Assembly (NCBI GenBank): GCA_900469625.1
Contig: UBXV01000013.1
Location: forward strand, 124,001-188,000
From: Hyphomicrobiales bacterium
GTDB taxonomy: Bacteria; Pseudomonadota; Alphaproteobacteria; Rhizobiales; Rhizobiaceae
Direction of reading: 5' to 3'
DNA: 64,000 bases
Below the pieces are notes generated by a model. The model was not told where the DNA came from. It worked only from the letters and a program-made list of their open reading frames with translations, and searched no databases. Positions 1 through 64,000 of this stretch are shown here, piece by piece (position 1 is the stretch's first letter; every line of letters starts with the position of its first letter). A program made the position numbers and the translations under genes.

Positions 1-582
1 CTCAGAGACGTCGCCGGCGTTGAAGTCGCCGGTTAGGATCACTGGCCGGGTCTCGCCCTTGGCCCACTTGTTCAGGCCCTTGGCCTCCTCGATGCGGTTG
101 GTGGCCGGGTCGTAGTAGTTGAGATGCGTGGTGCCGACCACGGTCTGCGGCTTGCTGACCGTCGGGTCGACGACGGTAAAGGTCGCGATGTCGCCAAGCG
201 TGTTGACGCCGTAGGTGCCGGGCAGCCGCGAAAACACCCCGACATCTCCGTCCTGGCGCGTGCCGTAGGTGCCGAGCCCTGCGTTTTTCAGGATGCCTGG
301 AATGTCGCGGGCATAGGTGCTGTTGGCCCTGAATTCCTGGAAGGTCAGGATGTCGTAGTTACCCTTGATGAAGAAATCCGACATCACGCTCGGATTGGCC
401 TTGAACCGATCCAGCCAGGTGTTGAGCGTCAGGATCTTCATGCTGTCGTCCGCAGCCCCGGCACTTGCCGCCGAAAGGGCAAGGCTGGTGCCGCACAGAA
501 GAAGCGCCGTCGCCAGGCGTAGCGGCTGCCGCAGGCGCGCGAAAGCCGCCACCCCGCGGATGTCATGTCCACGTTGTCTCAT
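1..582 (-). CDS. Endonuclease/exonuclease/phosphatase-fold secreted protein (C-terminus beyond window)
   Basis: The first 194 residues of a leftward gene are visible; the frame is open to base 1, so the gene continues outside the window. The N-terminus has a basic stretch followed by a hydrophobic signal-like segment and an Ala-rich cleavage region (about residues 1-46). The mature part starts with MKILTLNTWLDRF and continues with DILTFQEF, TTHLNYYDP and TGDFNAGD. This order (N, QE, H, GDFN) is the metal/catalytic signature of the EEP (DNase I/exonuclease III/sphingomyelinase) superfamily. The exact substrate (nucleic acid, phosphoinositide or sphingomyelin) cannot be told without the C-terminal half. 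The ATG at 582 is chosen because the signal sequence follows directly. The gene is divergent from the DeoR regulator at 822, which may control it. Confidence 0.85.
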   Translation of the reverse strand, partial: MRQRGHDIRGVAAFARLRQPLRLATALLLCGTSLALSAASAGAADDSMKILTLNTWLDRFKANPSVMSDFFIKGNYDILTFQEFRANSTYARDIPGILKNAGLGTYGTRQDGDVGVFSRLPGTYGVNTLGDIATFTVVDPTVSKPQTVVGTTHLNYYDPATNRIEEAKGLNKWAKGETRPVILTGDFNAGDVSE

Positions 583-752
583 CGTTTGACTCCAAATGTC
601 GCGATATGCTCACGCGCTGTCACAAAGCCTTCATCGCGATGCTGTTGATGACAGGCGCGCTTGCCGGAAAGTACGATTTGGACCATTACCGACGTTGAAT
701 GTCAGTTTTGCAACATTTTAGCGGGCGCGATAAAATTTCACACAATGGACAT

Positions 753-780
753 GTCGTTCCACAATTCTTTACGGAACGAC
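753..780. promoter_or_regulatory. Inverted repeat, candidate DeoR operator
   Basis: A perfect 8-bp inverted repeat, GTCGTTCC-N12-GGAACGAC, ends 41 bp before the DeoR-family start codon in the region shared with the divergent endonuclease-like gene. DeoR-family repressors commonly autoregulate through inverted repeats. The assignment to this regulator is inference from position. Confidence 0.4.
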
Positions 781-821
781 AGCCGGCACAATGCTAGCAA
801 GACGGGATCGGAACTTTCGGG

Positions 822-1613
822 ATGACGGTGATGGACGAGCAGACGGCCGGTGGCGAAGACAAGAAGACGCGGCGTCAAATGCGGCTTCTCAGTCACCTCG
901 AAAAGAACCATTACATTTCGATCGAGGAAATCACCGTCATGTTCGGCGTGACGACGCAGACCGCGCGGCGCGACATCATGGCGCTCGAGCAGGACGGGCG
1001 GGTTCGCCGCCTGCATGGCGGCGCGACCATCGCCACACCGGTGGATCCGGCCATCTACCGCCAGCGGCGCGTCGACAACGCCGCGCTGAAGGAAAGGATC
1101 GGCCAGCTCACGGCCGATCTGGTGCCGGATGGCGCAGCCGTTTTCCTCGATACCGGCACCACCTGCGAAGCGGTCGCTCGCGCCCTGCTCAAACGCCGCG
1201 ACCTGCGGGTCGTTACCTATAGCCTGCGCGTGGCGACGACGCTCAGCGAGAGCAGCAACTTCGCGGTGGCTGTGCCCGGCGGCTTCGTCCGGCAGGTCGA
1301 CGCCGGCGTCTTTCGCGAAGAGACCGCCGATTACATCCGCAAGTTCAAGTTCGACATCGCCATCATCTCGGTCAGCGGCATCGACCAGGACGGCGATATC
1401 GGCGACGACGATCACGCCGAGGTCGCGGCCGTCTCCGCGGCAATGAAGCAGGCCGAACGCATCATCCTTGCCGTCGACAGCAGCAAGTTTTCAAGGCGCG
1501 CACTCGTGCGCCTGGCGTCTCTCGCCGATATCGACGCGCTGGTCACAGACAGCCTGCCGGACGCCGGCATCGTTGCGCTGCTGGAAAGGCACGGCGTGGC
1601 CATTCACCACTAG
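822..1613 (+). CDS. DeoR/GlpR-family transcriptional regulator
   Basis: This 263-aa protein has the normal length for the DeoR family. An N-terminal winged HTH spans about residues 20-75 (ISIEEITVMFGVTTQTARRD, then RRLHGGA). The C-terminal DeoRC sugar-phosphate sensor domain follows, with the characteristic LDTGTT motif near residue 108 and an SGID element near residue 190. Such proteins usually repress carbohydrate or glycerol catabolic genes and are released by a phosphorylated sugar, but no catabolic operon lies beside it here, so the effector is unknown. An in-frame ATG three codons downstream is an alternative start. The palindrome at 753-780 is a likely self-operator. Confidence 0.9.
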   Translation: MTVMDEQTAGGEDKKTRRQMRLLSHLEKNHYISIEEITVMFGVTTQTARRDIMALEQDGRVRRLHGGATIATPVDPAIYRQRRVDNAALKERIGQLTADLVPDGAAVFLDTGTTCEAVARALLKRRDLRVVTYSLRVATTLSESSNFAVAVPGGFVRQVDAGVFREETADYIRKFKFDIAIISVSGIDQDGDIGDDDHAEVAAVSAAMKQAERIILAVDSSKFSRRALVRLASLADIDALVTDSLPDAGIVALLERHGVAIHH

Positions 1614-1633
1614 CCGCAGGGGAACACCGCCCG

Positions 1634-3418
1634 TCAGACGATTGCCAGTCCCGACGAGCAAACCGTTATGTTGCGCCCCCGCGCCTTGGCGTCGAGCAGG
1701 GCCGCATCGGCCCGCGTCAGGAGCGTCGCCACCGTGCCCTCGCGCGGCGACGAGGCGATACCGATCGAGACCGATACGGAACCGAGGATGCGGCCGCGAT
1801 GGGAAAGCGGCGTCGTGCCGATCTTTTCGCGCAGCCGCTCGGCGAATTCGAACCCCGCCGCCTCGCTCATATCCGGCAGGAGCATGGTGAATTCTTCGCC
1901 ACCGAAACGATAGGTCGTTGCGAGGTCCCCCGCCGCGTCCAGCATGATCTGGGCGACGTATTGCATCACGACGTCGCCGGCATCGTGCCCAAACTCGTCG
2001 TTGAAGCGCTTGAAGTGGTCGATATCGATCATCAGGCAGACGAGCGGCCGCCCCGCGCGGTCGCGCAATTGCCTGTTCAGCGCCTCGTCCAGACAGCGCC
2101 GGTTGAGAAGCCCGGTCAGGGCGTCGCGGACCGCCAGATTGGTAAGCTTCTCGCGCAATTGCAGGTTTGCGACGGCGAGCCCGATGTTTTCGGCAATCAG
2201 CTCGAGATAGAGCCGCGAGGTCTCGACGGCAGGTTGCTCGGGCGAGCGTTCCTCGAAGTAAAGCAGGCCGATCGTATCGCCCTGGGCGGTCAAGGGCACG
2301 CACAGGCCGGCAACGTCGCTCTCGTCCAGATGCTGGCAGGCGATATCGCTCTGGCCGCCATTGCTGACATGCGGCCTGCCGCGCCGCAGTCCCCAGCAGG
2401 CACTCGAGGGAAAACTGTCGGCCGAATGCTGCGGTTCCAGCCAGGTGCCGACACGCATCAGCGACGTCCGGTTGTCGTTGAGCACATAGAGATGGCCAGC
2501 GAGATTGGGGAAGATCTGCGGCGCGAAACGGGCGACGACCTCGGCCAGTTCCTCCTGGGTCTGGCAGGCCTGCAGCCGGTGCATCATCTGCAGGATGAGG
2601 TCCTTGGTCTGCTGGTCAAGCCGCCGCTCGGCATCGAGACGGTCGCGCTCCAGTCCGTTGGTGCGGAAGATGTGGATGGCCTCGTTCATCTCGCCGATCT
2701 CGTCGCGTCGGCGATCGAGCGGGACCTCCACCTGATAATCCTGCTTTGCGAGCCGGGTGACGATGCCGGTCATGCGCACCAGCGGCATCGCCACGCGCCG
2801 CTTGAGCACGAAATAGAGAACGCCCAGGAACAGGGCAGCCGTGATCGCAAGCATCGTCCTTGCGGCAATGCCGAACCAGTCGCTGCGCGCCTTGGCCTGT
2901 TCCAGAGCCGCGCCAGTCCTTGCCTTGGTCAGTTCGCGAAAGCGAACGACCGTTTCGAGCAAGGCTGTCTGCAGCCGGTCGTGTTCAGGACCGAAGAGCA
3001 TCTGCTGTGCTGCCGCCTGCTCGCCCTTCTGATAGGCTTCGATCGCGGCGACTTCGATCTTGTCGAGCGCCTCCGCCTCGCGCTCGACCTCTTGAAGGGC
3101 CGCGAGCTCCTGCGGCGACGCGCCGAGTTCGCGCACGTTCCTGATTGCCGCCTCGTGGGCGCGCTCTTCCTCTTCCTTGCCATGGAAACGTTCGAGATGG
3201 CGCAGGTCGCCGCGCATCACATAGAGGCGCGCGTCATCGCTGCGCTCTTCCGCTCCAAGCGCCAGATCCTCGCCAAGCGTGTCGAGCACGAGGTGCTGCT
3301 CGGCCGCCCGGCGCTCCTCGATCGCGCTGTTCGTCGACAGGATGAAGGCCACGCCGGAAAGCCCGGTCAGAAGAACCGTGACGCCGTAGGCCCAGTTTGT
3401 AATCGCATTGATTCTCAT
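1634..3418 (-). CDS. Membrane GAF-GGDEF diguanylate cyclase
   Basis: This 594-aa sensor probably synthesises cyclic di-GMP. The order is: TM1 (about residues 8-30), a helical periplasmic sensor region rich in Glu/Arg/Ala, TM2 (about 185-208), a HAMP linker (about 208-262, RRDEIGEMNEA), a GAF-like domain (about 275-415), and a C-terminal GGDEF domain with DALTGLLNRR and the active-site variant GGEEF near residue 505. The inhibitory I-site RxxD expected five residues before GGEEF reads AAGD, lacking the arginine, so feedback inhibition by c-di-GMP is probably lost. It is encoded convergently with the DeoR gene and may contribute to control of the exopolysaccharide locus downstream, although no direct link is visible. 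Confidence 0.93.
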   Translation of the reverse strand: MRINAITNWAYGVTVLLTGLSGVAFILSTNSAIEERRAAEQHLVLDTLGEDLALGAEERSDDARLYVMRGDLRHLERFHGKEEEERAHEAAIRNVRELGASPQELAALQEVEREAEALDKIEVAAIEAYQKGEQAAAQQMLFGPEHDRLQTALLETVVRFRELTKARTGAALEQAKARSDWFGIAARTMLAITAALFLGVLYFVLKRRVAMPLVRMTGIVTRLAKQDYQVEVPLDRRRDEIGEMNEAIHIFRTNGLERDRLDAERRLDQQTKDLILQMMHRLQACQTQEELAEVVARFAPQIFPNLAGHLYVLNDNRTSLMRVGTWLEPQHSADSFPSSACWGLRRGRPHVSNGGQSDIACQHLDESDVAGLCVPLTAQGDTIGLLYFEERSPEQPAVETSRLYLELIAENIGLAVANLQLREKLTNLAVRDALTGLLNRRCLDEALNRQLRDRAGRPLVCLMIDIDHFKRFNDEFGHDAGDVVMQYVAQIMLDAAGDLATTYRFGGEEFTMLLPDMSEAAGFEFAERLREKIGTTPLSHRGRILGSVSVSIGIASSPREGTVATLLTRADAALLDAKARGRNITVCSSGLAIV

Positions 3419-3571
3419 GGGGTGATCTATAGCCGATGCCGATAAAGAGCGGGTTACGCGCTTCGGCTTATTTTAGCGAGCATTTCCTTACGCTGTGTGC
3501 GCAGGGATCTCTTGCTCTCCCGGCCGGCAGACCCGGTCCCGCCGAATTGCACCTCCCTCGACGGAGCAGTA

Positions 3572-3597
3572 TCGGGACCGATCCTGGCCGGTCCCGA
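3572..3597 (-). terminator. Hairpin after TonB receptor gene
   Basis: A perfect 9-bp inverted repeat, TCGGGACCG-N8-CGGTCCCGA, begins 36 bp beyond the stop codon of the leftward TonB receptor gene. It lacks a strong U tract, so it may be an intrinsic terminator of modest strength or an mRNA 3'-end stabiliser. Confidence 0.5.
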
Positions 3598-3632
3598 CGT
3601 GATCTAAATGGAGGTCCGGCCGGCGGCGAACC

Positions 3633-5843
3633 CTACCATTTCTTGCTGAGCTTCAGGGTGAATGTCCGGCTTTCGCCATAACCGCATACCGAAAGCCCCT
3701 GGCAACCCTTCACATACTCCCTGTCGAAGAGGTTGGAGGCGTTCAGCGATGCCGCCCAGTCGTTCTTTTCGTAGCGGATGGCCGCATCGACAAGCGCGGC
3801 CGAGGAGACCTTGCGGGTGTTGTCGGCGTCCGCCCAGGATTCGCCCTGGTATCTGACGCCGGCGCCAAGGCTGACGCCTTCGAACGCACCCGACGGCACC
3901 GTATAGTCGAGCCACAGCGATGCCTGCGCGTTGGGAATGAGATACGGCGTCTTTCCGACCAGTGCCGCGTTGGCGTCCTCGGTCACCTCGAGGTCGATGA
4001 AATCAAGCCCGGCGATCAGCTTCCAGTCGTCATTGAGATTTGCCTTGCCCTCGAACTCGATGCCGCGGGAGCGAACCTCTCCCGTCTGGGTGGAAATGCT
4101 CGTCAACGGGTCGGTCACCAGCGCATTGCGTTTGGTCAGTTGATAGAGGGACGCCGTCAGCACGCCGTCGAAGAAGGTCGGCTCGTACTTGACCCCGACT
4201 TCGAACTGCTCGCCTTCCTGCGGCTTGGTCAGTCCCGTTGCCGTGACCGCAACGATCGGGTTGAAGAAAGTGGCGACGCTGACATAGGGCGTCAGGCCGT
4301 TGTCGAACTCATAGGCAAGCCCGGCGCGACCGCTGAAGGCGCCTTCGTTGTAGCTGAAGACATTGTCTTGCGCCGGCGCCCAGAAGGTCGGGCCATTATG
4401 GGTCTTTGTGTCCACATAGTCGTAGCGGCCATTGAGCGTGACGAGCCAGCCCTGGCCGAACCGGATCTGATCCTGCGCATAGACACCGAGTTGCTGCTGG
4501 GTCACCACCTGATTGATATAGATGGCGTTGGCGGGCTGTGGCGCGCCGTAGATCGGATCGGTCGCGCTGATGGGCGTTGCCGCCGACGACGCCTGGACAT
4601 GGTCCAGCCGGTAGTACTTGTAATCCAGCCCGACGAGCAGCGTGTGCTCCAGCGCACCGGTCTCGAATTCGCCCTCGACCCGGTTGTCGACAGCAAAGGT
4701 ATCGACCTTCGATGTCGCCTCGAACCCCAGGCGATAGAGCAGGTTGTCCGGGGTCGCCGGCACCGTCGACGACGGGAAGGGCAGGCTCGGATCGTAGTAG
4801 CCGTAGGTATAGGGGCCGTTCTCATGCTTGTAGAGATGGCCGTAGCGCAGGTTCTGGCTGAATTGCCATCCGCCCTCGAACTCGTGCTTGAATTCGTAGC
4901 CGATCATCTGCTGGACATAGGTGCCCTCGTCCAGCGCCGGCTCGCCAAAAAACGCATCGCGATCGATCTTGCCGAACGGTGCATCGACGGCGGTGCCGAC
5001 ATAGGGCAGGAAACCGTTGCCGACATGCACCTGATCGAGCCCCTGCAGCAGGCCGTAGACCGTCAGGCTGGTCGCATCGTCGGGCGCGTGGGTGATCTGC
5101 GGAAGGATGAGGCCGCGCAGATCATTGGAGAAATCGGTATAGGTGTCGCCGCCCGAGACCTTGCCGGTGATACGATAGCGGATGGTGCCGTCATCCGTCA
5201 GATTGTCGTTGACGTCGAAGCCGGTAAACGCGTTGCCGTCGCTGTTGATGCCGATTTCGGTGTAAGTGAGCGGCTCGTCGAGCGGACGCTTGCTGATCAG
5301 GCTGATGATACCGCCGGGATTGGCGCCGCCATAGAGCACCGAGGCCGGCCCCTTGAGCACTTCGACCCGCTCCAGCATGAACGGGTCGATCTGGAAACCG
5401 CCGAAGCCGAAGCTGAACAGCGACAGGCCGTCGAGGAAAACACCGGTCTGACCGGCATCGAAACCGCGAATGTAGTACCAGTCCGTATCGGCATCGACGC
5501 CGAAGGGTTCCGTCGTCACACCCGGCGTGTAGCGCAACGCCTCGTCGACCTTGTTGACCACGCCACGATCGTCAAGCTCCTCGCGTCCGATGACGGAAAC
5601 CGATTGCGGAATTTCGCTGATCGGCGTCGCCGACTTCGAACCCGTCGTCGAGGCCTTGGCGACATAGCCGTCGACGGGGCCGGTGGCGTCGCCGCCCTCA
5701 CCCGGCGCCTGCACCTCGATTTTTTCGAGCTTGGTGGCGCTGCCATCCTGGGCGATGGCCGCACTCGACGTCAACAGCGCGATCGCGGCGACGCCGCTTG
5801 CCAGAAAATCTCTCAAACGCCCACTCTTGCCATCACGCTGCAT
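3633..5843 (-). CDS. TonB-dependent siderophore receptor
   Basis: This 736-aa outer-membrane receptor belongs to the FhuA/FoxA-type ferric-siderophore family. A signal peptide occupies about residues 1-31 (ending SSAAIAQ). The plug domain follows, with ISEIPQSVSVIGREELDD and YTPGVTTEPFGVDADTDWYY then IRGFD, features of TonB siderophore receptors. The remaining 500 residues form the 22-strand barrel and end in the aromatic C-terminal residue (LKLSKKW) needed for BAM recognition. It lies downstream of, and in the same orientation as, an AraC regulator, the classic arrangement in which an AraC protein sensing the siderophore activates its receptor. The transported siderophore cannot be assigned. 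A GC-rich hairpin sits just before the ribosome-binding region. Confidence 0.95.
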   Translation of the reverse strand: MQRDGKSGRLRDFLASGVAAIALLTSSAAIAQDGSATKLEKIEVQAPGEGGDATGPVDGYVAKASTTGSKSATPISEIPQSVSVIGREELDDRGVVNKVDEALRYTPGVTTEPFGVDADTDWYYIRGFDAGQTGVFLDGLSLFSFGFGGFQIDPFMLERVEVLKGPASVLYGGANPGGIISLISKRPLDEPLTYTEIGINSDGNAFTGFDVNDNLTDDGTIRYRITGKVSGGDTYTDFSNDLRGLILPQITHAPDDATSLTVYGLLQGLDQVHVGNGFLPYVGTAVDAPFGKIDRDAFFGEPALDEGTYVQQMIGYEFKHEFEGGWQFSQNLRYGHLYKHENGPYTYGYYDPSLPFPSSTVPATPDNLLYRLGFEATSKVDTFAVDNRVEGEFETGALEHTLLVGLDYKYYRLDHVQASSAATPISATDPIYGAPQPANAIYINQVVTQQQLGVYAQDQIRFGQGWLVTLNGRYDYVDTKTHNGPTFWAPAQDNVFSYNEGAFSGRAGLAYEFDNGLTPYVSVATFFNPIVAVTATGLTKPQEGEQFEVGVKYEPTFFDGVLTASLYQLTKRNALVTDPLTSISTQTGEVRSRGIEFEGKANLNDDWKLIAGLDFIDLEVTEDANAALVGKTPYLIPNAQASLWLDYTVPSGAFEGVSLGAGVRYQGESWADADNTRKVSSAALVDAAIRYEKNDWAASLNASNLFDREYVKGCQGLSVCGYGESRTFTLKLSKKW

Positions 5844-5862
5844 CTTGTCGTCGCCCCTGGTT

Positions 5863-5899
5863 GCCGGCCCGCTGCTGTCCCCACAGCATGGGGCCCGGC
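5863..5899 (-). promoter_or_regulatory. Stable stem-loop in TonB receptor mRNA leader
   Basis: On the transcript, nearly complementary outer arms (GCCGGGCCC and GGGCCGGC) enclose a second perfect stem GCUGU-GGGG-ACAGC. The structure ends about 20 nt before the ATG at 5843, next to the AGGGG ribosome-binding sequence. It could affect translation initiation or mRNA stability. No known riboswitch consensus was recognised. Confidence 0.4.
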
Positions 5900-6024
5900 T
5901 TTCTGACTGCTGATAAGATGACCGTTTATATCAAGTATATGGGCGCGGCTTGTTTCGATCCCTGAAAGTTGAACGCTCTTGGGCAAATTTGCGCGGGCAA
6001 CTGTTCAACGATCAAGACATTTGC

Positions 6025-6909
6025 TCAAGCCAGACGACTGCGTTTCCAGAGCGCCGGCGTGGCGCCGACAGCCTTGCGGAAGGCGCGGGTGAAATGAGCC
6101 TGGTCGGAAAACCCGGTTTCGGCGGCGACCTCGGTCAGCGACGCCTCGTTCTTCAAGAGCAGCAGCTTTGACCGCTCGATCCGAGCGTTCGTCTGCCACT
6201 GGTGCGGTGCAACACCGGTCGAGGCCTTGAAGGCGTGGCTGAAATGGGACTGCGAAAGACCGGCAAGGCTCGCCAGTTCCTCCAGCCTGATGTTGCGAAC
6301 GCTGTTTTCCTCGATGAAGTCCATCACCCGGCGCAATTGCCAGGACGCGAGCTGGCTGCGCTTGCGGGCGCTGTTGCGGTTGAGCTTCATCAGGTCGATG
6401 AACAGTGCAAGCGCCAACCCGTCGCCGTAGAGGTCATGGAGGGGCTGCGGGTTCAGGCATTCCGCTGCGATCAGGCGGGCGAGCTGGAGGAAACGCTCGT
6501 CTTCGAACATCAGCCTCGGCACGTCGCATTGCCCGGTGTCGAGATCCTCCATCAGCCGCCGGCTGAGGATGTCCAGATTGAAGTGCAGGTCGAGATGGCG
6601 GATATACTGGGCGTCGACCACGTCCGCCCAGATCTCCATGCCCGCCGGGATGTAGGAAATCGCCTGTTGCCGGTCATTGCGAGCCGAGCCGCTGGCTTGC
6701 GAGGAGAGCTTGACGTGGCAACGGCTGCCGCCTTGCGCATCCAGCAGGATGAACATGCGTGGGTCATCGGACACATAATGGCCGCCGGCCCGCGGTTCGC
6801 ACGCGACATCCCAAACGTCGGCGATGATCCCGTTCCATTCCCGGCGATGCAATGGGCCGAGGATCTTGAAACCGGCAATCTTGTTCTGCATCCGCGGCTG
6901 AAACGTCAT
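6025..6909 (-). CDS. AraC-family transcriptional regulator
   Basis: This 294-aa protein has an N-terminal ligand-sensing region (about residues 1-180) and a C-terminal double HTH (about 190-290). Helix-turn-helix 1 is at IRLEELASLAGLSQSHFSHA and HTH2 contains LTEVAAETGFSDQAHFTRAF, the conserved AraC/XylS signature. It is immediately upstream of the siderophore receptor gene and transcribed in the same direction, with about 180 bp between them. That gap contains the 10-bp palindrome GCAAATTTGC (5983-5992), a possible half of an operator. Its likely role is siderophore-dependent activation of the receptor gene. The effector is inferred from context only. Confidence 0.9.
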   Translation of the reverse strand: MTFQPRMQNKIAGFKILGPLHRREWNGIIADVWDVACEPRAGGHYVSDDPRMFILLDAQGGSRCHVKLSSQASGSARNDRQQAISYIPAGMEIWADVVDAQYIRHLDLHFNLDILSRRLMEDLDTGQCDVPRLMFEDERFLQLARLIAAECLNPQPLHDLYGDGLALALFIDLMKLNRNSARKRSQLASWQLRRVMDFIEENSVRNIRLEELASLAGLSQSHFSHAFKASTGVAPHQWQTNARIERSKLLLLKNEASLTEVAAETGFSDQAHFTRAFRKAVGATPALWKRSRLA

Positions 6910-7157
6910 GATCGCGTTGCCCGTCTTCCGGAGGTTGGCTGTTGCTACATTATTCCTTCATTCAATACTCAACTTTAAACCGAGACGGAAGTCCCCCTGC
7001 GGTTGCGTTTGAAAGGCACCTGTGAGGCGCGGTAGAGTAATCCGCCCAGGGGAAGGCACGTATTTCGGGCAATCCACACAAAAGCATCCCGCGGGCAGTC
7101 GCGAGCACGGCCAATCCCGCTCTATATGCTCTTTCTGGAAAAGATCAGGAGCTCACC

Positions 7158-7364
7158 ATGGAAACCGTTGAAATCGCCGACCGCAGCGAATTTGCCCTCT
7201 GGGCAATCCAGCGTGCGCAGGAAATCGTCGTGACCGAAGGCGCGTCCTTTGCCATGGCGGCGCGCGACATGGACGACACGGCGCTGAGCGCCGCGGCCGC
7301 AGCCCTCGGCAAGGCGATCAGCGAGGCCATGCTCGAGGTGTTCGACGGCCTCGTCTCGGAGTGA
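7158..7364 (+). CDS. Small acidic hypothetical protein (68 aa)
   Basis: This short ORF begins METVEIADRSEFALWAIQRA and has a well-placed ribosome-binding site (AGGAG six bases before the ATG), supporting expression. The product is acidic, Ala/Glu-rich and predicted mostly helical, with no signal peptide or membrane segment. I do not recognise the family. It stands alone between the AraC gene (leftward) and the metallo-beta-lactamase gene (leftward, ends at 7401), so context gives no function. Confidence 0.6.
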   Translation: METVEIADRSEFALWAIQRAQEIVVTEGASFAMAARDMDDTALSAAAAALGKAISEAMLEVFDGLVSE

Positions 7365-7400
7365 ACCGTCAACGACAGCGCCCGATGCGGCCCTTGTCAC

Positions 7401-8267
7401 TCATTGTCTTGCCTTTTGCCGTGCCAGTTCCTTCTTGAAGGCGGCGCGGGATTGCACGACGATCTTGCCGAGCAGGTCAGGATCGACGAAAGCGTCCGTC
7501 TCGCCCGCGTCCCGCCGTCTTGCCCGACCAAGTACGTCGGCGAATTCCGGATGGGCCGGCAGCACCACATCCGCCTTCATTGCCGAGAGCCGGTCGAAGC
7601 TCTTATCGAAATCGGCGACAATGCCCGGATAGCGCTTGTTACCGAAGAGCCTATTGCCGGCAACGGTGACGCTGCAGGGAAAGACCACGTCGAGCGCGCG
7701 TCCGGCCTCGGTCACCGATGTCGACCAGGTGGTGCAACCCGGTGTGTGCCCCGGCGTCAGCGTCGCCTTCATGCTGACGTCTCCGAGCCTGACGACGTCG
7801 CCGTCGGCGAGCACATGGTCGACCTTGACCGGTGGAAATGTGCCCCGTCTATAGGTGGTCTCGCCGTCATGGAGGCCGTTTTCCAGCGCCCAGCGATCCG
7901 CCGAAAGCGCATAGAGCCTGGCGCCGCTATCGCGTTTGATCTGGGCGACGCCGGCAACATGGTCGTAATGGGCATGGCTGGTGACGATGATCTTGACGTC
8001 TGAGAGCTTGAAACCGAGCGCGACGATATTGTCTTCGACCTGCGATGCCGTGCTCTTCAACGTGCCGTCGAGCAGAATGGCCTGCCTGCCCGAGGCGATG
8101 AGATAGGCCGACAACCCTTTGGTGCCGACGTAATAGATGTTGCCGACGACATGAAACGGCTTCGCCGGCTCAGACCACGCGGCGTTGTCGGCTCTCGCCC
8201 CTGTCGCCAGACAGGTGACGGCGACCACCGTCGCCAGGACGCGCCTCATCATCGTTCTCATGGACAT
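7401..8267 (-). CDS. Subclass B3 metallo-beta-lactamase-like hydrolase
   Basis: This 288-aa zinc hydrolase has a signal peptide (MRRVLATVVAVTCLATGARA), so it is periplasmic or secreted. Zinc-site motifs are present in order: SHAHYDHVAG (HxHxDH), GHTPGCTTW (third His) and LPAHPEF (last His). HAHYDH plus GHTPG and no zinc-binding Cys is the B3 pattern (L1/GOB/THIN-B-like). Family members hydrolyse beta-lactams, but some B3-fold proteins are lactonases or have weak activity, so resistance is not proven. The start at 8267 is chosen because the signal peptide follows; the frame is open further upstream but without export-signal character. It is divergent from the deacetylase gene and two genes from AmpR. 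Confidence 0.82.
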   Translation of the reverse strand: MSMRTMMRRVLATVVAVTCLATGARADNAAWSEPAKPFHVVGNIYYVGTKGLSAYLIASGRQAILLDGTLKSTASQVEDNIVALGFKLSDVKIIVTSHAHYDHVAGVAQIKRDSGARLYALSADRWALENGLHDGETTYRRGTFPPVKVDHVLADGDVVRLGDVSMKATLTPGHTPGCTTWSTSVTEAGRALDVVFPCSVTVAGNRLFGNKRYPGIVADFDKSFDRLSAMKADVVLPAHPEFADVLGRARRRDAGETDAFVDPDLLGKIVVQSRAAFKKELARQKARQ

Positions 8268-8345
8268 CTTCACATCTCGAATTTGCGTTTCACGAAGCTT
8301 GGATGCGTCCTGCCTAAGCAGCCTTGGCATGGCGGGCAACCGACG

Positions 8346-8377
8346 ATTATTTGCAGCAGCCATTAGAATTATTTGCA
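8346..8377. repeat. Direct repeat in MBL/deacetylase divergent promoter
   Basis: ATTATTTGCA occurs twice (8346-8355 and 8368-8377) with start-to-start spacing of 22 bp, about two helical turns, between the divergent beta-lactamase and deacetylase genes. The spacing suits two protomers binding the same DNA face. The regulator is unknown. Confidence 0.4.
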
Positions 8378-8513
8378 TCACAGGGTTTGAGAGCCCGCAG
8401 CGCCGTGGCGACACCGAGACCGAAATCGGCGGCAGGAAAATCCTGGCCGTGCAATGCTCCTGCAACCCTTGCGATCGACAGTCACCTCAAACGCCATCGA
8501 CGCAAGAGGTAAC

Positions 8514-9563
8514 ATGGTGAGGAGAACGCAGCGTCACGGCGGCAGCACGCAACGGAACGCCACAGGGGTCGGCGCGCCAGCGACGCGCACCATCGGGCGT
8601 TACTTGCTGCTGGCCTTTACGCCGTGGCTTGCCCTCCTTTTCTTCCTCGTCGACGCTCATGCCGAAGCCGGGGGCGCCGCCCGTGAGAAATCCGTCGCCA
8701 TCACCTTCGACGACCTGCCCCACGCCCATGCCGGCGAGCACGACGGAACGGATGCGCCGTCCATCGAAAGCATCGAAGATGCAAACGCGCGTATTCTTGC
8801 AGCCCTTGAGGCGCACAAGGCCCCGGCGATCGGCTTTGTGGTCGAAAGCAAGGTTCGCGCTGTCGGACCGCGGGCGAAAGCCATCCTGAAGGACTGGACC
8901 GGACCGCGACTGACGCTCGGCAATCACACATTCTCGCACGCCGACACCAATTCGCTCGACATCGCAGGCATCAAGCGGGAGATCGTCGATGGCGAGAAGA
9001 CGACACGGAAAATCATGAAGGCGGCGGGAAAGGAACTGCGGTTCCTGCGCTTGCCTTACAATCACACCGGCGACACGCCGGAAAAGCAGAAGGCGATCGC
9101 GGCTATGGCCGGAAAGCTCGGCTACACGATCGCCGCCTCCACCATCGATACTTCGGACTATGTGTTCGACCGCGCCTATGTGCGCGCGCTTGCCGAAAAC
9201 GACACGGAAGCAGCCCATCGCATCAGGACGGCCTATCTGATGCACACTCAGAAACAGATCGCCTATTACGCCGATCTCAACGAGCAGGTCCTCGGCTACG
9301 AGCCGCCAGCCATCATGCTCCTGCATGTCAACCGGATCAACGCCGACGCCATGCGGGGGATCCTGTCGCTGTTTGAAGAAAGCGGCTACGGCTTCATCAC
9401 GCTCCAGAAGGCCCAGGCCGACGCCGCCTATCGCCGGCCGCTGTCCCACGCGACGAAACACGGTCCGATGTGGGGCTATCGCTGGGCAAGAGACCGGGAC
9501 GCAGAGGTCGACGGCAGCCTTGAAAAAGAGCCGCCGGAATGGATCGTCAGCTACGGCGAATAG
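8514..9563 (+). CDS. Secreted polysaccharide deacetylase family protein
   Basis: This 349-aa protein has an N-terminal basic region and one hydrophobic segment (about residues 25-46) acting as signal peptide or anchor. The NodB-homology CE4 motifs follow: VAITFDDLPH (motif 1, catalytic base and metal Asp), NHTFSHADT (motif 2 metal His pair) and RLPYNHTGDT (motif 3). This is the divergent YadE-like branch of CE4 enzymes, which remove N- or O-acetyl groups from glycans. The start at 8514 is chosen for its AGAGG ribosome-binding site. Its neighbours (B3 beta-lactamase, AmpR, PBPs) suggest a cell-wall-related substrate, but that is inference. Confidence 0.85.
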   Translation: MVRRTQRHGGSTQRNATGVGAPATRTIGRYLLLAFTPWLALLFFLVDAHAEAGGAAREKSVAITFDDLPHAHAGEHDGTDAPSIESIEDANARILAALEAHKAPAIGFVVESKVRAVGPRAKAILKDWTGPRLTLGNHTFSHADTNSLDIAGIKREIVDGEKTTRKIMKAAGKELRFLRLPYNHTGDTPEKQKAIAAMAGKLGYTIAASTIDTSDYVFDRAYVRALAENDTEAAHRIRTAYLMHTQKQIAYYADLNEQVLGYEPPAIMLLHVNRINADAMRGILSLFEESGYGFITLQKAQADAAYRRPLSHATKHGPMWGYRWARDRDAEVDGSLEKEPPEWIVSYGE

Positions 9564-9591
9564 CGGCGGGTATCCCGTTGCCGCCTCGGGC

Positions 9592-10509
9592 TCATGCCGG
9601 GTGGCTTGCCCCCGGCCGGTCGGCTTGCAGGGCGCCGTCATTCATTGCCGTCGTGAGCCAATCCTGAAAAGCCGACATTGCCGTCGTCGGCGCGCGCGAC
9701 TTCAACCGGGTCAGCCAGTAGCTCCCCATCGATGTGTAGACATCGAAAGGCTGGCGCACGGTGCCATTCGACAACAGCCGGGAAAACATCAAGGGCGGCG
9801 CAAGCGCAACGCCAATGCCCTGGGCCGCCGCCTCCATCATCGCCAGCGACGAATCGAACACCACGCCTTTCAGAAGCGGCGCCGGATAGGCAATCCCGGC
9901 AGCGGCGAACCAACTGACCCACTCATCCGCCCGATAGGACCTGAGCAATGTGTGGCTGAGGAGATCGGCGGGGCGGCGCAGCGTCTCGGCGATCTCGGGC
10001 ACGCACAGGACCGAAAGCGGCGCCTCGAACAGCCGCATCGCCTCGGTGTTGTGCCAGGAACCCCCACCGAAACGGATGGCGTAGTCGAGCCCTTCGGCGG
10101 CCATGTCGACGCGATTGTTGTTCGTCGACAGCCTGATGTCGATGAAGGGATGTTTCTCCTGAAAATCCGCAAGGCGGGGCAACAGCCAGCCGACCGCAAA
10201 AGTGCCGACGGCGCCGATCATCAGCACTTCGCGCAAGTGACCGCCCTCGAACCGCTCCAGCATGTCTGCCATGCGGTCGAAGGAATCCTGCAGCACCGGC
10301 AGCAGCGCCTCGGCCTCTGCGGTGATCATCAGCCCCCGTGGCAGCCGCTTGAACAAGGTGACGTTCAGTCGGCTTTCGAGCAGCTTCACCTGATGGCTGA
10401 CGGCGGCTTGCGTCACGCACAGTTCGATCGCTGCACGGGTAAAGCTCAGATGCCGCGCCGATGCCTCGAAGGCCCGGAGCGCATTGAGCGGGAGATATGG
10501 CCTAACCAT
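9592..10509 (-). CDS. ampR: AmpR-type LysR regulator
   Basis: This 305-aa LysR protein matches AmpR closely from end to end: LPLNALRAFEASARHLSFTR at the N-terminus, then NNRVDMAAEGLDYAIRFGGG and GSYWLTR. Counting from the ATG, the residues that define AmpR effector binding and activation are conserved at their classical numbers: G102-T103, D135, S221 and Y264. AmpR is repressed by UDP-MurNAc-pentapeptide and activated by anhydro-muropeptides when beta-lactams disturb the wall. Here it is divergent from a class A/class B PBP pair instead of ampC, so its targets may be those PBPs. The nearby B3 beta-lactamase is another possible target. Confidence 0.93.
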   Translation of the reverse strand: MVRPYLPLNALRAFEASARHLSFTRAAIELCVTQAAVSHQVKLLESRLNVTLFKRLPRGLMITAEAEALLPVLQDSFDRMADMLERFEGGHLREVLMIGAVGTFAVGWLLPRLADFQEKHPFIDIRLSTNNNRVDMAAEGLDYAIRFGGGSWHNTEAMRLFEAPLSVLCVPEIAETLRRPADLLSHTLLRSYRADEWVSWFAAAGIAYPAPLLKGVVFDSSLAMMEAAAQGIGVALAPPLMFSRLLSNGTVRQPFDVYTSMGSYWLTRLKSRAPTTAMSAFQDWLTTAMNDGALQADRPGASHPA

Positions 10510-10952
10510 GAATGCCCTAACTCAGCTAATGGGTCTTGCAAATAAACGTGGTTTGCCGCGAAGGCGCAAGCCCCTTACGGTGACGCCAGATCGATCGCCC
10601 GCGTCATTGGGCGCGACCGCAAACGCATCGAGGACAGACCTCCTCTGACAAACGCTCCCCTGGAGGCTCCAGCCATGTGTCGCCCCATCTGAACGCCCGA
10701 AGGCAACCATCCCGTCCGCTCCGCGCTGAAACATCGGAATTGGCCGCGACTGGTCGCCAAGGCGGCATGTCACAGCCTTTGGTGGCAAAAGCGAGGCGAT
10801 AGATTGCCACCGATGGAACGGGCGTGAAGTCCGGCCGCTGAGGCCCATCGCCGAGCACCGCCACCCAACGGCCCCATCCTGCCCGCCGCCGACCCCTGAG
10901 GGACGGGTGGCGAAGCCATGCCCTTCGAACCCTGGAAGTCGACGACGCACTC
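10510..10952. promoter_or_regulatory. AmpR/PBP divergent intergenic region with candidate LysR site
   Basis: This 443-bp region between ampR and the class A PBP gene has no credible gene. A dyad GCAAA-N9-TTTGC (10538-10556) sits about 30 bp upstream of the ampR start, in the usual place for a LysR autoregulatory site. The rest is GC-rich and shows no clear terminator or further repeat. Confidence 0.4.
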
Positions 10953-13400
10953 ATGACGCTCATCACCAACCTGCTTGCGACCCTGATCAATCTGGCCACG
11001 CTTTTCGGCGTCGTGGTGGCATTTTGCCTTGCAGCGCTCACCCGCGACCTGCCGGACCACCGGGCGCTCGCCACCTGGGAGCCGGCTGTGACCACCCGTC
11101 TCTACGCCGGCGACGGCGCAATGATCGCGCAATATGCAAGGGAACGCCGGCTGTTCCTGCCGATCGGCGCGGTGCCCGCCAGGGTCAGACAAGCCTTCCT
11201 GTCGGCCGAGGACAAGAACTTCTATCTCCATCCCGGCATCGACCTGACGAGCCTTGCCACCGCGCTCTGGGCGAACCTTGCCAATTACGGCTCTGGCCGG
11301 CGGATGATCGGCGGATCGACGATTACGCAGCAGATCGCCAAGAATTTTCTGCTATCGGCCGACCGCACATTCGAGCGCAAGCTGCGCGAGGCGATCCTGT
11401 CGATCCGCATCGACCAGACCTATTCCAAGGACAGGATCCTCGAACTCTATCTGAACGATATCTATCTGGGTCTCGGCGCCTATGGCATCGCGCAGGCGGC
11501 GCTGACCTATTTCGACAAGCCGGTCGACCAGCTGACGGTGGGCGAGGCCGCCTACCTTGCCGCGCTTCCGAAAGCCCCGAACAACTACGACCCGTACCGC
11601 CATCCGGAGCGGGCCGTTACCCGGCGCAACTGGGTCATCGAACAGATGCGCCGCAACGGCGTCATCGATGCCAGGGTCGCGGCCGCAGCAACCGCCTCGC
11701 CGCTCGCGACCAGATCGAAGCGGCAGGAGGCGTCGGCCGAGCGGGCGGACTATTTCAGCGAGGACGTGCGCCGCCAGCTCGCCAACCGATATGGCGAGGC
11801 GGCGCTCTACACCGCGGGCCTCTCCGTGCGCACCACGCTCGATCCGCGGCTGCAGCAGGCGGCCATGCGGGCATTGCGAAAGGGCCTTGTCGCCTACGAC
11901 CAGGCCAAGGGCTACAGGGGGCCGGCCGGCCGCCTGGCGTCACTGCAGGGATGGCAGGAGGCACTGGCCGCGCGACAGCCGCTGTCGGACGTGCCGGAAT
12001 GGCGGCTGGCCGTTGTTCTCTCCGCTGGCACGGACACGACCGAACTCGGGCTCAGACGGTCAGGCGCGGGCGACGCCGTCGCCGACACGATCCAGATCGA
12101 CCGGAAAGACAACGGCTGGGCCCTCTGCCACATCAAGGAAGGCCGGCGGCGCTGCGCGTCTTCGCTCGATGCCGTGCTATCGCCGGGCGACGTGGTCTAT
12201 GTCGAGACGCTGCGCACCGGAACCGTTCTGCGCCAGCCGCCGCAGGTACAGGGAGCGCTTGTCTCCATGGATCCGAACACCGGACGGGTGCTTGCGGTCG
12301 CTGGCGGCTTTTCCTATGCGCAGTCCGAATTCAACCGTGCGACGCAGGCCTATCGTCAGCCCGGATCCTCGTTCAAGCCGTTCGTCTACGCCGCAGCCCT
12401 CGATACCGGCTATGCGCCGACGACGCTCGTCATGGACGCGCCGATCGCCATTGCCGACGGCACCGGCAAGACGTGGCGGCCGAAGAACTATGACGGTCGG
12501 TTCAGCGGCCCCTCGACACTGCGAACGGGGCTCGAAAACAGCCGCAACCTGATGACGGTCCGCCTTGCCCGCCACCTGGGCATGGATCTTGTCGCCGACT
12601 ATGGCAAGCGCTTCGGCATCTATGACACGCTCAGCCCCTATCTGCCCATGTCGCTCGGCGCCGGCGAGACCACGCTGCTGCGGCTCGTTTCGGCCTATGC
12701 CGTCATCGCCAATGGCGGCAAGGCGATCAACCCCTCCATGATCGACCGTATCCAGGATCGTTATGGCCGCACGATCTACCGGCAGGACGGCCGCCAGTGT
12801 GCGAACTGCAACGCGCTTTCCTGGGAAGAGCAGGACGAGCCTGATCTCGTCGACAACAGGGACTATGTGCTCGACCCGATGACAGCCTACCAGATCACCT
12901 CGATGATGCGCGGCGTGGTGGAGCGCGGCACCGCCCGCAATGTCGCCACCCTCGGCGTCCCGATCGCCGGCAAGACCGGCACCACCAACGACGAGAAGGA
13001 CGTCTGGTTCGTGGGCTTCACACCCGGTATCGTCACCGGCGTCTTCCTCGGCTACGACACGCCGAAACCGATGGGTTACGGCGAGACAGGCGGCGGGCTG
13101 GCAGCCCCCATATTCATCGATTTCATGAAGGTCGCGCTCGAAGGCAAACCCGCCGCCGACTTCCTTCCGCCTGGTGGAATGACCTTCCAGACGGTCGACC
13201 GCAAGACGGGACGGCCGACCGACGATGGCGCGCCGGGCGCTATCGTCGAAGCCTTCAAGCCGGGAACCGGCCCCTGCGATGGCGATTGCACCGTCATCGA
13301 CGACACGGAAATGGCCGAGTTGCCCGCCGACGACGCGGAGCCGGGTCTCCCGCCCGCGCTCAAGGAAAAGCTGCTCAACACGACCGGCGGGCTTTATTGA
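10953..13400 (+). CDS. Class A penicillin-binding protein (PBP1A type)
   Basis: This 815-aa bifunctional peptidoglycan synthase has an N-terminal TM (about residues 10-30). The GT51 glycosyltransferase domain (about 60-235) has EDKNFYLHPGID and GGSTITQQIAKNFL. The transpeptidase domain has the SxxK nucleophile in QPGSSFKPF, ENSRN (SxN motif) and KTGTT. The family polymerises lipid II and cross-links the stem peptides. It is followed one base later by a class B PBP, an apparent operon, and faces ampR across 443 bp. Rhizobiales carry several such paralogues, so it may be a stress-inducible copy. No strong ribosome-binding site decides between nearby starts. Confidence 0.95.
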   Translation: MTLITNLLATLINLATLFGVVVAFCLAALTRDLPDHRALATWEPAVTTRLYAGDGAMIAQYARERRLFLPIGAVPARVRQAFLSAEDKNFYLHPGIDLTSLATALWANLANYGSGRRMIGGSTITQQIAKNFLLSADRTFERKLREAILSIRIDQTYSKDRILELYLNDIYLGLGAYGIAQAALTYFDKPVDQLTVGEAAYLAALPKAPNNYDPYRHPERAVTRRNWVIEQMRRNGVIDARVAAAATASPLATRSKRQEASAERADYFSEDVRRQLANRYGEAALYTAGLSVRTTLDPRLQQAAMRALRKGLVAYDQAKGYRGPAGRLASLQGWQEALAARQPLSDVPEWRLAVVLSAGTDTTELGLRRSGAGDAVADTIQIDRKDNGWALCHIKEGRRRCASSLDAVLSPGDVVYVETLRTGTVLRQPPQVQGALVSMDPNTGRVLAVAGGFSYAQSEFNRATQAYRQPGSSFKPFVYAAALDTGYAPTTLVMDAPIAIADGTGKTWRPKNYDGRFSGPSTLRTGLENSRNLMTVRLARHLGMDLVADYGKRFGIYDTLSPYLPMSLGAGETTLLRLVSAYAVIANGGKAINPSMIDRIQDRYGRTIYRQDGRQCANCNALSWEEQDEPDLVDNRDYVLDPMTAYQITSMMRGVVERGTARNVATLGVPIAGKTGTTNDEKDVWFVGFTPGIVTGVFLGYDTPKPMGYGETGGGLAAPIFIDFMKVALEGKPAADFLPPGGMTFQTVDRKTGRPTDDGAPGAIVEAFKPGTGPCDGDCTVIDDTEMAELPADDAEPGLPPALKEKLLNTTGGLY

Positions 13401-13401
13401 C

Positions 13402-15123
13402 ATGAAAAGACGTCTCTCATCCGGCGCTGATCGCCGCCAGCGCATCGCCTTCCTGATCGCCGTCTTCATCGTCGTGTTCCTGACAATGCTCGCACGCCTG
13501 GTCCAGCTCGGCACGGTCGAGATCGAGACCACAGGCTATGTACCCAAGCGTCCCTCGGTCGGCCGTCCCTCCATCCTCGATCGCAACGGCAATCTGCTCG
13601 CCATCGACGTTCCGAGCTCGGGCGTCTATGCCGAGCCCCGTTTCATCGTCGATGCCGACGAGGCGGTGGAGAAGCTGACGGCCATTTTCCCCGATCTCGA
13701 TGCCCGCGAGCTGCACCAGCGCCTGAAGAGCAAGGCGCCCTTTGCCTGGATCAAGCGCCAGGTCACGCCGGCTGAAGAGCAGGCGCTCTGGGACGCCGGC
13801 ATTCCAGCGGTCGGCTTCCAGCGCGAGAAGCGGCGCGTCTATCCGAACGGCTCGCTGGCGGCCCACGTGCTGGGCACCGTCGACATCGACAATATCGGCA
13901 TTGCCGGCATCGAGAAATGGATCGAGACGCAAGGCCTTGATGTCCTGCGCCAGACCGGCGTGGACACCTCCCATCAAAACCTGCAGCCGGTGACCCTGAC
14001 GCTCGACATCCGGATCCAGCACGCGTTGCAGATCGAGCTCGCAAAGGCGATCGACAAGTTCAAGGCGAAAGCCGGTGCCGGGCTGGTCCTCGACATCACC
14101 AATGGCGAAGTGCTGGCGCTGGCCTCTGCCCCGGATTTCGACCCGAACAGTCCAGCCGACGCGCTGAAGCCCGACCGCATCAACCGCATTGCCGCCGCAA
14201 CCTTCGAGATGGGCTCGACCTTCAAGGCGCTGACGACGGCGATGGCGCTCGATTCCGGACAGTTCGGCATCCGCTCCGTCATCGACGCCAGCAAGCCGCT
14301 CGCCTTCGGCCGGTTTCGCATCCGCGATTACCTCGGCAAATACCGTCCGCTCAGCCTGCCAGAGGCCTTCATCTATTCCTCCAACATTTCGATGGCGAAG
14401 ATGGCGATCGCGCTCGGCCCGGACAACTTCCGCGCCTTTCTTTCACGCTTCGGCCAGATGTCACGATTGACGACCGAGCTGCCGGAAAGCGCCCATCCGC
14501 AATTGCCGCGGACCTGGGGCCAGATCGATACGGCAACGGCCTCCTACGGCCACGGTATTGCGGTGACGCCGCTTCAGGCAAGCATCGCCGTTGCGGCCCT
14601 CGTCAACGGCGGCCGCCTGATCCGGCCGACCTTGATCAAGGGCTCTGATGTCGAGGAACGGGTGCTCGCACGGGATCTCATCAGGCCTGACACCGGTGAG
14701 GCCATGCGCTTCCTGCTCCGGCTCAACGCCCGCACAGGCTCGGCACGCAAGGCCGAGGTCAAGGGCTACTTCATCGGCGGCAAGACCGGCACGGCGGAAA
14801 AGGTGGTCGGCGGACGCTACGCAAAAGATCTCAACCTTACGTCCTTCATGGGCGTCGTTCCCGCAGACAATCCGCGCTACCTGTTGCTGACCATTCTGGA
14901 CGAGCCCAAGGGGCTTCCGGAGACATTTGGTTTTCGCACGTCCGGTTGGAATGCCGCGCCGCTCGGCGGCGCGGTGTTCGAGCGCATCCTGCCGATGATG
15001 AACGTGATGCCGTCCTTCGACGTGGTCGACGTGGCGTTTCCGTCGATCGCCGCGCAACAGGCCTTCGGTTCGGAGCTGTTTTCCGGCACTAACCGCAATG
15101 CGGATCCGACACCTCACCTATAA
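13402..15123 (+). CDS. Class B penicillin-binding protein (FtsI/PBP2-like transpeptidase)
   Basis: This 573-aa membrane protein starts MKRRLSSG with one TM (about residues 17-36). A pedestal domain follows (SVGRPSILDRNGNLLA, HVLGTVDIDNIGIAGIEK). The transpeptidase domain contains the three penicillin-binding motifs: MGSTFK (Ser nucleophile), SSN in IYSSNISM, and GKTGTAEK. Division-type FtsI proteins have this architecture, but the housekeeping copy normally lies in the dcw cluster, which is absent, so this is probably a paralogue partnering with the class A PBP immediately upstream. The start at 13402 follows the upstream stop by one base. The open frame further upstream belongs to overlap with the PBP1A gene. 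Confidence 0.93.
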   Translation: MKRRLSSGADRRQRIAFLIAVFIVVFLTMLARLVQLGTVEIETTGYVPKRPSVGRPSILDRNGNLLAIDVPSSGVYAEPRFIVDADEAVEKLTAIFPDLDARELHQRLKSKAPFAWIKRQVTPAEEQALWDAGIPAVGFQREKRRVYPNGSLAAHVLGTVDIDNIGIAGIEKWIETQGLDVLRQTGVDTSHQNLQPVTLTLDIRIQHALQIELAKAIDKFKAKAGAGLVLDITNGEVLALASAPDFDPNSPADALKPDRINRIAAATFEMGSTFKALTTAMALDSGQFGIRSVIDASKPLAFGRFRIRDYLGKYRPLSLPEAFIYSSNISMAKMAIALGPDNFRAFLSRFGQMSRLTTELPESAHPQLPRTWGQIDTATASYGHGIAVTPLQASIAVAALVNGGRLIRPTLIKGSDVEERVLARDLIRPDTGEAMRFLLRLNARTGSARKAEVKGYFIGGKTGTAEKVVGGRYAKDLNLTSFMGVVPADNPRYLLLTILDEPKGLPETFGFRTSGWNAAPLGGAVFERILPMMNVMPSFDVVDVAFPSIAAQQAFGSELFSGTNRNADPTPHL

Positions 15124-15160
15124 CCGGCGATGTTACCGGTCCCGTAGCCGGGCGAAGCGC

Positions 15161-15568
15161 TCAGGATACGGAGACGCGGGCGGCCGCGTGATATCCGGCC
15201 GTCGCCGCGATCGCGGTCAGGGCAGCACCCCAGATCATGTCGACGATGGTGATTGTCAGCGACCAGTTGCGAAGCGTCGCCAGATTGCTCAGGTCGTATG
15301 TGCCATAGGCGACGAGGCCGAGCATGGCCCCGGCCACCAGCGCGGTGGTCCAGCTTCCAGCCTGCAGGGCCGGCCAGACTGCGAAATAGACGATGCCCGT
15401 CACGTAGATCACATAGAACGCGCCGGCGGCGGCGAAATTGGGCTGATCGAGCAGCAGTCCGCCCAATCTCTCGCGGTAGAAGCCCGACGCCATTCCCGTG
15501 AGCCACAGAAAATCCAGGAGCAGAAAGACAAGCGCGGTGGCGATATAGGCGACGACATGTACCAGCAT
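15161..15568 (-). CDS. DUF2177 family membrane protein
   Basis: This 135-aa protein consists mostly of four predicted TM helices (about residues 5-25, 43-65, 75-95 and 105-127). Elements such as LLDFLWLTGMA, FYRERLGGLL and YGTYDLSNLATL are typical of DUF2177. Its function is unknown. Members are often found beside ECF11 sigma/ChrR pairs, as here: it lies 32 bp downstream of chrR in the same orientation and is probably the third gene of the rpoE-chrR transcript. Confidence 0.88.
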   Translation of the reverse strand: MLVHVVAYIATALVFLLLDFLWLTGMASGFYRERLGGLLLDQPNFAAAGAFYVIYVTGIVYFAVWPALQAGSWTTALVAGAMLGLVAYGTYDLSNLATLRNWSLTITIVDMIWGAALTAIAATAGYHAAARVSVS

Positions 15569-15599
15569 CAGGTCTCATCCCTTCTTGTCGGCCGGGCCG

Positions 15600-16265
15600 T
15601 CATATTCCGAGCACCGGTTGAATGAGGCGCACCAGCCAGCTCTTGAACCTCAAGGGCGCGTCGGTGACGGCGAGGCATATGCAATCCGCGTCTTCGCTCG
15701 CCAGAGGCTGGTGCGTCAGGTTCGCATCCGCTTCCTCGATATCGCCGCGCGCAAAGACGTCGCTGCCATCGCGAAAACTGCCGGCGAGCACGACGGTCAG
15801 TTCCTGGCCGGCATGGCCATGTTCGGGCACGGGTTTGCCCGCCGGGATCCGCAACAGCCTTGCCACGGTGCTGTCGTCCCCCAACGCGATCGGGATTTGA
15901 TAGGCCCCCATCCCCAGCGACCGCCACTTGAGGCTGTCGATGTCGCCGCCGAGATAGGAACGCAGCGGCTCCGGCAGGACGGGTTCGGCCGCCGCCTTCA
16001 CGTGTCCTTCCGGGCGCTGCGGAACGCCCGTTGCGCCACGCTCGATCCGGCTGCGCATGCGCGCCCACGCATCGTCGGAGGCGGTCCCGGCCGCAATGTT
16101 TTCGAGAAGCGCTCCGCCGACTGTTTCCATCTGGGCGAGCCGTCTTCTGGAGGCGGGGCAAAGCGCAAGATGTGTCGCAACCGCCAGGCTCCAGCCTTCC
16201 GCCAGTTCGCCGGAGGCATAGCGCAGCAGCAACTCATCGCTGACGTGATGACGGATCGACATCAT
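15600..16265 (-). CDS. chrR: ChrR-type anti-sigma factor (ZAS + cupin), variant zinc site
   Basis: This 221-aa protein has an N-terminal anti-sigma domain and a C-terminal cupin. The N-terminus (SIRHHVSDELLLRYASGELA) matches ChrR of the singlet-oxygen response. The zinc motif HxxxCxxC appears as HLALCPAS, with Ser where the second Cys is expected; the N-terminal His and HxxxC are intact. The cupin keeps EHGHAGQE and a later His (LTHQP). ChrR sequesters the ECF11 sigma factor until singlet oxygen or organic hydroperoxide releases it, with the cupin required for release. The gene overlaps rpoE by 4 bp (ATGA), indicating translational coupling. The missing Cys could alter zinc affinity or stress sensing. 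Confidence 0.93.
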   Translation of the reverse strand: MMSIRHHVSDELLLRYASGELAEGWSLAVATHLALCPASRRRLAQMETVGGALLENIAAGTASDDAWARMRSRIERGATGVPQRPEGHVKAAAEPVLPEPLRSYLGGDIDSLKWRSLGMGAYQIPIALGDDSTVARLLRIPAGKPVPEHGHAGQELTVVLAGSFRDGSDVFARGDIEEADANLTHQPLASEDADCICLAVTDAPLRFKSWLVRLIQPVLGI

Positions 16266-16828
16266 CGCTCCTCCAATGCTGCGCGCAGCTTGGCAAAAGC
16301 GAGCCGTATGCGCGACTTCACCGTGCCGAGCGGGATCGAAAGAGCCTCGGCAATGGCGCTGTGGGAGCTGTCCTCGTAGAAAGACCGTTTCAAAAGGTCG
16401 AGTTGCTCTGCAGGCAGGGCCTCCATCGCGCGGTGGAGCCGCTCCGCATCCTGCAATTGCTCGAATGCCTTGTCGGCGGGCTCCGCATCGTCCGGCACGA
16501 AGGCGGGATCGCTGAGGTCGAACTCCGGTCGCTTCGTCCTGCGGTAGACATCGATCCGCACGTTGCGGGCGATGGTATAGATCCAGGTCGAGACATTGCC
16601 ACGCGACGGTTCGAACTGGGCGGCCTTGTTCCAGACGACCATCATGGTTTCCTGCATCAATTCCTCGGCGACGGCGCCGTCCCTAGACAGGCGCGCCATA
16701 TAGGCCTTCACCCGCGGCGCATAGTGGCGAAACAGAACCTCGAAAGCCTCGACATCCCGGTTCAGCCCGACCGAAACAAGCAGGCCCGACATATCGTCCG
16801 TGGGCTGCTCCTGATCGCTTTCATCCAT
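16262..16828 (-). CDS. rpoE: ECF11-family RNA polymerase sigma factor RpoE
   Basis: This 188-aa sigma factor has a region 2 (about residues 28-95: FEVLFRHYAPRVKAYMARL, AEELMQETMMVVWNKA, TWIYTIARNVRIDVYRR) and a C-terminal region 4 with LSIPLGTVKSRIRLAFAKLR. It is the ECF11 type that always pairs with ChrR and controls singlet-oxygen defence. The start at 16828 (MDESDQEQPTDD) is chosen to give the standard ECF length; the frame is open much further upstream, but that part has no sigma-like sequence and would swallow the predicted promoter. It is likely autoregulated from the site at 16944-16971. Confidence 0.95.
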   Translation of the reverse strand: MDESDQEQPTDDMSGLLVSVGLNRDVEAFEVLFRHYAPRVKAYMARLSRDGAVAEELMQETMMVVWNKAAQFEPSRGNVSTWIYTIARNVRIDVYRRTKRPEFDLSDPAFVPDDAEPADKAFEQLQDAERLHRAMEALPAEQLDLLKRSFYEDSSHSAIAEALSIPLGTVKSRIRLAFAKLRAALEER

Positions 16829-16943
16829 GCGCGTGCGCCTGCTCCCGCTTTTCAGCAAAACCCTGGCGAAACGATCCGGAGTTTGCTTCCGCTCGTTTTC
16901 GCATGGAGCCGCAAGGATGGGAACAGCGATTGTCATGGCGATG

Positions 16944-16971
16944 GATACGGATTGCCCGGGCCGGCAGATCA
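16944..16971 (-). promoter_or_regulatory. Predicted ECF11 promoter of rpoE-chrR-DUF2177
   Basis: Reading leftward, TGATCT-N16-CGTATC lies about 115 bp before the rpoE start. It shares the architecture (T/C)GATC(C/T)-N16-CGTA with sites in front of the FAD-oxidoreductase and DUF3833 operons. Rhodobacter-type RpoE promoters have a TGATCC -35 element and a TA-containing -10 at this distance. Confidence 0.6.
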
Positions 16972-16997
16972 CAGTGCCGAAAATTTCTCCGTGACGT

Positions 16998-17025
16998 CGA
17001 TCCAATTGCGGCTCGGCTTCGTAGT
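16998..17025 (+). promoter_or_regulatory. Predicted ECF11 promoter of FAD oxidoreductase-DUF1365
   Basis: CGATCC-N16-CGTAGT ends 32 bp before the ATG at 17058, giving a short leader if transcription starts 7-10 bp downstream of the -10. It has the same spacing and CGTA core as the other two sites. The first base of the -35 deviates (C for T). Confidence 0.6.
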
Positions 17026-17057
17026 GATGGGCAGGTTCAAGCGCAAGAGGTTGGTGT

Positions 17058-18413
17058 ATGGGTGTCGGTGGCAGAGAAGAGCGACAACAGCGGCGGCGCG
17101 TTGCGGTCATCGGCGGTGGCATATCGGGCCTGTCTGCGGCCTGGCTTCTCAGCAAGAGCATGGATGTCGTCCTCTACGAGCAGGCGCGTCGCCTGGGGGG
17201 CCATGCCAACACCGTATCCGTCCCCTCGCCGGTCGGTCCCGTCTCCGTCGATACCGGCTTCATCGTCTACAACGATCGCAACTACCCCAACCTCGTTGCG
17301 CTATTCGACCATCTCGGTGTTGCCACGCTTGCCTCCGAGATGTCGTTCTCGGCCTCGCTCGACGGCGGATCGTTCGAATATTCGGGATCCGGCCTGCGCG
17401 GCCTCCTCGGCCAGAGACGCAATGCGGTCCGCCCGCGCTTCTGGCGGATGCTTTCCGATATCATCAGGTTCTACCGTGAGGCGCCGCCCCTGCTGCGACG
17501 GCCGGAATTCGCGGCCGTTTGCCTCGGCGACTATCTCGACCGTGGCGGCTACGCCCGCTCGTTCGTCGACGACCACCTGCTGCCGATGGGCGCGGCCATC
17601 TGGTCGACGACGGCGAGCGAAATGCGTGCCTATCCCCTGCACGCCTTCATCCGCTTCTTCGAAAGCCATGGGCTGCTTTCACTATCGAACCGACCGCGCT
17701 GGCGGACGGTGGATGGCGGCAGCAGGCGCTATGTCGAACGGCTGGTCTCGAACTTCTCCGGCTCCGTGCGGCTCGCCAACCAAGTACAGTGCATCCGGCG
17801 CATTGCGGGCGAGGTGGAGGTGATCGATGGCCACGGCCATCTCGACCGCTTCTCCGACGTCGTCATCGCCACCCATGCGGACGAGGCACTCGACATGCTC
17901 GACGATCCCGACGGTCAGGAGCGGCACCTGCTGTCGGCGTTCAAATACACGGCCAACGATGCGGTGCTCCATACCGACGCCAACCTGATGCCCCGGCGCA
18001 AACAGGTGTGGTCGAGCTGGAACTATATCGGTGACAGCGAGCAGGAGGGTGTGAAACCGCTCTGCGTGACCTACTGGATGAACCGCCTGCAGGGCATCGA
18101 TCCGGCGGCCCCGCTGTTCGTGACGCTCAATCCCTGCCGTGACGTTGCGCCCGATCGCACGCTTGGCACCTTTGCCTACAAGCACCCGCTCTTCGATCAG
18201 GCCGCACTCGTGGCGCAGCGCCAGCTCTGGCGGCTGCAGGGGCATCGCAACACCTGGTTCTGCGGCGCCTATTTCGGCAGCGGCTTTCATGAAGACGGCT
18301 TGCAATCGGGCCTGGCGGTGGCGGAGGAACTCGGCAGCATCGATCGGCCCTGGGCGGTGCATGAACCGTCCGGCAGAATTTTCCGCAGCGAACCCATGTT
18401 GGCAGCCGAATGA
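17058..18413 (+). CDS. NAD/FAD-dependent amine-oxidase-like oxidoreductase of the ECF11 regulon
   Basis: This 451-aa flavoprotein starts with a Rossmann dinucleotide motif, VAVIGGGISGLSAAWLLSK, followed by the ADP-ribose Glu and RRLGGHANTV (amine oxidase/phytoene-desaturase-like FAD fold). The C-terminal FAD element is WFCGAYFGSGFHEDGLQSGL. It forms a translationally coupled pair with the DUF1365 gene (4-bp overlap). In other proteobacteria this pair, with an SDR and a Cfa-like methyltransferase, is transcribed by RpoE under singlet oxygen and is connected with modified membrane fatty acids. The precise substrate is unproven. The upstream ECF11-type promoter supports regulon membership. Confidence 0.9.
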   Translation: MGVGGREERQQRRRVAVIGGGISGLSAAWLLSKSMDVVLYEQARRLGGHANTVSVPSPVGPVSVDTGFIVYNDRNYPNLVALFDHLGVATLASEMSFSASLDGGSFEYSGSGLRGLLGQRRNAVRPRFWRMLSDIIRFYREAPPLLRRPEFAAVCLGDYLDRGGYARSFVDDHLLPMGAAIWSTTASEMRAYPLHAFIRFFESHGLLSLSNRPRWRTVDGGSRRYVERLVSNFSGSVRLANQVQCIRRIAGEVEVIDGHGHLDRFSDVVIATHADEALDMLDDPDGQERHLLSAFKYTANDAVLHTDANLMPRRKQVWSSWNYIGDSEQEGVKPLCVTYWMNRLQGIDPAAPLFVTLNPCRDVAPDRTLGTFAYKHPLFDQAALVAQRQLWRLQGHRNTWFCGAYFGSGFHEDGLQSGLAVAEELGSIDRPWAVHEPSGRIFRSEPMLAAE

Positions 18414-19228
18414 GCCTGACGTCGTCAATCTATCGAGGGCATGTCGCCCATGCCCGCCACAGGCCGCGCCCGCACCGGCTGCGTTACCGCGTCTTTTCGC
18501 TGCTGCTCGATCTCGACGAGCTGCCTGAACTCGACAAAAACAGCCGACTGTTCGGCCACAACCGGGCGGCCGTCTTCAGTTTTCGCGATCAGGACCACGG
18601 CGATGGCGACATCGGAGGGCTGCGGCGCTGGGTCTGTCGGCAACTTGAGGCGGCCGGACAGCCGACCGATGGCCTGCGCATTCGCGTCCTCTGCTATCCC
18701 CGGATCTTCGGCTATGTCTTCAATCCGCTGACGGTCTATTTCTGCTATCGCCAGGGCGACAGCCTGTGCGCCGTCCTCTATGAAGTCTGCAACACCTTCC
18801 ACGAGCGCCACACCTATGTGATCCCGATCGCAGGGCCTTCGGGCGCCTCGATCAGGCAGCATTGCGACAAGGCGCTTTACGTGTCGCCGTTCACCCCCAT
18901 GACGGGTCGCTACGATTTTCGCGTCGAGCCCCCGCAAGAGCGCGTTTTCGTCGGCATCAACCAATCGGACGACGATGGCCCCCTTCTGGCGGCCAGCTTT
19001 GCGGGAAGGCATCTGGCCTTCTCCGACGGGGCGCTCATGAAGCTGCTTTTCGCCTATCCGCTGATGACCCTGAAAGTGATGGGCGCGATCCATGTGGAGG
19101 CGTTCCGCCTGTGGCTGAAGGGCATCCCGGTTCATCCGCATTCAGCGGCAGATGTCCCCCGCGCCGCCACCATGGTCGTCGAACCGGACGCCGACCACCC
19201 ACCTGTCGCGAAAGTGGCGGCCGGATAA
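18410..19228 (+). CDS. DUF1365 domain-containing protein
   Basis: This 272-aa protein spans the full DUF1365 domain: IYRGHVAHARHRPRPHRLRY near the start, then LCYPRIFGYVFNPLTVYFCY and EVCNTFHERHTYV, which are hallmark segments. The biochemical function is not established. The family co-occurs almost invariably with the FAD oxidoreductase encoded just upstream (4-bp overlap here) and with RpoE/ChrR. In most relatives the next gene downstream encodes a cyclopropane-fatty-acyl-phospholipid synthase-like methyltransferase. Here the operon ends, and a convergent SDR gene begins 10 bp later. Confidence 0.92.
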   Translation: MSLTSSIYRGHVAHARHRPRPHRLRYRVFSLLLDLDELPELDKNSRLFGHNRAAVFSFRDQDHGDGDIGGLRRWVCRQLEAAGQPTDGLRIRVLCYPRIFGYVFNPLTVYFCYRQGDSLCAVLYEVCNTFHERHTYVIPIAGPSGASIRQHCDKALYVSPFTPMTGRYDFRVEPPQERVFVGINQSDDDGPLLAASFAGRHLAFSDGALMKLLFAYPLMTLKVMGAIHVEAFRLWLKGIPVHPHSAADVPRAATMVVEPDADHPPVAKVAAG

Positions 19229-19237
19229 TCGCAGAGC

Positions 19238-20020
19238 TCAATCACGCAGCATCCGCCGCGTCAGCGCAAATCTCAAGCGGGCCGGCATCAGCCTCAGAGC
19301 TTTCATCGCCAGCGCCATCTGCCAGGGAAAGATGATTTCGTAGCGGCGCGCCTCCAGCCCGCGCAGGATGGTCGCTGCGGCCTTTTCGGCCGTGACGAGA
19401 AACGGCATCGGAAAGTCGTTCTTCTGTGTCAGGGGTGTATCGACGAAACCCGGGTTGATCAGGCTGAGGTCGATGCCATGTGCTGCAAGGTCCGGATAAA
19501 GCGCCTCGCACATGGCGATCAGCGCCGCCTTGCTCGCGCCATAGGCCGCAGCGCCGGGCAGGCCGACGAGACCTGCCGTCGACGAAACGACGGCGATGTG
19601 CCCGCGGCCGCGCGCGCGCATCTGCGCCATTGCGGCCTCCAGGCAATAGACCGTGCCAAGCAGGTTCAGATGGACGATCGACGAAAAGCGCGCGACATCG
19701 AAATCCCGAACACCGTCGCGCGCATAGGTGCCGGCGCAAAACACTGCAAGATCCAGCGGCCCGAGACCGTCCTCGATCAGGCGGAAGGTTCTGGCGACGG
19801 CAGCGGCGTTGGTGACGTCGACGGGGTATGCGAAGATATTGCTGGGGACGACGTCCTCCAGCGCCAGGAGTTCCTCCCGGTTACGCGCGCTGACGGCCAC
19901 CTCCCAGCCGGCCTGCGCCAGCGCCACGGCCAGCGCGCGGCCGATGCCGCTGCTGGCGCCGGTGATCCAGGCGATGCGAGCGGTTCCGGAAGACGAACGC
20001 CTCGTTGTCTCGACGACCAA
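19238..20020 (-). CDS. Short-chain dehydrogenase/reductase
   Basis: This is a classical SDR with ITGASSGIGRALAVAL (TGxxxGIG NADP site) near the N-terminus, SST in IAVVSSTAGL, and catalytic YxxxK in AAYGASKAA. About 260 aa result from the proposed TTG start at 20020, which has AGGGT about 8 bases upstream. No in-frame ATG exists near the domain start; an ATG at 20185 would add about 55 residues and overlap the MFS gene by 106 bp, which looks less likely. It is the last gene of a leftward operon with MFS, DUF3833 and a secreted protein. SDRs of this set accompany the FAD/DUF1365 genes in the ECF11 regulon. Confidence 0.82.
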   Translation of the reverse strand: MVVETTRRSSSGTARIAWITGASSGIGRALAVALAQAGWEVAVSARNREELLALEDVVPSNIFAYPVDVTNAAAVARTFRLIEDGLGPLDLAVFCAGTYARDGVRDFDVARFSSIVHLNLLGTVYCLEAAMAQMRARGRGHIAVVSSTAGLVGLPGAAAYGASKAALIAMCEALYPDLAAHGIDLSLINPGFVDTPLTQKNDFPMPFLVTAEKAAATILRGLEARRYEIIFPWQMALAMKALRLMPARLRFALTRRMLRD

Positions 20021-20079
20021 TGTCTGCACCCTGCATGATATCTGACCATATGCAGATACGCACGGGCGCGGCGGTTGGT

Positions 20080-21408
20080 TCACACAGCCTCGATTTTTTG
20101 CCTGAGCGCCTGCTGCTCTGCTTCCCCGATCGGAAAGCGCCACATCAGCACGATCGCTGCGAGCTTGGCTGGGATCGGCAGCCAAGCGTAGAGCATCGAA
20201 AGCACATCGAGAGCGCCCGCGGAATTGTTGCCCTCGCCGGCAAAACCTGCAAGGCCAAGCAATGGGAAGACGACGCCGACCGCGCCCGCCAGGGACAGCT
20301 TCGTCGCCAGGCTCCAGGCTGCGAAATAGAGGCCGGATCGCTGCTCGCCCGAAGTGGCGGTATCCTGGTCGATCACGTCCGCCTGAATCGCAGGCGGCAA
20401 GACGAGATCAAACCCGAGCAACAGCCCCGTCGCCACGCAGATGACCGCGAACAGGTGGATATCGCCCGCCCCCAGAAAGCCGGCGCCGCCGAAGATGACG
20501 GCGGCCGCCGTCATCGCGACGCACCAGGCGCGATGCTTGCCGACGAACCGCGCTGCGAAAAGCGCAAGCGGAATGCCGGCGAGCCCGCTGACGAAATAGG
20601 CAAGCAGCAATGGTCCGCTCCATTGCGGCGCTTCGAGCCGCTGTCCGACGAAATACAGAAACAGCGTCGCCGGGACAGCGTTGGCGAAACCGTTCATGAC
20701 GAAGGCGAGGATCAGTCGCCTGAAGGGCCGGTTGGCAACCAGAAACCGCCCCGCATCCGCAAGCCCGAGCCGGTGCCGTGACCTGTCCCTCGGTTCGGGC
20801 ACCCAGAGGAATGCGGCGCATGCGGCAACAGGCAGGAAGGCGCCGACAAACATGGCGAGCACCCGCAGATCCCCTGCGTTCGACAGCGCTTGCGCGTTGG
20901 TCGCAAACGCCAGGGCAATGGCGCCGAGCGTTCCGATCAGCGTGGCGCCCTCCCTGAAGGCCGAGACGCGCAGGCGCCCCGAATAGTCATTGGCGAGTTC
21001 CGCACCCCAGGCCGAATAGGGAAGCAGCGTGCATGTGTATCCAATCGACAGCGCGGTCCCCCAGATCGCGAGATAGACAAGCCCCGCATCATCAGGCGGC
21101 CAGTACAGCATGAAGGCGGCGAAGGCCGTGGGCACCGCCGAGGCCAGCACGAATGTCCGCCTGCGTCCCGCCGGCGCATTGAGCCGGTCGCTGAGCCAGC
21201 CGATCGCAGGGTCAGCCACTGCGTCGACGATCCGGATCGCCAGCAGAACGAAGCCAACGGCGCCCAGTGGCAGACCGAGCGTGCTGACATAGAAGGTCGG
21301 AACCACGATGTAGAGCGGCAAGGCGAGGGTCGCCAAGAGGATGGCCGGCAGCGAATAGGCAAAAAGGACGCGGCCGGCGAGCCGCTTTTCGTCGTGACGG
21401 GAATTCAT
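20080..21408 (-). CDS. MFS transporter (glycoside-pentoside-hexuronide-like)
   Basis: This 442-aa integral membrane protein has about 12 predicted TM helices. An N-terminal MFS_2 signature appears in FVLLAIRIVDAVADPAIGWLSDRL and NAPAGRRRTFVLASAVPTAF. That pattern resembles GPH-cation symporters, but homologues in ECF11 loci are of unknown substrate. Its ATG overlaps the DUF3833 stop by 4 bp, indicating translational coupling, and the SDR gene follows. Candidate cargoes in this context are lipids or oxidised membrane products; this is speculative. Confidence 0.88.
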   Translation of the reverse strand: MNSRHDEKRLAGRVLFAYSLPAILLATLALPLYIVVPTFYVSTLGLPLGAVGFVLLAIRIVDAVADPAIGWLSDRLNAPAGRRRTFVLASAVPTAFAAFMLYWPPDDAGLVYLAIWGTALSIGYTCTLLPYSAWGAELANDYSGRLRVSAFREGATLIGTLGAIALAFATNAQALSNAGDLRVLAMFVGAFLPVAACAAFLWVPEPRDRSRHRLGLADAGRFLVANRPFRRLILAFVMNGFANAVPATLFLYFVGQRLEAPQWSGPLLLAYFVSGLAGIPLALFAARFVGKHRAWCVAMTAAAVIFGGAGFLGAGDIHLFAVICVATGLLLGFDLVLPPAIQADVIDQDTATSGEQRSGLYFAAWSLATKLSLAGAVGVVFPLLGLAGFAGEGNNSAGALDVLSMLYAWLPIPAKLAAIVLMWRFPIGEAEQQALRQKIEAV

Positions 21409-21911
21409 CGCTCGGAGCGCCGGAATGCGACCTTCGTCCAGGCGACCGGAAAACCGAATTTCGTCACGAGCGCCGTGTTCTTCACCTCGCCATCGGCGCC
21501 CAGCACCATCAGATCGTGGAAGCGGACGAGGTTCTTGCGCGCGGCATCGATGTAGACCAGATAGGAGAACCGCGCCTTGCGGCCATCGATCCGGACCGGA
21601 ACGGTCCCGACCACGTCCTCGCGCGTGCCGAGATAGGCCCCCGGCCCCGTCTTGCGGAACCGCCAGGTCTTGGTGTCCCGGGCACCGTCGTTGAAAACGA
21701 AGTCTTCGCGAAGCATCAGTGTCGTTCCGTTCCAGCGGCCGGACAGGGCAACGGTGAAGCGCCGCGACACGCCGTTCAAGGCGGTGAAACTGCCTTTCGC
21801 TTGCGACCTGCCCGCGAAATAGCGCTCAAGCGCGAAGTCAGGCTCTTTCGCCTGAACACGGACCGGGCTTGCAACCACCAGGCCAACGAGAAGGATGGCG
21901 AACATACGCAT
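21405..21911 (-). CDS. DUF3833 family exported protein
   Basis: This 168-aa protein has a signal peptide (MRMFAILLVGLVVASPVRVQA) and a beta-rich body with DFALERYFAGRSQAKGSF, RRFTVALSGRWNGTTLMLRE and WRFRKTGPGAYLGTREDVVG, all typical of DUF3833, a lipocalin-like family. The start at 21911 is chosen for a strong GGGAGG site six bases upstream. It overlaps the MFS gene by 4 bp. DUF3833 proteins recur in RpoE/ChrR-linked lipid-modification clusters and may carry or sense a hydrophobic ligand; this is inferred from fold and context. Confidence 0.88.
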   Translation of the reverse strand: MRMFAILLVGLVVASPVRVQAKEPDFALERYFAGRSQAKGSFTALNGVSRRFTVALSGRWNGTTLMLREDFVFNDGARDTKTWRFRKTGPGAYLGTREDVVGTVPVRIDGRKARFSYLVYIDAARKNLVRFHDLMVLGADGEVKNTALVTKFGFPVAWTKVAFRRSER

Positions 21912-21982
21912 CAGGAACCTCCCATGTGCGATGGTCTGAGCGAAGGGAATGGCTGGCGAAGCCAGAGCGTCGGCGCTTGGCC

Positions 21983-22369
21983 TCATAGATCCGGCCCTAT
22001 GCGCGCGGTCCCCTTGTCGCCATTGTCCTGGATCCAGCGAATGCGGGTGGCATCGAGGCGATAGAGTTCGAAGCAGAGCCGCGATCCGTCGTACCATGTC
22101 GTAAACTTCTGGCAGAGCCGATCACCGTCGATCCACCAGGTGCCGCTGTCGGTCGGGCGGGTGAACTTCCCCAGCCCCAGGGCTTCGCCGGTGCCGTCGA
22201 CACGGCCGTCGCGGCGATAGTTCAGGGGAAACTCGCCACCGAGCGGCACGGCAAGAAACACGGTCCTGCCGACGATCTGTGTGCGGATGTCTTCCGCCGA
22301 CAGGCGATCCGATGCCGCATGACTTGAATGGGCAACGAGCATGAACAGCAAGGCTGGCAGCAGACGCAT
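21983..22369 (-). CDS. Hypothetical secreted protein, first gene of ECF11-type operon
   Basis: This 128-aa protein has a signal peptide (MRLLPALLFMLVAHSSHA) and a small, probably all-beta domain with paired Trp-containing strands (SGTWWIDGDRLCQKFTTWYD, then LCFELYRLD). Two cysteines, in RLCQKF and SRLCFEL, could form a disulfide. The start at 22369 is preferred over an ATG 12 bases upstream because GGAGGAG directly precedes it. I do not recognise the family. It is 71 bp upstream of DUF3833 and 49 bp downstream of a predicted ECF11 promoter, so it likely belongs to the stress regulon. Confidence 0.75.
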   Translation of the reverse strand: MRLLPALLFMLVAHSSHAASDRLSAEDIRTQIVGRTVFLAVPLGGEFPLNYRRDGRVDGTGEALGLGKFTRPTDSGTWWIDGDRLCQKFTTWYDGSRLCFELYRLDATRIRWIQDNGDKGTARIGPDL

Positions 22370-22417
22370 GCGCTCCTCCATACCGCATCGGGATACGGGT
22401 TCGGTTCTTCACCGGGA

Positions 22418-22445
22418 GGTACGCTACGGTGATCGCCGCGGATCA
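22418..22445 (-). promoter_or_regulatory. Predicted ECF11 promoter of secreted protein-DUF3833-MFS-SDR operon
   Basis: Reading leftward, TGATCC-N16-CGTACC lies 48 bp before the ATG at 22369. The -35 is a perfect match to the RpoE (ECF11) hexamer and the spacing to CGTA is identical to the two sites around 16.95-17.03 kb. Confidence 0.62.
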
Positions 22446-22628
22446 CCGGCGACGGTCGATTTAATGACGGCAAGATGTTACCGCACATAGAGCGATGTCG
22501 GCAGCACGCGGCGATGCGTGGTTTGGCCGGCCAGGGTGATGTCAAACCCTGGGTCGGGTCGAGGCATCAACCGCAGCGCGTGTCGACCGGATCGCCCGTG
22601 CGGGCACAGGCGATCCGGTCGATCATCG

Positions 22629-23231
22629 TTACGCCTGTTCGAACCCGCCCTCGGAAACGATTTCGGAAAGAGCGCGGCGGGGACTTGGCACTTCGCGCTC
22701 GCGCAGCCCCTCGGGCAGTTGCGCCTTGTCACCGAGCTTGCCGATGGCGACGGCGGCTTCGATCCGGTAATCGGATGGAATGTTGAGCTCCGAGCGCGCA
22801 CGATCATAGTCGAGACCGGCCATGCCATGCGCCTGCCAGCCGGAATAGGCGGCCTGCAGCGCCAGCGCACCCCAAGCGGCACCGGTATCGAACGAGTGGG
22901 TGTAGGACGGCACCTCTTCGCTTGCGCCCGGCGGCAGCAGCGTGGTCTTCGACAACACGAAGATCAGCGCCGAAGCATCCTTCGCCCAGCTCTGGTTGAA
23001 GGCGTTGAGGATGCCGAAAAGCTTGTCCCAATGCGTCGTACCCCTGCGGGCATAGACGAAGTGCCACGGCTGGGCGTTATAGGCAGAGGGCGCCCAGCGC
23101 GCCGCTTCGAGGATGCCGAAGAGCTCGGCTTCGGAAATGTCGGCGCCGGCATAGGCCCGTGGAGACCAGCGCTCGAGAAAGAGCGGGTTGATCGGGTGGC
23201 CGGCGATACGCGAATTGACTTCGATGGTCAT
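22629..23231 (-). CDS. Nitroreductase family protein
   Basis: This 200-aa FMN-dependent enzyme has RWSPRAYAGADISEAEL, then AARWAPSAYNAQPWHFVYA (FMN-binding N-terminal signature), and a C-terminal AVAIGKLGD element. The family reduces nitroaromatics, quinones or flavins using NAD(P)H; the physiological substrate is not evident. It is the last gene of the long leftward set rich in flavin-dependent monooxygenases, 46 bp after a 67-aa ORF. It could supply reduced flavin or detoxify intermediates, although co-transcription with the distal genes is uncertain because of a gap of about 200 bp at 23.5 kb. Confidence 0.9.
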   Translation of the reverse strand: MTIEVNSRIAGHPINPLFLERWSPRAYAGADISEAELFGILEAARWAPSAYNAQPWHFVYARRGTTHWDKLFGILNAFNQSWAKDASALIFVLSKTTLLPPGASEEVPSYTHSFDTGAAWGALALQAAYSGWQAHGMAGLDYDRARSELNIPSDYRIEAAVAIGKLGDKAQLPEGLREREVPSPRRALSEIVSEGGFEQA

Positions 23232-23277
23232 GGTTTTCCTGTGTTGTCGCTTGGGTGTCTGTTGCCTTCAGCCGCAA

Positions 23278-23481
23278 TCACCAGCCCTTGAAGCGCTCGG
23301 GCTGACACTTGAGATTGGAGATTTCGTCCGAGAGTTCGGCGATCCGGTCGCGAAGCTCGTTCGTCGTCCCGTCCTCGAAGTCGTCGATGCCGAAACAGTC
23401 CCGTGCTTCGTAAAGCTCGAGCTTGCCTTGCAGGACATCCCGGATCGCGTTCAAGCGTTCATATTGCCGCAGGACACTCAT
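23278..23481 (-). CDS. Small conserved-looking hypothetical protein (67 aa)
   Basis: The product begins MSVLRQYERLNAIRDVLQGK, is highly charged and predicted mostly alpha-helical, with two Cys (RDCFGID, LKCQPE). The second half (NELRDRIAELSDEISNLKC) has heptad spacing of Leu/Ile and may form a short coiled coil. A GAGG sequence lies about 9 bases before the ATG, and a perfect inverted repeat is just upstream, both supporting a real gene. The family is not recognised. It resembles small helical proteins of Rhizobiales in character only. Confidence 0.6.
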   Translation of the reverse strand: MSVLRQYERLNAIRDVLQGKLELYEARDCFGIDDFEDGTTNELRDRIAELSDEISNLKCQPERFKGW

Positions 23482-23503
23482 GGCAGACCTCGTCATTGGC
23501 CAT

Positions 23504-23530
23504 CGTTGTTTAGAAAATGCGCAAACAACG
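23504..23530. promoter_or_regulatory. Inverted repeat upstream of 67-aa gene
   Basis: A perfect 8-bp inverted repeat with 11-bp spacer (CGTTGTTT-N11-AAACAACG on the + strand) begins 23 bp upstream of the start of the 67-aa gene. It lacks GC-rich arms or a U tract, so an operator is more likely than a terminator. Confidence 0.4.
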
Positions 23531-23680
23531 GAAAAGGTTTCATACGATCGCTCGGCTTCAAGCCTTCCGAAAGTTATCGAGTTAATCAGTCGATTAAAGG
23601 AACCTCGCCCCAAAGATTGTTGAAGGCTTGGAAAACTGATCCGCCGGCTCTGCGCGCGGCGCGATCGGGCATGCCCGTGG

Positions 23681-24277
23681 TTACGGCTTCTCGCCTTCCA
23701 GGTGCTGCTGCAGAAACGGCAGGTTGTCCTGGCCCCAGTAGATCTCGTTGTCATAGGTAAAAGTCGGGAAACCGAAGACGCCGCTCTTTACCGCATGCTC
23801 CCGATCGGAGGACCATTTGGCGGTGACGTCGTCGGCGCTTTCGCGCGCAAGCAAGGCGGTGCCGTCGAAACCGGCGCGGGTTGCCACCGCTGCGCGCACC
23901 TCCGGTTGGCCGATATCCTCGGCATGGACCCAGAAAGCCTCCTGCAATGCCCCAGTCAAGGCGAGCCAGTCCTTGCCGTCGAGATAGGCGGCGATCACCG
24001 ACCGGGACGCGGGCGTGGGATCGGCAAGCGGCGGACGTCCTTCAAGAAGGAGGGGCTTGCCCCTGGCGCGGCTCCAGCGCTTCAGGTCACGCGTGCCATA
24101 GGCCCGACGCGCCTGCGGCTTGTTGCGCGAGAGGATGCCGCCATTCTCCTCGACCACAGTCGCCAGATAGGGCGTGATCTCCGCCTCATGGCGGCGCGCG
24201 AGGGCAACAAGGGTCTCAAGCCCGATAAACGACCAGGGGGAACCGATCGAGAAGAAATAGTCGATGCTTTTCGTCAC
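23681..24277 (-). CDS. 2-hydroxychromene-2-carboxylate isomerase-like DsbA-family protein
   Basis: This 198-aa thioredoxin-fold protein of the DsbA/kappa-GST/HCCA-isomerase family begins IDYFFSIGSPWSFIGLETLV; the SPWSF element is the typical glutathione-binding active site with Ser. The C-terminus has VFGFPTFTYDNEIYWGQDNL (cis-Pro loop and GQD motif). Family members use glutathione to isomerise aromatic-ring-cleavage intermediates or act as GSTs. It follows an LLM monooxygenase in the same direction, so a role in glutathione-linked processing of organosulfur or aromatic compounds is plausible. The substrate is unknown. Confidence 0.9.
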   Translation of the reverse strand: MTKSIDYFFSIGSPWSFIGLETLVALARRHEAEITPYLATVVEENGGILSRNKPQARRAYGTRDLKRWSRARGKPLLLEGRPPLADPTPASRSVIAAYLDGKDWLALTGALQEAFWVHAEDIGQPEVRAAVATRAGFDGTALLARESADDVTAKWSSDREHAVKSGVFGFPTFTYDNEIYWGQDNLPFLQQHLEGEKP

Positions 24278-24325
24278 GGATGAAATGCCTTGTTGGAGTT
24301 GGGATCTGGAATCGGCCGCAAAACG

Positions 24326-25375
24326 TCACGCCGCCGCCGGATTGGCTGACGGGTTACTTTTGGTCTGCGACCAGCCAAGCGCCGGTGCGATGCGCGCAAC
24401 GACATCGTCGAGGATCTGGCGGTACTCGTCCTGCTCGAATTCGTAAGGCAGTTCGAGCCGGAGTTCGTTGACGTGCGGCAGGATCGGATCGGCGAGCAGG
24501 CGCTCGACGATCTCATCGGACGTGCCGACAAGGTCCCGGGCAAACAGCGTGCGCCGCTCGCCCTGTGGCGTAAGCGTTCGCGCATGCCGACCGGCGGCAT
24601 AGTCGAGATAGCGGCGCCTCGTGCCGGCGTCGGCACCATCGAGCGGCACGATGACCCGGCCAAGCGCCACGCGTTTCCGAGCCCCGCCCGCCTGGCGCCA
24701 GGTTTCGAGCTGGCGGATCTGCGCCTCGAAGAAGTCGTCGGTCTGCTCGCCGGTCGTGACATTGCCGATCAAGAGATTGAAACCGTTTTCGCCGGCCCAG
24801 CGCGCCGATCGCAGCGAGCCGCCGCCGTACCAGAGCCGGTCGGCCAGCCCCTTGGCGTAGGGCTGCAGTCGCGGGCGCTGCGGCCCGAACGGCGTGTTGA
24901 TAACCGCGTGCTCGTCGCCCAGAAACGCCCCGCGCAGATTGTCGGCAAAGCGCAAGACCCGTTGATGCGAAAAATCGTAGCCGGACCAGTCTCCGTCGAA
25001 GGCGAGCGGACCGATGAGGTCGACATGCGGCGGGCGTCCCGCACTGAGGCCGACATTCAGGCGGCCGCGCGAGAGCACATCGACGGTCGAGAGATCCTCC
25101 GCCAGCCGGTACGGATTTTCATAGCCGATCGGGATCACCGCTGTGCCGAGCTGGATATGGTCGGTCCTCTGCGTGGCAGCCGCCAGGAACGCGGCAGCCG
25201 ACGAAATGCCGGGCTCGAGGTGGCGTTGCCTGACCCAGGCGCTGGCAAAACCAAGCGCCTCGCCATATTCGAGCAGGCCCAGCGTCTGCTCAAGGCCCGC
25301 CAGTGGATCGTCGCTGGCATAGTTTCCAGGCGTGAGGAAACCGATGTGATCGATCGCAATCTTGTGGTCTGTCAT
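24326..25375 (-). CDS. LLM class flavin-dependent oxidoreductase
   Basis: This 349-aa protein has the luciferase-like TIM-barrel: IDHIGFLTPG, GLLEYGEALGFASAWVRQRH, TDHIQLGTAVIPIGYENPYR, VDVLSRGRLNVGLSAG and LADRLWYGGGS. Enzymes of this superfamily use FMNH2 supplied by a reductase to oxygenate, often cleaving C-S or C-N bonds. It lies 12 bp downstream of the first of two ABC binding-protein genes, consistent with metabolism of the imported compound. It is one of three LLM enzymes in the operon. Confidence 0.92.
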   Translation of the reverse strand: MTDHKIAIDHIGFLTPGNYASDDPLAGLEQTLGLLEYGEALGFASAWVRQRHLEPGISSAAAFLAAATQRTDHIQLGTAVIPIGYENPYRLAEDLSTVDVLSRGRLNVGLSAGRPPHVDLIGPLAFDGDWSGYDFSHQRVLRFADNLRGAFLGDEHAVINTPFGPQRPRLQPYAKGLADRLWYGGGSLRSARWAGENGFNLLIGNVTTGEQTDDFFEAQIRQLETWRQAGGARKRVALGRVIVPLDGADAGTRRRYLDYAAGRHARTLTPQGERRTLFARDLVGTSDEIVERLLADPILPHVNELRLELPYEFEQDEYRQILDDVVARIAPALGWSQTKSNPSANPAAA

Positions 25376-25387
25376 CGTTGTGCGCCC

Positions 25388-26326
25388 TCAGGATTTCGGC
25401 AGGCCGGGAGGGTTGGTCTCAGATTTCGGCAGCGCCTCTTCCGCCAGATGCCAGCGCTCGAGGATCCTGGCATAGGTGCCGTTTTTAATGAGGCCATTGG
25501 TGGCGGCCGTCAGCGCATCGGCAAGGCCGCTGCCCTTGCGCGTGGTAATCGCCACGTCGGACCGCTCCGGCCAGCCGGCGCTCAAGGTGCCGACGCGCCT
25601 GATGTTCCGGTCGCGCGCGGCAATGAAGACAAGCTGCGCATGCGGCTGCACGATCACGTCGGCGCGGCCCGAAGCCAGCGCCACGAGGCTTGTGGCCTCG
25701 TCATCGTAATATTGCAGCTCCAGCGGCTTCAGGCCGGCGGCGACGTTCTCGTCGTTCCATTTGAGGAGGATGCGCTCCTGGTTGGTGCCGGCGCCGACGA
25801 TGATCCGCAGACCCGCGGCGTCCTTCGGCTCCTTGATCGAGGTCACGCCGCTGTCAGCCTTGACGAAAAAGCCGTGCAGGCCCTGGCGGTAGCTCGAAAA
25901 ATCGAACTTCTCCTTGCGCTGCTCGGTGACGCCGACATTGGAGATGACCGCGTCATATTTGCCCGACGTCAGCCCGAGCGGCCAGTCGATCCAGGCGATC
26001 GGTACGAGCTCCAGCGTCAGCCCGAGACTGTCGGCAACCGCAAGCGCATAGTCCGGATCCGCTCCGATCACCGTCTTGGCATCGGTCGCATAGGTTGCGA
26101 GCGGCGGCCCGCCAGGGCTGACTGCGACGGTGAATTTGCCTTCGGTCACGAATTTGAAGCCCGGCGCGATCGCGGCAACAGCCGCGTCGTTGCGTTCGGC
26201 GCGGATGCGCCCCGGCTGTTCCGGGCTGAAGTCGAAGCCATCAGTTGCCTGTGCCGGGCCGAAATGGACGAGTGCCGCCGCAAAGGCGGCGATAAGTGCT
26301 GGGCGTAGAGCGGCTGGACCAAACAT
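25388..26326 (-). CDS. Amino-acid-type ABC transporter substrate-binding protein (copy 1)
   Basis: This 312-aa protein has a signal peptide (about residues 1-28) and a type-2 periplasmic fold (SBP_bac_3): GKFTVAVSPGGPPLATYATD, IGADPDYALAVADSLGLTLE, GKYDAVISNVGVTEQRKEKFDF. The start at 26326 is preferred over 26335 because GGAG is then 9 bases upstream instead of adjacent. It is a clear paralogue of the next upstream gene, sharing the C-terminal NPPGLPKS. It delivers a polar amino-acid-like ligand to the fused permease/ATPase at 27420-29195. The ligand is inferred to be an S-substituted cysteine derivative from the surrounding enzymes. Confidence 0.93.
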   Translation of the reverse strand: MFGPAALRPALIAAFAAALVHFGPAQATDGFDFSPEQPGRIRAERNDAAVAAIAPGFKFVTEGKFTVAVSPGGPPLATYATDAKTVIGADPDYALAVADSLGLTLELVPIAWIDWPLGLTSGKYDAVISNVGVTEQRKEKFDFSSYRQGLHGFFVKADSGVTSIKEPKDAAGLRIIVGAGTNQERILLKWNDENVAAGLKPLELQYYDDEATSLVALASGRADVIVQPHAQLVFIAARDRNIRRVGTLSAGWPERSDVAITTRKGSGLADALTAATNGLIKNGTYARILERWHLAEEALPKSETNPPGLPKS

Positions 26327-26397
26327 GTCTGTCATCTCCGGATGGGGTGTTGAAGGCGCGGGCCGGCAACGGGCCGGCCCGCGGAGGGCCGAAAGGA

Positions 26398-27342
26398 TCA
26401 GGAGCCGCTCTTCGGCAGGCCGGGGGGATTGGTCTGCGACGCGTCGATGGCCTCGTCCGTCAGGCTCCAGCGCTTCAGGACCTCGCCGTATTTGCCGTTC
26501 TTGATCAGGTCGTTGACGGCAAGGGTGATCGCGTCGGCAAGGCCGCCGCCCTTGCGGGTCGTGACCGCGATCTCGGCCGTCAGCGGCCATCCACCGCTGG
26601 CAGTGCCGACGACCTTGGTGTCGTTGCGGATCGAGGCAGCATAGGCGCGCGTCGCGTTCGGATTGAATTCGACATCGGCGCGGCCCGATTGCAGCGCGAG
26701 GTCGCCTGCCGCGCGATCATCGTAGTACTGGACCTCGATTGGCTTCAGCCCGGCAGCAACGTTCTGCCGGTCCCATTCCAGAATGATCTTTTCCTGGTTG
26801 GTGCCCGCCCCGGTGATCACCTTCAGGCCTGCCACGTCCTTCGGCTCCTTGATCGAGCTGATCGGGCTGTCGGACTTGACGAAGAAGCCGAGCACATCGC
26901 GCCGGTAGGTCGAGAAGTCGAACTTCTGCTTGCGCTCCTCGGTGACGGTGACGTTGCTGATCACGGCATCATACTTGCCCGACGCAACGCCGAGCGGCCA
27001 ATCGGCCCAGGCGACGGCGACGAGATCCAGCTCCAGGCCGAGGCTGTCGGCGACCAGCGAGGCAAGATCGGGATCAGCGCCGACGACGGTCTTGGAGTCG
27101 GAGGCGTAGGTGGCGATCGGCGGATCCCACGGGTTGACCGCCACGGTGAACTTGCCCGGATTGACGAACTTGAAGTCGGACGCGATCGCCTTGATCGCCG
27201 CTTCGTTGCGCTCGGCGCGCACCCGGTTGGAGATATCGGGGCTCAGATCGAATTTCTCCTGCGCCTGGACGGAGGCTGTCCCGAGGGTCGCGATGGCGAC
27301 CGCCCCTGCCAGAAGCAGCTTTGCTCTATCTAAGAATGCCAT
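26398..27342 (-). CDS. Amino-acid-type ABC transporter substrate-binding protein (copy 2)
   Basis: This 314-aa periplasmic binding protein begins with a signal peptide (MAFLDRAKLLLAGAVAIATL up to VQAQ) and shows VGADPDLASLVADSLGLELD and GKYDAVISNVTVTEERKQKF. It is collinear with the protein encoded 71 bp downstream, so the two arose by tandem duplication. Differences in the ligand-loop region (for example NPWDPPIATYAS versus SPGGPPLATYAT) suggest distinct ligand preference. The start at 27342 is supported by GGAG 9 bases upstream; an ATG at 27357 is an alternative. It is the gene immediately after the fused permease/ATPase. Confidence 0.93.
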   Translation of the reverse strand: MAFLDRAKLLLAGAVAIATLGTASVQAQEKFDLSPDISNRVRAERNEAAIKAIASDFKFVNPGKFTVAVNPWDPPIATYASDSKTVVGADPDLASLVADSLGLELDLVAVAWADWPLGVASGKYDAVISNVTVTEERKQKFDFSTYRRDVLGFFVKSDSPISSIKEPKDVAGLKVITGAGTNQEKIILEWDRQNVAAGLKPIEVQYYDDRAAGDLALQSGRADVEFNPNATRAYAASIRNDTKVVGTASGGWPLTAEIAVTTRKGGGLADAITLAVNDLIKNGKYGEVLKRWSLTDEAIDASQTNPPGLPKSGS

Positions 27343-27419
27343 GTGTCTGGACTCCATTTCATCTTTGGGTTGCAGTTGCTGTCAGTCAGATCCAGCACGT
27401 GCGTGCACGCCTGGAAAAT

Positions 27420-29195
27420 TCAGAGGACCTTGGCGAGGAATTCGCGCGTGCGAGGATGTTCCGCCGCGGTGAAGATGCGGGATGGCGGCCCAGCTTCGAG
27501 GATGCGACCCGCCTCCATGAAGACGACGGTGTCGGCGACTTCGCGGGCAAAACCGGTCTCGTGGGTGACGATCACCAGCGTCGTGCCCGTACGCGCCAGT
27601 TCCTTGATGACATCGAGCACTTCGCCGACGAGCTCCGGATCGAGTGCCGAGGTCGGCTCGTCGAAGAGCAGGACCTTCGGCCGAAGCGCCAGCGCCCGGG
27701 CGATGGCCACGCGCTGCTGCTGACCGCCCGAGAGCTGGCGAGGATAGGCGTTGATCTTGTCGCTGAGGCCGATGCGCGCCAGCAGGTCCTGCGCCAGCCG
27801 CACTGCATCGTCGCGTTTGAGGCCGCGGACCTGGATCGGCGCCTCGATGAGGTTTTCCAAGACCGTCAGATGGGGGAAGAGGTTGAAGTTCTGGAACACC
27901 ATGCCGATGTCGGCGCGGCGCTTCAGAATATCCTTCTCCTTCAACTCATAGAGCGTGTTGCCCTTCTGGCTGTAGCCCACGAGATCGCCATCAATCGAGA
28001 TGAAGCCGTCGTCGACCCGCTCCAGATGGTTGATCGCGCGCAGCAGCGTCGACTTGCCAGAACCCGATGGGCCGAGGATGGCCGTCACGCTGCCGGCAGG
28101 CAGGCTCAGTTCGACGTCGTCGAGCACCTTCAGCGAACCGAAGCTCTTGGAGATGCCGTGGATGCGGACGGCACCGCCGGCACGAAAGGCCGTTGCATCA
28201 TGAAAGCCGGCCTTCCGGACGATGGCTCCATTGCCTGCGACATCTGCGAGTGGACGGCGAAAGCGCGATAGGAAGGCCTGGAACGGCAGCGGCACCGGGT
28301 TGCGGACGGCGCCCTTGGAGAAATGCCGCTCGATATAGTGCTGGGCGATCGACAGCCCGGTCATGATCACCAGGTACCAGACGGTCGCAACCATCAGGAG
28401 CGGAATGACTTCGAGATTGCGGCGGTAGATCACCTGGACCGTATAGAAGAGCTCCGGCAGCGCCAGCACGTAGACCATCGACGTGCTCTTGGCGAGGCCG
28501 ATGATCTCGTTGAAGCCTGTCGGCAGGATCGACCGCATCGCCTGCGGCAGAACGATACGAAAAGCCTGACGGTGGCGCGGCAGGCCGAGGGCCGCGGCCG
28601 CCTCGTGCTGCCCGTGATCGACGGAGAGAATGCCGCCCCGCACGATCTCGGCAAAGAACGCCGACTGGTTCAGCGTAAGACCGAGGAACGCGGCTGCAAA
28701 CGGCGTCAGCAGCTGGGTGGTCGGATAGTTGAAGAACGTGGTGCCGGTAAAGGGAATGCCGACCGAAATCGTCTCGTAGAGATAGCCGAGATTGTTGAGC
28801 ACCAGCAGCAGCACGATCAACGGAATGGACCGCAGGAGCCAGATGTAACCGAAGGAGAGACCGCCGAGCAGCGGCGACTTCGACACCCGGGCAAGCGCCA
28901 GCGCCGTTCCGAGCAGCGAGCCCGACACGGTCGCGAGCGCGGTCAGAAGCAAGGTGCGACCAAGGCCCGCCAGCACCGGTTCGGCAAAGAACCATTCGGC
29001 AAAAACCGGCCATCCCCAGCGGGGATTGGTCAGCACCGAATAGAGCACCCCTGTTATGACGAGGGCCGCGAACAGCGTGCCAAGCGCCCGGCCCGGATGG
29101 CGGGCCGGCACGACGCGGTAATGCGCATAACCCGGATTGGGTTCGCTCGTTCGTCCCGCATCGGCAATGCCGTCATAGTCGGTCAGAATGGCCAT
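27420..29195 (-). CDS. Fused ABC permease/ATP-binding protein for amino acids
   Basis: This 591-aa natural fusion has an N-terminal half (about residues 1-310) that is an HisMQ-type permease with multiple TM helices and the EAA loop (EAAAALGLPRHRQAFRIVLP). The C-terminal half (about 340-591) is a polar-amino-acid ATPase with Walker A GPSGSGKSTLL, the signature LSGGQQQRVAIARAL and Walker B VLLFDEPTSALD. Such fusions occur in Rhizobiales and actinobacteria, and the protein would act as a homodimer. With the two binding proteins downstream it makes a complete importer; the next genes upstream encode the GNAT and M20 enzymes expected to process its cargo. Confidence 0.95.
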   Translation of the reverse strand: MAILTDYDGIADAGRTSEPNPGYAHYRVVPARHPGRALGTLFAALVITGVLYSVLTNPRWGWPVFAEWFFAEPVLAGLGRTLLLTALATVSGSLLGTALALARVSKSPLLGGLSFGYIWLLRSIPLIVLLLVLNNLGYLYETISVGIPFTGTTFFNYPTTQLLTPFAAAFLGLTLNQSAFFAEIVRGGILSVDHGQHEAAAALGLPRHRQAFRIVLPQAMRSILPTGFNEIIGLAKSTSMVYVLALPELFYTVQVIYRRNLEVIPLLMVATVWYLVIMTGLSIAQHYIERHFSKGAVRNPVPLPFQAFLSRFRRPLADVAGNGAIVRKAGFHDATAFRAGGAVRIHGISKSFGSLKVLDDVELSLPAGSVTAILGPSGSGKSTLLRAINHLERVDDGFISIDGDLVGYSQKGNTLYELKEKDILKRRADIGMVFQNFNLFPHLTVLENLIEAPIQVRGLKRDDAVRLAQDLLARIGLSDKINAYPRQLSGGQQQRVAIARALALRPKVLLFDEPTSALDPELVGEVLDVIKELARTGTTLVIVTHETGFAREVADTVVFMEAGRILEAGPPSRIFTAAEHPRTREFLAKVL

Positions 29196-29242
29196 GATGC
29201 ATCCTCTCTGGAAATCGGTTGTGCGACCGTCGGACGGTGGCC

Positions 29243-29794
29243 TCAGGGGTGGCTGACAGGCTGCGGCTGCGATGGCGGCGGCTCGGCGAGAAGGGCGAGC
29301 GATGCAACGAGATGGGTGATGTCCTTTTCGAACGGCAGCGTCCTGTAGATCTCCGGATCGGCTTCGACATCGAACAGCGCCGTGTAGCCGTTGCCGAGGT
29401 ACAGGCCGACGGCCTCCGGCTGGCGGAAGCCTGTCGTCAGGTAGATGCGGGAGTAGCCCTGCCGCGCGGCCTGGGCTTCGAGCTCGAGCAGAACCTTGCG
29501 GGCCAGCCCCTGGCGGCGCAGGTCGGACCGTGTCCAGATGCGTTTGAACTCTGCGGTGCGGTCGTCATAGTGCTTGAAGGCACCACCGCCGATCGTCTCG
29601 CCGTTGCGCACGAGCAGCACGAAATTGCCATGTGGCGGCGCGAAGGCCTCCGCCGGATAACGGTTGAGTTCCGCCGCAGCGCCCTCGTCGCTGAAGTAAT
29701 TGCCGTAGCGGCTGTCATATTCGAAGATCAGTTCGTCGATCAGCGGCTTGGCGCGCGGATCGAGGGGGGTGGTATAGATAAACGTATCGCTCAT
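29243..29794 (-). CDS. GNAT family N-acetyltransferase
   Basis: This 183-aa protein has a GNAT fold. Acetyl-CoA motif A appears in KRIWTRSDLRRQGLARKVLL (RxxGxA) and later GYSRIYLTTGFRQPEAVGLY. The start at 29794 (MSDTFIYTTPLD) is chosen because the whole fold lies downstream; the frame is open further but overlaps the M20 gene. In S-alkylcysteine salvage operons of Bacillus (yxeL/snaB type) an acetyltransferase N-acetylates the imported thioether before C-S cleavage. A GNAT gene between the transporter and an M20 deacetylase fits that scheme, although antibiotic or other amine acetylation cannot be excluded. Confidence 0.87.
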   Translation of the reverse strand: MSDTFIYTTPLDPRAKPLIDELIFEYDSRYGNYFSDEGAAAELNRYPAEAFAPPHGNFVLLVRNGETIGGGAFKHYDDRTAEFKRIWTRSDLRRQGLARKVLLELEAQAARQGYSRIYLTTGFRQPEAVGLYLGNGYTALFDVEADPEIYRTLPFEKDITHLVASLALLAEPPPSQPQPVSHP

Positions 29795-29817
29795 GGGTTT
29801 CGCCAATCCCGTTGTCG

Positions 29818-31008
29818 TCATCGTGCGAGGAAGGTTTCGACCAGCCGCACCCAGTAGCGGGCGGCGGGCGCAATGATTGCGTCGTTGAAATCGTAGCTGG
29901 CGCTGTGGAGCGGCGCGCTGTCGCCATTGCCGACGAAGAGATAGCTGCCGGCCTTCTCTTCCAGCATGAAGGCGAAATCCTCGCTCGCCGTGCGCGGCTT
30001 GAAGTCGTCGACGAGCCGGTCCGCGCCGAAGGCTTGGAGCGCTACGCTGCGCGCGAGCTCCGTCTCGGCGGGGTGGTTGATCAGGGCGGGGAAGCCCCGG
30101 CGGTAATCGACCTCGGCGACGGCCCCGAAACTTGCCGCCTGCGCCCGCGCCAACGCCGGAACCCGTTCGCTCAGCAACCCGCGAGTGGCTTCGGTGAAGG
30201 CCCGCATAGTGAGTTTCAGCGCCACGCTTTCCGGGATGACGTTGGAGGCGGAGCCGCCGTGAATGGAGCCAACGGTGACGACGGCCATTTCCTGCGGATC
30301 GACATTGCGCGACACCACGCTTTGCAGCGCCGTGATCAGCGAGGCTGTCGCCAGCACCGGGTCGACCGTCGACTGCGGCTCCGCGCCGTGGCCGCCCTTG
30401 CCGACGATCGTGATGTTGCACTGATCGACCGATGCCATGGCCGGGCCGGCGACGAAGCCGAACTGGCCTGACGGAACGCCCGGCCAATTGTGCAGGCCGA
30501 AGACGGCATCGACGGGAAACCGGTCGAACAACCCTTCAGACAGCATCTTGCGTGCGCCAGCACCGATCTCCTCGGCCGGCTGGAAGATCAGCCGCAAGGT
30601 GCCGTCGAAACGTCCGGCCTCGGACAGATAACGGGCGGCGGCCAGAAGGATCGCCGTATGGCCGTCATGGCCGCAGGCATGCATGACGCCGCGATGGATG
30701 CTCGCATGCGCAAGGCCGGTCGCCTCCTCGATCGGCAAGGCGTCCATGTCGGCGCGAATGCCGATCCGGCGCTCGCTTTTGCCCCGGCTCAAGGTGCCGA
30801 CGACGCCGGTTCCGGCAATGCCCGTTGCGACCTCATAGCCCCAGGATCGAAGCCTTGCGGCGACGATGTCGCTCGTGCGGTGTTCCTGAAAGGCAAGCTC
30901 CGGGTGCCGATGGAGGTCGTGTCTCAGCGCAACGATCTCCTCGAGATAGGCGCCGATGCCTCGCTCGATCGCGTCGCCTGCCTGTGCGTCCTTGACGATC
31001 ATGTTCAT
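29818..31008 (-). CDS. M20 family metallo-amidohydrolase (N-acyl amino acid deacetylase-like)
   Basis: This 396-aa protein belongs to the hippuricase/N-acetyl-cysteine deacetylase branch of M20D. It has LRHDLHRHPELAFQEHRT, GIRADMDALPIEEATGLA, HACGHDGHTAILLAAARYL (metal ligands), FQPAEEIGAGARKMLSEG and FGLHNWPG. The family hydrolyses N-acyl amino acids. In the yxe pathway the M20 enzyme (YxeP type) removes the acetyl group after the monooxygenase breaks the C-S bond. The start at 31008 is preferred because the domain begins within 30 residues. It is encoded 20 bp after an NtaA/SnaA-type monooxygenase gene and just before the GNAT gene. Confidence 0.93.
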   Translation of the reverse strand: MNMIVKDAQAGDAIERGIGAYLEEIVALRHDLHRHPELAFQEHRTSDIVAARLRSWGYEVATGIAGTGVVGTLSRGKSERRIGIRADMDALPIEEATGLAHASIHRGVMHACGHDGHTAILLAAARYLSEAGRFDGTLRLIFQPAEEIGAGARKMLSEGLFDRFPVDAVFGLHNWPGVPSGQFGFVAGPAMASVDQCNITIVGKGGHGAEPQSTVDPVLATASLITALQSVVSRNVDPQEMAVVTVGSIHGGSASNVIPESVALKLTMRAFTEATRGLLSERVPALARAQAASFGAVAEVDYRRGFPALINHPAETELARSVALQAFGADRLVDDFKPRTASEDFAFMLEEKAGSYLFVGNGDSAPLHSASYDFNDAIIAPAARYWVRLVETFLAR

Positions 31009-31027
31009 GGGCGGTTCCGTCGGCGCC

Positions 31028-32392
31028 TTATGCGCCGACGGCCCTTCCCTGCTCGATCGCGTCTGCCGGTAGCGCATAACGGCTTTCACGATAGGGCAAC
31101 CCCAAATGGTCGCGCAGCGTTTCGCCCTTCAGGTTCGGGTCGAAATAGCCGCGCTGCTCGAGGATCGGCAGCACATAGGTGGCAAAATCCTGGAGCCCCT
31201 CGGCAATGACCGGGAAACCGAGGATGAAGCCGTCAGCCGCATCGGTCTCGACCCAGCGGATGATCTCGTCGGCGATATGCTCGGCCGTACCGATGAAGGC
31301 TGTTTTCGGCGTCGCGACGTCGAGCGCGATCTCGCGCAAGGTCTGGCCGGTCTCGCGTGCGGTCTTCTTGATGCGATCCGTCGTCGCGCGAAAACTGTTC
31401 TTGCCGATGTCGCCGAGATCGGGGAACGCTTCATCCAGCGGATAGGCGCTGAAATCATGATGATCGAAGAACCGACCGAGATAGAGCAACGCCTCTTCGA
31501 TCGTGACCAGCGCGCGGATCGCCTGGTATTTCGCTTCCGCTTCCTCTGCAGTCGCGCCGACGATCGGGGCGATGCCGGGGAAGAGGCCGATCTCGGCCGC
31601 CCGCCGTCCCTGCGCAATCGCACTCTGTTTCACCTGCCTGTAGAAGGTTCGCGCGTCTTCGACCGGGCCACCATTGGTAAAGACCGCATCGGCGTGTTTG
31701 CCGGCCAGACGAATGCCTGAATCGGAAGCGCCCGCCTGGAAGATGACCGGCTGCCCCTGGCGCGATCGGCTGATGTTGAGCGGCCCCTCGATGCGGAAGA
31801 AACGCCCCTTGTGGTTCAACCGGCGCAACTTGGTCTTGTCGACATAGGTGCCCGTCTCCCGGTCGCGCACGAAGGCATCGTCATCCCAGGAGTCCCAGAG
31901 CCCCTTGGTCGCGTCGAGATATTCGTCGGCGATCTCGTAGCGCAACTCGTGTTCGGGATGCTCGCGGCCGTAGTTGCGGCCGGAGCCCTCGAGCGGCGAC
32001 GTTACCGCGTTCCAGCCGGCGCGCCCGCCGCTGATCAGATCGAGCGAGGCGAACTGCCGGGCGATGGTGAAGGGATCGCTGTAGGAGGTCGAGACCGTAC
32101 CGACCAATCCGATTTTCGACGTCGATGCCGCAAGCGCCGACAGGATGGTCAACGGTTCGAAACGGTTGAGAAAATGCGGGATTGACTGCTCGTTGATGTA
32201 GAGACCGTCGGCGACGAAGGCGAAGGCGATGCCGGCGGCCTCGGCCTTGCGCGCGGTGTCGACGAAGAATCCGAAATTGACGCTGGCGTCAGCCGGACCG
32301 CTCGGATGCTTCCAGGCGTTCATGTGGCCGCCTGGGCCCTGCAGCATGATGCCGAAGGTGACGCTCTTTCCGGAGTTGGGCTTTTTGGTCAT
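31028..32392 (-). CDS. NtaA/SnaA/DszA-type FMN-dependent monooxygenase
   Basis: This 454-aa LLM enzyme belongs to the large-subunit class (nitrilotriacetate monooxygenase, pristinamycin synthase SnaA, dibenzothiophene-sulfone monooxygenase DszA). Characteristic segments are [20 protein letters not shown] near the N-terminus, [40 protein letters not shown] and [13 protein letters not shown]. The family oxygenates C-N and C-S compounds with FMNH2 from a partner reductase. With adjacent GNAT and M20 genes it corresponds to YxeK/SnaA-type enzymes that open N-acetylated S-alkylcysteines. No dedicated flavin reductase gene is in the operon, unless the nitroreductase at 22.6 kb serves. Confidence 0.93.
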
Positions 32393-32415
32393 GGACGGGA
32401 TCCTTTTGCGGATGT

Positions 32416-33411
32416 TCAGGCGACGAGCGAAAGCCGCTCTCTGGCGATGAGCTCGATCGAAGCGAAGCGTTCGGCCGCGGGAAGGGCCGGCGTGTCGATC
32501 ACGAATTCCTTGACGCCGTAGCGCCGGTGGAGCGCATCAAGCTCCTGGCGGACCTGGCGCGGCGTGCCGTGCAGCACGCTGGGGCTCTTTTCTTCCACCC
32601 GGTAGTCGCTCACACCGGCCTGGCGGGCGAATTCGGCGGCCTGTTCCTCGCTGCCGACATTGACGCTCTGGCCGTTGCCGAGGAAAACCTTGAAGATGCG
32701 CAGCCCTGCAACGCGCTCGCGGGCGTGCTCCTCGCTTTCGGCCGCCAGTGCCGCGACCGCCAGGATCGGGCGTCCGCCGCCGGTCGCACGCTCATAGGCG
32801 GCGACCGTTCGCTCGAGGTTTTCCGGATCGCCGTTGAGATGGGCCGCGAACACCAGCTGCCAGCCCTTGGAAGCGGCAAGTTCGGCGCTCTCGACGCTGG
32901 CGCCGAGCAGGAAACGCTCCGGCGGCTGCGCCGGCAGGGGCGTTGCCAGCAATGCTTCTTCGTCGGTTTTTCCGGACGCGAGGTAGCGGTTGAGGTCGCT
33001 CAATTGCTCGGAGAAATCCGGTTTGCGTTCGGGATCGATCCCGATCTGCAGCGCCCGAGTAGAGAGCGGAAAGCCGCCCGGCGCCTTGCCGACGCCGAGA
33101 TCGACCCGGCCGGGCGCCAGCGCGGCCAGCAGGTTGAAGGTTTCGGCGACCTTGTAGGCGCTGTAATGCTGCAGCATGACGCCGCCGGAGCCGATACGGA
33201 TCCTGGACGTGCGCGCCAGCAGATAGGCGATCAGCGTTTCAGGCGCCGAGCTGGCGAGCCCCGCCATGTTGTGGTGTTCGGCGAGCCAGAAGCGGTGATA
33301 GCCCCACTCCTCCGCTTTCGCCGCCAGCCTGGCTGTCGCCTGCAGCGCGTCGGTGGCGGTGCTGCCGGGATCGATCGGGCTCTTGTCGAGAAGGCTGAGA
33401 AGATAGGACAT
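32416..33411 (-). CDS. LLM class flavin-dependent oxidoreductase (MsnO8-like)
   Basis: This 331-aa protein starts [13 protein letters not shown] and shows [40 protein letters not shown] and [19 protein letters not shown], typical of the MsnO8 group of luciferase-like monooxygenases. It is the first gene of the leftward set, with 24 bp to the next gene. An in-frame ATG 33 bases further upstream is a less likely start because the conserved fold begins at MSYLLSL. A role with the other two LLM enzymes in organosulfur breakdown is inferred from context. Confidence 0.9.
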
Positions 33412-33673
33412 GCCGTGTGTTCCAGATTGTCTCGGCGCCGCCATCGGTCGCCATTAATCTATAGAACACATAGACAATATGTATTATAAGAAATGCATTT
33501 CTATTTCATCACGGGATAAGAGAAAAAAGCGGCCGGGGATTCGAGGTGTGCGCGGGTACGCTGGCGTGTCTGGCGCGCGGAAAGCGGCGGCACGGGCGCG
33601 CCGTTCAGGCAAGGGCGCTAGCGCTACAACCTGGCTGTGGTCAGCAGGAGCGGCGAAGACAAAAGAGGCAGGT

Positions 33674-33702
33674 ATCGGCGCGCGGCAAAGCCGCGCGCCG
33701 AT
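33674..33702 (-). terminator. Strong intrinsic terminator after DUF992 gene
   Basis: A perfect 13-bp inverted repeat, ATCGGCGCGCGGC-AAA-GCCGCGCGCCGAT, follows the leftward DUF992 stop codon at once. In the leftward transcript it is followed by CTCTTTTGTCTT, a moderate U-rich tract. It isolates this gene from the flavin-monooxygenase operon. The rest of 33412-33673 is the operon's AT-richer promoter side, with no gene seen. Confidence 0.8.
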
Positions 33703-33708
33703 CAGGCA

Positions 33709-34236
33709 TCAGTTCACCGAGGTCAGCGTCATCGACGTGCCGGTCGCGGCAACGTTGAGACCGATCTGGCCGGTCACGCTCACCGTCTGCAGGTGGATGG
33801 CGCCGGCCGTCCCGCCGATGAGGATGTTGGCGCCGACGCCGGCCCCGAGGGTCGCCTCAGCCGTCGCACCCTGATAGATGCCGCTGAGCGAACCCTTGTG
33901 GTAGCCGGCGGTCGGAGCAAACACGGCCCAGATCAGCCGGCTGCGGGTGGTAAAGCCGAGATCCACGCCAAGTTTGCGGATCGCGCCCGCATAACGATCG
34001 GACGCTTCGGCGCCGACGGTCGAGCGGAAGACGCAATCGACTTCCTTGGCGGAGCCCAGCACATAGCCAGCCCCGCCGGCGATGCTGCAATCGAGGTAGC
34101 CGATCTTCACGCCACCGCGCGCGTCGGGTTCCCTGTAGGGTTCCTTGTAGGTCGCAAGATCGGCCGCATTGACAGCCCACGCACCGGCAAACACCAGGGA
34201 GGTGGCGGCAAGCGTCATCGCAAGACTCTTTTTCAT
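33709..34236 (-). CDS. DUF992 family secreted protein
   Basis: This 175-aa protein has a signal peptide (MKKSLAMTLAATSLVFAGAW up to VNA) and the DUF992 pattern: VKIGYLDCSIAGGAGYVLGS, VDCVFRST, YAGAIRKLGVDLGFTTRSRL and GSLSGIYQGATAEATLGAGVGAN. The two cysteines (in LDCSI and VDCVF) are probably disulfide-bonded. The family is restricted mainly to Hyphomicrobiales, is periplasmic and has no established function. It is monocistronic with its own terminator. Confidence 0.92.
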   Translation of the reverse strand: MKKSLAMTLAATSLVFAGAWAVNAADLATYKEPYREPDARGGVKIGYLDCSIAGGAGYVLGSAKEVDCVFRSTVGAEASDRYAGAIRKLGVDLGFTTRSRLIWAVFAPTAGYHKGSLSGIYQGATAEATLGAGVGANILIGGTAGAIHLQTVSVTGQIGLNVAATGTSMTLTSVN

Positions 34237-34565
34237 GGTTCGCTCCTTTTCGGGTCGTTATTGATCACGGTACTCGCTCCTCCGGGAGAAAGGTTCGAGC
34301 AACAGAGATCGCACCGTTGAATGCCGATCGGACATTTCGAAGGCACCGCGCCGGACACGCGCGCGCCTCATGCAAGTTTGTGGCGGACTGTTGCTCCCGG
34401 AGAACACCTGACCCGGAACAGCAGTCGCCGCCGACACCTGCCAAAGGCAGCTGCGCTACGTTAGACATAGGAGGGCGAGCGCGCGGGACCAGTGTGGCGC
34501 AAATGCCGCATGAGAGACGGTGGCGGACGCGTTGCGAGCGGGCAAGCACCAGCAGTGCAATCGGG
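34237..34565. other. Intergenic region, promoter side of DUF992 gene
   Basis: This stretch of about 330 bp lies between the DUF992 start and the end of a small membrane-protein gene. It must hold the DUF992 promoter. I see no convincing ORF with a ribosome-binding site, no strong hairpin and no repeat beyond a short CTCC-TCC-GGAG dyad near 34279. Confidence 0.4.
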
Positions 34566-34778
34566 TCAGCCCGGCCCGCGATCGAGGCCGGTGAGCCACC
34601 CGATGCCGATCAAGGCGATGATGATCGCAAGGACACAGAGGCCGACGACATACATCAGCGCGTATTCGGCGAGACGCGGAACCAACAGGAGCGTCTGCCA
34701 CGACATGAGCGGGACGCCCCGCCATGCCGGCAGCTCATCTCGATTGAATGCCTCCAGCCGACGTACAAACATGCGCAT
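34566..34778 (-). CDS. Small single-pass membrane protein (70 aa)
   Basis: The product has an N-terminal charged region (MRMFVRRLEAFNRDELPAWR) and one long hydrophobic helix (about residues 36-63). A very good ribosome-binding site (GGGGAG five bases before the ATG) supports expression. The family is not recognised. It lies downstream of, and in the same direction as, the GT4 glycosyltransferase gene, 110 bp away, so it may be the distal gene of that transcript at the edge of the exopolysaccharide locus. Confidence 0.65.
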   Translation of the reverse strand: MRMFVRRLEAFNRDELPAWRGVPLMSWQTLLLVPRLAEYALMYVVGLCVLAIIIALIGIGWLTGLDRGPG

Positions 34779-34888
34779 GTCCACTCCCCCAGCCAGCCGG
34801 CCAAACTGCACGCCGACAATTCCCGTTTGACCATCGCTATCCGGCTACCGTCGCGCCGGCCGAAAACGCGCAGCCTCCTGCTTCGTCC

Positions 34889-36067
34889 TCAGTGCAGCGG
34901 CGTCGCGCTTTCGGCGTCGCGCAATTGAAAGCCGCCGATTGCGAGCTTACCGTCGCCGAACGGAAGTGCCCGGCGTTGGCGAAGCTCGTCGTCGATGACG
35001 GCCTGCATGCCGGACTTGAATTTCCGGACACTGAACTGCGCGGTGTGCGCGCGGATCATCTCCGGACGGAAGGCGTCTTCGCGAGCCTCGAAAGCGTAGA
35101 CGGCCTTGATCAGGGCCTCGACGCTCTGGTGCTCGAACAGCAGACCCGTAAGGTTGGGTACAACGGTCTCAAGCGCCCCGCCCGCCCCGAAGGCAATGAC
35201 AGGCCGGCCGCTGGCCATGGCCTCCACTGGCACGATGCCGAAATCCTCTTCGCCGGGGAAAACCAGGGCGCGGCAGCGCGCCAGCTTCTCCTTCAGGACC
35301 GCGAACGGCGCCCGTCCGAGGAAGGTTACCGTTGGGCCTGCCATGCGCTTCAACCGGGCTATGTCCTGTTCCTTGCCGTCGCCGATCACGACCAGGTTCT
35401 TGCCCATCTTCGTGAAAGCCTCGACCGCAAGGTCAATCCGCTTGTAGGGAACGATCTGGCCCGCGCAGAGATAGAAGTCCTCGATCTGCGTCGATGGCGC
35501 GAAATCCTCCGTGCTGACAGGTGGGTAGATGACGGTCGCCGGACGTCGGTAATACTTGCTGATCCGGGCTGCGACGTGATGGGAATTGGCGACGAAGCGA
35601 TCGACGCGCATGCTGGTATTGACGTCCCAGCTGCGCAGCATCGGCGCCAGCACCGGCATCATCATGCGCGACAGCAGGCCAGCGCTCGACCGATAGGCGT
35701 GGTAGTGATCCCAGAGGTAGCGCATCGGCGAGTGGCAGTAGCAGATGTGGGCCGCATGCGGCGGCGGAATAATCCCTTTCGCCGGCCCGGACTCGCTTGA
35801 AATGATCAGGTCGTAGCCGCTGAGGTCCAGGCTTTCGAGCGCAAACGGCATAAGCGGCAAGAACGACTGGTAATGCCCGATCGCGCCGGGAATGCGCTGC
35901 AGGAAGGACGACGTGATCTTGTGCCTCTTGATCGTGTCCGACACGTGGCCGGGATCGTAGACCAGAGTGAAGATGTCAGCCTCGGGATAGAGATCGCAAA
36001 GCGATTCGATCACCTTTTCCCCGCCCCGCATCGATACCAGCCAGTAATGAACGATTGCGACGCGCAT
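34889..36067 (-). CDS. GT4 family glycosyltransferase
   Basis: This 392-aa GT-B enzyme has an N-terminal acceptor domain from MRVAIVHYWLVSMRGGEKVI to YCHSPMRYLWDHYH, and a C-terminal nucleotide-sugar domain with YLCAGQIVPYKRIDLAVEAF and the GT4 Ex7E signature EEDFGIVPVEAMASGRPVIA. Proteins with this beginning (RGGEKV, CHSPMRYLWD) are frequent in rhizobial exopolysaccharide loci. The start at 36067 has AGGGGAG four bases upstream. It is divergent from the export operon beginning at 36400 and probably adds a sugar to the lipid-linked repeat unit. Confidence 0.93.
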   Translation of the reverse strand: MRVAIVHYWLVSMRGGEKVIESLCDLYPEADIFTLVYDPGHVSDTIKRHKITSSFLQRIPGAIGHYQSFLPLMPFALESLDLSGYDLIISSESGPAKGIIPPPHAAHICYCHSPMRYLWDHYHAYRSSAGLLSRMMMPVLAPMLRSWDVNTSMRVDRFVANSHHVAARISKYYRRPATVIYPPVSTEDFAPSTQIEDFYLCAGQIVPYKRIDLAVEAFTKMGKNLVVIGDGKEQDIARLKRMAGPTVTFLGRAPFAVLKEKLARCRALVFPGEEDFGIVPVEAMASGRPVIAFGAGGALETVVPNLTGLLFEHQSVEALIKAVYAFEAREDAFRPEMIRAHTAQFSVRKFKSGMQAVIDDELRQRRALPFGDGKLAIGGFQLRDAESATPLH

Positions 36068-36252
36068 AGCGCTCCCCTCTGCAATGATCCTGCTGCAGCA
36101 TGGGGCACACGGGGCACGCGTGCACAGAGCCAAGAACGGTCCGAGCGTGCATCCGAAGGAACGAGTGTCCTACTCGAAAGGTTTAGGGGCTACCCGCCAC
36201 CGAAGGGCATTTGGCAGGCTGCCGGGGTCACCCTATCCGATGGTGCCGAGGG

Positions 36253-36272
36253 TTTAGGCCCATTCCCCTAAA
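36253..36272. promoter_or_regulatory. TTTAGG-N8-CCTAAA palindrome in divergent EPS promoter region
   Basis: A perfect 6+6 dyad lies in the 332-bp region (36068-36399) between the divergent GT4 and OPX genes. A third TTTAGG half-site stands at 36182-36187, and GATTAG is repeated at 36275-36280 and 36285-36290. The arrangement suggests a regulator-binding region governing both directions of the polysaccharide locus; the protein is unknown. No other gene is seen in the region. Confidence 0.4.
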
Positions 36273-36399
36273 GGGATTAGCCGCGATTAGACGGCAGGGA
36301 ATTTACCTCACGCGTTTTGGGCCGACAATCATTCCGATACGCCACACCGGACTTTGAGCAGTCCGGCCCGGTTGCGCACAGGAACACCAGCGAGGCCCC

Positions 36400-37725
36400 A
36401 TGCCCCATGCCGACCACCGTCTTCTCCGTCGCCTGTCGTCGCTGGGCCGCGCTTCGACCTTCTGTCTGGCAATCGGCCTGAGCACGCTTGCCCCGCTCTG
36501 TCAGGCCCATGCCGAGCCTGTGTTCCGATTGCAGCCGCAGACGAGGGTCAAGGTCGCGATCGTCGAATGGGTCGCAGCGACAGGCGAATACAAGGAATGG
36601 ACCGCGCTCAACGGCGAATATGTCGTGTCGCCGGCCGGCACGATTTCGGTGCCGCTCGTGGGTGAAGTCAAGGCCCGTGACCGCACGCCCGCGGAACTCG
36701 CGGCCACCATTGCCGATCTCCTGAAGCAGCGCACCGGCCTCAGCAAGGCGCCGGAGACCTCGGTCGAGGTTGTCCGCTATCCCATGATCTACGTGACCGG
36801 CCTCGTCGACCGGCCGAGCGAACTGGAGTTCCGCCCTGGCATGACGGTGATGCAGGCGGTGGCGATGGCCGGTGGGCGCGAGCGCCGCACCAACCCCGCA
36901 GGCGGCTACTCCGACATGGAGCAGATCCGCTACACCGGCGAACTGAACCGGATGGAACTGGAGATGATGCAGCTGGCCGCCCGGCGCGCCCGGCTCAGGG
37001 CAGAGTTCACCGACAGCACCAAGGTCGAGTTTCCCCAGGCGCTGAAGACGTCCAACGGCGCCGCCATCCAGCAGATCGTGCGCGACGAGAGCACGCTGTT
37101 CGACGCCAGGCTCGAGGCAACGCGCCGCCAGCTCGATTCCCTTGCCGAACTTGGCGCGCTTCTCAAGAACGAAATCGACGTGCTGGAGGAAAAGACGACC
37201 GTCCAGCAGCATCAGATCGACATTTCCCAGGACGAACTCAAAGGCGTATCGAAACTGGTGAGCGACCAGACGGTGACGAAGTCGCGCCAGACGGCTCTCG
37301 AACGCATTGTCGCCGAGCTGCAGAGCGAGAAGCTCGACCTCCAGGTCGCCGCCATGCGCGCCAAGCAGAAGCTCAGCGAAACCGAGCGCGATGCGGTGAC
37401 CTTGCAGGGTCAGCGCCGCACCGAGGCTGGTCGCGACCTGCAGACGACGGAAGCATCGATCGAAGATCTGAAGCTGAAGCGCAGCACGACGCTGCAACTG
37501 CTGCAGATCAACGGTGCGTCCCTCTCCCGTTTCGCCGACATGAAGGCAATGGACCTGGAGCCGCTGGAGTACTGGATAACCCATGGCGGCGGCACGGACC
37601 CGGCGGTGAAAGTCACGGAAGCGACGCTGCTGGTTCCAGGCGACGTGCTCGACGTGCGCTCGGCGCTGACGGCGGCGCTCGACAACAAGCTTCTGACATC
37701 CGTGGGCATCGAACAGTCCCAGTAG
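36400..37725 (+). CDS. OPX-type polysaccharide export protein (ExoF/Wza-like)
   Basis: This 441-aa protein has a signal peptide (about residues 1-38, ending CQAHA). The polysaccharide-export domain follows (YVVSPAGTISVPLVGEVKAR, with D and TPAELAATIADLL) and then a SLBB-like soluble ligand-binding part (VRYPMIYVTGLVDRPSELEF, MTVMQAVAMAGG). A long helical stretch (about 180-390) rich in Gln/Glu/Arg/Leu is predicted coiled coil, as in ExoF of Sinorhizobium and unlike short Wza. It probably forms or contacts the outer-membrane/periplasmic channel with the Wzc-like partner encoded 46 bp downstream. Confidence 0.9.
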   Translation: MPHADHRLLRRLSSLGRASTFCLAIGLSTLAPLCQAHAEPVFRLQPQTRVKVAIVEWVAATGEYKEWTALNGEYVVSPAGTISVPLVGEVKARDRTPAELAATIADLLKQRTGLSKAPETSVEVVRYPMIYVTGLVDRPSELEFRPGMTVMQAVAMAGGRERRTNPAGGYSDMEQIRYTGELNRMELEMMQLAARRARLRAEFTDSTKVEFPQALKTSNGAAIQQIVRDESTLFDARLEATRRQLDSLAELGALLKNEIDVLEEKTTVQQHQIDISQDELKGVSKLVSDQTVTKSRQTALERIVAELQSEKLDLQVAAMRAKQKLSETERDAVTLQGQRRTEAGRDLQTTEASIEDLKLKRSTTLQLLQINGASLSRFADMKAMDLEPLEYWITHGGGTDPAVKVTEATLLVPGDVLDVRSALTAALDNKLLTSVGIEQSQ

Positions 37726-37771
37726 CAACAGCTGACCGACTGAGGCGCAATGTATTTCGTGGGGAACAGCA

Positions 37772-40045
37772 ATGGTCGTGCATGATATCTCGAAAATCGT
37801 TCTGGATGACAGCTTCGAGGCCAAGCGATCGGCCGGCCAGGAGAGCATATCCTTCCGCGACGTCTCGGACTTCCTGCGGCGACATCTCGTGCGCATCGGC
37901 ATCTGTGCGATCATCGGCCTGGCGCTCGGCGTCCTTTACGTCCTCAACACCGCTCCGACGTTCACCGCGACAGTCCGCCTGGTAATCGACCCCGAACAGG
38001 GCCGCATCGCCTCGCAGGACGCCTCGACGGGAACGATCATCATCGAGGCGGCCGAAATCGCCAGCGAAGTCGAAATCGTCAAGTCCGAGGCGATCGCCCG
38101 CGCCGTCATCGAACAGCTCGACCTGACCAACGATCCCGAGATCGTGGGTGGCGGCGTTTCGATCCGCGGCATGATCGGCGCGCTGTTTTCGTCCGGGTCC
38201 AAGAACGCCGACGGCGATGCGGCAGACGATGAATATCTGATGCGCCGCACCATGGCCGCCTTCCTGTCACGCGTCACCGTGCGGCGTGTCGGGCAATCCT
38301 ATGTGCTGGAGATCGGCTATTCCTCGACCGACCCGCAAAAGGCGGCCAAGACCGCCAATGCCATTGCCGGCGCCTACATCCGAACCGGCATGAACGAGAG
38401 ATCGGACGCCGCCAAAAGCGGCGCTAAGTGGCTTGAAAGCCGCCTGATCGAAGTCGGCGCGCAGGCGCGCGCCGCGGCCATGACCGTCGAGGAATTTCGC
38501 GCCAAGAACGACATCACCACGGTCGGCACCGCATCGACGCTCGACCAGCAGCAACTGTCGGAACTCAGCAGCCAGATGTTGGCGGCGCGCGCCGCGACGG
38601 CGGCTGAATCGGCCAAGCTGATGACCCTGCAACAACTGATGTCCAAGGACACGATGGTTGCCAGCGTCAACGACAGTCTCGACAATCCCCAGATCCAGAA
38701 ACTGAACGAGGAAATGCGGCTCGCGGCCGCCAAGCTCGACAATCTGAAAGTCCGATACGACAGTGGAAACCCCGCAATTATCGCTGCACAGGCGGATATT
38801 GCGCGGCTTGACGCGTCGCTTCGCAATGAATTCCTGCGCATCGAGCAATTTTACAAGTCGAATGTCGAGATCGCCAAGACCCGGGAGAAGCTCCTGGAAA
38901 GCGAACTTGCCAATCTGACGGCGACTGGCGCCGGCAAGAATGTCGCCCGGGTCGAACTCTCCGAGATGGAGAGCCGGGCAACGACCTATCGCAACATGTA
39001 TGAGGGCATTCTCCAGCAGTTGATTGGCGCGCTGCAGAAGCAGTCCTTTCCTCTCGGCAAGGCCCGTATCGTGACGGCGGCCACCGCCCCGCTCGGCAAG
39101 ACCTGGCCCAAGCCGTCAACCATCATGCCGTTTTCCCTGATGTTCGGACTGGCGACGGGGTTGATGCTGTCGGTCCTGCGCGATGGCCTCGACCGGCGCG
39201 TCAGCTCCAGCGAGCGGCTGCGCGCCGAACTCGGCATCACCTCGCTCGGACACGTGCCGATGTTCAGAAGCAGTCCGCGCCCCCACCAGCCGCCGATCGC
39301 CTCCACCATGCTGCCGCTGCGCTCGGTGCTGGACATGCCCTACTCCCGGTTTTCCGAGGCGTTGCGCGGCGTCAAGAACTCGGTCGATTCCGCCTTCCCC
39401 TCCAATGCTTCGGCCGTGATCGGCGTGACTTCGGTCGGCCCCGGCGAGGGTAAGACGACGATCGCTGCCAACCTCGCCCAGCTCTACATGAACGAGGGAA
39501 CCTCGGTGCTGCTCGTCGACGCGGATTTCGTCGGTTCCCGCCTCAGCCGCGTGACCACGGAAGACGGCGCCGGCTTCGGCATGGAAAGCCTGCGCATCCT
39601 CGGCATTCCCGGCCAGTATTCCAGAAGGCGGTCGAGCGAGGCGGCGCAGCACGTCGAGGACTTCGACGGCAAGGCGGTGCGCTGCGTACCGGTCCTGACG
39701 GTCGACCAGACACGCAAGGCCGCGGTCGCCCACCAGCGCTACGGCCACCTGCCGGCACTGAAGTCGGAACTCGAACTTTTGCGGCAGCGCTACAAGGTGA
39801 TCATCGTCGACATGTCGGGTTTTGAGGATTCGGCCGACACCCGCGTCATCTGTACCTATCTCGACGGCATCGTCGTGGTGCTCGGACAATCCGACAAGAT
39901 GACCGTCGAACGGTTGAGCGAGGCGCTGTCGACGTTCGGCAAGTCGCGCGTAGCCTTGCTCGGCGTCATTTCCAACAGAAGCGACGGCCCTCGCCGTACC
40001 AACATCCGCTGGGACCGAAAACAATGGCGCAAGTTCAGAAAATGA
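37772..40045 (+). CDS. Wzc/ExoP-like polysaccharide copolymerase with P-loop kinase-like domain
   Basis: This 757-aa inner-membrane protein has TM1 at about residues 42-60, a Wzz chain-length domain with extensive periplasmic coiled coil (about 70-430), and TM2 at about 455-475 preceded by a Pro-rich segment (LGKTWPKPSTIMPF). The cytoplasmic BY-kinase-like domain (about 540-757) has Walker A GPGEGKTT with K561, Walker A' VLLVDADF and Walker B VIIVDMSGF. The C-terminal tail is basic (RKQWRKFRK) and has no tyrosine cluster, unlike Wzc, so autophosphorylation control may be altered or absent. It controls polymer length and export with the OPX protein. Confidence 0.9.
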   Translation: MVVHDISKIVLDDSFEAKRSAGQESISFRDVSDFLRRHLVRIGICAIIGLALGVLYVLNTAPTFTATVRLVIDPEQGRIASQDASTGTIIIEAAEIASEVEIVKSEAIARAVIEQLDLTNDPEIVGGGVSIRGMIGALFSSGSKNADGDAADDEYLMRRTMAAFLSRVTVRRVGQSYVLEIGYSSTDPQKAAKTANAIAGAYIRTGMNERSDAAKSGAKWLESRLIEVGAQARAAAMTVEEFRAKNDITTVGTASTLDQQQLSELSSQMLAARAATAAESAKLMTLQQLMSKDTMVASVNDSLDNPQIQKLNEEMRLAAAKLDNLKVRYDSGNPAIIAAQADIARLDASLRNEFLRIEQFYKSNVEIAKTREKLLESELANLTATGAGKNVARVELSEMESRATTYRNMYEGILQQLIGALQKQSFPLGKARIVTAATAPLGKTWPKPSTIMPFSLMFGLATGLMLSVLRDGLDRRVSSSERLRAELGITSLGHVPMFRSSPRPHQPPIASTMLPLRSVLDMPYSRFSEALRGVKNSVDSAFPSNASAVIGVTSVGPGEGKTTIAANLAQLYMNEGTSVLLVDADFVGSRLSRVTTEDGAGFGMESLRILGIPGQYSRRRSSEAAQHVEDFDGKAVRCVPVLTVDQTRKAAVAHQRYGHLPALKSELELLRQRYKVIIVDMSGFEDSADTRVICTYLDGIVVVLGQSDKMTVERLSEALSTFGKSRVALLGVISNRSDGPRRTNIRWDRKQWRKFRK

Positions 40046-40962
40046 TGCCGGAGATGGAAAGCCGTCCCGAAGCCCGCCCGGTGACGGTCGCGATCGGCAT
40101 CCCGAGCTGCGGACGCAAGGACATCCTGTCCGCCGTCCTGCCCCTCATCAGCAGGCAGACCCGGCAGCCGGACGAGATCTATGTCTGCCTGTCGTCGCCG
40201 GAGGACATGGATCCCAACTGCGTCGCGGGGCTTTCTGTCCGGGTCATCGTCATCATCTCCGAACGTGGCAGCTGCCGGCAACGCAACCGTATCCTCGCCG
40301 CGGCCAGATCGGATGTCATCCTGTTTCTGGACGACGACTTCCTGATGGCGCCCTCCTATATCGAAGAGGTCGGGCGGCTGTTCTCCGAGAACGAAGATGT
40401 TGTGGTCGCCACGGGCACGCTGATTGCCGACGGCATCATCGGGCCCGGAATTTCGGTCGACAGCGGCCTGCAACTGATCGAGGCCGACCTGGCGAAGCCG
40501 CGGCCGGCGCCGACCTTCAAGCCGATCTACAACGCCTATGGCTGCAACATGGCCGTCAGAACCGGCCCGGCGCGCGACGCGGAACTCAGTTTCGACGAGA
40601 ACCTGCCGCTCTACGGCTGGCTTGAGGACGTCGATTTCAGCCGGTTGGCAGCAACGCTCGGTCGCGTGGTGCAGGCAGACAGCCTCGTCGGCGTTCATCT
40701 CGGGACCAAGAAGGCGCGCACCCCCGGCATCAAGTTCGGCTACTCGCAGATCGCCAATCCCATCTACCTCATTCGCAAGGACACGATGAGCATCCGGCAT
40801 GCCGGCGTGCAGATCGTGCGCAACCTCATTGCCAATGTGGTCAAGGTCTGGAGACCCGAGCCCTGGGTCGACCGGAAAGGGCGCCTGCGCGGCAATGCCC
40901 GCGCATTCCTCGATCTGCTTGCCGGTCGGCTCGCGCCGAAAAACGTCGAAGGGCTCGAGTGA
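40024..40962 (+). CDS. GT2 family glycosyltransferase
   Basis: This 312-aa GT-A enzyme has an N-terminal TVAIGIPSCGRKDILSAVL, donor-binding region DEIYVCLSS, the metal-binding DxD in ILFLDDDFLMA, and a likely acceptor/catalytic segment YGWLEDVDFSRL. Similar proteins (ExoU/ExoW-type) add sugars to exopolysaccharide repeats. The gene overlaps the end of the Wzc-like gene by 22 bp. No clear ribosome-binding site precedes the ATG at 40024, and in-frame ATGs at 40042 and 40045 are alternatives. It is followed 4 bp later by a GT4 gene, so the two are probably cotranslated. Confidence 0.9.
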   Translation: MAQVQKMMPEMESRPEARPVTVAIGIPSCGRKDILSAVLPLISRQTRQPDEIYVCLSSPEDMDPNCVAGLSVRVIVIISERGSCRQRNRILAAARSDVILFLDDDFLMAPSYIEEVGRLFSENEDVVVATGTLIADGIIGPGISVDSGLQLIEADLAKPRPAPTFKPIYNAYGCNMAVRTGPARDAELSFDENLPLYGWLEDVDFSRLAATLGRVVQADSLVGVHLGTKKARTPGIKFGYSQIANPIYLIRKDTMSIRHAGVQIVRNLIANVVKVWRPEPWVDRKGRLRGNARAFLDLLAGRLAPKNVEGLE

Positions 40963-40966
40963 TATC

Positions 40967-42274
40967 ATGACGGCACTCACTCCCGACCGCGTGGTCGTCA
41001 TCAACGATCGCTCCATCAGGGTCGGGGGTGCGACGAACCTCGCGATCCTTTCGGCCGAACTTCTGCAGCAGCGCGGCATATCGGTGACGTTTTTCGCCGG
41101 TGACGGCACGCCCGCCGAAAAGCCGACCGCAGACATGATCAATCTCGACGCCCTTCCCTTGCTCGAGCGGCGGCGAAGCGAAGCGCTGCGTCTCGGTCTC
41201 TACGATCCCTATGTCCACGATGCCTTGAGCGGGTTGATCGCCAGTCGCGACACCCCATCGACGATCTATCACGTGCACGGCTGGTCGAAGATCCTGTCGC
41301 CGGCGATCTTTCGGTCACTTTCGCCGGTGCGCGACCGCGTCGTCCTCCACGCGCACGACTATTTCCTCGCCTGCCCCAACGGCGGCTTCGTCAATTTCCG
41401 CGCCAACCGCGTCTGCGACCTGAAGCCGATGTCTGGGCGTTGTCTTGCGACCCAGTGCGACAAGCGTGGGCTGCATGAAAAAGCCTGGCGCACGGCGCGG
41501 CACATGCTGCGAGAACAGCTTTTCCCGACGAAACGAATGGCCGCAAACATCATCGCCGTGCATGAGAGGATGCGGACCTACTTCGAGCGCGCCGGCATGG
41601 ACGCCAGCCAAGTGGTGACGGTCCGCAATCCGGTCGTCCCATTCGTCGACCACCAACTTCGCCCCTGGGCCAACCGGAACTTTGTCTTCGTCGGCCGGCT
41701 GGAGCCCGAAAAGGGGTTCGAGGATGCGGCAAGGGCAGCGAGCCTTGCCGGGGTGCCGCTGCATTTCATCGGCGATGGCGCTGGTCGCGCGCTGATCGAA
41801 AAGACCTATCCCGAGGCTATCGTTCACGGTTGGAAAACCAGGGAGGAGATGCGCGATATCATCGGCAGCGCCCGGGCCGTGGTCGTCTCGTCGCGTGTGC
41901 CCGAACCGTTTGGGCTCGCGGCACTCGAAGCGGTTTCCAGTGGCATACCGGTCATCGTACCTGACGCCGCCTTGCTCGCCGACGAAATCGCGAGCCTCGG
42001 TTGCGGCCTGAAATTCAGCATCGGCAACGTCGAGGCGCTTGCCGATGCAATGCGTGTGCTCGCAGCCGACGACAGACGTCTCCAACACATGAGCGGCAAC
42101 TGCTTGCGGCATGCAGCAAACCTTGCCCATACGCCCGAAACCTGGGCGGACGCCTTGATCGATCTCTACGACCACGTTTTGCGAAGGTCCCGCCGAACCG
42201 GAATAGATGTCCGCGACTATCACCACCCATTGCCGATGCGTGCGGGCGATCTCAGCCGCGAGGACGTGTCGTGA
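40967..42274 (+). CDS. GT4 family glycosyltransferase
   Basis: This 435-aa GT-B enzyme begins VVVINDRSIRVGGATNLAIL and includes YHVHGWSKILSPAIF and VVLHAHDYFLACPNGGFVNF. Its C-terminal domain has FVGRLEPEKGFEDAARAASL and the Ex7E motif PEPFGLAALEAVSSGIPVIV. A Cys-containing segment (CDLKPMSGRCLATQCDKRGL) resembles the zinc-like insertion found in some bacterial GT4 proteins. The start at 40967 immediately follows the GT2 stop. It contributes another sugar to the repeat unit. Confidence 0.92.
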   Translation: MTALTPDRVVVINDRSIRVGGATNLAILSAELLQQRGISVTFFAGDGTPAEKPTADMINLDALPLLERRRSEALRLGLYDPYVHDALSGLIASRDTPSTIYHVHGWSKILSPAIFRSLSPVRDRVVLHAHDYFLACPNGGFVNFRANRVCDLKPMSGRCLATQCDKRGLHEKAWRTARHMLREQLFPTKRMAANIIAVHERMRTYFERAGMDASQVVTVRNPVVPFVDHQLRPWANRNFVFVGRLEPEKGFEDAARAASLAGVPLHFIGDGAGRALIEKTYPEAIVHGWKTREEMRDIIGSARAVVVSSRVPEPFGLAALEAVSSGIPVIVPDAALLADEIASLGCGLKFSIGNVEALADAMRVLAADDRRLQHMSGNCLRHAANLAHTPETWADALIDLYDHVLRRSRRTGIDVRDYHHPLPMRAGDLSREDVS

Positions 42275-42491
42275 GGCGGTTTCGCGCCGCATACGGCACG
42301 CGCTGCCGGCGTGTCTTGCTGCCTCACGGCGGGCCCCTGGCTTCCCGGTTAGGCAGTTTACGCGCCGGCTCGATCTTCCTGCCCGGCGTGTACCTCCATT
42401 GGACTAGGCCCTGCCCTTCAGGGTCGATTGAAAATCAAGGCAGCCGCTGGCAGCCTGTGAAGGAAGAACGGTGCTTGGAGGGGTGAACGAT

Positions 42492-43169
42492 ATGCTGTCC
42501 GTATCTGATGGCGCTGCACGACAAGGCCATACCGCGCGCGCCGCCATCGCAGCCCGCCGCGCCAGCAGATCCAAGCGTCTGATCGACGTCGGCGTATCCA
42601 TTCTGGCGCTGATCTTCCTGGCGCCGGCACTGGCCGTGATCGCCATCGCGCTGATGATCGTGGACGGAAGGCCCATCCTGTTCCGGCAGTCCCGCGTCGG
42701 CGCACAGGGAAAGATGTTCGAATGCCTCAAGTTCAGGTCCATGCGCCTCGACGCGGCCGAACGGCTGGCCGAACTTCTGGCCTCCGATCCGGAGCGAAAC
42801 AAGGAGTGGATGGAAAAGCGCAAGCTCGTCGGCGACCCGCGCGTGCATTGGCTGGGCAAGATCCTCAGAATGACGTGCCTGGACGAGCTGCCGCAATTCT
42901 ACAACGTGCTGCGTGGGGATATGAGCCTGGTCGGACCACGGCCGATTTCACCGGAGGAGACCGAGAAATACGGCCCCAACCTCCACTACTACACCGCGCT
43001 TAAGCCCGGCATCACCGGCATGTGGCAGGTCCGAAGAAAGCCGGACACCACCTATGACGAGCGCGTGCAGTTCGACATCGATTACTTTCAGTCCCGATCG
43101 ATCTACCTGGACATGGTGATCATCATCAAAACGGTCGGCGTCGTCCTCTTTGCAACAAACGAGACCTGA
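42492..43169 (+). CDS. ExoY-like undecaprenyl-phosphate sugar phosphotransferase
   Basis: This 225-aa initiating glycosyltransferase has one N-terminal TM/reentrant helix (about residues 31-53). The bacterial sugar transferase signature follows: KRLIDVGVSILAL, GRPILFRQSRVGAQGKMFEC, KFRSMRLDA, LRMTCLDELPQFYNVLRGDM and LVGPRPISPEE, with ITGMWQV at the C-terminus. It lacks the four extra TM helices of WbaP and so is a short ExoY/monotopic form. It transfers a hexose-1-phosphate to undecaprenyl phosphate. The start at 42492 has GGAGGGG upstream; a GTG at 42471 is possible. About 217 bp separate it from the GT4 gene, enough for its own promoter. Confidence 0.94.
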   Translation: MLSVSDGAARQGHTARAAIAARRASRSKRLIDVGVSILALIFLAPALAVIAIALMIVDGRPILFRQSRVGAQGKMFECLKFRSMRLDAAERLAELLASDPERNKEWMEKRKLVGDPRVHWLGKILRMTCLDELPQFYNVLRGDMSLVGPRPISPEETEKYGPNLHYYTALKPGITGMWQVRRKPDTTYDERVQFDIDYFQSRSIYLDMVIIIKTVGVVLFATNET

Positions 43170-43176
43170 CGGGCGG

Positions 43177-43278
43177 TTACCAGATGAACAAGAATACGGC
43201 CGCCCAGAAGATGAGGCACAGCAAGACCACGGACCAGCGAATGGCAAGCTTGGTGTTCCATGAAGGCCGATTGGTCAT
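43177..43278 (-). CDS. 33-aa single-TM micropeptide candidate
   Basis: A tiny ORF reads MTNRPSWNTKLAIRW followed by a hydrophobic helix to the C-terminus (SVVLLCLIFWAAVFLFIW). GAGGGC precedes the ATG by 4 bases, and an in-frame ATG 8 codons upstream is also available. The basic N-terminus plus a single membrane span to the end suggests a bitopic inner-membrane peptide. It ends 7 bp from the ExoY-like gene, convergent with it. Small membrane proteins such as ExoX inhibit ExoY in Sinorhizobium, but this one is far shorter and unrelated in recognisable sequence. Confidence 0.5.
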   Translation of the reverse strand: MTNRPSWNTKLAIRWSVVLLCLIFWAAVFLFIW

Positions 43279-43605
43279 GGCGCCCTCTTTTTCCAACGAC
43301 ATCCGTCTCAACATCAGCTGCGAACTCCCCTCTCCCGTTAACCTCACCGACATCTCCCTGGCGACCACGGACCAGGAGGTGCGGATGTATCGCGGGCGCC
43401 ACTGTTCACGCCATAGCCCAACTTGTAGCCCGAAACCGGCTATACCCGAATCATGGCTACAACGCACACCATACCTTAGGAGTTGCGAATTTTCTGCAAA
43501 CAGGGGCAATTTCGCAACAGTCGGTAGGCGACACCCTTGGCGCGCGGCCGTGCAAGACCCCGCGCCGTCTTCCGACCCGCGCCGTTTCCTCCCGGTCGTG
43601 GTGCA
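43279..43605. promoter_or_regulatory. Intergenic region before flippase gene with inverted repeat
   Basis: This 327-bp region is bounded by the 33-aa ORF and the Wzx-type gene. A perfect dyad GTTGCGAA-N21-TTCGCAAC lies at 43482-43518, about 88 bp before the flippase start, in the least GC-rich part, so a promoter/operator is plausible. No other gene is supported. Confidence 0.35.
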
Positions 43606-45129
43606 ATGATGCCCCGCTGGATAGCGACGGCAACGCTTCCGCTGCGGCGATTTTTGCCCGGGTCCTCCCGCACCTTGCGCCTTCCCGATCTGATCGGCGA
43701 CGGCTTTGCCGCTCTCAGCGCGAAGGTCATTTCGCAGGCCGCCCAGCTGTCGATCTTCATCGTCGCGGCGCATGTGCTGGCAGCCGCCGAATTCGGCTTC
43801 TTTGCCTTCGCATCCTCCTTCGCCATCTTCGTTCTTGTCGTTGCCGAGGGTGGCTGGGGCGAATTCGTCATGAAAGGCGGCGTCGAAAAGACGGACATCG
43901 ACCAGCTTGCAACCCTGTCGATGCTTTCGGGTCTCATCGCCACGATCCTCGGTCTTTCCACCGCGGCCACGATGTACATGCTCGGCCACGGCTGGAACGC
44001 GCTCTTGATCGCCCTTTTCAGTTCCTGGTATCTGCCGGCATCGCTCTCGACCGTCTATGACGGCATCCTGATTTCGCAGGGGCGATTGCGCGGCCAATCG
44101 GTCATCAGGATCGCCGCCGAGATCATCGGCCTGCTCGTCGCGATCGGTGGGCTTTCACTCGGGTGGAACATCGTCGCGCTCATCAGCGGGCGCCTGGCGC
44201 AACAGTTGACGATGCTGGTTGCTTCGATGATCCTGGTGCGGTGGCTGCCGCGCCTGCGCCTGCAGCGCGCCTACGTCGCGCAAGTTCTGGAGTTCTCGCG
44301 CCACATCGTCGCCAACCGGCTCGTGGTGTTCTTTCGGTCCTATGCCGGCACACTGGTGGTCGGCAGCTTCCTCGGCCTGGCCGAGGCCGGCTACTATCGC
44401 GCCGCCGAACGGATCGTCGCCGCCTTCTCCGAACTCATGGGCGAGCCGGCACGAATGCTCGCATGGATCCTCTTCGGCCGCGCTGCCGGCAAGGACAAGG
44501 GCAATGCCGACCGGGCGGCGATCGGGGCGTTTGCCACCACTTTCATGACGGTGCTGATGGCGATATCGACACCGATCTATCTCGGCCTTGCACTGATCTC
44601 GGCGGAGCTGATCGATGTCGTGCTCGGCGAAAAATGGGCTCCGGCAGCCATCCTCGTTGCCATTCTCGCCGCCAAACAGACGCTTCTCATTCCGGGCTAC
44701 GTGACCGAACCGCTGCTTTCCTTGAGCGGCAAGATCCACCGGATGCCGAGGGCCGTGATGCTGAACGGCGCGATCTCGGTCGGGCTGATTATCCTGCTGA
44801 CCCCGTTCGGGGCGGTCGCCACGGCGCTCGGACAATGTGTGGCCGCCGTGTTCTCGTTCCAGATTTCCATGCGCCTGCAATCGCGCGAGGGCGAGCTTGC
44901 GTGGAACCGCGTGCTGCGCGACTGCGGCCTCGTGGCGATCGCCGTCTGCGCCATGGCGGCAGCGGTCTTTCTCTTCGGCCGGATCGCCGAGGCGTCGTCG
45001 CTGAGGCAGATGTCGACGATCGCGCTGCAGGTGGTCGCCGGAGCGGCAATCTATGTCGCGGCACTCGCCGTCCTGCAGCGATGGAGCGATGCGCTCCGGC
45101 CGATCTTCGCGTTCGGCCGCCACGGATGA
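43606..45129 (+). CDS. Wzx-type oligosaccharide flippase
   Basis: This 507-aa polytopic protein of the MOP superfamily (polysaccharide biosynthesis family) has about 12-14 predicted TM helices. Segments include LIGDGFAALSAKVISQAAQL, VAAHVLAAAEFGFFAFASSF, GSFLGLAEAGYYRAAERIVA and LLTPFGAVATALGQCVAAVF. It is likely to translocate the undecaprenyl-linked repeat across the inner membrane. The start at 43606 (MMPRWIATAT) is preferred because the frame upstream lacks a ribosome-binding site; the second Met at 43609 is equivalent. The methyltransferase-like gene follows after 46 bp. Confidence 0.92.
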   Translation: MMPRWIATATLPLRRFLPGSSRTLRLPDLIGDGFAALSAKVISQAAQLSIFIVAAHVLAAAEFGFFAFASSFAIFVLVVAEGGWGEFVMKGGVEKTDIDQLATLSMLSGLIATILGLSTAATMYMLGHGWNALLIALFSSWYLPASLSTVYDGILISQGRLRGQSVIRIAAEIIGLLVAIGGLSLGWNIVALISGRLAQQLTMLVASMILVRWLPRLRLQRAYVAQVLEFSRHIVANRLVVFFRSYAGTLVVGSFLGLAEAGYYRAAERIVAAFSELMGEPARMLAWILFGRAAGKDKGNADRAAIGAFATTFMTVLMAISTPIYLGLALISAELIDVVLGEKWAPAAILVAILAAKQTLLIPGYVTEPLLSLSGKIHRMPRAVMLNGAISVGLIILLTPFGAVATALGQCVAAVFSFQISMRLQSREGELAWNRVLRDCGLVAIAVCAMAAAVFLFGRIAEASSLRQMSTIALQVVAGAAIYVAALAVLQRWSDALRPIFAFGRHG

Positions 45130-45175
45130 GGAACGCAGACAGCAACACGGACGCGGCAACCAGGGGAGACACATC

Positions 45176-45997
45176 GTGCTGACCAGCGATATCAAGAACA
45201 CCGCCTACCCGCTTCTGCGCAGCGCCGTGCGCAGCCTCAACCGCTCCTTGACCCCGCTGAAGGCAGCGGGCGGCCGGCTGCGCTATCTCTCGCCCTTTCC
45301 GCAACGCTTTACGGGCGCCTACGGCTCGTTCGAAGACGCCATCACGGCTGCCCGCTCCAATGGGCTGGCCGGCTACGATCATGACGAAATCGCCGCGGTC
45401 GCCTTCGACAAGATGTGCCAGGTCGCGCCCTGGGATTATCCGGTGCTTTTTTGGATGCGGCAGGTGATCGACGAGATCGACGGGCTGGTGGATGCCGGCG
45501 GCCATATGGGCACGAAATACCGGGCGTTCCGCGACCTGCTCGCCCTCGAAAACTCCTTCCGCTGGGTGGTCTACGACTTGCCGGCAATCGTGAACGCGGG
45601 CCGGAAGAGAGCCGAACAGGACAGGCTCGACAGCCTGCATTTCGTCGACCGCATCGCCGATGCCGGCCCCGTGCCGCTGTTCCTCGGCTCCGGTCTGCTG
45701 CAATATCTCGATGTGCAGCTGTCGGACCTGCTCGGCCGCATGCCAGCACTCCCCCGCCACCTCCTGCTGAACAAGGTGGCCCTGAGAAAGGGCAGCCCCG
45801 TGGTGACGCTGGAGCGCATCGGCAAGGCGATCGTGCCTTACCAGATGCGCAACGAGGAGGCGCTGCTGCGCGACATCCAGCGGCTCGGATACCGCCTCGT
45901 CGACCGCTGGTCGATCCCGTCACTTTCGCATGTGATCGAAACACACCCGGAGCTCGGACCGAGCGAAAGCGCCGGCTTCTACTTCCGGCTGCCCTGA
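45176..45997 (+). CDS. TIGR04325-family methyltransferase-like protein
   Basis: This 273-aa protein carries the TIGR04325 pattern: RFTGAYGSFEDAITAARSNG, GYDHDEIAAVAFDKM, the SAM-site-like segment DAGGHMGTKYRAFRDLL, and WVVYDLPAIVNAGRKRA. The family is found in polysaccharide loci and is predicted to methylate sugars or glycan intermediates; biochemistry is limited. Translation probably starts at GTG 45176, with AGGGGAG about 8 bases upstream; no ATG is suitably placed. It is the last gene of the rightward polysaccharide block and converges on the GMC oxidoreductase gene. Confidence 0.85.
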   Translation: MLTSDIKNTAYPLLRSAVRSLNRSLTPLKAAGGRLRYLSPFPQRFTGAYGSFEDAITAARSNGLAGYDHDEIAAVAFDKMCQVAPWDYPVLFWMRQVIDEIDGLVDAGGHMGTKYRAFRDLLALENSFRWVVYDLPAIVNAGRKRAEQDRLDSLHFVDRIADAGPVPLFLGSGLLQYLDVQLSDLLGRMPALPRHLLLNKVALRKGSPVVTLERIGKAIVPYQMRNEEALLRDIQRLGYRLVDRWSIPSLSHVIETHPELGPSESAGFYFRLP

Positions 45998-46029
45998 CAA
46001 TCGCAGAGCGGTAACGATGGGGCCGGGTA

Positions 46030-47754
46030 TCAACGCCCGGCTGGAACGACGAGGTCCTGGGTAACGACCCGCGGCGTTGCCGTCGCCGTCGGACGGCTTT
46101 CGAGCCGCGATTTCAAGTGATCGGCGAGACGCATCGCCAGACCGAGCGTCATCAACGTCGGGTTAGCGTGACCGGGCGTCGGAAAGACCGAGCTCCCGGC
46201 GACGAACAACCCCTCAACTCCATGCACCATCGCATTGGCATCGACGACGCTTATGGCCGGGTCGTTGCCCATGCGTGTCGTGCAGGAGGGATGCGCCATG
46301 TCGGTGAACGCGGCCTTGGCGTCTTCGTCCCAGGCGATCCAGTCGACCAGATGCGGCTGTGGAAGCGCGTTGCGCCCGAATTCGGAGACAAGCGCCCGCG
46401 CCAGCCGCTTGACGCTCGCAACCTCGGTCGAACCGATTTTCCAGTCGACGCGCGGCAACGGCACGCCATTGCGATCGAGTTTGTCAGACAGCGTCACGCG
46501 GCTTTCGGCATCGAGCTTCTGCTCGACCATCACGTCGAAGCGCAACTCATCAGATCGATGCATCATTCCGCGCTTCTGCACCATCCGGCGGTAGGTTCCC
46601 TTGGCGAGGAAAGCAGGCGACCGTGCGACGACGGCGAGATCGCGTGCCAGCCGCGTGCGATCGCCGCGCATCAGTCGTTTCAGCGCCGCCCAGGGGTCGG
46701 TAACCGCATGGACCTGCACGGGATAGGCCGCGCAATTGACGAGCCCTTCCTGTCTTTGCACCGTGGGGCTCAGCCGCAGGCCGTGCAGATAGAACTGGGT
46801 CCGACCTTGGTCGGCGAGCCCATAGAAGTTGAAGTGCCGCGCCACGGCATCGATATCCGCCCGGTCGAAGCGCAGGAGCGTTGAGCGCGGGTGATCGGCG
46901 AGGTAACGCCCGACAACATCGCGGCTATTGCCGATGCCGGACGGCATTACCGATCGGGACGCCAGCAGCAGGCGCGCGTTTTCGATGCCGCCGGCACACA
47001 GCACCACCGCCTCCGGTCGCACGCTTGCACGCCCTCCCTCGGGGCTGCGCACATCGAGCGACGCGACGCGCCTGCCGTCCGGGTCGAGATGGACCTGCGT
47101 GACGGTCGCATGCGTCAGGATATCGATGTTCGGGGCGACGAGCTCGGCGGCCACATGCGCAAACCGCATGGGCTCGCCACGCCGATTGCGCTCATGGCTG
47201 AACTGCCAGAAGAACGGATGCAGCAGATCGCGGTCGAGGCCGAGATCGTCAGGAGGCGAATGCAGAAGCTCAAACAGCTGCTCGTCATAGAAATTGGGGC
47301 CGATGTTGAGCAAGCGCGCAGCGCGATCGAGCGCCGGCCCCAGGCTTTCGCGCGTCATCGGCCAGCCCGACACCGGCAGCCACGACCGCCGTTCGAAATC
47401 GATGTCGTCGAAGCTTGCGCATTTGCCGATCCAGGTATGCGTGCTGCCGCCGAGCACCCGGTTGCGCAACTCGAATGGCGCAATGTCGTTCAGCCAGGCG
47501 AGGCTTCCGTTATACCCCCGCCCCGGGCTTTCGACCCCTTCGCGTGTCATCGGCTCGCCAATATTTTCGACGGCGTTCAACGCCTGGCGTTCGGCTTCGA
47601 AATCAGCGCCGCCACTTTCGATGATCAGCACCCGGCAACGGCTGCCGGCAAGTTCCCGGGCGATCGTCAGACCGACGGGGCCGCCGCCGATGATTGCGAC
47701 GTCGGCACGAAACTCGGCATCTGAAGGGGTCGATCGGAGGTCACGGATCGGCAT
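46030..47754 (-). CDS. GMC family FAD-dependent oxidoreductase
   Basis: This 574-aa flavoprotein has an N-terminal FAD-binding motif (VAIIGGGPVGLTIARELAGS), LNDIAPFELRNRVLGGSTHT (GMC loop region), VVLCAGGIENARLLLAS, and a C-terminal GMC_oxred_C domain with HPSCTTRMGNDPA and GHANPTLMTLGLA. The HxxxTxRM and N residues form the usual active-site pair. The family oxidises alcohols, including sugars and sterols; rhizobial polysaccharide loci sometimes encode such enzymes. It is divergent from the DegT aminotransferase: an oxidase making a keto-sugar followed by an aminotransferase would be a logical pair, but this is inference. Confidence 0.92.
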   Translation of the reverse strand: MPIRDLRSTPSDAEFRADVAIIGGGPVGLTIARELAGSRCRVLIIESGGADFEAERQALNAVENIGEPMTREGVESPGRGYNGSLAWLNDIAPFELRNRVLGGSTHTWIGKCASFDDIDFERRSWLPVSGWPMTRESLGPALDRAARLLNIGPNFYDEQLFELLHSPPDDLGLDRDLLHPFFWQFSHERNRRGEPMRFAHVAAELVAPNIDILTHATVTQVHLDPDGRRVASLDVRSPEGGRASVRPEAVVLCAGGIENARLLLASRSVMPSGIGNSRDVVGRYLADHPRSTLLRFDRADIDAVARHFNFYGLADQGRTQFYLHGLRLSPTVQRQEGLVNCAAYPVQVHAVTDPWAALKRLMRGDRTRLARDLAVVARSPAFLAKGTYRRMVQKRGMMHRSDELRFDVMVEQKLDAESRVTLSDKLDRNGVPLPRVDWKIGSTEVASVKRLARALVSEFGRNALPQPHLVDWIAWDEDAKAAFTDMAHPSCTTRMGNDPAISVVDANAMVHGVEGLFVAGSSVFPTPGHANPTLMTLGLAMRLADHLKSRLESRPTATATPRVVTQDLVVPAGR

Positions 47755-48029
47755 GAAGGAAACTCCCGCGGGCTACATACCGGTCGTAGCACCGGCGCCA
47801 TCCGGCCGAAATCTGCCAATATGCATAGGGGAGTAGGGCAACTACTGATTTCGGCTAGCTCGAGCCTGCACACTTTGTCCATGGGCTGACCGGAAGTCCA
47901 TTTTGAATCGACGCTGCCACCGGCCTAGGCTTGATTGTTGGGGCCGGTACCCAGCAGGCGATTTGTCCTTGTCCCTGAACGCCGATGATCGGCGCGTGCG
48001 GAAAGCCGGCCAGGATCGGAGGGTACGGC
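47755..48029. promoter_or_regulatory. Divergent GMC/DegT promoter region with palindrome
   Basis: This 275-bp region between divergent starts contains the perfect 13-bp palindrome GCCGAT-G-ATCGGC (47981-47993), 36 bp before the DegT start, and a weaker AGTAG-N6-CTACT dyad near 47835. No ORF with a good ribosome-binding site is present. Confidence 0.35.
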
Positions 48030-49211
48030 ATGGCGCGTGTAGGTATCAGGGAGTGGCTGGCGCTCGCTCCGGTCTTTGCATCGGGCAACCTGGCCCGTTT
48101 CGGCGGTGACGGCAACGGACCGCTTACGCGCTTCGAAACGGATTTCGCCGCCAAGTTCGGCACAAACCACGTGCTGACGGTCAGCAGCGGCACGGGCGCC
48201 CTGATCGCAGCACTCGCCGCCGCCGGCATCGGGCCGGGCGACGAGGTGTTGGTGCCCGCCTATACCTGGATCGCGACTGCCGGCGCAGCGCTCGCCGTCG
48301 GCGCCATTCCGATCATCGTCGAAATCGACGAGACGCTGACGATGGATCCGGCGGACATCCTGCGAAAGATCACGCCCTATACCCGCGCCATCGTCCCCGT
48401 GCACATGGCCAACATGGTATGCGACATGGATCGCATCCTGCAGATCGCCCGCGAGCATGGCCTCGTGGTGATCGAAGATGCCTGCCAGGCCGTCGGCCTG
48501 ACATACAAGGGCGTGCGCGTCGGCACGATCGGCAATGCCGGCGCCTTCAGCTTCAATCAGTTCAAGAACATGAATATCGGCGAGGGTGGGGCGATCGTGA
48601 CCAATGACGACCAGCTCTTTGCGCGAGCGCGGATGTATCACGACATCGGCGCACTGTTTCGCGGCCATCTCGACAATGCCAACGAACCGCCCATGCTCGG
48701 TGTCAACCTCAAGGCCAGCCAGATCCAGGGCGCCATGCTGAACGTGCAGCTGAAGAAGCTGGATCCGATGATCCGCCGCATGCGCCGTCGCTACGAGGCG
48801 ATTGCCGAGATCCTGTCGGCCAGCAGCGGTATGCGCATCGGTCCGCACAACGATCGCGCCCACGCAGCCGGCCTCCACGTCATTTTCGACACCGCCGAGG
48901 AGGCGCGTACCTTTGCCGCCGAAAACAAGCGCGGGGTCTATCGGCCCTACGATTCCAGCCGCCACGTCTACAGCAACTGGCTGCCGGTGCTGGAACAACG
49001 CACGGCAAATCCGAAGATGAACCCCTATGCCTGGGCACACCGCAAGATCGAATACACCGCGGATATGTGCCCGCGCTCGCTCGACATCCTCAAACGGACC
49101 TGCCGCATCGGGCTCGGCGAGAACTATCCGTTGCCGCTCATGACCTACTTTGCCAGACGCATGCGCAGCCCGCGTCCCGCGTCGAAGGGGAGCCTCGTTT
49201 ATGCGACCTAG
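48030..49211 (+). CDS. DegT/DnrJ/EryC1/StrS family aminotransferase
   Basis: This 393-aa PLP enzyme has LTVSSGTGALIAALAAAGIG, GDEVLVPAYTWIATAGAAL, the cofactor Asp in IEDACQAVGL, and the Schiff-base lysine K179 in FNQFKNMNIGEGGAIV. The family transaminates keto-sugars in surface-glycan and antibiotic pathways and includes AHBA-synthase-like members. The start at 48030 has GGAGGG six bases upstream. Its 3' end overlaps the phosphopantetheinyl transferase gene by 11 bp. This physically couples an amino-sugar-type enzyme to activation of the adjacent NRPS/PKS. Confidence 0.92.
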   Translation: MARVGIREWLALAPVFASGNLARFGGDGNGPLTRFETDFAAKFGTNHVLTVSSGTGALIAALAAAGIGPGDEVLVPAYTWIATAGAALAVGAIPIIVEIDETLTMDPADILRKITPYTRAIVPVHMANMVCDMDRILQIAREHGLVVIEDACQAVGLTYKGVRVGTIGNAGAFSFNQFKNMNIGEGGAIVTNDDQLFARARMYHDIGALFRGHLDNANEPPMLGVNLKASQIQGAMLNVQLKKLDPMIRRMRRRYEAIAEILSASSGMRIGPHNDRAHAAGLHVIFDTAEEARTFAAENKRGVYRPYDSSRHVYSNWLPVLEQRTANPKMNPYAWAHRKIEYTADMCPRSLDILKRTCRIGLGENYPLPLMTYFARRMRSPRPASKGSLVYAT

Positions 49212-50001
49212 CCTGATCCGGATCGGTCCCAACGTCATCGATGTCTGGCGCTGGAACCTCGATCCGAGCCCGTGCGACATCGATCGCCTGTTTCCACTGC
49301 TGAACGGCGAGGAAAGGACGCGCGCGGGGCGTTTCGTCTATCCCGAGCATCGCCAACACTTCATCGCCGGCCGCGCCGGCCTGCGCCTCGTGCTTGGACA
49401 CTACCTTCGCATCCCTCCACACCGCATCGGCCTGACCTACAACGTCTTCGGCAAGCCGCGCCTTGCCGGGGCGGCCGAGATGCTCCACTTCAATCTCAGC
49501 CATACCGCCGACATGGCAATGCTTGCCGTCTCCGACCACTATCCCGTCGGCATCGATGTCGAAGCGATCAAACCGCTCAAGGAGGATGTCGCCGGACATT
49601 TCTTCTCCAGGCGCGAATGTGCGGCGCTCGCGCCCCTCTCGGGCGAGGACTACCTGCAGGCGTTCTATCGCTGCTGGACGCGCAAGGAGGCGTTCGTGAA
49701 GGCGCATGGCGCCGGCCTGTCGCTGCCGCTCGATTCCTTCGACGTGTCCGTCGATGCGGCATCGCCTCCCAGGCTCGAAGCCCTGGAAGGCGATAGCGAT
49801 GCACCTTTGAACTGGAGCCTGTTCGACCTGGTGACCCCGCCGGGCTTCGCCGGCACGCTCGCGGCGCTCACCCTCGGCAATGCCGTCCAAGTTCGCGAAT
49901 GCGATGAAGAGGTTCTGGCGCTCAAAGCGTCAGTCGCGCATCCAGCACATAACGATCCCCAGCGGCGTCAAAATGGTGGCAGCCGAGCAATCCGGGCTTG
50001 A
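49201..50001 (+). CDS. Sfp-type 4'-phosphopantetheinyl transferase
   Basis: This 266-aa protein has length and motifs of Sfp/Gsp-type PPTases: FNLSHTADMAMLAV, the Mg-binding GIDVEAI (D119, E121) and WTRKEAFVKAHGAGLS (W159, K162, E163). It converts apo carrier proteins to holo form and is presumably dedicated to the two ACP/PCP-rich synthetases nearby. The ATG at 49201 overlaps the upstream DegT stop. The 3' end runs 80 bp into the convergent propeller-protein gene, so the last 26 residues (QRRQNGGSRAIRA) are specified by DNA that also encodes the C-terminus of that protein. Confidence 0.94.
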   Translation: MRPSLIRIGPNVIDVWRWNLDPSPCDIDRLFPLLNGEERTRAGRFVYPEHRQHFIAGRAGLRLVLGHYLRIPPHRIGLTYNVFGKPRLAGAAEMLHFNLSHTADMAMLAVSDHYPVGIDVEAIKPLKEDVAGHFFSRRECAALAPLSGEDYLQAFYRCWTRKEAFVKAHGAGLSLPLDSFDVSVDAASPPRLEALEGDSDAPLNWSLFDLVTPPGFAGTLAALTLGNAVQVRECDEEVLALKASVAHPAHNDPQRRQNGGSRAIRA

Positions 50002-51508
50002 AATCGGGCTTGATCGTCCGGATGCACCGTTCCCGGTAGTTCTCCAGGTCCAGCTGTTCGATCTCCATGATGTTCAGGCCATAGCCGTAGACGCCGTGCG
50101 CATTGTGCTGCGACGGGCGGAAGACCCGCCCCTCGCGGGCAAATATCCGGCCGGCATTGCGCGCAAAGGTGCTGCCGAGCACCACCGGATTGCGCTTGTG
50201 CGGCGTGATGCGCGCAAGGCCAGGCCCGTCGACTTCGAAGACATGCAGTTCGCTGCAGTGATCCTCGAAGGCGTGGAACTCCGAGAGATTGGTGAACAGC
50301 CACCAACGGCCGTCATGCCGCGTCAGCACGCTGTCGGCGGCCGACATGCCGTTGAGCGCGGTCGCATGCAGCTCCCACTTCAGCGGAAACTCGACGCAAC
50401 GCCAGATTTCGATGCGCTTCGACTGATGGGTCTCCGGCATCATGAAGATATCGTCGCCATCGCGGAAGACGAACGGGTAGGACAGATGGTAATCGCAGTC
50501 GAGCGCGACACCCACCGGTTCAAGCCGATCGCCGTCGAACCGGCCGACCGCGATATGCGCCTTGCGGTCGCCATCGGCATAGGCCTCGTAGAACAGATAG
50601 CATTCGCCCTCGTGCTGCAGCAGAAACGGATCCGCCTTGATGTCCTTCGCCGTCGGCGGGATCTCGACGGAAATGCCCGGCTCGAAATCGTCGATCCGGC
50701 CGCTGCCGGTAAACAGCGTCCAGACCGCCGAACCGGTGCCGGCCTTGTGCTGCACTGCTTTCTTCAGTCGTCCGGCGAGGTTGCCGCTGAGGATGCCGAG
50801 ATAGCGGGTCAGCTGATCGATCGATGGCGGCGCGGGTTGGCGGCGCGTCGGTAGCGGCGTGGTGATCAGTTCGCCGGTATCGGCCAGGCGCGACAGTTCG
50901 CGCAGAAGCAGCGTCGCTGCGCGCTCCTTGACGAAACTGATGTTCCTGACCGCACTGAACTTGATGTTGAAGGAGGAGGAGGCGATGGCAACCGCCGACG
51001 CGGACGCACCCAGCCGCACATAGAGCGAAAGATCCACCGACGGCGCGCCGCTTGCAACCTCGAGGTAGCTGAACCACTCGCCGGCGCCCGATTTCTGGTC
51101 GGAAAACGACAACGCCCATTCGCCATGGGGTAATGCGCGCACGGCGTCGTCGGACAGGCTGCTCGGCGTCATCCGGATCACGAGATCGAGGCCGAGCTCC
51201 GTCACCTGCGCGGCGATCGCACCGGGCTGCGTCGATGCCAACGGCACGATGCGCTGCTTGTGCGCATCGAAATTGCAGGGGTTGTAGGCCGACTGCCGAC
51301 CGAAGGCCGCCTGCTCAAGCTGATGGGCGAGCTTGAAAAGCAAGGAGCGTTTGCCGACCCCGTAGGGTGATGGATGAACGAGCAATGCGGTCAGGGCATA
51401 TCGAGGATCGGCGACGATGCGATCGAACACCATCAGTTGCCAATTCTCGAAATGTTCGTCCTGTTCGACCAGAACGCCGATGCGCAGGGGTAGGCTGGTG
51501 ACACTCAT
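49922..51508 (-). CDS. Formyltransferase-like/beta-propeller protein in NRPS operon
   Basis: This 528-aa protein has an N-terminal part (about residues 1-205) resembling a formyltransferase-like Rossmann fold (PLRIGVLVEQDEHFENWQLM, ELGLDLVIRMTPSSLSDD, GEWALSFSD). The C-terminal part (about 265-528) is a five-bladed beta-propeller of GH43/GINT1-N character: FEPGISVEIPPTAKDIKADP, CYLFYEAYADGDRKAHIAVG, YHLSYPFVFRDGDDIFMMPE, RWWLFTNLSEF and NAGRIFAREGRVFRPSQHN. The canonical formyltransferase HxSLLPxxRG signature is not seen. Similar proteins sit in polysaccharide loci. It starts 24 bp after the TE-containing NRPS gene, so it belongs to that operon. A glycan-binding or glycan-modifying role is inference. 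Confidence 0.65.
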   Translation of the reverse strand: MSVTSLPLRIGVLVEQDEHFENWQLMVFDRIVADPRYALTALLVHPSPYGVGKRSLLFKLAHQLEQAAFGRQSAYNPCNFDAHKQRIVPLASTQPGAIAAQVTELGLDLVIRMTPSSLSDDAVRALPHGEWALSFSDQKSGAGEWFSYLEVASGAPSVDLSLYVRLGASASAVAIASSSFNIKFSAVRNISFVKERAATLLLRELSRLADTGELITTPLPTRRQPAPPSIDQLTRYLGILSGNLAGRLKKAVQHKAGTGSAVWTLFTGSGRIDDFEPGISVEIPPTAKDIKADPFLLQHEGECYLFYEAYADGDRKAHIAVGRFDGDRLEPVGVALDCDYHLSYPFVFRDGDDIFMMPETHQSKRIEIWRCVEFPLKWELHATALNGMSAADSVLTRHDGRWWLFTNLSEFHAFEDHCSELHVFEVDGPGLARITPHKRNPVVLGSTFARNAGRIFAREGRVFRPSQHNAHGVYGYGLNIMEIEQLDLENYRERCIRTIKPDFKPGLLGCHHFDAAGDRYVLDARLTL

Positions 51509-51532
51509 GGATATTGCCTTCGCACGTCGCGT

Positions 51533-54331
51533 TCAGCGCTCGTCGGAGCGGAACCGGTTGATGGCGATAGTCGCCAGGGCCTGAATGCTATTGCTGTTGA
51601 GGCTGTCCTCGTGCCAGCCCTCGAGGTCGAAGACCTCGCTATCCTCCGCGATCGCGCCGCGCCAGCCGAAGAGCAGCTTGCGCGCCCGGCGATGCGTGGC
51701 TTCGCTGCGGAACAACAGCACCTGCTTTTCGCCGGTTTGCGGCGGGCGATAGCGACGGGCCGCGTTGACCAGGAGGTCGGTCACGTCGGCGTTGACCGCC
51801 TCCTCCCGGGAATAGGTGCCCGCCCGCAGCCCCAGCGTCTTGAGCAGGGCGAGCGTGAAATTGAACTCCCGGAGATAATCGACGACGCCCATCCGCCCGG
51901 ACAAAACCTTGCGGGTGAAATAGCCGATGCGCTTGACGCGACGCTCGGTGTTCCAGCGAAAGCGGGTGAACCGCGACTTCGATTTGACGTAGCCCGGCGC
52001 CCAGGCATCGATCACGGCGGTGAAGCGCAGATCGGCCCCACGTTCGCGCAGTTGCCGAGCAATTTCGACCGCCAGCACGCCGTTGACGCAAAGCCCCATG
52101 ACGCCGACCGGCCCTTTGAGAATGCCTGCACCCATGCTGTCGACGGCGTGGCCGGCGATTTCCTCGAGCGACATGGTGGCGAGATCGCCGGTGAGATCCG
52201 CATGGAACATGTTGGCGTTATACACCGAAACGGCGTCTCCGAGATCGCTCGCAAGCCGGTAGTACAGAAACGGATGGTTGAGCGTGTAGAGCGTATAGGG
52301 CGCATCTGCCTGTCCACAGGCGCTCACGTTCCAGGGGCTCGCACTTGCCTGCTCCACCGCCGCGTCACTGGGCTCGCTGGCGCCGAACAGCGCGTCGGCA
52401 AAACCGGAAAAAGTCGGTTGCTTGAACAGGAGTTCGAGATCCGCCTTTGCCCCGAGCTTCGAGCGAACGCCCGAGAGCATCCGCAGCGCGAGGAGCGAGT
52501 GGCCGCCAAGGGCGAAGAAGTTGTCGTTCGGCGCGACGGCGGGCACGCCGAGCACGTCCGCCCAGATCGCGGCAAGTGCGCGTGTCTGGTCGGCTCGCGC
52601 CGCCGGGGTCCGAACGGGGGCGTCCGCCGGCTCGACGCGCTCAGCCTTGACCGGCGCCGATGGCAGCGCCGGAAGCCGCAATGCGCCTCGATCGACGCTG
52701 CCGCTGGCATCGCGCGGAAAGTTGAGAAGCACGCTGATGCCACCGGGCATCGCCGCTGGCGACAGTTGCCGGCCGAGATAGTCCATCAGGCTTTCCGGCA
52801 TCCGGTCGAGCGGCTCGGTGGTGGTGGGTGCCGGTGTTACGAAGGCATGGACGCGCTTGCCATCATCTTCTTCCTTGACGACGGCCGAACCGACCGACGG
52901 ATGAGCGGCAAGCATCTGCTCGATCGCCGTCGCGCGGCCGGTTTCCACCCGTTGGGCCCTGATTTCGCGCGCAGGGACGACAAGGGCAGAAAGCGACGCC
53001 GATGGCTTTTCCAGCGCCATCTCATAGGCATCCTGCCAAAGCCGCAACAGAGCCTCGATCGTCGCTTTTTCGAACAGGTCGGCATTGTATTCGATCGACA
53101 TGCGCCATCCGCTCGGCCGGCCGATCATGATGAAGCTCAGATCGTAGATGACGCCAGGCGACTGAGACGGCGCGCTCAGCAGTTCGAAACCACCATATTG
53201 ATGATCTTCGAGAAATGCCTTCTGCAGGTTGAAGTTGACGGAGATCAGCGGATTGCGCGAAGGGTCGCGGACCGGATTGACCAGCTCCACCAACTTGTTG
53301 AAGGGCATCCGGTGATGGTTGAGCGCGGCCGTCACCTTCGCACTTGCCAAACGCACGTGCTCGGCAAACGACACGTCATCCGCGATGTCGAACCGCAGGA
53401 CGACATTGTTGATGAAGACGCCAATGAGATTTTCCAGGTCGGTCTCGTCGCGGCCCGCAACCTGCGAACCGAACATCACGGTGTTGTGGCCGGTATAGCG
53501 ATGGAGAAGCGCGCTGACGACGGCAGCACCGAAACTATAGAGCGAAACCCGGTGTGCGCGGGCGGCGGCGTCGATCCGTTCGCTGAATTCGCTCGGATTG
53601 TTGACGGACAGGATGTTGCCGCGACTGGTCTTGACCGGGCCGCGCGGGGTATCGGGAATGACCTCGAAATAGGGCGCGCCGGTCAATTGTTCGCGCCAGA
53701 AGGATTTCTCCGTCTCGAAACCGTAGCTGCCCAGATACTCCTGCTGCCACAGCGAGAAATCGCCATATTGCAGCGGCAGGTCGGGAACGGCCGGCGGCCG
53801 CCCAGCGTCGAGCGCCGCCGCGATCTCGCCGACTTCGCGACCCAGCACGCGGATCGACCAGCCGTCAAAGCAGCTTTGATGAGCGGTAATCAACAGGAAG
53901 CCGCGCTCGTTCTCCACCATCAGCAACGAGACGCGGAAGAGATAGGGACTGCTGAGATCGAACGGCGCGCGCGCGGTTTCCTCGCCGATCGACAGGATGC
54001 GCTGTTCGCGCTGGTCGACCGGCACGTTTCTCAGGTCAATGACCGACATCTTGAAGTCGACCTCGTCGACCACCTGCTGGCAGGGCCTGCCGCCGACCTC
54101 GACGAACCGGGTCCGCAGGATCTCGTGACGCTGGATCACCATTCGGAAGGCGGCCTCCAGCGTCGACGACCGGAAGGCGCCGCGGATCTCCCAGCGCACC
54201 GCGACGTTGAGCGCCGGATTGCCGGGCTTCAGTTGATCGAGGATCCAGCAGCGCAGCTGGGTCTGTGAACAGGGGAACTCCGCGATCACGACGGGTTCGG
54301 CGACGGTTGCTGTGTTGCTGGTCTCTTTCAT
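51533..54331 (-). CDS. NRPS terminal module: C(HQ variant)-A(sub)-PCP-TE(Cys)
   Basis: This 932-aa protein starts with a condensation domain (about residues 15-440) in which HHxxxDG reads HQSCFDG (H151-Q152...D156), replacing the catalytic second His. A segment at about 460-565 looks like the small C-terminal subdomain of an adenylation domain (IEQMLAAHPSVGSAVVKEED to GSVDRGALRLPALP) with no large subdomain before it. The PCP is at about 580-650, with GGHSLL (S612). The thioesterase at about 670-932 has nucleophile motif GLCVNG (C748 instead of Ser), D775 and H907 as probable triad. The ATG overlaps the upstream stop by 4 bp. Substrate loading of the PCP must be in trans, or the module may be non-elongating. 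Confidence 0.9.
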   Translation of the reverse strand: MKETSNTATVAEPVVIAEFPCSQTQLRCWILDQLKPGNPALNVAVRWEIRGAFRSSTLEAAFRMVIQRHEILRTRFVEVGGRPCQQVVDEVDFKMSVIDLRNVPVDQREQRILSIGEETARAPFDLSSPYLFRVSLLMVENERGFLLITAHQSCFDGWSIRVLGREVGEIAAALDAGRPPAVPDLPLQYGDFSLWQQEYLGSYGFETEKSFWREQLTGAPYFEVIPDTPRGPVKTSRGNILSVNNPSEFSERIDAAARAHRVSLYSFGAAVVSALLHRYTGHNTVMFGSQVAGRDETDLENLIGVFINNVVLRFDIADDVSFAEHVRLASAKVTAALNHHRMPFNKLVELVNPVRDPSRNPLISVNFNLQKAFLEDHQYGGFELLSAPSQSPGVIYDLSFIMIGRPSGWRMSIEYNADLFEKATIEALLRLWQDAYEMALEKPSASLSALVVPAREIRAQRVETGRATAIEQMLAAHPSVGSAVVKEEDDGKRVHAFVTPAPTTTEPLDRMPESLMDYLGRQLSPAAMPGGISVLLNFPRDASGSVDRGALRLPALPSAPVKAERVEPADAPVRTPAARADQTRALAAIWADVLGVPAVAPNDNFFALGGHSLLALRMLSGVRSKLGAKADLELLFKQPTFSGFADALFGASEPSDAAVEQASASPWNVSACGQADAPYTLYTLNHPFLYYRLASDLGDAVSVYNANMFHADLTGDLATMSLEEIAGHAVDSMGAGILKGPVGVMGLCVNGVLAVEIARQLRERGADLRFTAVIDAWAPGYVKSKSRFTRFRWNTERRVKRIGYFTRKVLSGRMGVVDYLREFNFTLALLKTLGLRAGTYSREEAVNADVTDLLVNAARRYRPPQTGEKQVLLFRSEATHRRARKLLFGWRGAIAEDSEVFDLEGWHEDSLNSNSIQALATIAINRFRSDER

Positions 54332-57300
54332 GCTCGTGATACCTGCTCAACCCGGCGACGTGCGCCATTGCGGAAATCTCTCAGCGAAGGCACGGGCGGC
54401 TCGGCGCCGTTCAGATCGATCTCATCACGCGTCTCGGCAAAGGCAGCGAGTTCGGCGATCGAAGGATGCATCATCAGATGTTTGGCCTCGAGCCGCAGAC
54501 CGCTGTCGAGCATGCGGGCGGCGATGCGGAAGATGATCAGCGAATCCGCCCCGAGCGCATAGAGGTTGTCGTCGACGCCGACGTCCTCCGCGTTCAGGAC
54601 CTCGCGCCAGATCTCGCTGAGGCGGGTTTCCAGCGGCGTGCGCGGCTGTACCTTGACGGCCACGACCACCCGTTGCGGCAACCCGCGCTGCTCGAGCGTC
54701 TTGCGGTCGAGTTTCCCGTTGGCAGTCTGTGGAAGAGCCTCTTCCAGCACCCAGAAACTCGGCACCATATGGGCCGGCAGGTTGGCTGCGGCATGGGCTG
54801 CCAGCGTGGATGCCGTGGGCTTGTCGGCCGGATTTTCGGGAATGACATAGCCCACGAGCTGCCGGTCGCCGTTCTTGCCTGAGGCAGCGACGACGGCGCA
54901 TTGACGAACCCCGACGGCACTCGCCATGGCGGCTTCGATGTCGCCGAGCTCGATGCGGAAGCCGCGCAGCTTGATCTGCTGATCGCGGCGGCCGAGCAGT
55001 TGCAGCGAACCGTCGGCAAGCCGCCGGCCAACGTCACCGGTCTTGTAGAGACGCTCCGCCGCTCCGGTTCCGACGTTGATGTCGACAAAGGCCTTCTCGG
55101 TCAGGTCGGACCGGGCGAAGTAGCCGTTGGCGAGGCCCTCGCCACCGATGTGCAATTCACCGGTGACGCCGATCGGAGCAACCCGACCGCTCTTGTCGAG
55201 GATCAGCAGCTGCGTGTTGGCGATCGGATGGCCGATGGTGATCGGCTTCTCGCCGTCCTCGATCCGCTGCACCGAGGACCAGATCGTCGTTTCGGTCGGG
55301 CCGTACATGTTCCACAACTCGCCACCCAGGCCGAGCAACGACGAAGCGAGTGGCTTGGGCAGTGGTTCGCCGCCGCAAAGCATCTTCAGGCCCTGTCGGC
55401 TGAGGCCGGCTTCGAGCAGCATCTGCCACAACGTCGGTGTTGCCTGCACGACGGTTGCCCCGCAGCTTTCAATGAGCCCCACCAGGGCGAAGCCGTCACG
55501 CACGGTCTGCCGGCCGGCAAGCACCACCTTGGCGCCCGTGATCAGCGGCAGATAGAGTTCGAGGCCGGCGATATCGAAGGAGATCGTCGTCACCGCGACG
55601 ATCGTGTCGCGGTCGGTCAGTCCCGGTTCCCGCGCCATCGACGTCAGGAAGTTGATAAGCGCGCGGTGGGAGACCTCCACCCCTTTCGGCGCGCCGGTGG
55701 AACCGGACGTGAAGATGATGTAGGCGGGCGTCGCCGCATCGGTGGGCAGCTTGGGCACCGCTTTCTCCGGGCCGCCGGCAGCGTGTTCGCCGTCGATGCG
55801 GATGACGGCGACGTCCTTGCCGACCAGGCCACCTGCCCGCTCGCCATCGCTGACGACGCCAGCCACACGCGCGACCTCCAATGTCTGCGTCAGCCGTGTC
55901 TCCGGGTGCGCCGGGTCGAGCGGCACATAGGCATGGCCCGATTTCATGATCGCCAGCAGCGCAACCACCATCTCGAGCGAGCGCTCGACCAGCAGCGCTA
56001 TCCTCTGCCCCGGCTCCGGAATGGCCTGCTGGATCCGGCATGCCAGCGCGTCGGATCGCGCCTCGAGTTCGCCGTAGGTCATCGTCGCGCCGTCGAGCTC
56101 GACGGCCACCGCGGTCGGCTGTTCGGCGGCCCTGCGGCCGAACAGCGAAAAGACGAAGGCATCGCGGTCGTAGTCGGCGGCCGTGTCGTTGAGGCCCTCG
56201 GTGAGCCACGCCCGTTCTGCCGCCGACAAAAGTGGCAGGTCTTCGATCGGCCGGGTGATATCGGCGGCCAGCGCGGAAACCAGCGTCGTCAAATGTCCGA
56301 TCCAGCGTTCGATCGTGCTGCGGTCAAACACCTCGGCGTTGTAGTCGACATCGATGCGCACGCCCTTCGGGCTTTCGGTCAGGTTGAAGAACATATCGAA
56401 GTTGGAGAACGCCTTGGCGTTCGAAGCCACGCTCGTCTGCAGCCCGCCGAACTCCAGATTGTCGGGCACCCGCTCCAGATTGAACTGGATCTCGGTCAAA
56501 GGCAGGCGGTGCGTGTCGCGCTTGACGCCGAGCTTCCTGACCAGCGTGCCGTAGGTATAGTCCTGGTGTTCGAAAGCGCCGAGCACCAGTTGCTGCGTGG
56601 CCTTCAGATGCTCGTCAAAACGCATGGAAGACGAAACGGTCTGGCGAAGCGGCAGCAAGTTGACGCAATGGCCGACCAGCGTCTGGCCGTCGAGCAGGCT
56701 CTGACCTGCGGATGGCACCGCGACGACGATGTCGTCTTGCCCGGAAAGGCGCGCGATCATGACCTGAAGTGCGGCGAGCAGGGTGGAAAACAGCGTCGCT
56801 CCGGACTTGGCGCCCGCCTTCTTCAGCGCCTTGTAGGTATCCGCCTCGATATGGCCGGTGACGGTGCCGCCGGCAAAGCTGCGGCGCTCCGACCTCGGCC
56901 GATCGAGCGGCATCTCCGGCAGGTCGGGCACATCCTTGTACTGGTCGAGCCAGAATGTCTCGGTTGCGTTCGATATCTCGGCATTGGGGGCGAGATCGGT
57001 CGCATAGGTGGCAAAGGAGAGTGGCAGCGCAAGTGCAGCCTCGGCGCCGCCGACAGCGGCCGTATAGGTCGCCGCAAGCTCTTCGATCAGCACATTGACC
57101 GACCAGCCGTCGCAAACGATGTGGTGCGCGGTGAAGACCAGGCGGTGACGGTCCGAGGCCATGCGAACGATGGAGGCCCTGACGAGCGGTCCGTTGGCAA
57201 GGTCGAAGGGCGTGCGCGCATCCTCGTCGGTCAATTGCCGGAACAGCGCCTCGGCGTCACTTTCGCCGGAAAGGTCGATCTCGGCGACATCAAGTTCGAA

Positions 57301-60300
57301 ATCGGGAATGAACTCGAAATGATCGCCCGCCCGGCCGAAGCGGATCTGCAGGGCATCATGCCGTGCGACGACCGTGTCGAGCGCCTGGCGAAGGCGCGCG
57401 CGGTCGAGCGGCCCGTCCAGAACCATCGTGAAGGACTCGTTGAAGGAGCAGGACGCGCCGTCGCCGACCTGGGCGGCGAGCCAGATTTCCTTTTGCGCTT
57501 CGGTCAGCGGTGCCGACGACGGACGCACAGGCCGGGCTGCGGCGGGCACCGCCACACTATCCTCGGCCTCGTTCTGCCCGCCGAAGATGCCGACCGACTG
57601 GAGCGCATCGAGACTGGTGCGGAAGGCCGCGGCGATGGCCTGAAAGTCGGCCTCGCTGTGGGCGGTCGTGAGGAAGCAGGGATAGCCGTCCTGAATGTGG
57701 ATGCCCAGCATGCGCATCTTGCCATAGATCAGGGCGCCGAGCGGATCGTCGCTGCCGAAGTCGGCGTAGAACCAGCTCTTGTAGCCGTGGATCGTCTTTG
57801 CAATCCCGCGCCTTGCGAGATCGGCGTTGATCTCGGCGACCAGCGCCTGCGTGCGATCGGCGACCGGCCCATAAAGCGCTGCGCCCTCGCCCCTGATGTG
57901 ATGGAGCACGGCCTTGGCCGCTGCCAGCACCAACGGATGGCGCACGAACGTACCGGCACAGAAGGTCGGCGCGGTCATCGGGACACTGTCGTCGCCATAG
58001 TTCCATGTGCCGCCGTCGAGCGCATCCATGTAACGGCTGTCGCCGACCAGGACGCCGATCGGCATGCCGCCGCCGATCACCTTGCCATAGGTTGCCATGT
58101 CGCCCTTGATGCCCCAGATGGCCTGAATGCCGCCGGGGTCGACGCGAAATCCGGTGACGACCTCGTCGAAGACAAGCGCGAATTCGGATTGGGTTGCGAT
58201 CGTGCGCAATTCCCGCACGAACTCGACCGGCCGCAATTCCGGATGGCGGCTCTGGACCGGTTCGATGATGACGGCGGCGATATCCGCCGCATTGGCCTTG
58301 ATCCATTCAAGGCTTTCGGGTTCGCCATAGCGAAGCACCGTCATGTTGGCGACCGAGGCGGATGGAATGCCTGCGGCAACGGGGATCGCCACCGGCGCAC
58401 CCGCCCGGTTCTTGCCCTTGACCAGCACCTCGTCGAACTGCCCGTGATAATCGTTGCCGAAAATCACGATCCGGTCCCGGCCGGTCACCGTGCGGGCTAC
58501 CCGCATGGCCGCCATCACCGCTTCCGAACCGGTGTTGCAGAAGGTCACGCGCTCGTGTCCGGTCATCTCGGCGATCATTGCCGCGACTTCGCCGGCAAGC
58601 GGCGTCTGAGGACCGATGGCAAATCCGGCGTCGGCCTGCGCCTTCACAGCCTCGACGACGAAATCCGGGGCATGGCCGAAGGCCGTCTGACCCATGCCGT
58701 TGACGAGGTCGATGTATTCGTTGCCGTCGACGTCCCAGATGCGCGATCCCTTTGACCGCTCGGAGACCACGGGAAAGACCATTTCCTTCCAGTCCTGGCG
58801 GAACCCGGCGGCCGTGCGCGGGTCGGCCAGCCATTTGCGGTTCTCGCCCGTAAAGCGCTTCGACTTTCCGTTGCGCGCTTCATAGGCTGCGATGAGGTCC
58901 GTCACGAAAGCCTGCTTAGCGGGCGTCATCTCGCTTGCAAGGCTCTTGGCGCCCGGGCGGTAAAGCTTGATGCGGCCTGCGCCGATTTCGCTCTCGTCCT
59001 GACGGCCGACGGCATCCTTCGGTGCCGGCTGCGGCGCAGCCGCTTGGATCGAGGTGGAGACCGCCGCAGTCGTCGTCGCGGCAACCGGCGCGGCGACGGA
59101 ACCCGTCGCCTGCAGCACCTGCAACTGCTGCGAAACGATCGTCTGCAACATCTGCAGTTGAGAGTGGAGGACGGCCTCGATCCCGGCGACGTTCGCGACC
59201 GTCGCGACGGGAGCAACCACCGGCAACAATGGCACCGGTCCGGCCAGCTGTGCCGCGGCGGCGGTTGCCGCGATTTGCGGCGTCGCTACCGCTGCTGCCG
59301 GCACCTGTTGCGGTTCAGGCGGTAGCTGCGCATCAAGGTGCGAAGCCAGATCGGCCACGGTCGGAATGTTGCTCAGGAGTTCGCGGAAGGACAGCTTGAC
59401 CTTGTAGTCCTTCTCGATCCTCTGGGCGAACTGGCCGATGAAAAGTGAATCGAAGCCGAGTTCCAGGAACGTCGCACCCGCTTCGCCCGGCCCGAGCGCT
59501 TCCCCGGACATGTCGCCGAGCAAGGCGAGAAGGGCAGTCTGCAATGCCGGAATGCGGCTTGCGGCAGCAACTGGTGTGGCAGCATTCATGATGTTGATCC
59601 CGTCAATCGGTTGCGCTTGAGTGTCGCTTGAGGAAAGCTCGTGCCCGGCGTGTGGCGCGACCGGCAACGTCGGTCGGCCTTCACTGCGGCGCACCGAGGC
59701 AGGTGCCTCGATCCAGTGGCGTTGCCGCTGGAACGGATAGGTCGGCAGCACCAGGGGCGCTTGTCCGGGGGCAGACGAAGTCGGCCAGTTGAGTTCGCAA
59801 CCCGACATCCACAGCTTGCCATGGGCTTCGGCGAGGACTTCGCCGGCCGCATGCGCGCGGTCGTGCTCGGGCAGCGACTGCACGACAGCCGTGATCGCAT
59901 CGCGGGCAAGGGTCTGTGCCGCGAAGACCGACAGGGTTCGGCCCGGGCCGACCTCCAGCAACACCGGCTTACGCCCGTCGCAAAGCGTTGCCAGCCCGTC
60001 TGCAAAGCGCACGGGCGCACGGCAATGTTTCGCCCAGTAGTCCGGCGACAGGCCCTGCTCGATCGTCTGCCATCCACCGGTGACGCAGGAGATATAGGGT
60101 GTAATGGCCGTGCCGTAGGTGACCTTTGCCGTCTCCTCGCGCAACGCGTCCGTGACGCCGTCCATCATCGCCGAATGAAACGCATGCGACGTGTGTAGTC
60201 GGCTGTAAGCGATGCCGGCACGCTCCATGGAAGCGCAAGCCGCATCGACGGCAGCAAAGGTTCCGGAAATTACGCAGAGCTTCGGGGCGTTCACCGCCGC

Positions 60301-62403
60301 GATTTCGACGCCCTCGCCGAGATGGGCGTTGACCGTTTCGACCTCGGCGCGCACGGACACCATCGCCCCTTGCGGCTGCGACTGCATCAGACGGCCGCGC
60401 GCGGCGACCAGCCGCAATCCGTCCTCGAACGAAATGACATTGGCAAGCGTCGCGGCAACGAACTCGCCGACGCTGTGGCCGATCATGATGTCGGGCTTCA
60501 GGCCGCGGCTCATCCACAACCGCGCCAGCGCATGCTCGACGATGTAGAGGCTGGGCTGTGCGATGCGGGTCTCGCGTTGCTCGTCGGCCATGGCCTGGCT
60601 GACCGTGCCGGCGTGGCAGATGAAATCGCGCAGATCGGTTTTCAATGGCGCGCGAAGCAGATCGGCGCCGCGGTCGATCCAGCGGGTGAATTCCGGTTCG
60701 CGGCCATAAAGACCGGCTCCCATGCCGACATATTGCGAACCCTGGCCGGGAAACATGAAGGCGATCGGCGGGCGATCAGCCGCCACTGCGTTCGGCACTC
60801 GGTCCGCGCCCAGACGGTCGATCGCCTGCTGCATGTCGCTGACGGCAACCGCGGTGCGGTGAGCGAACGCCCGCCGTCCAGACTGCAGTGTGTGGGCCAC
60901 CTGCGAAATCGCCGCATCGGGGTTTGCCTGCAAATGGTCGCGCAGGTTCAGCCGCATGGCGGCAAGGGCCGCCTCGTTGCGGGCGGACAGCGGCAGAATG
61001 TACGGTCCTTCCGATACATCCTCAATATCGTCTTGGGGTGCAGGCGCCTGCTCCAGAACCAGATGCACATTGGTGCCACCAACGCCGAACGAACTGACAC
61101 CGGCACGGCGGGGGCCGTCCGTCACCGGCCAATCGGCGGTGCTGTCGGGGATGTAGAAGGGGCTCGCGTCAAGATCGATGCGCGGGTTCGGGCGCTGGTA
61201 ATTCGCCATGCCCGGGATCTTGGCATGGTAGAGCGCGAGCGTGGTCTTGATCAGCCCGCAGACGCCCGCCGCCGCATCGAGGTGACCGACATTGCCCTTG
61301 ACGGAACCAAGCGCGCATTGCCGCCGGGCGTCGCCGGCATCGGAAAAAGCGCTCTTCAGGCCGCCAAACTCGATCGGGTCGCCGAGCGGTGTCGCGGTCC
61401 CGTGGCATTCGACATAGCCGATCGTGCGCGGATCAACGCCGGCGTTTGCAAGGGCCGAGGCTATCGCGTCCGCCTGCCCCTCGACGCTCGGTGCCGTAAA
61501 GCCGATCTTGTCGGCGCCGTCGTTGTTGATGCCGTAGCCGCGAATGACGGCGAAGATCCGGTCGCCGTCGCGCAGCGCATCGTCCAGACGTTTCAACAGC
61601 ACGATGCCGGCGCCACTGCCGAAGACCGTTCCGGCCGCCTTTTCGTCGAACGGCCGGCAGACGCCGTCGGGCGAAACCATGCCGCCCTCCTGATAGATAT
61701 AGCCGCGCCGCTGCGGGATGGTGATCGACACGCCGCCGGCAAGCGCCATGTCGCACGTGTAGGTCAAGAGGTTCTGGCAGGCCTGGGACACGGCCAGAAG
61801 CGATGTCGAGCAGGCGGACTGGATGGCGATGGCCGGTCCGCGCAGGTTGAACTTGTAGGCGATGCGGGTGGCAAGCACATCGGTCAGCGAACCGACAATC
61901 TGCTGGAAGCAGCCGATCTGGTAGTTGGAGGTGAACTCCTCGGCCTTTGCCCGTTCGCCGAGGACATTGTTGATCAGGTAGGTGGGCATCGACGCGCCGG
62001 CGAAGACACCGACGAGACCCGGATACCGATGGGGATCGTAGCCTGCCCGCTCAAGTGCCTCCCAGCAGATCTCGAGAAAGACGCGATGCTGCGGATCGGT
62101 GACCGCCGCCTCGCGTGGGAACATGCCGAAGAATTCCGCGTCGAACAGCTCGATATCAGGGAGCTGTGGCCGGGCCGGCACGTAATTCGCAGCCGCCCGC
62201 TCCTCGTCGGTGAACGCGTCGTCGATCTCCTCCGGTTTCAGCTTCGAGAAGGCGTTGCCCCCCTGGCACACGAGATCCCAAAGCGCCTCGACCGAGGGGG
62301 CGCCCGGAAACCGGCCGGACATGCCGATGATCGCGATGCCCGTCAGGTCCTGCTCGTCGCGCTCGCAATCGCGGGTTTCGTCCGCACTGTCAAAGACCGT
62401 CAT
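54328..62403 (-). CDS. Hybrid PKS-NRPS: KS-AT-ACP-aminotransferase-C-A-PCP
   Basis: This 2691-aa megasynthase carries KS (about residues 20-445; triad C198, H334, H374), AT (about 550-850; GHSVGE with S644, HAFH near 740, malonyl type), ACP (S986 in GFDSL), an Ala/Val/Gln linker with a short coiled coil, a class III aminotransferase (about 1160-1600; K1441 in YGKVIGGG), C (about 1630-2070; HHIVCDG, H1761), A (about 2090-2575; FTSGSTGAPKGV) and PCP (S2621). The order resembles McyE/MycA: a beta-ketoacyl-ACP is aminated to a beta-amino acyl chain and condensed with an amino acid. Hand alignment gives A-domain pocket DILQLGMIWK, close to the glycine code. AGGAG precedes the ATG. There is no KR, DH or ER. 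Confidence 0.95.
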   Translation of the reverse strand: MTVFDSADETRDCERDEQDLTGIAIIGMSGRFPGAPSVEALWDLVCQGGNAFSKLKPEEIDDAFTDEERAAANYVPARPQLPDIELFDAEFFGMFPREAAVTDPQHRVFLEICWEALERAGYDPHRYPGLVGVFAGASMPTYLINNVLGERAKAEEFTSNYQIGCFQQIVGSLTDVLATRIAYKFNLRGPAIAIQSACSTSLLAVSQACQNLLTYTCDMALAGGVSITIPQRRGYIYQEGGMVSPDGVCRPFDEKAAGTVFGSGAGIVLLKRLDDALRDGDRIFAVIRGYGINNDGADKIGFTAPSVEGQADAIASALANAGVDPRTIGYVECHGTATPLGDPIEFGGLKSAFSDAGDARRQCALGSVKGNVGHLDAAAGVCGLIKTTLALYHAKIPGMANYQRPNPRIDLDASPFYIPDSTADWPVTDGPRRAGVSSFGVGGTNVHLVLEQAPAPQDDIEDVSEGPYILPLSARNEAALAAMRLNLRDHLQANPDAAISQVAHTLQSGRRAFAHRTAVAVSDMQQAIDRLGADRVPNAVAADRPPIAFMFPGQGSQYVGMGAGLYGREPEFTRWIDRGADLLRAPLKTDLRDFICHAGTVSQAMADEQRETRIAQPSLYIVEHALARLWMSRGLKPDIMIGHSVGEFVAATLANVISFEDGLRLVAARGRLMQSQPQGAMVSVRAEVETVNAHLGEGVEIAAVNAPKLCVISGTFAAVDAACASMERAGIAYSRLHTSHAFHSAMMDGVTDALREETAKVTYGTAITPYISCVTGGWQTIEQGLSPDYWAKHCRAPVRFADGLATLCDGRKPVLLEVGPGRTLSVFAAQTLARDAITAVVQSLPEHDRAHAAGEVLAEAHGKLWMSGCELNWPTSSAPGQAPLVLPTYPFQRQRHWIEAPASVRRSEGRPTLPVAPHAGHELSSSDTQAQPIDGINIMNAATPVAAASRIPALQTALLALLGDMSGEALGPGEAGATFLELGFDSLFIGQFAQRIEKDYKVKLSFRELLSNIPTVADLASHLDAQLPPEPQQVPAAAVATPQIAATAAAAQLAGPVPLLPVVAPVATVANVAGIEAVLHSQLQMLQTIVSQQLQVLQATGSVAAPVAATTTAAVSTSIQAAAPQPAPKDAVGRQDESEIGAGRIKLYRPGAKSLASEMTPAKQAFVTDLIAAYEARNGKSKRFTGENRKWLADPRTAAGFRQDWKEMVFPVVSERSKGSRIWDVDGNEYIDLVNGMGQTAFGHAPDFVVEAVKAQADAGFAIGPQTPLAGEVAAMIAEMTGHERVTFCNTGSEAVMAAMRVARTVTGRDRIVIFGNDYHGQFDEVLVKGKNRAGAPVAIPVAAGIPSASVANMTVLRYGEPESLEWIKANAADIAAVIIEPVQSRHPELRPVEFVRELRTIATQSEFALVFDEVVTGFRVDPGGIQAIWGIKGDMATYGKVIGGGMPIGVLVGDSRYMDALDGGTWNYGDDSVPMTAPTFCAGTFVRHPLVLAAAKAVLHHIRGEGAALYGPVADRTQALVAEINADLARRGIAKTIHGYKSWFYADFGSDDPLGALIYGKMRMLGIHIQDGYPCFLTTAHSEADFQAIAAAFRTSLDALQSVGIFGGQNEAEDSVAVPAAARPVRPSSAPLTEAQKEIWLAAQVGDGASCSFNESFTMVLDGPLDRARLRQALDTVVARHDALQIRFGRAGDHFEFIPDFELDVAEIDLSGESDAEALFRQLTDEDARTPFDLANGPLVRASIVRMASDRHRLVFTAHHIVCDGWSVNVLIEELAATYTAAVGGAEAALALPLSFATYATDLAPNAEISNATETFWLDQYKDVPDLPEMPLDRPRSERRSFAGGTVTGHIEADTYKALKKAGAKSGATLFSTLLAALQVMIARLSGQDDIVVAVPSAGQSLLDGQTLVGHCVNLLPLRQTVSSSMRFDEHLKATQQLVLGAFEHQDYTYGTLVRKLGVKRDTHRLPLTEIQFNLERVPDNLEFGGLQTSVASNAKAFSNFDMFFNLTESPKGVRIDVDYNAEVFDRSTIERWIGHLTTLVSALAADITRPIEDLPLLSAAERAWLTEGLNDTAADYDRDAFVFSLFGRRAAEQPTAVAVELDGATMTYGELEARSDALACRIQQAIPEPGQRIALLVERSLEMVVALLAIMKSGHAYVPLDPAHPETRLTQTLEVARVAGVVSDGERAGGLVGKDVAVIRIDGEHAAGGPEKAVPKLPTDAATPAYIIFTSGSTGAPKGVEVSHRALINFLTSMAREPGLTDRDTIVAVTTISFDIAGLELYLPLITGAKVVLAGRQTVRDGFALVGLIESCGATVVQATPTLWQMLLEAGLSRQGLKMLCGGEPLPKPLASSLLGLGGELWNMYGPTETTIWSSVQRIEDGEKPITIGHPIANTQLLILDKSGRVAPIGVTGELHIGGEGLANGYFARSDLTEKAFVDINVGTGAAERLYKTGDVGRRLADGSLQLLGRRDQQIKLRGFRIELGDIEAAMASAVGVRQCAVVAASGKNGDRQLVGYVIPENPADKPTASTLAAHAAANLPAHMVPSFWVLEEALPQTANGKLDRKTLEQRGLPQRVVVAVKVQPRTPLETRLSEIWREVLNAEDVGVDDNLYALGADSLIIFRIAARMLDSGLRLEAKHLMMHPSIAELAAFAETRDEIDLNGAEPPVPSLRDFRNGARRRVEQVSRA

Positions 62404-64000
62404 GAAGCGCTCCTGCGGAAATGGGACATTGTTTTTTTTTGCAAGCCGGCCCGTTCGGCTGCCGTCATTGCGCGGGCACTCGCCGGCGACTTGCCGTCGA
62501 GGAAGCGCGCCAGTTCCCGGATCGTCGGGTGCTTGAACAGCGCGACCACATCGACAGGGCGGGCGAGGCTTGTTTCCAGCGCCGCATGCACCCGCATCAG
62601 CTGGAGCGACGTGCCGCCGAGATCGAAGAAGTTGCGATCGAGTTCCACGGCCTGCAATCCGAGGACATTGCGCCATTGTTCCAGCAGCATGGCCTCGGTC
62701 CGGCTGGCGACCGGCGCGTTTTCGGCCGGCAGCACGTCCGCGGGCACCGGCAGCCTGGCACGGTCAACCTTTCCCGACTGATGCAACGGCAACTGCTCGA
62801 GCACCATCACGGCGCTCGGGATCATGTAGGCGGGCAGGCTGTTGCGCAGCCGTTCCATCACGGCGCGGATGAGTTCGGCATCGTCAACGCGCGTGCCCTC
62901 GCGCGGGCACAGATAGCCGACGATACGCTTGTGCGACTGATCGAGGTGCTGGCAGATGACGACGCCGTCGGCGAGCCGCGGATCGCGCCTGAGCGCCGCT
63001 TCGATCTCATCGAGTTCGATGCGCTTTCCATTGAGCTTGATCTGCCGATCGCGCCGTCCTCGAAACAGCAGGATCCCGTCCTCGCCGAGCACGGCAAGGT
63101 CGCCCGTCAGGTAACCGCGGACATCACCCTCGTCCGTATGGATGGTCACGAACCGTTCCGCCGTCAACTCCGGGCGGCGGAAATAGCCGATGGCGACGCC
63201 ATCGCCCGTCAAGACAAGCTCGCCCTCGACGCCGCGCCCGATCGGCCGCTGGTCTTCGTCGACAATCAGGATCCCCGTGTGACTGATCGCACCCCCGATC
63301 GGCACATCCTTGCCGTCGAAGGCTGCGGGAATATCGAAGGCCGTCGCCATCACGGTGATTTCCGTCGGCCCGTAGGCATTGGTCAGGCGGCAGCCCGGAT
63401 GCGCCTTCTGGAAGCGTTTGACATGCTCGGCCGAAGCCACCTCGCCGCCCAGCATCATGTGCCGCAGCGTCGGCAGTTCGCCGCAGGAAAAGTCGGCGAG
63501 AAGATTGAACAGACCGGTCGTGATCAGCGAGACGGTGACACCGTTGTCGCGGATGGCATCCCGCAACCGGGCGACCGAAAAACGTCCGTCCGGTAGCCCA
63601 GCAAGGATCGCCCCGTTGATCAACGCGCCCCAGACCTCGAACGTGGTGATGTCGAATGCGATGGTGCCGGCATGCAGCACCACGTCGCCGCTGCCGAGCT
63701 CGACATAGTTCTGGTCGAGCACAAGCCGGGTGATGCCGCGATGGGGAATGGATACGCCTTTGGGGCGCCCTGTCGAACCCGACGTGTACATGACGTAAGC
63801 CAGGTCGCCGCCGTCCACCGCGACGGGATCGAGCGGGCGCCTTTCAACTTGCAAGAGGCCGGCGACAACAGCACCGAGATCGGCAACCGTGCCCTTCACG
63901 CTCGGCACCAGCCGGATCGTCGCGAGCGTGCAGCTGTCGACGAAGACCACCTTGGGCTCGCAATCGCCGATGACATAATCGAGGTGATCTACCGGGAAGG
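62400..64000 (-). CDS. NRPS adenylation-PCP protein (N-terminus beyond window)
   Basis: The last 533 residues of a leftward NRPS gene are visible; its 5' end is past base 64000. Visible A-domain motifs are AYVMYTSGSTGRPKGV (A3), AFDITTFEVWGALING (A4), NAYGPTEITV (A5), YLTGDLAVL (A7), FRGRRDRQIKLNGKRIELDE (A8) and HQSGKVDRARLP (A10). The PCP follows (NFFDLGGTSLQLMRV). The hand-read pocket is about DIFLMGAVMK, which matches no code I can name. It would load the acyl or amino acid starter passed to the KS of the next protein, with which it overlaps by 4 bp (ATGA). An upstream condensation domain could exist outside the window. An A9 tract near the 3' end may allow frameshifting. Confidence 0.92.
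   Translation of the reverse strand, partial: FPVDHLDYVIGDCEPKVVFVDSCTLATIRLVPSVKGTVADLGAVVAGLLQVERRPLDPVAVDGGDLAYVMYTSGSTGRPKGVSIPHRGITRLVLDQNYVELGSGDVVLHAGTIAFDITTFEVWGALINGAILAGLPDGRFSVARLRDAIRDNGVTVSLITTGLFNLLADFSCGELPTLRHMMLGGEVASAEHVKRFQKAHPGCRLTNAYGPTEITVMATAFDIPAAFDGKDVPIGGAISHTGILIVDEDQRPIGRGVEGELVLTGDGVAIGYFRRPELTAERFVTIHTDEGDVRGYLTGDLAVLGEDGILLFRGRRDRQIKLNGKRIELDEIEAALRRDPRLADGVVICQHLDQSHKRIVGYLCPREGTRVDDAELIRAVMERLRNSLPAYMIPSAVMVLEQLPLHQSGKVDRARLPVPADVLPAENAPVASRTEAMLLEQWRNVLGLQAVELDRNFFDLGGTSLQLMRVHAALETSLARPVDVVALFKHPTIRELARFLDGKSPASARAMTAAERAGLQKKTMSHFRRSAS
62432..62440 (-). other. A9 slippery tract at A-PCP/PKS junction
   Basis: The coding strand has nine consecutive A residues, read as CAA-AAA-AAA-ACA in the A-PCP frame, i.e. 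the heptamer A-AAA-AAA in slippery register. A -1 slip there continues as AAC-AAT-GTC and stays open through the PKS start codon at 62403. This would yield an A-PCP-KS-AT-ACP-AMT-C-A-PCP fusion. The PKS ribosome-binding AGGAG lies about 20 bases further on. Confidence 0.55.

Follow-up and report, generated by a model that had tools for sequence, protein, structure and literature searches.

In an Ensifer-type genome, an NRPS-PKS assembly line (NrpA, NrpB, and NrpC) lies within an exopolysaccharide (EPS) locus. We consider it somewhat probable that the line and the EPS genes form one pathway, in which a variable beta-amino-acyl-glycyl unit goes to the EPS or to its precursor. This reading draws on gene content, operon layout, catalytic motifs, malonyl and glycine signatures, a variable first position, and recurrent co-location with EPS genes, all as read from sequence.

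Organization of the locus

The sequence studied is a 64,000-nt window of assembly GCA_900469625.1 (contig UBXV01000013.1, forward strand, positions 124,001-188,000). Coordinates are window positions, and the start codons of all listed genes are predictions by a simple script. The glycan assembly and export side comprises the following genes.

34889-36067, minus strand, GT4a, family 4 glycosyltransferase (Pfam Glycos_transf_1, 2e-22)
36400-37725, plus strand, OPX polysaccharide export protein (Pfam Poly_export and SLBB)
37772-40045, plus strand, Wzc/ExoP-like chain-length and export protein (Pfam Wzz and CbiA)
40024-40962, plus strand, GT2 glycosyltransferase (Pfam Glycos_transf_2)
40967-42274, plus strand, GT4b glycosyltransferase (Pfam Glycos_transf_1)
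42492-43169, plus strand, ExoY/WbaP-like initiating sugar-phosphate transferase (Pfam Bac_transf, 1e-59)
43675-45129, plus strand, Wzx flippase (Pfam Polysacc_synt_3, 5e-29)
45176-45997, plus strand, TIGR04325 family putative methyltransferase (185.5 bits, cut-off 80)

Pfam and TIGRFAM profiles bear out the glycan set named in the preliminary description (OPX, Wzc/ExoP-like, GT2, two GT4, ExoY-like, Wzx, and TIGR04325). In particular, the Wzx, initiating sugar transferase, OPX, and Wzc expected of a Wzx/Wzy-type EPS locus are all present by these profiles, the Wzc/ExoP-like protein scoring 226.8 bits with TIGR01005, below the cut-off of 411.7. Over the span 34889-70287, the gene calls show no recognisable exporter besides Wzx, OPX, and Wzc. 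GT4a has relatives in many EPS loci that bear an NRPS, as well as in NRPS-free ones.

The following genes lie between the glycan genes and the assembly line.

46030-47754, minus strand, GMC oxidoreductase (Pfam GMC_oxred_C, 4e-23)
48030-49211, plus strand, DegT/DnrJ aminotransferase (Pfam, 2e-79)
49201-50001, plus strand, 4'-phosphopantetheinyl transferase, PPTase (Pfam ACPS, 8e-20)
49922-51508, minus strand, formyltransferase-like domain fused to a GH43-like propeller (Pfam GINT1_N, 9e-40)

Gene calls and Pfam agree with the earlier assignment of the GMC gene, a DegT gene overlapping the PPTase gene, and an NRPS operon with a propeller gene. The DegT/DnrJ aminotransferase (SFNQFKNMNIGEGG) retains a putative PLP lysine, as judged by eye. 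The start of the PPTase gene shares 11 bases with the DegT gene, and at its 3' end it overlaps the propeller gene, which is convergent to it and the final gene of the NRPS operon. The N-terminus of the propeller protein is modelled as a formyltransferase-like fold (pLDDT 73.8; Foldseek matches ArnA, WbkC, and GH43), and a sequence search of the propeller protein against the PDB gives no match at E 1. The catalytic motif of sugar N-formyltransferases is Asn-x-His. The propeller protein has ALSFSDQ where this motif is expected (by eye), and its likeness to formyltransferases is a fold match only.

Past base 64000, where the preliminary description had pointed for further evidence, the EPS locus resumes, and the NRPS operon is flanked by EPS genes on both sides.

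64692-65549, minus strand, GH16 glycanase
65688-67136, Wzy-like protein (482 aa, nine hydrophobic segments in a simple scan, no Pfam match)
67133-68416, pyruvyl transferase
68722-69354, Crp regulator
69598-70287, LuxR regulator

About 1 kb past the LuxR gene lies an RND pump (ACR_tran and HlyD, 71283-75571). For its adaptor, each of the nine line-free genomes of the genus carries a relative at 69-70%. Among the related loci, a DMT transporter lies 8 kb from the line in CZR27, and an RND pump beyond the pca genes in Loktanella.

Assembly-line proteins

The line is encoded by three genes, with 4-base overlaps between NrpA and NrpB and between NrpB and NrpC.

62400-64346 (window ends at 64000), minus strand, NrpA, A-PCP (Pfam; variable pocket code DIFLMGAVM)
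54328-62403, minus strand, NrpB, KS-AT(malonyl)-ACP-AMT-C-A-PCP (Pfam and motif tables; Gly code DILQLGMIW)
51533-54331, minus strand, NrpC, C-(A C-terminal remnant)-PCP-TE (Pfam and alignments; C motif HQxxxDG)

In the window NrpB, the Cys-His-His of the KS, the malonyl signature of the AT, the ACP serine, the AMT lysine, the HHxxxDG of the C domain, and the A and PCP motifs are all present. The KS cysteine, malonyl AT, AMT lysine, and HHxxxDG are retained in every NrpB with a readable motif. The A domain carries a Gly-type code in 38 of 39 proteins, the exception being the Thr code of G289; DILQLGMIWK is given as a Gly code in PMC12283262. A Pfam scan of NrpB finds no reducing domain (KR, DH, or ER).

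The pocket of NrpA is more diverse, with 23 different codes in 33 loci versus five for NrpB. Compared with random columns, the pocket is less conserved in seven Ensifer genomes (p 0.02), and no significant difference is detected across 19 Rhizobiaceae (p 0.14). Therefore, the variability of the first residue rests on the code count.

The domain layouts proposed earlier for NrpA and NrpB hold, whereas NrpC, described as C-PCP-TE, also keeps a remnant of an A domain. Compared with a canonical C-A-PCP-TE protein with a serine nucleophile, the window NrpC lacks the A core, has glutamine as the second histidine of the C motif (as do 25 of 36 NrpC proteins, this one included), and has a cysteine in the TE. 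This nucleophile is Cys748 in GLCVNG, and the cysteine is present in 38 of the 40 NrpC proteins read. The elbow is mostly GxCx[N/H/S/A]G, with a strict GxCxG in G724 only; no TE histidine is found at the aligned place in CZR27, Loktanella, Jannaschia, and G242. Bosea-type NrpC is without the PCP, and the NrpC of G387 and G289 is C-C-PCP-TE, with a serine elbow (GLSFGG) in G387. The NrpC of G724 is C-A-PCP-TE with the cysteine, and its A domain carries a Gly code; therefore, the A-less NrpC may be a derived form. A structure model of NrpC (pTM 0.46) was set aside.

Linkage of the line to EPS genes

The order search with NrpC (E 1e-60) matched 14 of 397 genomes, 10 of which carry the line according to an NrpB check. 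The class search (E 1e-75) matched 3 of 385, namely the window's own genome, G724, and G555. No match spanning NrpB is found in G101, G206, G305, and G411 from the order search or in G555. Line carriage in G289 and G387 was established by the NrpB check and gene context. A scan of genome contigs with NrpC gave at least 79 loci; 18 were examined, and the remaining 61 (28-37% identity) were classed as generic NRPS from the match table. L108 was left out for its mismatched arrangement, as was L100 of Methylocapsa, in which no NrpB was found and whose NrpC stays in the NrpC motif counts. L099 has only the end of NrpB, and the NrpB of G337 is divided over two contigs. Of 914 plasmid records, 25 were listed; seven were read directly, and that of E. 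canadensis was read via G014.

EPS assembly genes accompany 39 of the 40 lines, a pattern that spans at least eight gene orders and several alphaproteobacterial families. These lines were found by NrpC similarity, and the loci are not independent because many are close relatives. The exception is Acidisphaera, with no EPS gene recognised within 10 kb of the line. The G289 and G387 loci strengthen the linkage to EPS and make the chemistry less uniform. Within the genus, orthologs of both halves occur in 7 of 16 genomes and neither half in 9. In these nine, the closest relatives of the flanking genes lie apart, and for the left flanking gene G009 and G012 have no more than a weak relative. Among the plasmid records listed, the 15 whose NrpC identity is at least 60% are the same 15 in which GT4a reaches 70% or more; the best 15 records for GT4b are also the NRPS-bearing ones, and 15 of 16 DegT records coincide with this set. 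GT4a (E 1e-70) is found in 8 of the 10 order genomes with the line versus 34 of the 387 others (Fisher p 3e-7). Protein distances track those of NrpB closely for Wzx, ExoY, GT4b, and TIGR04325 (Spearman 0.91-0.97), and less so for PPTase (0.85), GT2 (0.78), Wzy (0.64), and GT4a (0.59), although such correlations would also arise from shared ancestry alone.

The dependence is one-way, as some loci have the EPS backbone, or the pair of GMC and DegT, and no line. In a polysaccharide locus of S. fredii CCBAU 25509, the GMC-DegT pair is present and the 41 kb read contain no NRPS line. Near the line, the parts read of the Bosea-type, Rhodobacterales, G242, G186-type, G289, and G387 loci show no relative of GMC or DegT, and no PPTase relative is found there in Azorhizobium, G242, and G387. 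An amino sugar made by GMC and DegT, the acceptor suggested previously, is thus possible in some lineages and unsupported as a general rule.

Proposed pathway and alternative explanations

In the pathway that we favor, NrpA would activate an amino acid specific to the lineage. NrpB would add malonate, convert the beta-ketone to a beta-amine, and then add glycine. NrpC, in the window a third module that has decayed, would pass the acyl chain from the carrier to its cysteine thioesterase. The beta-amino-acyl-glycyl group would be placed on the EPS repeat unit or a lipid-linked precursor, and the decorated glycan would exit through Wzx, Wzy, Wzc, and OPX. We infer the domain activities, the order of the chemistry, and the covalent attachment to the glycan; the product is predicted from the domains, and the transfer from line to sugar is putative. 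The PPTase within the locus counts for a single pathway, as does the lack of a recognised exporter besides Wzx, OPX, and Wzc. The variation of NrpC, the Thr code of G289, the TE histidine missing in four loci, the three loci with no PPTase relative near the line, and the Acidisphaera case count against it.

Co-location could stem from shared regulation alone, and the TE may instead release a free beta-amino peptide (a signal, metal binder, or antibiotic) whose production is co-regulated with EPS, for example for biofilm life. The usual products of hybrid NRPS-PKS lines are free metabolites, the line ends in a TE, the LuxR and Crp regulators adjoin, and the nearby RND pump could export such a peptide, although its adaptor has relatives in the line-free genomes of the genus. 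However, the five annotated loci that were read have neither a dedicated exporter of peptides nor a gene for self-protection beside the line, and the EPS linkage persists through rearrangement; we regard a free peptide as possible but unlikely. Chance adjacency of two unrelated loci, which the preliminary description had allowed for, is contradicted by the recurrence of EPS genes in many orders and by the identical plasmid records of NrpC, GT4a, and GT4b and the near-identical ones of DegT. EPS blocks do occur without the line, as independent loci would, but the reverse is seen in 1 of 40 cases only. Therefore, the two halves are not chance neighbours, and we give almost no weight to this reading.

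The product could also be lipid-like and serve the polysaccharide as a carrier, primer, or anchor, a reading with a precedent. RkpA (rhizobial K antigen) and WcbR (Burkholderia capsule) are, like the PKS here, type I PKSs encoded in surface polysaccharide loci that they are presumed to serve (PMC3557214 and PMC3908369), and a lipid role of this kind has been proposed for RkpA. In contrast, the window line is an NRPS-PKS hybrid with an aminotransferase, a single KS module, and none of the reducing domains sought, and with its glycine and amine groups a short, polar peptide is expected in place of an acyl chain. An RkpA-style role thus appears very improbable.

Comparison with known systems

The preliminary description could name no characterised system of this composition, and literature searches resting on titles and passages likewise gave no description of this locus type. 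In the Dlt system, an A domain and a carrier-bound aminoacyl group serve the D-alanylation of teichoic acids, a glycan polymer, much as we infer for the line. The line differs in being fully modular, and the families found for the window locus include no DltB-like acyltransferase; its A domains score 259 and 267 bits with the DltA model TIGR01734, far below the cut-off of 559.85. In streptothricin and butirosin, a carrier-bound beta- or gamma-amino acyl group is joined to an amino sugar, but these are small-molecule antibiotics, as opposed to polymers. NrpB shares with MycA and McyE the order KS-AT-ACP-AMT-C-A-PCP and a GSA-type aminotransferase, which in NrpB would likewise give a beta-amino thioester. 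It differs in showing no methyltransferase, in taking an NRPS-loaded amino acid as starter, in a code that calls for Gly next, and in being encoded within an EPS locus. SulM reportedly has a cysteine thioesterase. ObiF is a type I TE with a cysteine nucleophile according to PMC6668435, and the MycA aminotransferase is described in PMC3547906. NrpC resembles ObiF and SulM in the cysteine but differs in its elbow; in addition, it has no MbtH domain by Pfam and no evident ring-closing substrate.

Joint retention across many lineages points to a sugar polymer that may carry small custom peptides. More tentatively, and short of an even chance in our estimate, the loci may define a class of peptide-polysaccharide hybrids with amine-rich NRPS-PKS side groups on the repeat units. 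The beta-amino-acyl-glycyl core would be mostly fixed and the first residue species-dependent, so that coat chemistry would vary via one adenylation pocket; transfer would be by the cysteine TE or a lineage-specific partner (the formyltransferase-propeller protein, a PAF-AH/PETase-like protein, or an S15-like hydrolase). If true, this would join nonribosomal assembly lines with surface glycans, two large fields. Secondary-metabolite screens would class such lines as orphan small-molecule clusters and seek the product in the wrong fraction. The carriers are soil and marine bacteria related to nodule-forming rhizobia, and rhizobia and marine alphaproteobacteria would gain charged, species-specific coats with a possible role in symbiosis, biofilms, and phage attachment.

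Layout of the locus

Gene calls and family scans bear out the gene list of the preliminary description for the exopolysaccharide (EPS) and PKS-NRPS stretch of the 6.54 Mb source genome. The NRPS operon reads leftward, from NrpA (A-PCP, to 64346) through NrpB (KS-AT-ACP-AMT-C-A-PCP in family scans) and NrpC (C-PCP-TE in the window) to the propeller gene, and neighbouring NRPS genes overlap by 4 bases. Past base 64000, the EPS locus continues beyond the operon, with genes for a GH16 glycanase, a polytopic Wzy-like protein, a pyruvyl transferase, and Crp and LuxR regulators. No polymerase is recognised in the left half of the window EPS locus; therefore, the EPS set seems incomplete unless the genes beyond the operon are counted. 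The observation of a PKS-NRPS line (NrpA, NrpB, and NrpC) within an EPS locus is right.

In the stretch between the ExoY-like and Wzx genes (43184-43609), an ORF that is 50-64% alike among Ensifer genomes matches no Pfam family, and the stretch may be regulatory DNA instead of a gene. The left flank (29818-33411), with an amidohydrolase and two luciferase-like monooxygenases (NtaA/DmoA and MsnO8 families), is probably a separate catabolic cluster.

Linkage of the line to EPS genes

Orthologs of both Wzc (95-100% identity) and NrpC (87-100%) occur in 7 of 16 genus genomes, and neither occurs in the other 9. The seven are collinear save for a broken TIGR04325 gene in G011, the LuxR or next gene at the right edge falling outside the compared stretch in some of them. 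The genus genome G014 is Ensifer canadensis; its NrpC match has the coordinates of that in plasmid record NZ_CP083371. Because the seven genomes may be one clade, their co-occurrence is weak by itself. The TIGR04325 gene is truncated, with its neighbours kept, in G011 (L048) and in R. freirei PRF 81, which carries the locus (L090); this gene may be dispensable.

In a set of 72,556 plasmid records, NrpC reaches 60% or more in 15, a figure that rests on the best 25 of 914 matching records. The records with the glycosyltransferase GT4a at 70% or more are these same 15, which also rank highest for the glycosyltransferase GT4b. The DegT aminotransferase (E 1e-60) is found in those 15 and one more.

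The test outside the genus is stronger. We survey the surroundings of lines found via NrpC similarity, comprising 40 loci with NrpB among the matches listed.

Loci surveyed
Genus: 7 Ensifer
Numbered genomes: G431, G242, G186, G234, G157, G337, G401, G289, G387, G724
Plasmid-collection records (7): SL42, CCGE531, S. fredii NXT3, S. americanum, Rhodobacter CZR27, Loktanella, Jannaschia
Further named loci (16, among the matches listed): Chelativorans, R. calliandrae, R. multihospitium, R. freirei, R. daejeonense, R. mayense, A. albertimagni, R. terricola, R. rhizophilum, Tropicimonas, Pseudooceanicola, two Rhodobacteraceae MAGs, Azorhizobium, Acidisphaera, Bosea Root483D1

In 36 loci, the line's contig has, close by, one or more relatives of the window OPX, Wzc, Wzx, Wzy, ExoY, or GT4a. 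In another three, namely G724 (Wzx, WecG) and Bosea Root483D1 and G337 (Wzy_C proteins), EPS families show up through Pfam alone, giving EPS genes close to the line in 39 of the 40 loci among the matches listed. Pfam OPX and Wzx genes are also present in G387 and G289. The exception is Acidisphaera, in which no EPS gene is recognised within 10 kb of the line and GT4a is on another contig. GT4a is on a separate contig in G401 and G387 as well, but other EPS genes adjoin the line. In Chelativorans, relatives of ExoY, Wzx, and GT4b adjoin the line; GT4a, OPX, and Wzc are near the end of a different contig.

The preliminary description had allowed that two unrelated loci are merely adjacent. This alternative does not hold against EPS genes near 39 of 40 lines in differing orders: that of the Ensifer/R. 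tropici group, the SL42/R. terricola, A. albertimagni, G186, and Bosea types, and those of Azorhizobium, G242, Loktanella, Jannaschia, G289, and G724. By a rough estimate from 4 to 7 Wzc-like matches per 6 to 8 Mb genome, the chance that one falls inside any one 50 kb stretch is about 4%. Of the genomes in the order search, 8 of 10 that bear the line have GT4a versus 34 of 387 without the line (Fisher p 3e-7), and in 6 of the 10 it lies within 25 kb on the line's contig. Searched for independent occurrence, the two halves behave unequally: EPS blocks without the line are found, and a line without nearby EPS genes is seen only in Acidisphaera (1/40). Paroceanicella has relatives of GT4a, GT4b, the glycosyltransferase GT2, ExoY, GH16, Wzc, Wzy, and the pyruvyl transferase, and NrpA, NrpB, and NrpC are absent from the 41 kb read around them. 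Likewise, no NRPS line is found in the 41 kb read of a polysaccharide locus of S. fredii CCBAU 25509, which has a divergent pair of GMC oxidoreductase and DegT genes (L170 18054-21149) next to genes for Wzx, a Wzy-like protein, and a pyruvyl transferase. The dependence is one-way, which fits EPS loci that have gained a decorating module and is not predicted if the line is a free-standing metabolite cluster.

Predicted chemistry of NrpA and NrpB

The KS cysteine, malonyl AT motif, AMT lysine, and C-domain HHxxxDG of NrpB are kept wherever the motif is readable (34 loci, G337 only from AMT on; G724 by pattern search without KS; four more). In 38 of 39, the A pocket of NrpB is DILQLGMIW, of a type given as a Gly code in PMC12283262, or differs little from it; the exception, G289, has DFWNIGMVH, a Thr code in a table of PMC3547906. 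NrpA codes vary, with DIFLMGAVM in the window, DFWNIGMVH in Bosea, DAFWLGGTF (a Val code in a table of PMC9113097) in Azorhizobium and G724, and others, amounting to 23 distinct codes in 33 loci versus 5 for NrpB. From these motifs and codes, the predicted core is a first amino acid, two malonate carbons with a beta-amine, and then, as a rule, Gly.

NrpC and its partner slot

NrpC is the most variable part of the line. G724 has C-A(Gly)-PCP-TE with a full A domain, and in Methylocapsa a C-A-PCP-TE protein occurs where no NrpB is found. A remnant of the A domain, about 90 residues long, is found in NrpC of Ensifer (window 51533-54331), Chelativorans, G242, and seven Rhodobacterales-type proteins, and little or none in the Rhizobium, Bosea, Azorhizobium, and G186 types; Bosea-type NrpC is without PCP as well. 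G387 and G289 have two C domains. Gln replaces the second His of the C domain in 25 of 36. The TE nucleophile is Cys in 38 of 40 NrpC proteins (35 of 36 in the main set, plus G724, S. fredii, and S. americanum), with Acidisphaera and G387 (Ser) differing and the count leaving out G289, whose nucleophile is not readable. Most elbows read GxCx[N/H/S/A]G, and those of G186-type proteins GFCAAA. Given the variable domains and the conserved Cys, in many lineages the third module seems to be degenerating to a handover device, with the Cys TE as its conserved part. In ObiF, according to PMC6668435, a Cys TE keeps the thioester from being solvolysed until the ring closes; NrpC shares the Cys, but here a sugar group would attack the thioester instead.

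In Rhizobiaceae-type loci, the propeller protein adjoins NrpC. According to its structure model, a formyltransferase-like fold (ArnA, WbkC) is fused to a GH43-like propeller. Other genera of both family and order have distant relatives of this protein (26-35%). Its formyltransferase-like domain apparently lacks, as read by eye, the NxH motif of active formyltransferases. A PAF-AH/PETase-like hydrolase directly follows NrpC in six lineages (Azorhizobium, G242, G186, Acidisphaera, G724, and G289). Loktanella has an S15-like hydrolase close to the PPTase, and CZR27 is annotated likewise.

Proteins in the partner slot
49922-51508, minus strand: propeller protein of the window
L070:6556-7722: PAF-AH/PETase-like hydrolase after NrpC
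L073:1325-2365: PAF-AH/PETase-like hydrolase after NrpC
L101:13027-14124: PAF-AH/PETase-like hydrolase after NrpC
L102:12643-13542: PAF-AH/PETase-like hydrolase after NrpC
L182:3884-4969: PAF-AH/PETase-like hydrolase after NrpC
L187:12675-14102: PAF-AH/PETase-like hydrolase after NrpC

All three kinds of protein are candidate transferases, and the PAF-AH/PETase-like hydrolase is a possible peptidyl transferase.

Precedent and interpretation

We find no description of an NRPS line serving EPS in literature that mostly excludes subscription journals, which does not prove its absence in print. The main text of the R. tropici/PRF 81 genome paper mentions neither "nonribosomal" nor "peptide synthetase", and the accessible part of the 11515TR genome announcement merely lists PKS and NRPS clusters. 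The closest published precedent, as far as the accessible text goes, is RkpA/WcbR. The joint reading of glycan and NRPS halves in the preliminary description is well supported by their linkage across differing gene orders: the line and the EPS genes probably belong together, and we infer a covalent peptide-glycan product.
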